From contig NC_088649.1 in NCBI RefSeq assembly GCF_964019385.1, forward strand, positions 10,906,525 to 10,970,524: DNA of 64,000 bases. The letters are read 5' to 3'. The translations under genes were made by a program, and so were the position numbers. Below are positions 1 to 64,000 of this stretch, piece after piece (within the stretch, counting starts at the first letter, position 1; each line of letters opens with the position of its first letter). Under the pieces are notes generated by a model. It worked only from the letters and a program-made list of their open reading frames with translations, was not told the DNA's origin and did no database searches. This DNA is from Sycon ciliatum. Its lineage: Eukaryota > Porifera > Calcarea > Leucosolenida > Sycettidae.

Positions 1-345
1 GCACACCCCCACGCACACCCCACACACACACACCATACGCACACACACACACACACACCCACATGCACCCCCCCCCCCACACACACACACACATACACAC
101 GCCCACCCACCCGCACGCGCTCACACACACGTGCCCACACACACGTGCCCACACACACGTGCCCACACACGCGCCCACACACACATACACACGCCCACGC
201 CCACACACACACGCCCACCACATACACACACGCCCACACACACGCCCACCACATACACACACGCCCACACACACGCCCACCACATACACACACGCCCACA
301 CACACGCCCACCACATACACATACGCCCACACACATAAGGCAAAC
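1..345. repeat. CA-rich simple repeat in first intron of PIWI gene L
   Basis: Dense (CA)n with interspersed CCCACCA units. It lies just downstream (minus sense) of the splice donor of the PIWI L exon, so it is intronic. Long open frames here are low-complexity His/Thr or Val/Cys strings and are not genes. Confidence 0.9.
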
Positions 346-371
346 AATTGAGGATACTTGCAAGTACTTAC

Positions 372-1810
372 GTCCTCAACAAGATGTTCAAAACTTGGAC
401 AAGGGTGGGCGAACTCCAATCAATATCCATTACGTAAGTAAAAGTGATCACCACATCCTGCGACTTCCTGTCGGGGCTGTTGCCCTCTGGCGTTATTGTC
501 AAGTAGAATGTTTTAAAGTTGCCAGTCTCTTCGTCCGGGGTCAGTTTTTGCTGAAGAAATGCCTGCACGCCATCAAAGGCGATTTTCCCGACTGCATCTT
601 TAATCGGGCCTTTGCCGTGGATAACTGCGGAAACAACGTTGGCCGTGAGATCGGGCACACACGACACACGATAAAGGTACACTCCTTGACCTTGACCTGC
701 TTCACCGCGATGTATCTTGAACGAATTGGCCAGTACGCTGACTGCAACTGTATCAGCCAGCACGCCCTTACGACTAGCGGGATCTCTCCTGTGAGCAGGA
801 GCGTACGTGCGGGCCTCAGGCAGGATTGTCCAACTGCGTCTGCATGTTTGGTTTGCCGCTGCGGCAGCGCCAGCTGAGTCATTGCCACCAGCAGAACTGG
901 CCAATGACTCATTACCCGCCGCCTTTGCAGCAGCGCCAGCTGAGTCACTTGTAACGCCAGCAGAACTGGCCAATGTCTCATTACCCGCCCCCTCTGCGGC
1001 AGCGCCAGCTAAGTCACTTGTAACGCCAGCAGAACTGGCCAATGACTCATCACCCGCCGCCTTTGCGGCAGCGCCAGCTGAGTCATTGCCACCAGCAGAA
1101 CTGGCCAATGACTCATTACCCGCCGCCTCTGCGGCAGCGCCAGCTGAGTCACTTGTAACGCCAGCAGATCTTGTGGCAACACGGAGACATGACGCGTACT
1201 CATAATCCTGAGAATGCTGGTGGTGATGTGCTGTGGCACTTGTACCGCTTTGCGAACGTCCTGCGGTATCACTGGGATGAGGTGCACCACTCCGCGAAGG
1301 GCGCCCACGTCCTTCAGCACCACGCGAACCACTCTGTGAAGGGCGCCCACGTCCTTCAGCACCACGCGAACCACTTTGCGAACGTCCTTCGGCATCACTG
1401 GGATGAGGCGCACCACTCCGCGAAGGGTGCCCATGTCTTTCAGCACCACGCGAACCGCTTTGCGAACGTCCTGCGGCATCACTGGGATGACGCTCACCAC
1501 TCCGCGACGGTTGCCCATATCTTTCAGCACCACGCGAATCGCTTTGCGAATCTCTTTTTTTTCCAGACATAATTCCCGATATTCCCCGGCGGGCTAGAGC
1601 AGGTTTACCAGGAGTGGTAGCTGCAGGCTGACCATGTTGTCTTGCAGCAGCAATCGCAGCAGTAGCTGTAAGCTGATCAAGGTGGTTAGCAGCACCACGA
1701 GCAGTAGGTCTTGCTTTAGGTTTGTCTGGTTTGCCTTGGCCTCGGCCCTTTCCACGATCGTCAGAAGGCTGATCGGTAGAAGGCTTCTTAGCCTTTTTTG
1801 GGTTCTCCAT
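372..1810 (-). CDS. PIWI-clade Argonaute gene L, 5' coding exon (partial gene)
   Basis: The exon starts at an ATG (MENPKKAKKPST) and runs 479 codons plus 2 nt to a consensus GTAAGT donor at 371-366; the gene continues past the left edge. Roughly residues 1-330 are low complexity: Lys/Arg-rich start, RG dipeptides (RGKGRGQGK, SRGAE, EGRGRP), Ser/Arg repeats, then Ala/Ser repeats. RG motifs in PIWI N-termini are known sites of symmetric arginine dimethylation read by Tudor proteins. From about residue 345 the sequence matches the start of the Argonaute N domain: a VLANSFKIHR-like strand, YLYRVSCVPD, the PIWI-type AFDGVQAFLQQKL where AGO proteins have YDGRKNLY, and a VVITFTY..SSPTLVQVLNILLR segment like the PIWI segment before the linker. 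Expected role: piRNA-guided transposon silencing in the germ line or stem cells. PIWI rather than AGO is an inference from these motifs; PAZ, MID and PIWI domains lie outside the window. Confidence 0.78.
867..1175 (-). repeat. Coding minisatellite, 66/69-bp units, in PIWI L exon
   Basis: Nearly five copies of a 66- or 69-bp unit (unit starts near 867, 933, 1002, 1071, 1137) that keep frame and encode 22-23-residue Ala/Ser repeats (SLASSAG..DSAGAAA..AGNE). Copies differ by few bases, so copy number may vary between alleles. Confidence 0.85.
1241..1550 (-). repeat. Coding minisatellite, 84-bp (42-bp half) units, in PIWI L exon
   Basis: About three 84-bp units plus one 42-bp half unit, in frame, encoding SRGAE(R/G)..PSRSGAPHPSD.AGRSQSG repeats. 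The repeat amplifies RG and RS dipeptides in the disordered N-terminus. Confidence 0.8.
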
Positions 1811-2289
1811 CTCTTAGCTGTCTCACTATCTGCAGGCGCAAAACCAGTACATTGGAAATATAGACGCCCAGCGTACATGAACGAACACACAAATGCACGC
1901 CAGCACACGTTAACATGTACATACGTACGAGCATATACAAATACGTCCACAGGTACACACACACACACACACACGCACACATATACATGCACATACATAC
2001 ACATACATACACATACATATACACACACATATACACACACATGCACACACATGCACATGCACACACACGCACACCCGCACACACACACACACACACACAC
2101 GCACACACACACACACACGGCAGCGCATACACGGCGGCATACAATACACATTGGACACTTCCCATGTTTCCGTGCAAGATATACGCATAAGCTGTCTACA
2201 AGTATAATTGGCAATAGGGAGAACATAATCAATATACTTGAACACACTTATTAACTTATTAGCATGCACAAGTTCAGTTAAAGTCATAA
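1811..2289. other. Upstream region of PIWI L with CA-rich microsatellite
   Basis: On the minus strand this is the 5' flank or 5' UTR of PIWI L. About 1949-2118 is (CA)n/(CATA)n. No TATA box or other core promoter signal could be assigned. Confidence 0.6.
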
Positions 2290-2623
2290 AATGAGACCAT
2301 CCTACTAGGGCTACTCAGAAAGGGATGGGGACTAAGAGACTAGAAAGGTAGTTCCCAAACTCATGCAGACTTCGGCCTGAAGCCAGACACATTGCGATGC
2401 GTAAAGAATGCGTGGTTCAGTTCCAACGACTGAAGTGCACCTGAGAGACGCACTGTCGATAGTCAGTCGATAGAATTGAATCTAGTCGATAAGGAATTTG
2501 GGTCAGTCGTTTCACCCCTAATTATGGAGCGCTTTGTCTGCGTAGACGCCTTAAGGTCGGCAAAGCAGCCTGACCCCGCCACCACTTTTCGCGCATATCC
2601 GGGAATATAGTGGACTTTCGTAT

Positions 2624-2727
2624 AAAAAAAATAAATAAAAAAAATTTCACGGTTCGCGTGAGACTCGGCTGGAAGCCGGGTCTCACGCGAACCGTGAAAT
2701 TTTTTTTTTTAATAAATAAAAAAAACC
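2624..2727. repeat. Perfect hairpin with A/T-rich flanks
   Basis: The arms at 2644-2663 and 2681-2700 are perfect 20-bp inverted repeats around a 17-nt centre that can itself partly pair. They are extended by an A tract on the left and a T tract on the right, each followed by AATAAATAAA. It could be a very small foldback element. Confidence 0.8.
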
Positions 2728-2730
2728 TGG

Positions 2731-5066
2731 GAGATGGGGTTGCATATGGGGACGGTGCGGGTGGTGCGCTGCTGAAACTCGATGCCGTGAAAAGCACTAG
2801 ATCAATGGAAAACATGAGGGGTTGGCCTTGAACTGAAATAGATATGGAAGCCAGGGGGAATAAACACCGCGATTGTCAAATGAACTGTGAAATATACGAT
2901 ACATGTCCGTACTTCGTGACAGAAGAACGGAGTGCGGCTTTTGTATAAAACTGATGCTGCACCAAAGGTCTGTGGTGCCGAAAATTCACTCGTTTTCGTA
3001 TAGACTTGTACTTCGTGCACAACTGGTTCTCTTTCTCTCCATGTAGACACTCAACTTTTCCACTGCACAGACTCTGAAATCTGGGTTGAAATTATCATCC
3101 CAGTACAGTCTAATTCTACCTGCATGTTCACGATACAGGCAATAAACAAAAGGTCGATTTTTACAGTCCAAACTCAACAACCCCCGCCGTCGTTGCCAAG
3201 CTGGGCTATTGCAAGATGAGAGGAGGATGGGGGAAGGGGTGCGGGGAGCAAAGCCTCCCCCTTGCTCCCACCAGCTAGCGGTAAGCAGGACTCTCGCGAA
3301 GACCTCGATTGTGAGAACGCTCGGACACCCAGAGGAAGCAACACTACCGGTGGGGTTGCGCTGAAATGACCGTGAAGCATGATGCACATTCGACGCAACG
3401 CTGACAGTACGGAACGCAAGAGCCTGTCGGGACGGCTGGGGTGAGCTGTAAAATCCAGTACGATTCGTACGACACGACATGAAGCGGTCGTTGCGATGTT
3501 CAACGTCGAATGGCGCGAGTCATAAGGCACGACCCGCGATGAGGTGAATTTCAGACCTAATTATTTCTCCTTTTTCGGGACTTCTTTTCAATTATTTGTC
3601 CTTGAAAGAAGCGGAATCACAATACCAGTTGTTCATGAAGACCAAAAAATTAGCCCTGAAAACTGTGGCACTCAAATAATAGCCCCAGGAATTCGCGGAA
3701 GGAAATTATAGAATAGTTCGTCTGTCACGCTCCTGAACTATCCCTAAACACAGTTATAAGTGGCATGAGTTAACTGATCTTGCTGAAACTCAACTCTCAA
3801 GTTGTGCTAGCCACCCTGTGAGTTATCAAGGGAAGTGCAGTGTTCGAAATGCTAAAAATGTCGAAGTACGAATCGGGAGTAGTCGGCGAACGACACCGTC
3901 TCCTGTTCACACTCGAATTGCAGCCGTTTTGTACGCTTGCGTCCCCGTCTACGCCTGTCTACGGTATGAAAAGTTGAACTGATCCAACTCTTCCTGTCGC
4001 TTCCCGATCCGTAGATCTATGGCAGTACGGTGGCGTTCCCGTTCCTGGTGTTCACACTGGACGCCCACGGGTGTTAGCAGTGCATGAACTCTGGCCAGTC
4101 GTCCCCGAACGCAAAATGCGTAGAACCTACGCATTTGGATCTACCGTACATTTCCTCACGTTTCTGGCGAATCTGAGCGGTACGATGCTGTCGAATTGGG
4201 CCTGAATTTGCCCTGAACCAGCGGCTATCGAAGTAAAATTAGGTGTTTTGAAGGCCACACGGGAACACTGCGACCATGTCTTCTTTCCTGCGTCGTTTGT
4301 ATGAAAATCGGAGTGTTTTTGAGCTCGTAGTTTCGTCTTCGTCGTGGAATGGCCGTGCGTACATTCTCCTTGGAATTACCAAAGTCACACCCCCGTTTCT
4401 TACATTACTACTTCAGTAGGAGTTTTGCCGGCAGCCACGTCGATAGTTTTTATCCCTGCTTCCATACGTCCTTTCATTGAACAGCCAAACGAAACTTTTT
4501 CGTGGCGCGGGGTCTCAAGTTTATCACTTCGAGTTGTAAACAACAATCACATCAACACCTCAAAGGACCAAAAAACCAAGTGAGCAAAGTATTTCAACGT
4601 TGCGATTTTGCCTGGCCTACTATGAAGATGGAAACTTTTACTCGGTAGCAAATACTCGTATCAATAAGCTGGGAGGGAGAGCGTGGCGAGTAAAATGTTG
4701 GGATGAAAAGAGCCACAGTCTCTCTCGGAAAAGGTCGTTCCTACACACAGGCCCTGCGCCGTCAGACCGTCCCGTCGCTTCCCGTCGATCCTTACGTCGC
4801 GTCCCGTCGCATCCCGTCGAATGTGAACTAGGCTTCAAATCATAGTACTAGAGTACTAGAGTAGTACTCGCGTGTTGACAAAAATTTTTAATAGTACCCC
4901 AGTCTGTGCAACCTTTCCACCATTGCAAAGCACGCACAGTATACAAAGGCAAGTAAGTGTTTTCCCTTGTCATGTAATCACTGTCACTCACATACAAATA
5001 CCGTCATAAAATATAAAACACAAGTTTTTCTCATCTTTTTCTATTTCTTGTTTTTCATTAGCTTTA
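2731..5066. other. No recognisable gene
   Basis: Short open frames on both strands (for example 2986-3480 minus) show no domain, splice context or family resemblance that I recognise. An AGTACTAGAGTACTAG direct repeat lies near 4843-4870. Nothing else can be supported. Confidence 0.5.
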
Positions 5067-5332
5067 GGGGTCGTCCATAAATATCGAACTTTTTTCACAA
5101 AACGAAATAATTTCGTTATGGAGTGGGAGGGGGTTGACCAATTATTTCGTTTCAGAAAACATTGAAGCATGTACATATACATGGTCGCAGGAGCAGGTGC
5201 AAACCTGCATCTTTTGTTGTATTTATAATATGCATGCATATGTCAACCTTTTTTTACGTTCTGAGGGGGGGGTTGGGTCCAAACTAAAATAATTCGTTTG
5301 GTGAAAGACGTTCGATAATTACGGACGGCCCC
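5067..5332. mobile_element. MITE with GGGG(T/C)CGTCC termini, TTA target duplication
   Basis: Terminal inverted repeats of about 24 bp (GGGGTCGTCCATAAATATCG at the left, its near complement at the right) bound 266 bp with no coding capacity. TTA is present on both sides (5064-5066, 5333-5335), the kind of 3-bp duplication made by PIF/Harbinger transposases. Superfamily assignment is an inference from the duplication. Confidence 0.7.
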
Positions 5333-5335
5333 TTA

Positions 5336-5916
5336 GCATGTTCATTCACATTCTTCATCATTTGTGAGAACTAGACCTGGTCTAGTGAGAAGGCATTCTA
5401 CTGCCTGTAATTCTGGTGAAGTAAAATAAAGTTACAACAACAATAACAAGTGTCTGCCATGTAAATGTATACAAATGTGTTGGTCCAAGGCAGGGCGGCT
5501 GGACAGTCTGGTACCCCGAATAGCATTTCGAGCATTGAAAATGTGTTTATATAGGCTGCAGGTGTAACAGTAACACCGGCGACAGAATGCTTACCGTGTA
5601 CTAGTGTGCTGAATAGAGATAGTAGAGGCACGTGCGTCGTCCTCCACTGAACTGGACTAGGCGGTGGGTAGATGTGCGCGCGGGCGTCAAAACGCAGTCA
5701 AGGTTGAGCCTTCCGATAAGTAGGTTAGTTATTCCGCTGTTGTCCCACGCGAGCCACGAATGGCGACGACGACGACGACGAAGAAAGTCTTCCTGGTCAG
5801 CGGCAGGCTTTTGTTCCAATGCTGTGGCAATATACAGGGAAGTGAACACTGGATAAGTCACCGTATGTCGTCAGCTCCTTCCGTGCGCTCACCGGCTCAG
5901 CGACTTCTTCGTCTAA
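5336..5916. other. No recognisable gene
   Basis: Includes a short (GAC)n run near 5765-5780. Short open frames on both strands have no recognised similarity. Confidence 0.4.
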
Positions 5917-6200
5917 GGGCGCGTTCGAATTGTCACTCTTTGACTTTTCGAGGAGTTTCGTTTTTCTGAAGAGGTGGCCTTTTCAGAAAAACGAAACTCC
6001 TGGAAACTCCACAACCTCATCCGATAGGAGAGGTGGATTACTTCCGAAGAGTTGGATAGCTACGTCGAGATGGTCGATCTGATCGGACGTCATCATCGCC
6101 ACTGAAAAACTCTAAAATGATAGAAACCGTTCGGGACACTTCAACTAATCCCTTTTTTTTTAATTGTTCGAACAGTTGATGAAGACAATTCGAACGCCCC
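5917..6200. mobile_element. MITE with GGGCGCGTTCGAATTGTC inverted termini
   Basis: The left end GGGCGCGTTCGAATTGTC and the right end GACAATTCGAACGCCCC are inverted repeats around ~284 bp of non-coding DNA. The left flank is TAA; no matching duplication is clear on the right. An internal inverted repeat (GAGGAGTTTCGTTTTTCTGA and complement) lies at 5950-6000. The termini resemble the element at 62168-62473. Confidence 0.6.
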
Positions 6201-6429
6201 GAGCTAACTTAACTCTTTCGTAAACTGGCGGAGCAAGTGGCGGCGCTTGGTGGCCCACTCCAGTCACTGGACGATTTCACTGCTCATCACCTGCCCACCA
6301 CAATCACTGGAACAGTACAGAACCAGGCTGAGACCAGCGCAGAAGGCCAGGGGCTAGGGCCAGGGAGAAGGCTTCGCACCTCTTCCGAGTGTGATCCGGG
6401 TGCTTCCACGCGTACATGTACTCTATTGT

Positions 6430-6495
6430 ACTACCACAGTGCTAGCAACTGAAATCCGACCCCGTTGGATTTCAGTTGCCAGCACTGTGGTAGAT
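6430..6495. repeat. Near-perfect palindrome
   Basis: CTACCACAGTGCT(A)GCAACTGAAATCC.. is followed almost directly by its reverse complement, giving arms of about 30 bp with a very short loop. Confidence 0.7.
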
Positions 6496-6606
6496 ATCTA
6501 CTTCTTTGTGGCAGTTTTCGTCACTGCCGGCCACTGGTCACCGGTCCGTGCATGGTCATCAGGCCAGACATCATCATGATCATGGGCAATACGTAGATCT
6601 ACTCAT

Positions 6607-6812
6607 CATGTTGTTAGTTGACAGCATGTAACAAGGTGGAGGACACACGGTGTTCGGAACACAGTGACCTTACTACTGTACAACCATCCACGGTTGGTAG
6701 AGCCTCGCGGCCCTCGGTCGGTTGCGACCATCTGACCCGTAGATCTACGGGTCATTGACACATTGTTTCCGAACACGGTCTCCTCCACCTTGTGCTGTCA
6801 ACCAACCGCATG
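6607..6812. repeat. Imperfect foldback element, ~50-bp arms
   Basis: The left arm (around GTTGACAGCATGTAACAAGG) and right arm (around CACCTTGTGCTGTCAACCAA) are inverted copies with a few mismatches and small indels. The centre contains a second palindrome, ACCCGTAGATCTACGGGT. Confidence 0.65.
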
Positions 6813-6999
6813 TTAGAAACAAAAACAAGGTTTATCTCCATGATAATAATGATAATAATAATAATAATTTGAAACTCAGATATTGAGCCAACGAGAGAGC
6901 TTGGAAGCTAGCTCAGGGCCCTCGTACGCTATGCCTTTTTGCCTTGATGACCTACACAAAAAAAGCATAGGGATGTTATAAATTCTTATAAATTTCTAC

Positions 7000-8123
7000 T
7001 CGGATGTTGAGCCATAAATAAATATGTAGAAGAGAAAAGGACATATCGATACGAGTTAAGAGTAACTCTCCATCACTGTAACATGATACTATATACAGTC
7101 AGAAAGTGCAATAACTAGGCACAAAACTGACAGAGTACTGAAACATTCGACGTCCTGACACCTAGCTTCAACACATCTCCGTAGCGCTAACCGACAGCCT
7201 TCCAACTTGGAAGCTTCAAGGTTATGGAAAGACCAAAGAGGGGAAGGCAAGCGCAACGAAAACGAGCAAAAGCTACAGTCCCAACGGAACAAAGAATGTC
7301 GATTGTTACTGGACGATGACGAGACCAGTACGATATTTGACAAAGCGGTCTAACTACAATTCGAAGCAGCAAAGCAGCACACCACCCAACTTGGGTGGGT
7401 CATAAATATCAAAGATAAATAAAGAAAGGGAAGCTTTGCGAAAACGAATTGTACAAGCCGAAAGCCAAACTCCTACAGTACTCCTCATGCATGACATTGT
7501 GATGGACTAGTTGACTACAAAACAACATCCGAGTTTCAAATTGCACACCTGATGAGCCGTCACGAACCATACGGCGAAACGTACGTCGTGTGAAACAACT
7601 TGTTTTGTAGTCAACTAGTCCATCACAATGTCATGCATGAGGGGTACTGTAGGAGTTTGGCTTTCGGCTTGTACAATTCGTTTTCGCAAAGCTTCCCTTT
7701 CTTTATTTATCTTTGATATTTATGACCCACCCAAGTTGGGTGGTGTGCTGCTTTGCTGCTTCGAATTGTAGTTAGACCGCTTTGTCAAATATCGTACTGG
7801 TCTCGTCATCGTCCAGTAACAATCGACATTCTTTGTTCCGTTGGGACTGTAGCTTTTGCTCGTTTTCGTTGCGCTTGCCTTCCCCTCTTTGGTCTTTCCA
7901 TAACCTTGAAGCTTCCAAGTTGGAAGGCTGTCGGTTAGCGCTACGGAGATGTGTTGAAGCTAGGTGTCAGGACGTCGAATGTTTCAGTACTCTGTCAGTT
8001 TTGTGCCTAGTTATTGCACTTTCTGACTGTATATAGTATCATGTTACAGTGATGGAGAGTTACTCTTAACTCGTATCGATATGTCCTTTTCTCTTCTACA
8101 TATTGATTTATGGCTCAACATCC
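7000..8123. repeat. Long inverted repeat: ~523-bp arms, 76-bp loop
   Basis: The left arm 7000-7523 is the reverse complement of 7600-8123 with only a few mismatches seen by eye. The loop (about 7524-7599) is the start of the 593-bp repeat unit. A transcript through it would fold into a long, nearly perfect double strand. Confidence 0.9.
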
Positions 8124-9290
8124 GAGTTTCAAATTGCACACCTGATGAGCCGTCACGAACCATACGGCGAAACGTACGTCGTGTGAAACAACTTGTTTTG
8201 TAGTCAACTAGTCCATCACAATGTCATGCATGAGGAGTACTGTAGGAGTTTGGCTTTCGGCTTGTACAATTCGTTTTCGCAAAGCTTCCCTTTCTTTATT
8301 TATCTTTGATATTTATGACCCACCCAAGTTGGGTGGTGTGCTGCTTTGCTGCTTCGAATTGTAGTTAGACCGCTTTGTCAAATATCGTACTGGTCTCGTC
8401 ATCGTCCAGTAACAATCGACATTCTTTGTTCCGTTGGGACTGTAGCTTTTGCTCGTTTTCGTTGCGCTTGCCTTCCCCTCTTTGGTCTTTCCATAACCTT
8501 GAAGCTTCCAAGTTGGAAGGCTGTCGGTTAGCGCTACGGAGATGTGTTGAAGCTAGGTGTCAGGACGTCGAATGTTTCAGTACTCTGTCAGTTTTGTGCC
8601 TAGTTATTGCACTTTCTGACTGTATATAGTATCATGTTACAGTGATGGAGAGTTACTCTTAACTCGTATCGATATGTCCTTTTCTCTTCTACATATTGAT
8701 TTATGGCTCAACATCCGAGTTTCAAATTGCACACCTGATGAGCCGTCACGAACCATACGGCGAAACGTACGTCGTGTGAAACAACTTGTTTTGTAGTCAA
8801 CTAGTCCATCACAATGTCATGCATGAGGAGTACTGTAGGAGTTTGGCTTTCGGCTTGTACAATTCGTTTTCGCAAAGCTTCCCTTTCTTTATTTATCTTT
8901 GATATTTATGACCCACCCAAGTTGGGTGGTGTGCTGCTTTGCTGCTTCGAATTGTAGTTAGACCGCTTTGTCAAATATCGTACTGGTCTCGTCATCGTCC
9001 AGTAACAATCGACATTCTTTGTTCCGTTGGGACTGTAGCTTTTGCTCGTTTTCGTTGCGCTTGCCTTCCCCTCTTTGGTCTTTCCATAACCTTGAACCTT
9101 CCAAGTTGGAAGGCTGTCGGTTAGCGCTACGGAGATGTGTTGAAGCTAGGTGTCAGGACGTCGAATGTTTCAGTACTCTGTCAGTTTTGTGCCTAGTTAT
9201 TGCACTTTCTGACTGTATATAGTATCATGTTACAGTGATGGAGAGTTACTCTTAACTCGTATCGATATGTCCTTTTCTCTTCTACATATA
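7523..9290 (+). repeat. Tandem array of three 593-bp units (third incomplete)
   Basis: Units start at 7523, 8116 and 8709 (CAACATCCGAGTTTCAAATT), an exact 593-bp period. Each contains the same 84- and 61-codon open frames, which move with the repeat and have no recognised similarity, so they are not called as genes. The third unit stops near 9290 where the sequence changes to the B-box repeat. Confidence 0.93.
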
Positions 9291-9294
9291 AATT

Positions 9295-9535
9295 TCTACT
9301 TTTTGTTTTTAGACATAACCTGGGGTTCGAACCCGCACTATCGCCCTGCAATGGCCTGCATGCATTCCCCGATACACTTCGCATACATACTAATTCTTCC
9401 AAGTTGCTTCACGTTATGATCTTGTATTTGAAAGCCCTATTTGAATATGAATTGTGGCCACTCACTGGCCAGCCGTCTTTGATTGTACGGTACGGTACGG
9501 GACAGGTACGGTCGAGGGTATTACGACACCATCTA
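9295..9535 (-). repeat. Dispersed repeat with Pol III B-box-like motif, copy 1
   Basis: On the minus strand it reads ..GATAGTGCGGGTTCGAACCCCAGG.., containing GGTTCGAACCC, which fits the RNA polymerase III B-box consensus. Further on it carries TACGGTACGG-rich sequence. Homologous to 9541-9895 and 11107-11455. A tRNA-derived SINE origin is an inference; no convincing A box was found. Confidence 0.6.
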
Positions 9536-9540
9536 CCACC

Positions 9541-9895
9541 TTGATGACGGCAAAAAAATAGGGATGTTATAAATTTTTCAATTCTCCTATTTTTTCAGGA
9601 ATTACCTGGGATTCGAACCCGCACTATCGCCCTACATGCATTCCCCATACACTTCGCATTCAAACTCATTCTTCCAAGTAACTTCACATTATGATCTTGC
9701 GTTTGAAAGCCCTATTTGAATAGTGCGGCCAGCTGTATGTGGCCAGCTGTGTTTCATGGTACGGTACGGGACAGGGCAGATACGGGATAGCGCCAGGCGT
9801 GATACAAACACACAAACACCAAATTAACTGCTGTGTGGTACCTGGCTAGCGCCAGACGTTACTGAAGTAGCGTCTTCTGCATAGCTACGGGAATA
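9541..9895 (-). repeat. Dispersed repeat, copy 2, with hairpin-type end
   Basis: Shares the TTGATGAC..AAAATAGGGATGTTATAAATT start and B-box region with the neighbouring copies. It ends with GACGTTACTGAAGTAGCGTC and CATAGCTACGGGAATAA, matching, in the opposite orientation, the left end of the element at 35676-37049. Confidence 0.65.
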
Positions 9896-10015
9896 ATAAG
9901 ATTTATAGCGCTCGCTTGTTCATACTTGCTCTGTGACGCCCCAACGGCCTTAGGGCTATGGGCTTATGATGATGATGATGATGATGAATTAAATTAATGT
10001 AGAAAGGAAAAGGAC

Positions 10016-10130
10016 ATAATTGTGGAGACGAGTTTAGAGTAACTATCCACCACTGTAACTATAATTATACAGTCAGAAAGTGCAACAACTAGGCACAAAA
10101 CTGACAGAGTACAGAGACATTCGACGTCCT
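10016..10130 (-). repeat. Diverged fragment of the 593-bp unit
   Basis: Reverse-complement match, with substitutions, to the segment of the 593-bp unit that contains CAGTTTTGTGCCTAGTTATT and GTTACAGTGATGGAGAGTTA. Confidence 0.7.
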
Positions 10131-10589
10131 TGATAGTCATAAAAATAGCAGTTATTCTTAATCCGAAAGGCTTTATTATTATTATTATTCTCGTATCCGT
10201 CCCGAAAGGGACTCACGACGGCAGAATTAACCGTGAGCATGTGTGTGTGAGAGTGGGAGAACGAAATGAAAAAGAAAAGAAGAGTCTTGTAATAAAGGTC
10301 AAATTTAAGAAGAGCAGTACTAGACTAAATGGCTGAGCAGATGTTACTCCATTTTTTTCTGTCGCGGGCATAGGTGCCGAGATCACGAAGGCAGCTGGGC
10401 TTAAAAATGCAGATAGGTGTGAGGCGGACGTCTCGCTGGAGACTTGTGGTGAGGCAAGAGCGGGGTGCACCTATTCGAAAGGGCTGACTGGTAGCATATG
10501 TACAGAAAGCAGTGAGAGCAACATTTGCAGGGATGTCACTTGGCTGGCGTAATATATGTCCTAATAGCTTCCACCTGTCCCGCTTTCCT

Positions 10590-10945
10590 GAGCTCCAACT
10601 TGAAGCTAGGTGTCAGGACGTCGAATGTTTCAGTACTCTGTCAGTTTTGTGCCTAGTTATTGCACTTTCTGACTGTATATACAGTCAACTTCGCTAATAA
10701 CGACTGCGGATATAACGACAATTCGCGAATAACGACATAATTTTCATGCCCGGAGCAAAGTCCCATCCAACTGTGACACATATAATGAGACTTCGGATAT
10801 AACGACACTTCGCGAATAACGACACTTTTCTGATGCCCCGCTGAGTGTCGTTATAAGCGAAGTTGACTGTAGTATCATGTTACAGTGATGGAGAGTTACT
10901 CTTAACTCGTATCCATATGTCCTTTTCTCTTCTACAATAATAATA
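10590..10945 (+). repeat. Fragment of the 593-bp unit split by a MITE
   Basis: 10600-10681 and 10870-10940 match consecutive parts of the 593-bp unit. The interruption is exactly the 188-bp element at 10682-10869, so the unit was in place first. Confidence 0.85.
10682..10869. mobile_element. Tigger/pogo-like MITE, 188 bp, copy 1
   Basis: Ends CAGTCAACTTCGCTAATAAC and GTTATAAGCGAAGTTGACTG, flanked by TA on both sides. CAGT termini and TA duplication fit the Tc1/mariner superfamily, pogo/Tigger branch. Non-coding. By eye it is identical over its whole length to 14167-14354, suggesting recent movement by a transposase encoded elsewhere. Confidence 0.85.
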
Positions 10946-11106
10946 ATAATTTTGCACAGAACCATTATACATTAGCAGCATATGTGAGCATAATGCGGCA
11001 TAATATGATAACTTTTAGCATAAAAATAGCACAATTCTGCAATTTTTTCAGCAATGCAAAAAGCATAATTTCACGAAAATATTAGCATAATCTGTCAAGG
11101 GCTAGC

Positions 11107-11455
11107 TGTATGTGGCCAGCTGTGTTTGATGGTACGGTACGGTACGGGAGACGGTGTCGTATTACCCTCCATCGTACCTGTCCCGTACCTATCCCTACCG
11201 TACCGTACCATCAAAGACGGCTGGCCACAATGCATATTCAAATAGGGCTTTCAAATGCAAGATCATAATGTGAAGCAACTTGGAAGAATTAGTATGTATG
11301 CGAAGTGTATCGGGGGATGCATGCAGGGCGCGATAGTGCGGGTTCGAATCCCAGGTTATGTCTTAAAAAAAAGAATTTTTAAAGACCGGGGGATGCATGC
11401 AGGGCGCGATAGTGCGGGTTCGAATCCCAGGTTATGTCTTTAAAAAAAGGAATTT
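11107..11455 (+). repeat. Dispersed B-box repeat, copy 3, with internal ~75-bp duplication
   Basis: Forward copy of the 9295-9535 repeat. The stretch around CGGGGGATGCATGCAGGGCG and GTGCGGGTTCGAATCCCAGG occurs twice in tandem (about 11312-11387 and 11388-11455), each copy with GGTTCGAATCC. Confidence 0.7.
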
Positions 11456-11692
11456 TTTAAAGAATTTATAACATCCCTATGCTCTTTTTTGTCTAGGTCA
11501 TCAAGGCAAAAAAGCATAGCGTAGGGCCCTAAGCTTCCAAGCTCTCTCGTTATTAGTTTGTACGTGAAGTGTGTGGGTTACAGTGAGGGCTGCGTCCCAC
11601 CCGCCTCAGGCTACCTGTGTGGATTCACAGGAAGTGTGAGTTACGAAGTCTGAAGAAAATGTTGAACGGTCTCTGCTGGGATGACGAGTCGA

Positions 11693-11766
11693 CTACACCA
11701 TAGCTCAGTGGTTAGAGCATCGCTGGCTACAGGCGAGGGTCCCTGGTTCGAGTCCTGGTGGTGACA
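11693..11766 (+). tRNA. tRNA-like sequence (pseudo-tRNA or SINE head)
   Basis: TAGCTCAGTGGTTAGAGCA gives a perfect 4-bp D stem (GCTC/GAGC) and an A-box-like sequence. TCGCT/GGCGA gives an anticodon stem, GGTTCGAGTCC a B box, and CACCA/TGGTG most of an acceptor stem. The T stem has a central T-T mismatch, two acceptor pairs are lost, and position 33 of the anticodon loop is not T. The amino acid is therefore not assigned; a decayed tRNA or tRNA-derived SINE is more likely than a working gene. Confidence 0.45.
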
Positions 11767-11860
11767 GTCAATTTTTTCTTCTGACTTTTTCCCGTTTGTG
11801 TCTTTCCCTCAAACCAGTAAATTATTATTTAATATTATTAAAGAGTCGGCGTGGAGAAAG

Positions 11861-12683
11861 CAATATTATTAGTGCAATTAAGAGTATAATCGATGCAGAC
11901 ATGGCCAGACAACAACGAGTTCATGGAAATTTTTATGTTTTTTTTATGTTATTCAAAATCACATCAGCATTACATAAACCTATTATGTAATGCTGTAGCA
12001 CTTTCTTTTTTTGTTCACACTTTTAATTATGCTGTTATAAAATGTTCTATTTTTTGTACACAGTACCCTCAGTTCCGATATTATTCACTGATGAGCGGAA
12101 CACGAAAATCGATTTTGAATAACATAAAAATCCTTAAGGTTACGTTTGGTTGGTCACATTCCCAAATGGGAATCACTTGGAATCACTCGGAATCATTCTC
12201 GCTCGTTTGGTTGGTCAAAAAAGTGCGTTAGGTTGGTCACATTCCACATGATTCCAGAATGGGAATCGCTGAGAATGATTCTTTTTGGAGAATAATCATT
12301 CCACCTCACATGCTGGAATGAGCATTCTCATTCCGGAATCAAAAATGATAATGGCTGCGATGAGCCAAACAATGTAGCAACAGGTTCAAGTGCCTCAAAT
12401 CATGCACTCAGAAGTACCTTGACTCTCTCAAGGAAACTAGAGTCGGGTAAAAGAAAAGACAGCCGCCGTTCCACAACGACATCATGGAATTGCTATGTCA
12501 AGTGATTCCTAATTGATTCTGGCGCGTTAGTTTGGTCAGGTGATTCTTGCCGATTCCCATTCCAGAATGGTTCTCATTTACATTCTGAAAATGCCCAACC
12601 AAACGCAACCTAAAAATGTCCATGAACTCGTTGTTGTCTGGCCATGTCTGCATCGATTATACTCTTAATTGCACTAATAATAT
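11861..12683. mobile_element. Element with ~66-bp terminal inverted repeats, hosting a MITE
   Basis: The left terminus (AATATTATTAGTGCAATTAA.. to GAGTTCATGGA) and the right terminus are perfect or near-perfect inverted repeats of about 66 bp. The interior has no recognisable transposase and contains a second element at 12138-12610. Superfamily not assigned. Confidence 0.75.
12138..12610. mobile_element. MITE with GGTT(A/G)CGTTTGGTTGG termini, TAA duplication
   Basis: GGTTACGTTTGGTTGG at the left and CCAACCAAACGCAACC at the right, flanked by TAA (12135-12137, 12611-12613). It is rich in internal GGAATCA/TGATTCC repeats. The TAA duplication fits PIF/Harbinger. Confidence 0.75.
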
Positions 12684-12796
12684 TATTAAATTTTTGATAT
12701 GGCAATCCCCACGGGCCTTCATGAATACACAAAAACAAACCGTTTTATAGAAGAAGAACAAAAGGACCAAGGAATTACAAGTTACGCTATAATGTC

Positions 12797-13025
12797 CACT
12801 AACACTAAACAACCAGCTCATGCGATAACATTGCACGACACTGACCGACGGTACTGACGTTCTACAACTAACTCAGTAACTGGCTAACCTGAGCTCTAGC
12901 ACATCTTCGATGCGCACTCCAACAGCCTTCCAACTTGGAAGGTTATAGAAACAACACAAGGAGGGGAAGTTGTAGAACGTTAGTACCGTCGAGCAATGTT
13001 ATCGCATGAGCTGATTGTTTAGTAA
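12797..13025. repeat. Foldback element containing a diverged piece of the 593-bp unit
   Basis: Arms of about 60-75 bp (ACTAAACAACCAGCTCATGC.. and its complement ..GCATGAGCTGATTGTTTAGT) enclose a centre that includes ACAGCCTTCCAACTTGGAAG and GAGGGGAAG, related to the 593-bp unit. It is an independent palindromic relative of the array at 7000-9290. Confidence 0.7.
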
Positions 13026-13035
13026 CTGGTTTTAG

Positions 13036-13062
13036 CAGGGAGTCGTATTTTACGACTCCCTG
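13036..13062. repeat. Perfect 27-nt hairpin
   Basis: 12-bp perfect arms (CAGGGAGTCGTA / TACGACTCCCTG) around TTT. Related sequences occur at 15772-15792 and, less perfectly, 23962-24000. Confidence 0.8.
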
Positions 13063-13809
13063 GTTTTTAGTAACTTGGCTCTCCATTCGAGTACAAACCG
13101 TTTGAGTACAATTAATTGGCCACTTACTTGTATTCCTTATATGGATTTCTTCCTCAGCTATTTGGATCACTGGTTCAAATTCTCTCTCTCTTTCTCGAAA
13201 CTACTCGTGCATTTCGTCCTCGTCCCCATATTTTCTCCAGCACATCTCAGCTCGTACGATAATGCAGAAACGTATACGGTACGGGATATCGCCATTCATT
13301 CACAACAAATGTCGCCTTGGATTTCTGGCCTGTATTGTGAAACCACACACGTTATGCCAGCAGTATGTGTCGTCATTCGTCAATCACAATTACCGAGTGC
13401 TTGCTTCAGCGCATCCTCAACGTGGTGATGAAGAGCTAGGTAACTGCCCGGCTGTCGTTCGTCGCAACAAAGCGAAGGTGATTCAAGAAGCCAATACTTC
13501 CAAGAGGACTGAAGCGGAGGAACTCAAGGCTGAGGCTGACAGCACTAGCACTATGAAGCGTTTCAGCGGCTTCAGGTAGCCAGTGAGAAGGGCGCAGTTC
13601 GAGCTGGCTAACTGTTACTTGCCGCCCTCTCGCAGCATACTCTTTTCGGGTACACAAGATGGATTTCGGCGATGGTTTCTGCCTTCGGTATCGATGGCAG
13701 CCGACACATTTTAGCATCACACTGTCCATGTGGTCAACAATATACCGTCTGCCATGCACAACATGTACATGTATCTTGTCCCATGGGTGGATACATTATA
13801 ATGTGCCAT
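13063..13809. other. No recognisable gene
   Basis: Contains open frames of about 105-117 codons without any family resemblance I recognise. Nothing is called. Confidence 0.4.
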
Positions 13810-14653
13810 TAGGCTTTCCCCAAATCGGCCGGCCCAAAAATTCGCCGAAAACATATGTGCCATTACCGGTATGCTTTCCCCAAATCGCCCGGCCCAAAAA
13901 TTCGCCGAAAACGAGACTTATCGAAAAATCGCTGAGCTTTTCGCCGATTTTCAAGGGCGCCTTTGAGAATCGCCGAAAATCTACCAAAATGGTGTTGCAA
14001 AGTGCGTTTACGAACGAATGATGTTGCTGGCATGACAGCTCAAGCTCTCTACTTCAGTATTAAATTTTGTAAGTTGTAGTACTAGTGTGTTGAGGTTGTG
14101 TGACTCGTGGCCTCTCAAGCAAACAATCATTATCCATGATTACAAGTTGTAGGAAGATTGTCACTACAGTCAACTTCGCTAATAACGACTGCGGATATAA
14201 CGACAATTCGCGAATAACGACATAATTTTCATGCCCGGAGCAAAGTCCCATCCAACTGTGACACATATAATGAGACTTCGGATATAACGACACTTCGCGA
14301 ATAACGACACTTTTCTGATGCCCCGCTGAGTGTCGTTATAAGCGAAGTTGACTGTAGTACAATCCCCAAATCGGCCGGCCGAAACATTCTCCGAAAACGA
14401 GACTTATCGAAAAAACGCTCAGCTTTTCGCCGATTTTGGAGGGCTCCTTTGAGAATCGACGAATATCTACCAAATCTTCCAATATCTCACCAATTTTGAA
14501 GCCAATATGCCAACTATTCTCTTAGCCGATTTTCGAATAAATATTATTCCAATTTTGCAGCCGATTTTTCGAACAATCAGCTGATTTTGCAGCCGAATCT
14601 GATGTATTTTTGAGCCGAGCGAAAAGCAGAATAGGCGAAGTGGGGAAAGCCTA
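13810..14653. mobile_element. TIR element with TAGGCTTTCCCC ends, hosting MITE copy 2
   Basis: TTAGGCTTTCCCC at the left and GGGGAAAGCCTAA at the right are inverted. The body contains repeated CCCAAATCGGCCGGCC and TTCGCCGAAAACGAGAC motifs and no coding frame. A fragment of the same family lies at 15597-15760. The TA-flanked MITE at 14167-14354 is nested inside. Confidence 0.65.
14167..14354. mobile_element. Tigger/pogo-like MITE, 188 bp, copy 2
   Basis: Same sequence and length as 10682-10869, flanked by TA (14165-14166 and 14355-14356). Both copies are in the same orientation. Confidence 0.85.
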
Positions 14654-14683
14654 AAACCCATCAGTACAGCATAGTGAAATCGG

Positions 14684-15115
14684 TGATCAGACGGCATCAT
14701 TTCTACGAGACTCTGTGATGTTTCCGTTGAACCACCTCTCCAACGTCTGACTGGTGAAACCTGCCGCCTAAGATCTGCTGCTCGGGAGGACAGTGCCCGC
14801 TTGGACATTGCAGTGAGCGGCCTCTGGGGCGGCAGGTTCGAACGGGCCTTCCTGGATGTGCGAGCGTTCCACCCGTTTGCTGTCTCTAATTCGTCCTCTT
14901 CTCTTTCTGCTACTTACTCTCGTCACGAGAAGGAGAAGAGGCGGAGATATGAGCAGCGTGTTTCTGCTGTCGAGCAGATATCCTTTGTTCCTGTAGTTTT
15001 TGACCTGCGCTGGAGGTCAAGACAAGGCAGCTTCAGCCCTCTGCAGACGGATAAGAAGGCGGAGAAGCCGGGTGAACCCCTCAGCGTAATACTTGCCACA
15101 ATGCCGTGCAAGTAA
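14684..15115 (+). pseudogene. C-terminal fragment of an R2-like retroelement ORF
   Basis: One frame reads ..TRLCDVSVEPPLQRLTGE, then SARLDIAVSGLWGGRFERAF, LDVRAFHPFA and YSRHEKEKRRRYEQRVSAVE, colinear with the end of the element at 26950-29090 (VEPHLQPVTGE, ARLDVAPRK, FIDVRVFNPHA, YTKHEKEKRRCYKQRV). The pattern of an Asp in a hydrophobic strand, then Asp-Val-Arg, then Glu/Lys before a helix fits a PD-(D/E)XK nuclease such as the restriction-like endonuclease of R2-group LINEs; that identification is an inference. No RT is attached, so the copy is a fragment. Confidence 0.6.
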
Positions 15116-15769
15116 AACATATGTAGTTAGTTATCGTTCGCGTTGCTGAGAGCAGCGCGTATGAGCCTGAGGGGATCACGTGACCGATTCAGCCCCAGCC
15201 ACAGAGAGAACGGTGAAACTGCCGCCGGTGCACGCTGGTGGCTGGTGCCTGCCGGAGCGTGAATCCAAGCTTGAGTTGTTTCGGTCGGTTGCTCTCTTGG
15301 CTCTAGAATTTAATGCTAGGTGCTGTTAAGTTCCCCCTTCCTTTATCTCTTTCCTATTTTCACACTGATTCTCACTCTGTAGATAATTATGTTCTGCTGC
15401 CCGTACAAGAGGCCAATTTTTACACAACAAAAAACACACAACAAACAATTATTAGCAAAAAAGAAAAGAAAAAAAGCATACAATAATGACAGGTACGGTA
15501 CGGGACACATACGGGACGTACGATACCACTCCAGCCATGGGCCAACATCAGCCATTTCCACTGATTACTGGCATTAGGAAAATCGTTACTAGTAAAATCC
15601 CCAAATTGGCCGGCCGAAAAATTCGCCGAAAACGAGACTTATCGAAAATCGCTAAGCCTTTCGCCAATTTTGGAGGGTTCCTTTGAGAATCGCCAAAAAT
15701 CTACCAAATATTGTTGCAAAGTACGTTTACGAATGAATGATGTTGCTGCATGCATCATCACCAGGGATT
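15116..15769. other. No gene; carries a fragment of the TAGGCTTTCCCC family
   Basis: 15597-15760 repeats the CCCCAAAT(C/T)GGCCGGCC..TTCGCCGAAAACGAGAC sequence of 13810-14653 and includes TACGTTTACGAATGAATGAT, also found near 14005-14020. Nothing is recognised in the rest. Confidence 0.5.
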
Positions 15770-18750
15770 TTACGACTCCCTGATCATCACGAAACCTGGC
15801 TCGACCCGAATATTGCACTTAATATTACGCGTTATGACACCTTCCGGAGGGACAGGCCCCCTGCAGAGAATAAGTCCGGGACAAGTGCAAGAGGTTATGG
15901 TGGTGTCTCTATCCTTGTTCGACAGAATAAGTTTAAGTCTGTTGCCATGCGTCCCGATCTAGCTCGCGATGGGTGCGAAGCCGTTTGGGTTCAACTCCAG
16001 CCGTATCCGGCTGCAGCTGAGCCGATCCTCCTCTGCTGCAGTTATCGTCCACCTTCTGCTAAGCCAACAGATATAGCAAGGTACTGCCAGACTCTCGAAG
16101 ACGTACTCATTACTCTTCCTCTTTCATCTTCTCACGTTATCTTGGCAGGTGATTTTAACAGCAAGCACACGTCATGGTGTTCGACAGATTCCACCAATAC
16201 TGCCGGTGCTGAATTGTATCGCACGCTCAGTCCATTTGGTCTTCACCAACTCGTCAACACATGTACATACAAATCACCATCTGGTGTCCAAGCCTGCTTG
16301 GATTTGGTATTTAGTAACCGTGCCAATCTCTCGTCTTGCGTCGAAACTGACTGCCCTCTGGGCGCCTCAGACCATGCCATTGTGTACTGCCAGTTCGACA
16401 TCCCCCTGCCTCAGTCTCCCCGCGAAATAACGTCTCAAGCTCAGGAGCCTAACCCTATGTCTTTCGATCTCCGACACGTCACACCTGCTGTGTGGGAGGC
16501 GGTCAATGCAGACTTAGACTCAGTACCTTGGAACTCATTAATATCCTCAGACGTGGACAGTGCACTTAGTAACCTGCACAGTGTCCTGCAGACTGTGCTG
16601 TCCAAGTATGTTCCCCTTCATAGCTCCCGCAAACCAAATCGAACTCCCTCAACCCCAGGGTCTACACGCAAATATCATCCATGGGTTTCCACTGAACTAC
16701 GCAAGGCTATCAAGTTGAAGCGTGACCTATTCAGCCTCTCCAAGAAATTCCCTACGGACTACAACCTATCAGCATATAAGGCACAGCGGAACCAGGTGAG
16801 ACATCTCTCCCGCTGGTGCCACCGCCAGTACATTCGTTCAATCAAAACAACACTTACCTCAGGCAGCACTACGCTTCACCAGTTTGTCCGCAGTCAGCGA
16901 TCGCACAAAGTAAAACCTGGCATCCCTGACATTGCAAGCCCTGATGGGCTGCTGGTGTCCGACAGCTTCCAAAAAGCAACCATCCTCAACAAGCAGTTTA
17001 CCTCTGTCGCGGTGCCTGATGACCCACGTTTAGTAATACCCCCTCTCCAATATGACACTCGTCTTACTCGCCAATTCACCCGCGTTCATATCACTACAGC
17101 AGATGTTCGTAAAGCCATCTCAAACCTGAAATCTGGGAAAGCGCCAGGGCTAGACGGTATCACGAACAATATGATAAAGAAGCTAGCTCCTGCGATTTCT
17201 TTTCCACTTAGCCGCCTATTTAACCTCTCCTTTACCACAGGCAAGTTCCCTACTGACTGGAAACTGGCTAAAATTGTGCCTATTTACAAGTGCAAAGGCA
17301 GCAAATCTCAAGCTAGTAACTATCGCCCAATTTCCCTCCTGTCCTGTATTTCCAAACTTTGCGAACGGCTCTTCTTCAATCAATTGTATAATCATATTTC
17401 TCCTGCTCTGGATCCCGCGCAATCTGGGTTTCGTCGTGGTGACTCGACCGCTCTACAGCTCACCAAGCTGATCCAAAACGTTGCCGACCATCGTCATATG
17501 GGGCGGAAAGTTGCCATGTGCTTTTTCGACCTCGAGAAAGCTTTCGACACCGTGTGGCACCGTGCATTACTTGCTAAACTTTCCAAAGTTTTCGGTGTGT
17601 GTGACTCAGCGCTGGGGTGGATTACAGACTACCTATCCGACAGAACGCAAGTTGTCTTTGTAGGTGGAACTCTCTCAGATGCTTCACCTGTTCTGTCCGG
17701 AGTGCCCCAGGGATCCATCCTAGGGCCCCTCCTTTTCCTAGTATATATTTGATCTTCCCAGTCATGTTGAAGGTGTGTCCTTATTTGCTGACGATACCGC
17801 ACTGCTCCGGTTCAATGAGTGTCTAGACAGGCTGCGAGACAGTCTCCAGCGCGGTATCAACGAAGTCCATCAGTGGATGACTACCTGGAGACTAAGACCT
17901 AATATCGCCAAGACTGAGATATTATTCCTGCCGAACTCAGAGCCAACCTATGCATTCACTCTTCCCGGATCCCTCACAGACCTCACAGTGGTAAAACAAC
18001 ACAAACATCTTGGTTTGGTCATTGACTCAGACTTATCGTTTAGTAGACATGTCGACTATATCTGTAGCAAAGTCAGTAAAGCTGTTGGCTACCTCGTGTC
18101 TCACTGCTCACACCTACCGCTTGAATGCATTCGACTTTTTTATCATTGCTATATTCTCCACATTTTTCTCTATTGCTCAACCGCCTGGCGGTCATCCCTA
18201 CTTAGTAAATCGTTAATGAGTACCCTGGAAGTCCACAATAAGAGGATACTCAAAGTCCTTTTCCGCAAACCATCATACTTTCCTTCTGCTGAGCTGTATG
18301 ATATGTTTAACACCTTCCCTATCTCTAGTCAAGCGGATCGAAAACTGTGTATTGTTGTTCATTCTATTCGTCTTGACAAAGCCCCACTTGCGTAAATATA
18401 ACTGGTTTCTTCCCACTCGTCCTACGCGCAATCCCTGCACTTTACCTAAAGCCCGAACCTCAGATCTCCGTTTTTTGCTGCCTATTCTCTCTGGCTGGCC
18501 CTGCCTCTATCAGTAAAATCGTCTTGTACGCTAAAGGATTTCAAGGCCAACATGAAGCTCGTGTTCTAATAACTGCTAGTTCTTCATCCACATTTGTTTC
18601 TCTTTGCCTCCAGTAATGTGTAATATTTATTTATTTTTGCTTTGTTTTTGTTTACTGCCATGGCTGGCTACCGCCCCCCTCCCTCCATATTGGCCTATAT
18701 TCTCTGGCCACGGGAAGGTGAAATAAATAAATAAATAAAATAAATAAATC
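15770..18750 (+). mobile_element. LINE (Jockey/CR1-type), 5'-truncated, endonuclease plus RT, frameshifted
   Basis: The long frame to 17752 starts inside an APE-type endonuclease (ETWL, then AGDFNSKHTSWCS and GASDHAIVYC, the conserved GDFN and SDH motifs). It continues into an RT: VRKAISNLKSGKAPGLDGIT, NYRPISLLSCISKLCERL, FFDLEKAFDTVWH and GVPQGSILGPLLFLVYI. At about 17751 the frame is lost by a small deletion and resumes in another frame with SLFADDTALL (catalytic Asp pair) and a thumb/C-terminal region to about 18395, after which it decays. The 3' end is GTGAAATAAATAAATAAA, a short-repeat tail rather than plain poly(A). The first ORF and the endonuclease N-terminus are missing. Not autonomous. 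Confidence 0.85.
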
Positions 18751-20516
18751 ACCCCTCACCGATTGGCTTTGAGCTTGACCTTCTCCTCCGCAGCTATGGC
18801 CTCCAGCAGCTGCATGATTGATTTTTCAACACGTACAGCCCCATCTGACCGATCATCCTGCCTTGATCTGCTTGTCACGAACAGCTTGAACCTCGTCAGC
18901 AGGATTGACTCTGCGCCTGCACTCGGCGCCTCAGATCATCTTCAGCTATTGTGCCATCTTGGCCCGCTTCTTTAGTCACCAATTATAGGCCAATCTCGCT
19001 CCTAAGCGTTGTCAGCAAGGTTCAGGAGAGGATTGTTCACCAACGCCTCTACACCCACATTGAGCCCCACCTACCGGCCGACCAATCTGGATTTTGATCT
19101 AAGGATAGTACTGAACTACAGCTCTCCCGCCTAGTGCATGAGATTTCCGCCAGCCGAGATTCCGGTCAGGCAGTGTCAGCATGCTTCTTTGACTTATCAA
19201 AGGCTTTTGACGCAGTCTGGCATGCTGGCCTCCTGGCAAAACTCGAGCACCTTGGTGTCCGTGTGGCATTGCCCTTACCTGGCTCACAAGCTACCTGACT
19301 CGCCGCCGACAACGCGTCAAGGTTGGCTCCGCTTTGTCATCATGGAAATCCATTCCAGCTGGAGTACCCCAGGGCTCTGTCCTGGGGCCTCTTCTTTTCC
19401 TGGTGTACACGATCGACCTCCCTCCAGCATGTACAAACTCCCACACCAAATGCAGCCAGTTCGCCGATGACACGGCACTCATCGCGACGCATTACACGAG
19501 GGATTTGTCAGTTGCATTCCTCCAACGTGCCGTGGACGCAGCAAGACGATGGTTGAAGGATTGGCATCTCCTCGTCAACACCACGAAAACCGTCGGCCTT
19601 TCCTTCCAACCCCAACACACCATCCACATCACGCTCCACTCGACTCGGCTGCAGCAGGTCCACCAACATAGGCACCTTGGTGTTACACTCCAAGACGATA
19701 TGCGATGGACCCAACACATCATAGAAACCACCAACAAAGCCAAAAAACTACTACACCAACTCCACAAGACACGTGGCACAACGAACGCTTCCAGCCTATT
19801 GTTAATATACACGACCTACATCCGACCCGTTCTCGAATATGGCAGCCTTGCCCTCTCCAACACCACACAGCAACAGCGGGACACACTGGAGAGAATTCAA
19901 CGCCGTGCTATGCGCATCTGCCTTCGGATTCCCCTCTTTGCACCAGTTCACCACAGCTCCCTCCTCCATCATGCAAAGCTCCCCACCCTTAGCTCACGAC
20001 TCCTTGTTAAACAAGCCCTACTACTAGCATGGGACATCCACCACCAAACCTCCCCACCACACCTGCAACAACCACATCTTGCACCACAACGTCAACACCA
20101 ACCATACACCCTTCGACAGACAAGGACCTACTCCATCGGACACGCACACACAAACAGGCACCGAGATTCCCCCATCAACAGTGCCCTCACCCTCTACAAC
20201 TCACTCCCTATCGACATCACAACCCAACCTCGTAGAAATTCTTTCCGAAACAATGCATCCAGTCTTCTTTTGAGCAGTACCTGTTCCTGCTCCGCGCATC
20301 CCTCTGGTTTCTGATATCTCGAACGTGTACTTAACTATCTCGATCACCCCTGCTAACGTTATTGCCCCCGCTTGTTTTTCATGATCCATTGCTTCTTGCC
20401 TCCCGGTTTATTTCCATCTAGCTGTTTCTGGCTAGTACCAGTTCTATCGCACTTATCAATCATCCTTATTGGCGTCACGCCATCGTGGAATAAAAGAATA
20501 ATAATAATAATTTTCT
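18751..20516 (+). mobile_element. Second LINE family, internally deleted
   Basis: Starts directly after the tail of the previous LINE. It has an endonuclease remnant (LGASDHLQLLCHLG, about 18920-18960), a badly broken RT start (ACFFDLSKAFDAVWHAGLL near 19180-19230), then a good frame 19334-20314 with GVPQGSVLGPLLFLVYTIDLP, FADDTALIA, HRHLGVTLQDDMRWTQHI and a long C-terminal region. The frame appears to begin at a TTG because upstream sequence is frameshifted. The 3' end is GGAATAAAAGAATAATAATAATAA. Its C-terminus differs from the flanking LINEs, so it is a separate family. Confidence 0.8.
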
Positions 20517-20734
20517 TTTGTCAGACTCTTCGACTTCCAGCCCCCTCCGAAGATGTTGTATTTTGTTTCAGGAATGTGCGTAGAGAGACCTGTCACTGGT
20601 GAACTTGATGCAGCGCAGCGAGACTGGGCGGTTATCCCGTACAGATCCCAATCTGGCCCTTGCCCAGTTTCATGAGGAATTAAATTGCGTGCTTCTGAAT
20701 CACTTGACGGCCCTGATCGAAGCCATCAAGTTGA

Positions 20735-21536
20735 AACATGATTTGTAAAGTATCTTCAAAACGTATCCGACCGCAAGTAATAATAACTGCCTTTAAATCT
20801 CAGCGAAACCTAGTCTGCTCTCTCTCCAGATCTGCTCACCGATGGTATGTCCGTTCAGTACGATCTACCTTGTCTGACGCCTCCGCAAGACCCACTCTGT
20901 ATCAGTTTGTGCGAAGTCAACGTCCTAATGTCAATCGCATGTCCATTCCTGACCTTCAGCCAGCGTCTGGATGTCTGGCCACTGACCCGGTTACAAAAGC
21001 TTCTGGGCTGAATGAGCAGTTCGCTTCAGTGGCTGTGGTGGATGATCCATCCTGGCCTTGCCCCACATTGCCTAGACACTGCTCCATTTCCTCCTCGTTT
21101 TCTTCTCTGTACACTACGACTGCTGCGGTGCGTAAGTATATCTTAAGATCCAAACCGCGAAAGTCACCAGGGCTTGATCGTCTGACCAATGATGTTCTAA
21201 AGGCCTTGTGTCCGGCAATTGCGTTTCCCATTTGCCTTATATTTAATCTTTCGTTTTCAACTGGCATATTTCCATCTGTTTTGGAAAACCGCCAAAAGTA
21301 TCCCCATGTTTAAGAACAAAGGCTCACCGTCTAACCCTGCCAATTATTGTCCCATTTCCCTTCTCAGCTGTGTATCCAAAATATGTGAACGAATAATTGT
21401 CTTTGATCAACTCTACGCTCATGTGAACTCAGCCATCAGTTCAAAACAGTCTGGTTTCTGTAGAGGTGATTCTACTGTCCTTCAACTTAGTTGGATCATG
21501 CAGGATATTAATTTTATTCTTGTCGGGACAGGGGTA
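20735..21536 (+). mobile_element. LINE fragment, same family as 15770-18750
   Basis: Encodes TLYQFVRSQRPNVNRMSIPD, TAAVRKYILRSKPRKSPGLD and, in a shifted frame, NYCPISLLSCVSKICERI and KQSGFCRGDSTVLQL, colinear with the first LINE. The order is endonuclease-RT linker and RT fingers; palm and 3' end are missing. The sequence stops where the element at 21537 begins and I could not find its continuation beyond 26733. Confidence 0.75.
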
Positions 21537-23023
21537 GGGTCCAGCGGATAATGCCGGCATTATGAGACTATCCGAGCATCAGAGCATTATGGAGCATTAA
21601 AAAGGAACAACACGAGCATTATGTGAGGTCTAAGCGGCATAGCAAGTAACATAGTTTCATAGTGAATAATGTCGGGAAATATCAGGTTTTTGGAAACAAT
21701 CGGCTAAAGCCATGAGGCGCAACGCCATGTGTTGTACCGGCACATGACTTTGTGATTTGTAGACACTTAAAGGGGCACTCCGGCTTCATTTTCGACGCCG
21801 AGTTTTCGATGCCAAGACGAAGGTTGGTGAAAGAGAAGACCCCTCGAACAAGAACGAGTCTCCAGAAGCGATCGAGTCGAGCAGGAAGACGACTTTTGAA
21901 TTTCGGCCGAGCGAGCGCTGATGACGTAATGAGGGATTAGCTTGCCAGTGGAAATGCATCTGCGCACATACATTTCACATACTTTTTGGCCAATTTTCAA
22001 TCGAAGAGGAGGTTGTTTTCTATGTTCTCTCAACGTCGTGAGCGATCCCGTCTTCTATACCCTTCCAGGTACCCTGAAGGTCCTCCAGAGGAGAATTTAT
22101 CTCCAGCAAAGCGTTGTTGATCCGCTAAATTCGTCTCGAGACATATTCACCCAGTGCAGTGCTGACAAATGTAGAATGTTGAATCTGTGATAATTGTCGA
22201 CGATGGACAGAAAGGTTGATAGCCGCTATCGCAGGGAAAGTGAAGCTGCTGGAAGTAACAACGGGGAGCTTGTTAGCATCACTTGATCAAAGCAGCTAGA
22301 CGGAATCGGGGAGTACTGACTATTTGTCTCGCCCTCAGTTTAGTGAATTTTATGATCAGAAAAATTTTCGATCAGGATCCCTTCTACAAGATGTGTAGTA
22401 CAGGTGATTTCTGAACTTGACGATATGGAGACCGACCAGTAGACCTACCAACAACGTGTACCTGCAGGAAATTCACCCAAGGCTATTGCTAATGCTATCC
22501 TCTTCAGTGGCTGTTGTTTTTTTTAGTAAAAATATGTTCACTTCTCTCAACATATTCCTGCATGGCAGCAAGAAGGTGCGCTATGGAATTCAACGCCACA
22601 ATCTTCGCCCAGCTGTGGATGAAGCATGGTCAAGTCATGGCAGTACATATACTTGAACCAGATGAGAAATTGAAGTTAATTTGTGATGCGAAGTTTGACA
22701 GCCCCAGTGACCGAGTCAAGCGTTGTCTTTTGCCGTGGCACAAATTGCTGAAGAATCCGAGATGTTCTTGGAATTATGCACATGGATACTACCAGAAATA
22801 ATGGTGGCATGAACCATTGTGGAATGGGACAGCTCACGGAGAATACTGGAATAGCTCAAGTATCTCTAGGCGATTGTAAATCCTGTTCTGGCTGATAGCT
22901 TCGGCCTGCTGCGCCCGTCCATGTACAATGATGGGAACATGCACTTCTGTTTTCTACATATCTGCTATCTACTGTACTGTGGTATTACAGTTGCAGGTCC
23001 CTTATATAGAAATATGTTCACCC

Positions 23024-23054
<31 letters not shown>

Positions 23055-26000
23055 ATACCCACATAAATATGAACTAACAATTTCACTGTTGGACTCGCCG
23101 GTGGCTAGAGAGCAAAGGATTAATTTATAGCAAAGAAAAGGACCAGGGAACTACAAGTTACGCTATAATGTCCACGAACTATTTCACTGTATTTGAAATA
23201 ATTTTGTTTGATACTCTGAGAACTCTGAAACTTTGCAGCACTGTGGATTATATGTGGATACAACATTTATGGAAGGAACACATAGTTCAAATAATTATAG
23301 CACTGGATTGTTGAGATTGTGAGCACATTCCAATCAGTACTCTACATATTTATAAGCGGTGGCAATCGTTAGGAATAGGTCGTGAGTTGTCAGAGTGCTC
23401 TAGTATATGAGAGAATGTTTTGTTTGTCTAATCGATGGCTCGTTTGAAGCCAGAGTTGTTTGAACTTGCTTCAGCTGACTTGATTCTAGACAGTAGTCGA
23501 AGGAGTACTATGAAGTATACACCAGGCGTAGTCTGTAAGCTATCTCGTGAGAATTCTGTCGGTACACATCAGGTATCAGCTTGCAAAGATGGCTCCTCTC
23601 TGTTTCTTGAAAGCCTGTATAGTTGGACTGTGGCTCCAGCGATTCCCTTCTCAGAGCAGGTACCATACCCAATACGGTCAATGCATATTGGACAGACCTG
23701 TGTGCACAACAGAAATAGTGGAGAGAAATCTCTCAGCTCATGAACACATCAGTGAAGTTTGAACTGCCGTTGTTTGTGGCCATCAGTATAAACCTATCGA
23801 CTATAAGAATAATGTGCAAAAACCCTCTATAAGGCCATGGTAAAAAATATCTTTGATTCTCAAGTACGCGCGCATCGATTTTTGGTGGCGCACCGACGAT
23901 TTTTTTTATTTCTATGCATGCATATGCGTGCATGAAAACGGTCAATGCGAACGGCATGAATCCGGGAGTAGTAAAATACCGGTATTTTTCTACTCCCTGG
24001 CCTGAATAATAAAATAATTATAAATTAATTATGAACCTGTGACGTACACATGTGTGACCCTATCTTTGGAAATAAAAAAATTGTGGGAATTAAAATAAAA
24101 AATCGCTCGCTCGCACCGATTTCCACAGGCTCATGACCTGAGAATCAACTTTATTTTTTACCATGGCCTAACTACAGCTGGGGCCATGGAATTATAAAGC
24201 ATCTAACTTAGGGAACTGCCAATTCTGGTCGGAGTTGCGTTCGAGGCCTGCAATTCATGATGGCTATCGTATGTTGCATTGACCAGAGATCATATAAAAC
24301 TTCCATGCCACATTGAAACACGCACTACTTTCGAGTACTTTGGTATCCCCCACCAAATGGGCATTCGTTCCCGGGGTGGCAGGCGTCACCATTCGTTATG
24401 CCTGGATCAGATTTCATTGACCCCAACTGTCATGAAGAATCATTTTTACTTCGACTGGATTTCAGTACAAGTTAGTTGTAGAACTGCAGAATAAATTTTG
24501 TTGTATTTGGGCAACCATTTCTCTACAAACGCTCTATTTGGAAAATAATTTTTTTAATAAAAATACATGTCCAAATTCCACATCTACCCAAATCGGAATA
24601 CTTGATCACGTATTCAGTCCTACACGGAATGTTTAGAAAACGCCAGGGAATAGGAATTTGCTAACGAGAACTCCAGGCCAGGGTACTAGCATACGAACAA
24701 AACAAGATAAAAACTCACCAGTATACTTGAAGTAATTCATGTCGGTGTAATATTCACGATAAGCAACGAGGCACCCTCCGATTTGGTCAAGCTGCTTTGA
24801 AGTCTGGTTGTTCAGGTGATACAAACGGGCTCCCTGTTGTTACTTCCAGCAGCTTCACTCTCCCTGCGACAGCGGCTATCAGCCTCTCTCTCCATCGTCG
24901 ACAATTATCACAGATTCAACATTCTACATTTATCAGCACTGCACTGGGTGAATATGTCTCGAGACGAATTTAGCGGATCAACAACGCTTTGATGGAGATA
25001 AATTCTCCTCTGGAGGACCTTCAGGGTACCTGGAAGGGTATAGAAGACGGGATCGCTCACGGCGTTGGGAGAACATAGCAAACAACCTCCTCTTCGATTG
25101 AAAATTGGCCAAAAAGTGTGTGAAATGTATGTGCGCAGATGCATTTCCACTGGCAAGCTAATCCCTCATTACGTCATCAGCGCTCGCTCGGCCGAAATTC
25201 AAAAGTCGTCTTCCTGCTCGACTCGATCGCTTCTGGAGACTCGTTCTTGTTCGAGGGGTCTTCTCTTTCACCTACCTTCGTCTTGGCATCGAAAACTCGG
25301 CGTCGAAAATGAAGCCGGAGTGCCCCTTTAATTATGTAAATAATAATGCCTTTAGCACTAATGCTACATTTACCTGACTACATACATGTAATGCCATTGC
25401 TACATAAAGTCTTTATGTAGCAATGACCCTGTATAGTCAGGTAAAATGATTACCGGTATGTACAGGTGATGTAGCATACCCAACGTTGCAACTGAGGCTG
25501 TTACACAAAATCCGTAACGATGATTTACGAGGAGTTCTTTTTCAGAAATCATGGAGAGCCGACCTAGCCATGGAAGAGACTAGGCTAGGCGTAGATCAGA
25601 TCTACGCAAAGTGAATATCAAACAGACGAAGAGGAGTTTTCCTGTTATGCCGTAGGCTCTGGCCATAGCATCTCTAGCGATACTGAAGAAAACACTGATC
25701 CATTGATGCATTTGGATCTGGATGAAGGAGTGGCTACAAACAGAAAGAGCTTGTTCCAAATAACGGCCTTTGCCGAGTCCAGCTCAGCAGGCTCGAAAAG
25801 AACTAGAATTTCTCATAGACGCAGTGCCAAGTCGATTTGAGTGCTCAGCAGCGCGTGTCTTACTTTCCTGGTGAAGCACGTACAGTTCGTCGTGGATGAT
25901 TGTAATGCAAGGCCTACAGTCAAGTGCTATCAGAAATGAAGAGTATTGTGGATTTGTGGCCAACCATTTGTCTCCACGCAACCTCAGGAGATAGCGCGAG

Positions 26001-26733
26001 CACCGGATGTGTTGGTGCGCCTGCCATGTGAAGAGGCCGAGACCTCTGGTCGGTTGAGCATGGCAAGGCCCACCAGCACCATCTCAGTTCTCACCCCATG
26101 CTAGCCCCATGGCCATGTGCCTGCCGGTGAGTTGTGTACAATGTATTTTGTAAAAAAAATGTAGAGTGGCAAAATAACTTCTCACCCCGAGTTTTCAGGA
26201 TTTCCGCAAATGGGAGGGATCTCGATCTGAGATCGTCTCTCCGGAACTGGCCTCACGTGAGCTGTTTCAGATGAAGACATTTTTTCACAGAGTGGAAGCA
26301 GTGACAGCTTGTCTGTAGGCATGATTACCACTTCCCTTGATAAGCTTCCAGCATCCAAATGATCACCAGCAATAATGGGTTTACCTCTCACCACATGGAT
26401 AAGCAAGGGAAAGGTTTTGATATACCCACTATTCAGCCTCAGCCCTGCATCAAAGTTACAATGGAGAGCAGCCAATGGAGACGCGATCATGTCTTATAGT
26501 GCTAAGAAGTGGTGGAGCTCGTGAGAGATATTGTAGCAGCAGAGGCAGATCGACTAAATGCATCCTTTCCTGGAAGTTTGACAATGTGCAGCCTTTCATC
26601 CATTTTTGTTGCAAACCAAGAGCATTATAACCGTTGTTGAAGCCGCATGATTATAATCAGCATTACAAGGTAGTTTTTGGATCATTATGATTAGCATTAT
26701 ACGAACATTTCCGGAGCATTATCCGCTGGACCC
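21537..26733. mobile_element. DNA transposon with GGGTCCAGCGGATAATGC termini, hosting another
   Basis: The left end GGGTCCAGCGGATAATGCC and the right end GCATTATCCGCTGGACCC are inverted and flanked by TA (21535-21536, 26734-26735). Both subterminal regions are rich in AGCATTAT motifs. Without the nested 21771-25327 insertion it is about 1.6 kb. Short frames in 25332-26500 are not recognised. TA duplication suggests Tc1/mariner or a related group; not resolved further. Confidence 0.65.
21771..25327. mobile_element. 3.56-kb DNA transposon with ~500-bp terminal inverted repeats and TTAA duplication
   Basis: The arm 21771 to about 22270 is the near-identical reverse complement of about 24828-25327, beginning AGGGGCACTCCGGCTTCATT. 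TTAA lies immediately outside both ends (21767-21770, 25328-25331). TTAA duplication is the hallmark of piggyBac transposases, but the terminal bases and very long arms are not typical, so the group is left open. The 2.5-kb interior has only short broken frames (for example 22514-22801 and 23435-23743) that I do not recognise; no DDE transposase is visible. Confidence 0.8.
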
Positions 26734-26949
26734 TAGTCCTGGGCAGTGTATCCCGCTGAACGGGTAAGAAACAAGGAAATCCAAGTATCAGGCATCGATT
26801 TTACCCAACATCTCGATATTTTACTCCGATTTCTCCCACAATTTCCGCTCCTTCAGTTCTTCGATATTTTGCCGAAAGAATTGCCGGTGGGATCTGTCTG
26901 GGCCTAATGCCGGGGCATCACTGACACGTCAGGTGACATGCAGCGTATA

Positions 26950-29090
26950 TATGTGCACGTGTACCAAGCTGTCATCACCAGATGCCTACACCGCATGCAG
27001 GCTGATTCCACTCGACAAATGCCCTGGAGTCAGGCCAATAGGCATCGGGGAAGTCTTGCGGCGCATAGTGGGGAAGGCCATCCTCGAGGTGATCCGCCCC
27101 GAAGTCATGGAAGCTGCTGGCAGTCTCCAGCTATGTGCGGGGTAAGATAGCGGCATAGAGGCGGCAATCCATGCGATGTGCGACGTATTTGATGACACCT
27201 CCACTGAAGCCATTCTTCTGGCCGACGCCACGCGTTTAACTTCCGTAACATCCAGCACCTCTGCCCATCACTCGCCAAACTCGTGATCAACACCTACCGG
27301 CAGCCCGCTAGCCTCTTCGTCGGCGGCGAGAAGATCTTGTCATGCGAGGGTACCACCCAGGGCGATCCCGTCTCCATGGCGATGTATGCCATTGGCATCA
27401 TCCCACGTATGAAGGCTGTTGCAACAGAAGGAGCAGTACAGGCATGGTATGCAGATGATGCCGGATCCGGTGGCAAGCTGAGGAGCGTCCGATCGTGGTG
27501 GGATCGGCTGACGGAAAAGGGCCCCCAATATGGTTACTTCCCAAAGCCATCCGGATTTTCGCTGGTACTGGTGTTTCTATCGAGGAAGATGGATGCCGCT
27601 ACCTTGGTGCAGCCATCGGGTCTGACCGTCATCCGTGTTTGCCTCACAGTACGTGCAGCAGTAGGTCAAGATCCATGCCGGTTCCTTTTTCTTCTCCTCC
27701 CCTTCTCCCTTCCTTGCCATGGTTGGCTAACACCCTCTCTCTTTGTATTGGCCGGTGTTCTCACTGTGCTACGAGATGCTGTAATAAATAAATAAATAAT
27801 AAATAAAGGAGTGGGTCGCACAGGTCCAACGGCTGAGTGACTATGCCCGCTCTCAGCCTCAAGCTGCGTATGCCGCGTATACCCATGGCTTACAGAGTAA
27901 GCGGACCGTTCTCTGCCGGGGCATGCCAGCTATGGATGAGCACCTGCGTCCACTTGATGATGCTGTGTCCAACTTGCTGGTCTCTGCCCTTCTGGGACGA
28001 CCGGTGAATACCCAAGAGTGCAGCCTCCTTGCTCTTCCGTGTCGCTTCGGCGGTCTCGGGCTGCCCCACCCATCGTCGCGAGCCTCCCAATACCAGTCTT
28101 CTCGAGACATCACCGCGCCCCTGACAAGCCGCATCTTGGTCCAAGATATGGAATTAGGTGCCGCCATTCGCTGTGTGCACGCTGCCAATAAGCAAGTGAA
28201 GAACACTGAACAGAGTTGACACCTCGGTTCGGGCTGAGGCTGTGTTTCTGTCTTCATCTGTGGATGCTGAGTTGCAGCATGTTATTGCTCTAGCGTCGGA
28301 GAAGGGAGCTTCTTCCTGGCTCACCTGTCGGCCCTTGAAACGGCATGGCTTGACCCTCACCAAGGGTGAGTTCTGCGATGGAATTCACCTGTGATATGGC
28401 TGGCAGTTCCACAGCGACTGCCGTTATCTTGCAGCTGTGGAGCCACACTTTCAGTCGCTCACGCTTTGTCTTGCCCACCGGTGGGTTTTCGTCGGTGCGG
28501 CACAATGAGGTGCGTGACCTCACTACCCATATGCTGAAGCTTGTGGCTCACAATGTAGCCGTGGAGCCCCACCTCCAGCCGGTCACTGGGGAGCAGTTCC
28601 GGTATCGCACCGCTATCCAGACTGAGCAGGCCCGTCTCGACGTTGCGCCGCGCAAGTGGTATTTGGGGTGACCGGTAGGAGCGCACCTTCATCGACGTGA
28701 GGGTTTTCAATCCTCATGCCTCCTCAAACGGCGCCACCTCCATTGCTTCCTGGAGTCCCAATTTCCTGCTACACCAAGCATGAGAAGGAGAAGCGGCGCT
28801 GCTACAAGCAACGTGTCCGCGACATAGAGCATTCGTTGTTTGTTCCGGCCATATCAAGTCTCTACCACTGGTGGTTTGGGCAAACACGCGGAGTCGCTCT
28901 ACAAGCGGATAGCTTCTCTTCAAGCAGCCAAGACTGGAGAAGCATACAGCTGTGGCATGTCTTGGGTTCGCTGCAAATTAAGTTTTGCCCTACTCCGGTC
29001 CGGTCCAGCGTGATGTGTTTGCGGCTTTGCGCGGATCCCGGAAGCATGTATTTGGCCGGTGCCTCCCACCTTGGCGGTTGCTGAGGCAGG
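26950..29090 (+). pseudogene. R2-like (REL-type) retroelement RT and nuclease remnant
   Basis: Successive frames, separated by stops and indels, encode one RT-like protein: IPLDKCPGVRPIGIGEVLRR (about 27000), AAIHAMCDVFDDT..AILLADA (about 27160-27230, where the catalytic-region frame is then lost), CPSLAKLVINTYRQPA, CEGTTQGDPVSMAMYAIGII, WYADDAGSGG (YADD, about 27450), GTGVSIEEDGCRYLGAAIG, then LPCRFGGLGLPHPSS (28050). A Cys-Cys-His-Cys-like segment before RHNEVRDL (about 28430-28530) and the nuclease-like C-terminus (RVFNPHA, KHEKEKRRCYKQRV) end the ORF. The C-terminal Cys/His knuckle plus nuclease arrangement is that of R2-type LINEs (inference). Interrupted at 27671 by a LINE 3' end. Clearly dead. 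Confidence 0.7.
27671..27808 (+). mobile_element. 5'-truncated LINE 3' end inserted in the R2-like remnant
   Basis: 138 bp matching the 3' ends of the LINEs at 18.7 and 59.5 kb (CTTGCCATGGTTGGCTAAC..) and ending TAATAAATAAATAAATAATA. The R2-like frame reads GTCAAG before it and GAGTGGGTCGC after it (..VK|EWVA..), so both edges are exact. No target duplication longer than 1-2 bp is seen. Confidence 0.8.
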
Positions 29091-29305
29091 CATTCATATT
29101 TTGATACCATTTGTTTTTCAAAAAACGAACACCTCTACCGAAAGAAGTAGTTTCTACCCAAACATGTAGATCAAAAACGAACGCCCCTTTAGTATATAGG
29201 GCATTGATACCATTTGTTTTTACGAAAACAATTGGACGACACTGAGGACGAGTTGGGAGATGAGACGGAGGACGAGGTTGCGGTTGTTGGAGACGAGGAA
29301 TCAGA

Positions 29306-30520
29306 TGGCCCAATATCTGAGAAAATCGACCTTCGGGGCTGTTTTGGTGAAATTGATTTTTTTATTGCAAATTGATGTCTTGCCTTTGTAGAGTATTGTG
29401 ACTTCGTTTCACGGCCATCAGACCAATATTGACCATGTAGAAATGCATTCTACAGTCAGGAGTCATGTTAATGAATTGTTCTTTTTTTACAATTTTGAAA
29501 TATCAGTGTGTTTGGAGCCACCAAAAATTGTTTCCATGTGATATCTAATATAGTAAAGTGTTTTGACTGTTCAGGTACTTCATTTCCAGCATTCCGTGAC
29601 TTTATTGAGGTTGTGTAGTTGCAACAGCAGCAATGGCAGCATTAGAAGGAGAGGTGATTTATCTGTTCTCCTGGTGATGGACATGCTTGACAGGATTGTC
29701 TGCAACAGATTTTGATGGAACACCATGTTACATGTAACAGCATTCACATACTTATTGTGAAGGAGTCAAACGGAGCAAATGCGTCCAGATTCGCCTTGTA
29801 GCACTTTGTGGAGACTGACCATTTCCAAACATCAGTAACACAGTCTGACAAGCGTTTCACACCACCAACTCAAAAGTAACAGAATGTTACTCGAGATTGC
29901 CCAGCCTCATGTGCTCCGTGATGGTCTGATTCGCCATTATTAGCTCGAGTATCGAGCGTGCCATCCAAAACATGTTAGGATCATCGTCGCAAAGAAAACT
30001 TCCATCATTTCGTGCCGTTTTAGCAGGTCTGGCGTGACACTCAGGAAACAGTTCTGCCACTCGCGCAAGGGCGCCCAGCGGCCTTGCAAGCGGCGTACCC
30101 TCAGGAATCCACCTGGTTGTCCTTGCCTGGAGCTGTAGCAGCTATCGCTGAGGCAGACTGTGGTTGGCCTTGATCATACTCATCCAGGCCAAGTCCTCAT
30201 CATCGTCGCCCCCGACAGGTAAGTACCGCGTGTCACTTGCGATCGATTCGCCTGACATGCGCTCTCAGAACTAGAAGCGCTGTCGCCGCTTGACAGGATA
30301 TCCACAAAGAACGATGCATCACCGTCCATGGGATCGCGGCTGCTGTGCTCCGTGAGCCCAATAACCAACTGACAGAAGAATCGCCTTCAATTTTCTTCCG
30401 CCATTGTCGTCTCTGCACTTTGCTTTGACGGAATCGATTTTTTGCGAACAAATTTGTTTTTAGTGTTTTCTCAAAAAAACCGCGTAGCCCCGAAGGTCGA
30501 AAGTCTCAGATATCGGGCCA
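29306..30520. mobile_element. ~1.2-kb element with TGGCCC(A/G)ATATCTGAGA termini
   Basis: The left TGGCCCAATATCTGAGA.. TCGACCTTCGGGGCT and the right complement form ~35-bp imperfect inverted repeats. The interior has no recognisable transposase; short minus-strand frames at 30180-30451 are unassigned. A second copy of the GACCTTCGGGG motif is near 32741. Confidence 0.55.
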
Positions 30521-31030
30521 GATGGTGATTGTGATCGTAAGAAGTCTGCCGTTTTTCTTCACTTGTTGTCTCACCCTAAGTGTCTGCAGGTGTATGATGA
30601 TTTTAGTTTTTCTGTTCTTTGTCGTGCACAGTATGCTAGTCAGTTGAAAGTACTTGAGGCTGTTTGTATTCGTTTGCATAAGCCTGATCTTTGTAAGCAG
30701 AAGAAACATGTAGTTGCGTTAAAATTGTTTTCGTAGGTGCACAGCATGATTGTTTGTCTCACTACACAGTTTTAGCGTTATAATTATTAGTTTCTCACCC
30801 GCCGTTGCACTTAGCTCTCACTTCACTTCTATTGTCTCACCTTCCCTCATTCTATTTTGGCACTGTATTTTGTTCTCGTAACACATCATTGAATGTATAT
30901 TAATTTTAAAATCATTGTTCAGCATGGTTACTCTTCAGTCACGACTTTCCGCTGATGAATGTGACAAGAAAATTAATTCTGGTAAACTTTCATGACTTCG
31001 TTTGAATTTGTTCTCTTTATTGCTATTCGG
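30521..31030. other. No recognisable gene
   Basis: T-rich, short frames only. Nothing is supported. Confidence 0.4.
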
Positions 31031-31033
31031 TAG

Positions 31034-31314
31034 AGGTGTTCGTTTTTTGAAAAAAATTCTACTAAAAAGGGTAGATTCTACTTTCCTCAACCGGCTCTAC
31101 TAGGAAAAAGTTGGTAGAATCCGGTAGAAGTTGGTAGAGCTACTGGATTTCCAGCAAGATCAAAGATTTGTACACAACTCCATACAAAAAAAGAAACATT
31201 TCACGTACACATCGTGTAAACTACTAAATCCGGTAGAACAGCCTTCGTACACTTGTCTCTACCATCTACTCTGCTCTACCAGAGGTACATGTAGCTAAAA
31301 ACGAACGCAGCCTA
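31034..31314. mobile_element. MITE with GGTGTTCGTTTTT termini
   Basis: GGTGTTCGTTTTTTG at the left and AAAAACGAACGCAGCC at the right are inverted. The interior is rich in GGTAGA/TCTACC repeats. A related fragment with both motifs lies at 29118-29190. Confidence 0.5.
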
Positions 31315-31318
31315 AGCT

Positions 31319-31524
31319 AAGGCTGTGTTTACATGAGAAATTTCAACCCGAGTCGAGTTCAGCCCGGGTTGAAAGTCTGTACGAGAGACAAAATAGGTGA
31401 GCGTTTACATGAAAGCAGTTGACCCGGGTGTAAACGCGCCAATCGTTTCGTGTACAAGGCGTGTTGAAATCTGACCAGGGGCGAACTCGACCCGGGTTGA
31501 AACCTCTCATGTAAACACAGCCTT
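31319..31524. mobile_element. MITE with AAGGCTGTGTTTACATGAG termini
   Basis: ~32-bp terminal inverted repeats AAGGCTGTGTTTACATGAGA..TTCAACCCG and complement enclose 206 bp, with internal GACCCGGG/CCCGGGTT repeats. Immediately adjacent to the preceding MITE. Confidence 0.75.
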
Positions 31525-31526
31525 GT

Positions 31527-32159
31527 AAGGCCAGGAAGGGCCTGGTCAGACTGCGGCAAATTTTCATAATTTCATTCGCTTATTTTATAGATTTTACACA
31601 ACATGGCTAAGTATTCACCACTATAGTCTATTTATACCGAAGTGGCCGCGCTCTCATTTGCCACCACCCATGTTTTGATACAGCCATCCGGAGCAAAGAA
31701 ACAGCTACAAGAAAAGCAAATTTTACACATTTGACCAAGAGTGCATAAACCAGAGTGTGCAGCTCGGGATGGTTCCTGGGGGAGCGCAATTCGTGCAGTA
31801 CATCATTTCTGACGGCATGGTAAGCCACAGATACGGTGAAAAGTTGCGTAACCAGTCGCGGTGGTGCAGGTCACTGAGTTTGTCCTGATTTCGGTTTTTT
31901 GATACGGATAACCTGGCCTGGTGACTTTACTTGTCGGTAGATGTACGCAGCGTACACAGTCACACAAAACACCGAAATCTAGCATTTATATTCAACACTT
32001 TTATGATCCGATGATCTTGTTTTGTAGTAGTATTATTAGTAGTAGTAGTATTTATTTAGCAGCCACATGAGAAAAAAATCCTGAAACAGGACGTCTAAAA
32101 TCAAGCAAACTTGGCTGATTTCCGGGCTATGAAACATGATAATTTGAGCTGTACGCTAA
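31527..32159. other. No recognisable gene
   Basis: Includes GCATAAACCAGAGTGTGCA near 31741, whose inverted counterpart lies near 32680-32700, possibly the ends of an older element. (TAG)n occurs near 32030-32050. Confidence 0.4.
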
Positions 32160-32595
32160 CCCTGTCCGGAGTATGCGTTTTTTGAAGGGTCAAAATGGAA
32201 ATGTTTATTTTTTGGAAACTTACCCAAAATGCTAAAAAAATCTTTTAAAAAATTCAAAATTTCACCCAAAATGCGAAAAATATGCTGCCGTTAGGGCTTT
32301 AATACCATGGCAGCCAAAATGGCGTAAAACTTGAATCCCTTGTCGTTCCAAGTGCACGTGGAGGAAGCACGTGCAAAGGATGTGGTTGTTTTTGATAGTC
32401 GAAAGGAATCGAACATTTTGTTTGGTTGTATGGCTTCTTCAGAGCCAAGTGCACCCGAGGCTGCCGATGAGCATGCAAAATATGCTCAAAATGTTGAAAA
32501 ACGCTGAAAAGAAACCCAAAATGCGAAAAAAAGCTGAAAACCCCGTAAATGCGAAAAATATGCAAAACATAAATTATTGTCATAATCCGGACAGG
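32160..32595. mobile_element. MITE-like element with CCTGTCCGGA(G/T)TATG termini
   Basis: CCTGTCCGGAGTATG at the left and CATAATCCGGACAGG at the right are inverted. Interior ATGCGAAAAATATGC repeats resemble the AGCATAAT-rich tract at 10960-11100. Target duplication unclear. Confidence 0.55.
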
Positions 32596-32762
32596 CCTAC
32601 TGTACGCAAGTCACAACTTGGCTGACCTCATCAGGGTGACGTAGTGCACGAACTGCACTGTTTCAGATCTGATATGCACAGTTGCACACTCTGGTTTATG
32701 TACTCTTGATTTAACCAATTGTCTACGTCTGGGAAAATCGACCTTCGGGGATTCCCGCGTTT

Positions 32763-32910
32763 CGCGAGAAAGAAATCAAGATAAGAAAAAAAGGTCTTTC
32801 CTTGTTGGCGGTAGGGAGTCGCAGTCGCTCGCACTCGAGTGCCGATGCCAGGCTAGAAGTGAATCAAGTAATTATTTTGGTTTTGAACAAGACGACACCA
32901 CGCCCCCAAC
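32763..32910. repeat. Unoccupied copy of the DIRS-element target
   Basis: GAAATCAAGATAAGAAAAAA then GGTCTT runs directly into TCCTTGTTGGCGGTAGG here. The same two sequences are split apart by the whole DIRS-like element at 33362-33393 and 42963-43080. This fixes the element's ends. Confidence 0.85.
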
Positions 32911-33039
32911 GCACTGAAATCGAGAAACAAGGCCGTCACAGCCGGGGCGTGGCTGGGGCGGCTGAGGCCGGCCCACTTTTTCGGCTATTTTTTAGCACAT
33001 TACAACAAAGCGCGATGATCGCAGCTTAGCGCAAACGTG

Positions 33040-33315
33040 ACAAATCCTTGTCCCCGATCGTGGTTTGTTGCGGAAAAAAGTCTTTCATTGCAGTTAAACT
33101 GAAATGGCACCAAATGCCTGGAAATGCTTCCAATTGGCTTCAATTTTTGATTTTTTCCCGGGGGAGGGTAATGTTTGTCCCCAATCGTAGCGTCTTCTTG
33201 GTTTGTAGCAGAATCAAAAAGACTTTCATTGTAGTTACCGTACACTGAAATGGCACCAAATGCCCGGAAATGCTTGCAATTGGCTTCAATTTTTGAATTT
33301 TTTTCCCGGGGGAGG
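33040..33315. repeat. Diverged tandem duplication of ~135 bp
   Basis: Two copies of a sequence running from TGTCCCC(G/A)ATCGT through TGGCACCAAATGCC to TTTTTCCCGGGGGAGG lie side by side (about 33040-33173 and 33174-33315). Confidence 0.75.
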
Positions 33316-33393
33316 ACCCCGTACATGGCCGCCCCACCTCCAAAGTCAGTGCGAAGGGCCTGAGAAAGAAATCAAGATAAGAAAAAAGGTCTT

Positions 33394-34783
33394 ATGTTGG
33401 TTTGCGTTGCGCAAACCGTCGTTAACCAGCACGCCACTGGCCGCGCCCCCGCAGGGGAATATTCCCGCTAGATGACTTTAGGTGACCTTACGGCGGAAGT
33501 TACGCACTCCGCCGTGCCGCCACAGCCGACTTGCGCAAGCACGCACTCTTGCAGAGTTCCGCATTCGAGTCACACTCGCGTACGACATCCCGTATGAGCT
33601 TTAGGGTTTTACGTCGGGCCCTAGACGACGGCTACTTTGGCCAACCGGACAACGAAGAAGTTGTGACCAAAGAGGAGGATTTTATTTCTTGCGCATGCGT
33701 ATGTAGAATGACGTAATACTCTGTGCAGGTCGCTACAGTACTCCCCCGCCACTGGTGAGGTCGGGAGGAGCGAAGCACGATAAACAAGAAACAAGAAAGA
33801 GAAGAGAAAGGAAAGCGCAGCATGTACAAGGCGGAAAGGCAAAAATATAATAATATGATACATTATGTACAAGCGAGAGCACTGCGTGTATGAAATTTGT
33901 TTGTGACGTGGCAACAAAGGCCGAAACAAAATCAAAAATGCAGAAAGCGGAAATGAGAGAGATGCATGACAGAGGCGGGTTAACGTGTCAGAGGTGTGTT
34001 AACGTGACAGAGGTGGAGAGCATGTCAGAGGCAGAAAGACAGAAAAGAGGAAATGTACGCATGACAGAGGAGTATTATCGTGTCAGAGGCGGCTGCATGT
34101 TGCAGGCTTGGCGGGGTACCAGCAGGAGCGCTGCACTGATGCGAGGCATGCCGAGTGAGGCGGGGACAGATGGAGGCGAGCGCAGCTCCATGGGGTCCGG
34201 TGCCGGACGTGTGCCTGCGTGCGTGCACAGTGAGTGAGCTGGTACGACGGGTGGAGGTGGCCAATTTCCAGCTTGAGGCCAGGACGAAGACGACTGGACG
34301 ATGTGCCGTGGCAGGATAGCGGGGTATCCAGGTGGGCCGGGAGGGTGGCAGGGGCCACAGCAGCTCCGAGGCGGATCCAGTGACGAGTGGTGGTGAGGCT
34401 CAAGTTTTACGTCAACAGCCGGCGATTGACGGGATCCCGAGAGTTGAGGCGAGCAGGAAACTGCGGCGGGCCGAGCTCGGGGATGGCATGCTCAAAACTC
34501 CGAAGAGCGCAGCGCCAGGGGTCACCAATTTAGGGTTTTACGTCGGGCCCTAGACGACGGCTACTTTGGCCAACCGGACAACGAAGAAGTTGTGACCAAA
34601 GAGGAGGATTTTATTTCTTGCGCATGCGTATGTAGAATGACGCAATACTCTGTGCAGGTCGCTACAGAGCCACCCTTCGCCTGGCGGATGCATCCGTACT
34701 CGTAGACGGCTCATCTACTGCTGGCTGGTGTAATTTTGCCAGTTGTCTGTTTTGCTGTGAGTGCTCGCCACGCAATTTTGTTT
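33394..34783 (+). repeat. A1 terminal repeat of the DIRS-like element (split by mini-LTR element)
   Basis: 33394-33599 plus 34667-34783 match 42247-42547 (A2) with scattered differences. It starts ATGTTGG and contains the 19-bp palindrome GGTTTGCGTTGCGCAAACC at 33399-33417. Confidence 0.85.
33600..34666 (-). mobile_element. Mini LTR retrotransposon (TRIM-like), 138-bp LTRs
   Basis: Two near-identical 138-bp direct repeats (33600-33737 and 34529-34666; one difference noticed by eye) enclose 791 bp. Read on the minus strand each LTR starts TGTAGCGACCTGCACAG. Next to the upstream LTR is a primer-binding-site-like TGGTGACCCCTGGCGCT, and before the downstream LTR a purine tract GGCGGGGGAGTA. GAGC flanks both sides (33596-33599, 34667-34670) and is single in the A2 repeat, so it is the target duplication. 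The interior encodes no gag or pol, so movement needs proteins from another element. Confidence 0.85.
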
Positions 34784-34820
34784 CAGTTGCAATTTTGTTT
34801 TCTATTCCTCAACGTTTAGT

Positions 34821-35632
34821 ATGGCTTTCTCAGCAGCCCAGAGGGACTCCATCGCCGAGATTGTGGCTGCCAGGGTTGCAGCAGCACTTGGCAACAGCTC
34901 GCCGGCTGGACACCACGTGGCTGACTCCGAGACTGGAGCAAACAGTGTGTTCTCAGATGTCACGCACCACAACCACACCCCCGCTTGTATTGCGCATGTG
35001 GCCCAAGAAGCCATTGACAAAATAAAACGGATCGAGTATGTCGATATTGCTTGTCTGCTACCCCCAAAGCCGGGACCAGCCGCCGAACCAACCCCCAGGA
35101 GATTCCGGGTAGATGACGACGGGGCACTGGCATCTGCGCCGCTCCAAAACGGAAAATTGAAAACTTGGCCACGTGGATCGAGGCGTGGTCCATTTTCAGC
35201 CTGGTTGCCATAGGCGAACATCACCTATGCGCCGAAGCCCTGATGATTCACCAACTCCGAATCATCCAGGCCGCCGGCAAGTACCACTTCGCAGCAGTTG
35301 TCGAATTCGACACCAGGGCGCGGCAGGCGCTGTCGAAAGATTTGTCCCGGTCACTGGCAGACCTGGACACTGAGCTCTACACAACCTGCTTTACCGGGCA
35401 GGCACTCCCCTTTTGCAACAACTGCAAGAGGCTGGGGCACCTGACCGCCTCCTGCACAACGCAGCCCTTTCGGAGCAGGCCAAAGGAGCAAGGTGTCAGC
35501 TCCAGCGCAAAACCGAACGAGACCTGCCGCCGTTACAACTACGGCACCTGCGTCGGCTCGTGCAAGTTTCACCACGCATGCATGTTTTGCTCGGGAGAGC
35601 ACCCAGCTTCCGCCTGCTCAGCCAAGAAATAG
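34821..35632 (+). CDS. Gag-like ORF1 of the DIRS-like element (frameshifted)
   Basis: Begins ATG (MAFSAAQRDSIAEIV) and reads to 35213 in one frame. Similarity continues in a second frame that overlaps it (PKRKIENLATWIEAW.. near 35145) and ends at 35632, so a small indel lies at about 35120-35145. The C-terminal part has a CCHC knuckle, CNNCKRLGHLTASC (about 35416-35457), and a second Cys/His cluster, CRRYNYGTCVGSCKFHHACM then CSGEHPASAC. This pair of Cys/His motifs before the RT is typical of DIRS/Ngaro gag proteins, which bind the element RNA. The frameshift makes this copy non-functional unless it is a programmed shift, for which I see no supporting structure. Confidence 0.75.
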
Positions 35633-35675
35633 TGATGCCGCGAAGGCAGCCCCGGCAGTATCCTCTCTTTTAAAT

Positions 35676-37049
35676 AGTCTTATTCCCGTAGCTATGCAGA
35701 AGACGTTACTTCAGTAACGTCTGGCGCTAGCCAGGGTCCACACAGCTTTAATTTGGTGTTTGTTTGTGTGTTTGTTTGTTTGTGTCACGCCTGGAGCTAT
35801 CCCGTATCTGTCCCGTATCTGTCCCGTATCTGTCCCGTATCTGTGACTACAAAGGCTCTACAGGATTGTACATAACAGCTGTCCACAATATGTACCGGCT
35901 CCTGTATCTGTCCCGTACCGTACCAATATTCGTCGTATTATGTGTACGACTTCCTGATGTAGAGGGAGATTTGGAAAGAAATAGGGAGACGAGGAGGAAA
36001 TTAAATTAGAATAGACGCCGAATAGGTGATAGGATGCGTCAGCATAAACAAACTTTTGAAGAGAGATCCCGTCGTCTCCAAAATAAGCGTGAACGAGCGA
36101 TTCAGCGCCGGTCACAGGAAACGTCGGAAGAGAGATCCCGTCGACTCCAGAACGCCCGTGATCGGCAGAGTCCGCGCCGGTCCCAGGCAACGTCAGGACA
36201 GACATCCCGTCGAGTCCAGAACGCCCGTGATCGGCAGAGTCTAAGCCGGTCCCCGGAATCGTCAGGGCAGACAACCCGTCGAGTCCAGAATGCCCGTGAT
36301 CGGCAGAGTCAGCGCCGGTCCCAGGAAACGTCAGGACAGACATCCCGTCGACGCGCAGAAAAACTAAATCTGCAGCCTCTTTTGCCGTCGGACAGGATAG
36401 GTATTTTAGGAGACTGTAAAGTTATGTAATGTGCTCCACAGGCAACCATGCATTCGGCGTCGTCATTGGCTCACCAGGTCCATGTAGATGTATTACTACA
36501 AAAAGGCCAGAAAATCCGATTCCTGTATTAAAATCAACTAATGATCGCTGGCGATTTAATTTCGCTGATTTCGCCGCTTGGTACCAACCGGCCAAAGTAA
36601 TTCGCAGGCCAACGTTTGTCATATAGGCAAATGATGCATGATTGAGCAATGGATGCATGTGAGAGCAAAAATACCGATCGATTTCAAATTTGACGTGAAA
36701 CTGCGCGTCACGTCGGAAATAACGTGCATCTTAACCTCTCTAATCGAGAGGTTTCTATTTCTCATCGGCCAAAATTTGTTGATTTACAATATAAGGAGAT
36801 AAAAATTAAAGAAGGAGCAAGACAAAAGTAGATGATTATTAGAGAAACAACAATCCGCAATAAATTCTGCAAATACTTTTGCCTAACTCATAATATTCAA
36901 ACCGATTGAAACGTTTTTGCAATACAGTGATGTGGCCAATGAACGGAAAAAGACAATTCCATCAGTTCTTATAACATGTACGATGAGCTAGGCAAAAAAG
37001 CATAAAAGCATAGCGTAGGGCCCTGAGCTTCCAAGCTCTCTCGTTTATA
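35676..37049. mobile_element. Helitron-like insertion between gag and RT ORFs
   Basis: The RT frame is interrupted here. The left end TTATTCCCGTAGCTATGCAG is followed by the palindrome GACGTTACTTCAGTAACGTC (35699-35718). The right end has a GAGCTT-CC-AAGCTC hairpin 7 nt before the edge (TCTCGTT). There are no terminal inverted repeats and no clear target duplication. Pieces of the same family lie at 6890-6992, 9541-9895 and 11107-11560. The interior carries the Arg/Gln-rich repeat ORF below. A terminal hairpin, absence of duplication and that ORF together suggest a Helitron-like element; no Rep or helicase is present, so the class is an inference. Confidence 0.5.
36034..36429 (+). CDS. Arg/Ser/Gln-rich repeat ORF in the Helitron-like insertion
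   Basis: 131 codons of repeats of the form RRLQNARDRQS.RRSQETSGQTS in 60-63-bp units (about five), starting MRQHKQTFEERSRRLQNKRE and ending with a stop at 36429. Strongly basic, predicted helical or disordered. Similar Arg-rich repeats precede the Rep-helicase of Helitron-type proteins in several invertebrates (recollection of the family, not checked). It could be a truncated N-terminus of such a protein or a non-coding minisatellite that happens to stay open. Confidence 0.4.
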   Translation: MRQHKQTFEERSRRLQNKRERAIQRRSQETSEERSRRLQNARDRQSPRRSQATSGQTSRRVQNARDRQSLSRSPESSGQTTRRVQNARDRQSQRRSQETSGQTSRRRAEKLNLQPLLPSDRIGILGDCKVM

Positions 37050-37052
37050 ATA

Positions 37053-39356
37053 TTGCACCGCACACCCCCATCCACATTGATGTATTGCATGATGAATTGC
37101 GCACGCACCCCGACCCCTCTTTTGTTCTTGCTTTGATTAATGACTTGCGTTTTGGCTTTCGCATTGGTTTTTCCGGGCCTCGTAATGTTTCTGTTCATAG
37201 TGCTAATCTGTCCTCTACAACAGCTCACCCCGAAGTCGTTGACCAATATCTCGCAACCGAATGCCAGCGGGGCCACACAGCCGGTCCCTTCACAGCTCCG
37301 CCATTCGCCTGCCTCCGCACATCAGGAGTCGGGGTGGTCCCGAAAAAATCAGGCGGGCACCGGTTGATCATGCACCTCTCCGCGCCGCAGGGGAACAGCT
37401 TGAACACGTTCATTGACCCTGACCAATACCGCTTCAAACTGATTACGATCGACTGCATTGCCGATCATGTTCGCAGAACAGGCCCCTGCGCACTAATAAC
37501 CAAGGTGGACCTGGAGCACGCGTTTCGGCTCTGTCCAGTACACCCCGACGACTGGCCATTGCTTGGCATGCAATGGAGATCGAAGTATTACTTTGACACA
37601 GTCTTGCCGTTCGGCTTGCGGTCCGCCCCTAGCTTGTTTAACCGCCTAGCAGACGCGCTTGAGTGGATCCTACGCCACAAGTACAGCATACCCGCACTCG
37701 AGCACTACCTCGACGACTTTGTTTCGGTATCACCACCAGCCACTGTGGTGCCATCGTCGACAGCCGCAGTCCACAAGGCCACGATCCTTCAGGTGTTCGA
37801 CAACCTGGGTGTCCCCACTGCAGTTGGCACCGACAAGGTGGTGGGTCCATCCACGTGCGTCACCGTGTTGGGCATCGAGATTGACTCGGCCACCGGGGAA
37901 CTCCGCCTTCCCACTGACAAGCTCCGCGCGCTGCAACATCTGCTGCAGTCATGGTCTACCCGCCACACCGCCTCACGGCGGGAACTCCAATCGCTAGTGG
38001 GCCACCTGTCTTTCGCAGCAAAGGCTGTTCCTGCTGGACGCACCTTTACCAGACGGCTCTTTGATGCATGCACCTCCGCTCACGGTTCATCGCCCATCGT
38101 CCACCTGAGCAGCGATGCCCTAGCCGATATCCGGTGGTGGCAGGAATTCCTTCCCGTCTGGAACGGCAAAGCCCTCATGCGCGACCCAGAGTGGTCTAGG
38201 TCACCAGACCTTGAGTTGTTCACGGACGCATCCGGCCTAGGCTTCGGTGGCTTCTTTCAAGGTTGCTGGTTCGCCGGCGCATGGTCCGCAACGCAACAGA
38301 CGCCGCCATACACCTCCATCATGTGGAGGGAGATGTGGCTGTTATGGTTCGTCTATACTCGGCGGACGCCGTTCACACACTCAAACTCAAGACAGTCCAG
38401 TCACCTTGAAAACGCAAGCCTTCCTTTCCACAACTCTCCGAGAACTCCCCGAGAGCAACAACCAGTCCCAGGTTATATCCCCAAAAGCAGAAGTATGTGT
38501 ACCGTAGAACAGAGTTGGCGTGCAAAGAGTAGCAAAGAGTAGCAAGTCCTGTACGCGTAGAACCTAGCGCAGAACCTAGCGGCAGAGTACACACATGCAG
38601 CTGCACGTGCACGCGCCAAATCTCTGAAGCAGACATGAATAGAGCTGGGTGGTAGAATGCCTAGGGGGCCTATGGGGCCATGCTTTCAGCACCTAGACCT
38701 GAACACAGAGAAGTGAGGATTCATTAGGCAAGAGGGCTATACAATCAAGACATCGATGAGAGGGCTATACAATCAAGACATCGATGAGAGGGCTATACAA
38801 TCTCAAGACATCGATGAGAGGGCTATACAATCAAGACATCGATGAGAGGGCTATACAATCAAGACATCGATGAGAGGGCTATACAATCAAGACATCGATG
38901 AGAGGGCTATACAATCAAGACATCGATGAGAGGGCTATACAATCAAGACATCGATGAGAGGGCTATACAATTAAGACATCGATGAGAGGGCTATACAATC
39001 AAGACATCGATGAATACATGCAGTTAAGGTTACAACAGTGGCCAATCTCCCTCGCCTGCCAGCTGTGGGGACCGCTTTGGACGCAGAAGAAGATCCTGCT
39101 CCACTGCGACAACGCTTCCGTGTGCGCTGCCTGGGAGTCGGGCACCTGCCGGCACCCAGGAGTCATGGCGCTCATACGCAGCACCCTCCAGACGGCCGCT
39201 CGCCACAACTTCTGTCTGCTTATCCGCCACATCGCCGGAGTAGACAACGGTATCACAGATGCCCTATCCCGCGCTCAGTTCCCACGGTTCCGCCTCTTGG
39301 CGCCCGGGGCCGACCTCAGTCCATCGTCACTCGCTAACATCCACGCCGCAGTGTGA
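37053..39356 (+). CDS. Reverse transcriptase-RNase H (ORF2) of the DIRS-like element, interrupted
   Basis: Readable from HTPIHIDVLHDELRTHPDPS. GVGVVPKKSGGHRLIMHLSA is the RT finger region, ALITKVDLEHAFRLCPVHPD the first catalytic Asp motif, LPFGLRSAPSLFNRLADALE precedes HYLDDFVSVS with the YLDD active-site motif (about 37703-37725), and LELFTDASGLGFGGFF starts RNase H (about 38210). RNase H is split at 38339 by a 700-bp insertion and resumes at 39039 (WPISLACQLWGPLW, LLHCDNASVCAAWESG, RHIAGVDNGITDALSRAQFP) to the stop at 39356. The insertion makes this copy dead although both halves remain open. An RT of this type followed by a tyrosine recombinase excludes an ordinary LTR element. Confidence 0.85.
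38339..39038. mobile_element. 700-bp insertion in RNase H, TGG duplication
   Basis: The host frame ATG TGG | CCA ATC is split with TGG on both sides (38336-38338, 39039-39041). The element's ends CTGTTATGG.. and ..TTACAACAG are short imperfect inverted repeats. It contains the 28-bp satellite. Family unknown. Confidence 0.65.
38732..39013 (+). repeat. 28-bp tandem satellite, about ten copies
   Basis: The unit GAGAGGGCTATACAATCAAG + ACATCGAT repeats with almost no variation; one copy has a CT insertion and one a C-to-T change. There are no spacers between units. Confidence 0.92.
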
Positions 39357-39985
39357 GGAAGTCGCCATCCAGGGTCCGCCGTTACCGAGATTGGACACTC
39401 TGCTCCTGAGACCACAGAACTATGCGTCTGCCCCCGTGTTTTCTTTTTGGTTTTTTTCACTTTTTCCGCTGTGTATCTCTGTTCGCACAGCCTACTGCCA
39501 CGCCCCACCCGTTGCACCTCTGCACTAGTTGTTAAGCCCTCGCCGGGGTGTTACTGGCTATCATTTCTGCCTCAACCCTGTGTGCTCACGGATTGTCAAG
39601 TTCTTTAGAATCGCATCCCTGTATGCTTATGGACCGAGTCAAGTCCTCTAGATTTGCCGCCCGGTGTGCTTAGGGACTGAATCAGGTCCCCTAGACTCCT
39701 GCACTTTTCTTGGGAGCAGTTCGGTCCCGCCGCTGCCTGGGGAGACCACTGCAATAGGCACGTTTACCGGTAGATCGGGAATCAAAAAGGCAAGCCGCAA
39801 GCAAAATCCGCACGCCTCATGGCAGTAGGCCTCCACCGGTCAGAGAGCCCCGTTACACCTAGGATCATGACTGCGCTCATGGGGGTGGGTCGCACGAAGC
39901 AGGGTCATTCGCACTGACTGAATTTCTTTGTCCTTTGTTGTGTTGATTCCAGGCTCGCTGGCCGTTGCCGCATGCAACCGCTCAC
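39357..39985. other. Inter-ORF region of the DIRS-like element
   Basis: No ORF is recognised. Contains two similar stretches, GGACCGAGTCAAGTCCTCTAGA and GGACTGAATCAGGTCCCCTAGA type (about 39630-39695), and a pyrimidine tract ending TTGATTCCAG before the recombinase ORF that resembles a splice acceptor. Confidence 0.4.
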
Positions 39986-40757
39986 ATGATGGCTCGCCAG
40001 CCCAGATCGCTCATCTATCCGCAGAAAAGCAAGGCCGCAGTCAGATACAACCTCCTCTGCAGGGGAGGACCTGTGGAAGTCCTTGCATCCAGCCGGCTCA
40101 CCGCTCTGGTGAAAGGCCTGGAGAGAGAAAGCGCGTCGCTCCCACGACACGCAACTGCCCAGCCTCGGAGACAGGCTATCATCGCCGTACAACTCAAGGC
40201 ACTACATCTTTTCCTGCAGCGTTCCGCTTATAGCCCTGGCGACACGCTCATGCTATGGGCCGCGTTGACGACAGCATTCCATGGTGCTGCGAGTTAGCGA
40301 GTACACGTCCCCGTCGCCAGCAGGGTCGGGTACCCTGAAAACTCTCAGGCGCGCTTACCTCGTGCTCTCTCAGGCCACAGCCAGCTTACGGCTTCAACGC
40401 ACGAAGACATCGCAGCTGACAAGCGGTGGCGAGGTTGTGCTGCATCGCCATGCAGACCCGCAAATATGCCCCGTCCTGGCCCTCGGGGCATACGTCAGAT
40501 CATGCGCATGGGGTAGTGACGAACAACCTCTCTTCAAGTTCGGCAATGGACGATGGCTCACGCCCAATGACATCAACGCAGTGTTGCGCAGGGTTCTGGG
40601 CCCCAGCTACAGTAGCCACTCCCTCCGTGCAGGTGGCGCAACGCACATGGCGAACCAAGGTGCCCCGGAGTATGCCTTGATGGCAGCCGGGCGGTGGTCC
40701 AGCGGAGCTTACCGCACGTACGTTCGCAGGCCTGCAGGCATGTCACGGCGTTACTGA
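39986..40757 (+). CDS. Tyrosine recombinase (ORF3) of the DIRS-like element, frameshifted
   Basis: From ATG (MMARQPRSLIYPQKSKAAVR) the first frame runs through an N-terminal DNA-binding-like region to AALTTAFHG and stops at 40297. A one-base-type shift near 40285 moves to a frame beginning LRVSEYTSPS and ending at 40757. The catalytic set of the family is present: Arg in LRVSEY, the HSLRAGGAT box (His-x-x-Arg, about 40617), Trp in GRWSSGAY, and a candidate nucleophile Tyr in YRTYVRR. These enzymes integrate the element's DNA circle by site-specific recombination. The frameshift would abolish the protein in this copy. Confidence 0.85.
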
Positions 40758-41054
40758 GCCACGGGTCGCAAGCACCGCACGCCCCCTTTTCTTGGAGGCA
40801 CGGGCTCGGCCGATGGGCATGAATTCCGCATGGTGCACATCCATCGGCTGCCGCAGACAATACAATTTTAAATATACTTGTGGGTACTACCGAGTACTTA
40901 GTGGTCATGCAGTTGCCATAGCAGTGTACTGGTACACCCAGCCTTTATGATTGTTACAGGACCCCACGGGTCGTCTTTCAAACGCTCTTTCATAGCCGAT
41001 AGATAGATGGCGTTATTTGTTCCTATCATACTATGTTTCAGATGGGCGGCCTTA

Positions 41055-41346
41055 AGGCCGATTCACAATACAACTTTCTGCGACGCGACACGCGATTTGC
41101 GACAGTTGCGACAAGAAACTGCCTGTCGCGAGCTGCCGCAATGCACCTGCCGCAGAAGTTGAAGAAAGTTCAACTTTTGCGACATGCGACACACACACAA
41201 ATGGAGTACAGTTTCGACCCTGGGTGCACGTGCATAGTACTGCTTGTGCATGATCATGATGAGGATGTCGCAAACATGAATATTGTGAACCGTGTGTCGC
41301 ATGTGTCGCAAGTCGCGTTGCAGAAAGTTGTATTGTGAATCGGCCT
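41055..41346. mobile_element. MITE in B1, AGGCCGATTCACAATACAAC termini, TTA duplication
   Basis: ~36-bp terminal inverted repeats. The sister B2 copy reads GGCGGCC TTA GACGGCC without the insertion, while here TTA is on both sides (41052-41054, 41347-41349). This exact TTA duplication supports PIF/Harbinger-type mobilisation. The interior is rich in GCGACA/TGTCGC repeats. Confidence 0.88.
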
Positions 41347-41437
41347 TTAGACGGCCCAGTCCGATCATTTCACGCGAACTATGTTATACGTCATCATGAT
41401 CACAATAACCATAATTATGTCGTGCTCCCGTTCAATA

Positions 41438-41841
41438 GGGAGGTTTAGTTCCCACGTAACGGAAACGCGTACGTGGGTGATCCACGTAAAGTGGAGGAAG
41501 GGCATCCACGTTGCAATGTTGTGTTTAGTCACACGGAACAAACAAAAGCATGAAGCGAAAGGCCCAAACCTGGTCAAAGACGAAGCTACCCGGGCCTAAG
41601 AAGCTCATCGAATATTTTTATTTCGTGCTTCGGAAATTTCTTCAGCTGAGCACCCTCACAGCTCGCAAAATGCGCTCCATTCTGATTTTCACCCACGTTC
41701 TGGCGGAACGTGGGTGAGCCTCCATAGTCCATACACGGTATGTCGTGAATCAGAAAACGTCTGTACGTGGCCGTGGGTCACTGAGTATCACGTGGTACAC
41801 ACACGTAAAGTACCCACGGATTACGTGGGACTAAACCTCCC
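41438..41841. mobile_element. MITE in B1, GGGAGGTTTAGTTCCCACGT termini
   Basis: The left GGGAGGTTTAGTTCCCACGT and the right ACGTGGGACTAAACCTCCC are inverted. Absent from the B2 copy (TTCAATATAAGC). Several internal ACGTGGGT repeats. Adjacent to the next MITE. Confidence 0.8.
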
Positions 41842-41849
41842 TAATACTA

Positions 41850-42190
41850 GAGAGGTTCTGCTATACGTGAAACGTAGAGAAATCACGTAGAGAGCAGGTG
41901 CCTGGGTTAGAGTCTACGGCTTCGCGTGTTTTGGCTCCAGATTTCTACGCGGAGATGAGGTTCTCTACGTTGCGGCACACGCAGAGAAAATGCGTACGGA
42001 TTTGGTGGGTATCGATCAACTGCATGCAGAAAACTGCCAAATATGGAAGGGGAAATTCCCAGTACACATTCCACGTGACTTCTCTAGGTGAAACGTAGAG
42101 CAGAACAGCATTTCTTTACGTTACGGGAACGCGAAGAAAGTTCGCGTGATTCTTTGCGTCGCGTTCCCAAAACGTAGAGCAGAACCTCCC
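41850..42190. mobile_element. MITE in B1, (G/A)GAGGTTCTGC termini
   Basis: GAGAGGTTCTGCTATACGTG at the left and AAACGTAGAGCAGAACCTCC at the right are inverted, with internal ACGTAGAG repeats. It shares the G(G)GAGGTT start with its neighbour, so the two may be subfamilies, one inserted at the edge of the other. Confidence 0.7.
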
Positions 42191-42246
42191 TAATTATAAG
42201 CTTGCGACACCCCACTGGCTCATCTCTTCTGTGGTGTGAGGGTTAA

Positions 42247-42547
42247 ATGTTGGTTTGCGTTGCGCAAACCGTAGTTAACCAGCACGCCACGGGCCGCGCC
42301 CCCGCAGGGGAATATTCCCGCAAGATGACTTTAGGTGACCATACGCACTCCGCCGTGCCGCCGCAGCCGACTTGCGCAAGCACGCACTCTTGCAGAGTTC
42401 CGCATTCGGGTCGCACTCGCATACGACATCCCGTATGAGCCACCCTTCGCCTGGCGGATGCATCCGTAGACGGCTCATCTACTGCTGGCTGGTGTAATTT
42501 TGCCAGTTGTCTGTTTTGCTGCGAGTGCTCGCCACGCAATTTTGTTT
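42247..42547 (+). repeat. A2 repeat of the DIRS-like element
   Basis: Uninterrupted counterpart of A1, with the 19-bp palindrome at 42252-42270 five bases from the B1/A2 junction. Confidence 0.88.
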
Positions 42548-42576
42548 CCCACCCGCCCACGCCTACCGGACGGAGG

Positions 42577-42962
42577 GGAGGCACGGGCTCGGCCGATGGG
42601 CACGAAATCCGCATGGTGCACATCCATCGGCTGCCGCAGACAATACAATTAATATACTTGTGGGTACTACCGAGTACTTAGTGGTCATGCAGTTGCCATA
42701 GCAATGTACTGGTACACCCAGCCTTTATGATTGTTACATGACCCCATGGGTCGTCTTTCAAACGCTCTTTCATAGCCGATAGATGGCGTTATTTGTTCCT
42801 ATCATACTATGTTACAGATGGGCGGCCTTAGACGGCCCAGTCCGATCATTTCACGCGAACTATGTTATACGTCATCATGATCACAATAATCATGTCGTGC
42901 TCACGTTCAATATAAGCTTGCGACACCCCACTGGCTCATCTCTTCTGTGGTGTGAGGGTTAA
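42577..42962 (+). repeat. B2 terminal repeat of the DIRS-like element
   Basis: Uninterrupted counterpart of B1. It ends GTGTGAGGGTTAA at the right edge of the element, followed by the TCCTTGTTGGCGG flank. Confidence 0.88.
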
Positions 42963-44220
42963 TCCTTGTTGGCGGTAGGAAGTCGCAGTCGCCCGTACTC
43001 GAGTGCCGATGCCGGCTAGAAGTGAATCAAGTAATTATTTTGGTTTTGAACAAGATGACACCATGCCACCAACGCACCGGTGTGGAGTGAAGTGGATTGG
43101 GGTACAAACAATAATATACGACCCTCTCAATTCAATCCGGTCGTACACTGCCGCGTTTGGAGTTGCCAAGGGCAGCTGTGTACGCGCCTGCTACGGCGAT
43201 GCCCAATGAAATCTGACCAGGCGCGTCAATGACCGCATCCTCGTCTACGCTGTGTCCCCGTGCCTGGTGTCTCTGCACAGGGCAGGGCTCAAACCTACTC
43301 TCGACTCGCAGGACTTCATGGAGCAACACTGCAGGTAGCGAGCGCGCACACGCACCACCACCACAAGCATACAAACCAGAAAATCAACTGGAACGTATTC
43401 TGCCATATAAAGCAACATGAACAACAGCAGCAGCACACAGCGTCGCAACGAGAAAAAAAGCTTGGGCCCAGAAAAACAGGATAGGGCGCACGCTGTCGGA
43501 TAAAACGGAGAACATACACACAAAGCAGCATAATGGCGACACGCAACGCATATAAAACCAACAATGACTGTGCTGCCGTCAGCATTCTGTAGTGGCCCAC
43601 GTCAAACTCGCACGCAAATCAATGAAAAAAGAAAGAAAAAGAAATGCACCGGGGAAGCTAGACAGCGAGTTTGCACACGGTAGCCAGAGATAGGAAAAAA
43701 ATGGCCGTTCTTGTTCTTGGTTAGATGAGGTACATGCATAAGCATAGACACCTTACGCTTTGTGTCAGGGTCGACTCAAAAAAGAGAGGGTAAAGAACGC
43801 CATGAAAGGAGAAAAATCTCTCACGAAGGGAGAGAGTAGATAACAGCACACAAACTGCCCAAGGACTGGGCGTGTATGGCCACTCCAGCATGAAGCCAGC
43901 CATCATAGAAGGGAAAAAGGAAGGAAGATGTAAAATGCATTGCATGCCGGCAGCAGGAGCACACCATCATCACTGAAAAATGCGCGGGTTGGGATCAAAA
44001 GCATAACACACAAACACAAGCACACACGCACATACATGCATCAAGACAAATCTCAACACATGAGGAACAGGGAGAAATTGGGTAGGGGATGACTAGACAG
44101 CAGCGATCACTTCACCACACACCCACACACAACAAAGTTGTCACCTAAGACGAGACCCAAACAGTAAGACACAGGCGACAGTGGTGTCACCACCCTTAAA
44201 TTCGCCACCGAAAACCACAA
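42963..44220. other. Flank of the DIRS-like element and downstream region of PIWI R
   Basis: 42963-43080 duplicates 32795-32910. Between there and the PIWI R polyadenylation signal I see no gene. Short frames and A/C-rich stretches only. Confidence 0.5.
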
Positions 44221-44226
44221 TTTATT
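44221..44226 (-). terminator. Polyadenylation signal AATAAA of PIWI R
   Basis: TTTATT on the plus strand, AATAAA in gene sense, 115 nt after the PIWI R stop codon. This is a normal distance for a short 3' UTR; use is inferred. Confidence 0.6.
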
Positions 44227-44340
44227 GATCAAGAGATGAGGATCCTGATGCTATACACTACACAGGTACTGTGGACGGCGTGATGACGCGACGTAGAGAA
44301 TCCAGAAAGGCGCGTACAAAGTACAAGTAGCAGCACACGT

Positions 44341-64000
<19,660 letters not shown>

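Follow-up and report, generated by a model that had tools for sequence, protein, structure and literature searches.

PIWI proteins defend animals against jumping genes. In the calcareous sponge Sycon ciliatum, a stretch of 64,000 nucleotides on contig C8 (C8:10906525-10970524, referred to as the window) carries the 5' exon of one PIWI-like gene and the 3' part of another on the same strand. The first-pass annotation had read this as two PIWI genes in tandem, separated by a space that nested transposons fill almost entirely, and the question arises whether both are indeed PIWI genes, how they are related, and whether the transposons between them call for a special explanation. Our search covered 538 Mb in 313 contigs and made use of a Piwi profile built from 80 animal Piwi sequences returned by a protein search. 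The answer that we regard as very probable is that the two genes, L on the left and R on the right, are old, tandem-duplicated and intron-rich genes for PIWI-clade Argonautes with N, PAZ, MID and PIWI parts, that their products would be piRNA-guided slicers, and that these would perhaps be the Piwi1/Aub-type partners of a protein encoded on contig C1. The exons that fall inside the window are the following:

372-1810, minus strand: 5' coding exon of L (open frame 371-1813, about 480 aa)
44341-44457, minus strand: last exon of R with the stop codon (frame and junctions; L counterpart 76% identical)
46318-46477, minus strand: exon of R with VTPTHFN (Pfam and PDB match of joined exons, frame and junctions)
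46907-47035, minus strand: PIWI exon of R with PGTIIDD (Pfam and PDB match of joined exons, frame and junctions)
48175-48242, minus strand: PIWI exon of R (junctions and frame; weak Piwi profile match, E 1.6)
48879-48961, minus strand: exon of R with the second catalytic Asp position (Pfam and PDB match of joined exons, frame and junctions)
49317-49387, minus strand: PIWI exon of R with the catalytic Glu position, read by eye (junctions and frame; weak profile match, E 0.91)
49899-50124, minus strand: exon of R with TVGLDVYH (genome PIWI search, junctions and frame, Piwi profile)
53039-53104, minus strand: exon of R, MID part (profile E 0.015; boundaries approximate)
55660-55860, minus strand: exon of R, MID part (profile E 7.7e-8; boundaries approximate)
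63611-63721, minus strand: exon of R that follows PAZ (profile E 5.9e-6; boundaries approximate)

Exon series and domains of L and R

The seven 3' exons of R, from 50124 to 44341, are linked by GT-AG junctions and keep the frame open up to the stop at 44341; three of them, when joined, matched the Pfam Piwi family (E 1.2e-28) and solved Piwi proteins in the PDB (best E 9e-28). Extension beyond the window edges, as the first-pass annotation had advised, led into PIWI exons of L on the left and to the PAZ, linker and 5' exons of R on the right. The Piwi profile extends the R series upstream as far as C8:10977068, with profile positions of about 430-490 missing from the search. The 5' exon (C8:10976394-10977464) lies 5.9 kb past the right edge; it opens with MSSQGTGRALGRGRGRAGAGRGRGRG and encodes an RG-rich N-terminus, a feature shared with animal PIWI-clade Argonautes. 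The joined exon model of R matched PF02171 (E 6.6e-69, 232.9 bits, cut-off 28.9), the PAZ family PF02170 (E 1.1e-24, 87.1 bits, cut-off 28.8) and the ArgoL1 linker. An intron of R contains a 360-base AG repeat (59808-60167); in translation, one of its strands gives Glu-Arg repeats and the other Ser-Leu.

The bounds first given for the L exon, 372-1810, proved exact, because an ATG is located at 1810 and a GT donor immediately past 372. The exon encodes an N-terminus rich in repeats, followed by an N-domain-like part. Searched alone, it had no match in Pfam and none that was meaningful in the PDB; it matched the Piwi profile with E 7.2e-7 and is 42.5% identical over 160 aa to the 5' exon of R (C8:10976394-10976849). 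Further exons of L, colinear with the Piwi profile, run from C8:10900685 to 10847963. Profile positions 219-312 were missing from the search of this C8 region and are perhaps hidden in a stretch that reads N; the DNA that separates the first exon from the next L exon located includes 5000 N (C8:10901525-10906524). The joined model, with its exons outside the window, matched PF02171 (E 2.5e-78) and PF02170 (E 3.4e-20), both far above the cut-offs of Pfam, and its match to the ArgoL2 linker was below the Pfam cut-off. The first-pass annotation had considered that the exon might join to a non-PIWI protein; it joins PIWI exons on the Piwi profile, and this series together with the homology to the R 5' exon rules out a non-PIWI gene. 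Coding tandem repeats are present in the L N-terminus, with a 69-base unit at 855-1168 and an 84-base unit at 1322-1550. The exon is flanked on both sides by tracts of CA repeats.

The L exon and the stop codon of R are 42.5 kb apart. A search of the DNA between the two genes with the Piwi profile gave no match at E < 3, and to the right of R there was one match with E 2.2. Both exon series are ordered along the profile, and exon ends match closely between the genes, with several small exons placed on weak profile matches combined with frame and junctions. The frames of both genes are open wherever they are readable. Asp, Asp and His are visible in L as well as in R and the Glu position was read by eye; we take Asp-Glu-Asp-His to be the catalytic set, with the His in VTPTHFN and the first Asp in TVGLDVYH. 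The N-domain family of Pfam was matched by neither joined model. L and R are 51% identical. The first-pass annotation had also considered an assembly error; a single gene split by misassembly is ruled out for the pair, because L and R follow separate exon series and about half of the residues differ. Two PIWI genes in tandem, as originally proposed, are thus what the locus holds: both joined models carry PAZ and PIWI, and the genes are neighbours, lie on the same strand and are sisters.

In domain order, catalytic residues and a profile match along most of their length, L and R resemble animal PIWI-clade Argonautes (Piwil1/Siwi/Aub, Piwil2/Ago3). They differ from them in overall sequence: identities across the matches listed in two protein searches (120 rows each) range from 34 to 49%, and the tree branch is long. 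Neither L nor R is itself among these listed matches, which thus gave no independent gene prediction for them.

Placement among PIWI classes and proposed function

A first tree was calculated from 51 rows, two of them Sycon AGO rows and the other 49 PIWI rows, among which L and R are counted; a second comprised 36 of these, 15 rows (14 references and one AGO piece) having been dropped beforehand. The outgroup consisted of Argonautes at C4:0.54 Mb (first tree only) and C1:58.41 Mb, which we take to be AGO-type from their motifs. The C1:58.41 Mb gene can be read through 862 residues or more (920 in the genome search listing) in a single open frame, is apparently intronless in that part and is perhaps a retrocopy. 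In the 51-row tree, the PIWI rows, L and R among them, separate from the two Sycon AGO rows with support of 100. L and R are sisters in both trees (SH-aLRT 98 with 51 rows, 99 with 36), as expected because a tandem duplication predicts sister sequences; this expectation of the first-pass annotation was borne out in a comparison with a single additional PIWI gene from Sycon. That further PIWI gene of the genome, located on C1, falls inside the Piwi2/Ago3 group with support of 100 in both trees. A PIWI stretch of 84 residues at C1:90.64 Mb is, by eye, letter-identical to part of a listed Sycon ciliatum piwi-like protein 1.

The position of the pair relative to the PIWI classes is less clear-cut. 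In both trees, L+R is drawn outside all other animal PIWI rows, those of Piwi2/Ago3 included, with support for the remaining group of 92 (51 rows) and 96 (36 rows), as if the two formed an ancient PIWI class of their own, the third besides Piwi1/Aub and Piwi2/Ago3. However, the L+R branch is very long and stands next to a very distant outgroup, and a tree that forced L+R together with 20 Piwi1-type rows scored slightly above the free tree and was not rejected (p-AU 0.58). Because the branch is long the placement is tentative, and we consider a third ancient class unlikely.

The history that we prefer starts with an old tandem duplication that would have given rise to L and R. Both proteins would possess all four parts (N, PAZ, MID, PIWI) together with the full set of catalytic residues. 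Judged from sequence, the two are most likely piRNA-guided slicers, which would bind piRNAs and cut transposon RNA. In ping-pong, the best partner of L and R would be the Piwi2/Ago3-type protein of the species encoded on C1, to which they are perhaps the Piwi1-type counterpart; L and R together would then represent a duplicated, rapidly evolving Piwi1/Aub-type side. Expression of the genes, piRNA loading, slicing and ping-pong pairing are what we infer for both.

Partial copies of L and the DNA between the genes

A PIWI family search of the genome gave 20 matches. Of these, 13 belong to C8, where they occupy five places and without exception lie on the minus strand. The two-gene arrangement first described holds, and it is larger than was stated then: three more partial copies of L are located on C8, on the same strand and 0.5-1.1 Mb downstream. 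The DNA around one L exon matches three places besides L (about 9.84, 10.10 and 10.35 Mb) at 97-99%; the remaining matches to this DNA are short repeats, except for one more piece of the 10.10 Mb copy. The search with the L 5' exon gave strong matches at L and R only, and the first PAZ exon of L likewise matched at these two places only. For the exon after it there was a match at L only, the R counterpart known from the Piwi profile being missed. The two MID exons of L matched L and all three copies, and R weakly. Since 5' and PAZ exons are unmatched at the copies and MID exons are matched there, what was found of L in them is limited to its MID-PIWI part, although further exons could be hidden in stretches of N.

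All three are young copies, at least one of which is disrupted: the coding exon of copy 1 is interrupted by an insertion of about 370 bases. The match between copy 1 and L continues as far as the N stretch of L. At non-exon sites, the copies diverge by 1.7-2.3% from L and by 1.5-1.8% among themselves. Differences from L are less frequent at exon sites than at other aligned sites in copy 1 (8/767 versus 189/8288, Fisher 0.020), copy 2 (0/397 versus 118/6160, Fisher 0.0013) and copy 3 (3/602 versus 127/7649, Fisher 0.025), and also when copies 2 and 3 are pooled (3/999 versus 245/13,809, Fisher 5.6e-5); these counts refer to exons within the compared stretches and leave out the last exon of all three copies and the His exon of copy 3, which reads N. 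The pattern suggests that the coding parts are under constraint, although alleles would look alike in this respect. A role of the copies as alternative 3' cassettes for the N-PAZ exons of L was dropped as implausible because of the distance of 0.5-1.1 Mb.

Alleles of a marine invertebrate can reach the level of non-exon divergence just given for the copies, and a lower divergence of exons is also expected between alleles; the L-like copies, or even L and R, might then be haplotypes or mis-joined pieces of one gene. L and R themselves are not alleles, because they share only 51% of their residues and are present on one contig as two separate series of exons. The copies, taken alone, may be such an artefact of the assembly; on the other hand, there are four L-type places with differing insertions, more than two haplotypes can account for. 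Altogether, we judge an assembly artefact to be quite unlikely and prefer the view that, later than the duplication that produced L and R, the MID-PIWI half of L would have been copied three times within 1.1 Mb downstream. A bolder combination, in which calcareous sponges have kept a third deep PIWI lineage, with L and R as its survivors, and, at the same time, the MID-PIWI-only copies (or at least the two not seen broken) are working PAZ-less proteins under constraint and not debris, appears improbable to us.

Between L and R, the following transposons were recognized:

15737-21313, plus strand: non-LTR retrotransposon, three coding pieces with broken frames (RVT_1 on two pieces)
26768-29081, plus strand: reverse-transcriptase-like pieces, broken (by eye; no Pfam match on 27208-27792)
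33394-42893, plus strand: DIRS-like retrotransposon (RVT_1 6.8e-11, split direct repeats)

In the first of these, Pfam detected RVT_1 on 15737-17749, together with an endonuclease, and on 19211-20311; the piece at 20735-21310 had no Pfam match and was assigned to the non-LTR element by eye. The split direct repeats of the DIRS-like element pair 33394-34784 with 42247-42548 and 40794-41412 with 42577-42893, and its Phage_integrase match of 17 bits is below the cut-off of 27.1. A 28-base repeat array lies nested inside this element, and so does a 156-base duplication. Transposon coding pieces and the DIRS-like element cover 16,232 of the 42,527 intergenic bases (38%), a figure that rises to 24,543 (58%) when internal repeats are added and to 28,267 (66%) when similarity to 275 kb of other DNA is added as well; by the cross-match measure alone, 21% is repeated between L and R versus 12% in one control stretch right of R. 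The wording of the first-pass annotation goes too far here: the intergenic space is rich in transposons, but they do not occupy nearly all of it, and they are nested only in part.

Several further repeats are located in the same DNA. The arms of a perfect 528-base inverted repeat lie at 6998-7525 and 7600-8127, with 74 bases separating them, and the repeat runs into a tandem repeat (593 bases, about three copies); the whole region, 6998-9303, might fold as a long RNA hairpin or represent a fold-back element. Another pair of inverted arms, 531 bases long, 96% complementary and 2.5 kb apart, lies within 21760-25338 and is possibly a DNA transposon with long terminal inverted repeats. The DNA at 11311-11463 and 11694-11766 looks like tRNA-derived repeats: a 76-base tandem repeat there contains a GGTTCGAATCC box, as in tRNA genes, and a nearby ARAGORN match is labelled tRNA-Pyl.

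One could imagine that the transposon-rich stretch serves as a piRNA source, with run-on transcription from R making transposon-antisense RNA. Seven of eight merged transposon-coding loci from L through R (C8:10876572-10964646, in part at 15737-58122 of the window) are oriented opposite to PIWI transcription, and so are eight of nine single elements in our own count (binomial 0.039). Over all 264 kb searched, however, the figure is 8 of 11 loci, two loci right of R being reversed, and the orientations were counted post hoc, with the data already seen. Such a source is therefore highly improbable. The weak orientation bias is the sole pointer to a functional link between PIWI genes and transposons here, and on present evidence the transposons between L and R need no special explanation; they would be ordinary occupants of a repeat-rich region.

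PIWI duplication in other animals

Duplication of PIWI genes is a known kind of event, encountered here in a little-studied lineage. The passages cited from PMC12147562 describe lineage-specific PIWI duplication in a flatworm and others, with groups of very similar, seemingly recent Piwi-like paralogues in the flatworm Macrostomum lignano. Sycon is like M. lignano in having very similar, recent PIWI copies; its set consists of one older sister pair and three partial copies on one contig, and the comparison, as far as these passages go, is one of similarity only (PMC12147562). In Lake Malawi cichlids, extra piwil1 copies are reported from transposon-rich DNA, two of them truncated and one a likely pseudogene; they lie on different chromosomes, are PiggyBac-linked and are truncated to the PIWI domain (portion cited: PMC11753138). 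Sycon likewise has extra, partial PIWI copies in transposon-rich DNA, but these are on the same contig and strand and comprise MID plus PIWI, and no carrier element was identified for them (PMC11753138). In Diptera, the Piwi/Aub side has been duplicated repeatedly and evolved faster afterwards, according to the section cited from PMC4824172; duplication of the Piwi/Aub side with faster evolution would be alike in both cases, and that in the sponge would be independent (PMC4824172). A literature search found no title or abstract opening describing these Sycon PIWI genes, with subscription journals mostly out of its scope.

If our reading is true, lineage-specific turnover of PIWI genes, as in insects, flatworms and cichlids, would extend to an early-branching animal phylum. 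The Sycon pair would then be a natural comparison when one asks why, in some animals, only one of the two PIWI partners has been multiplied.
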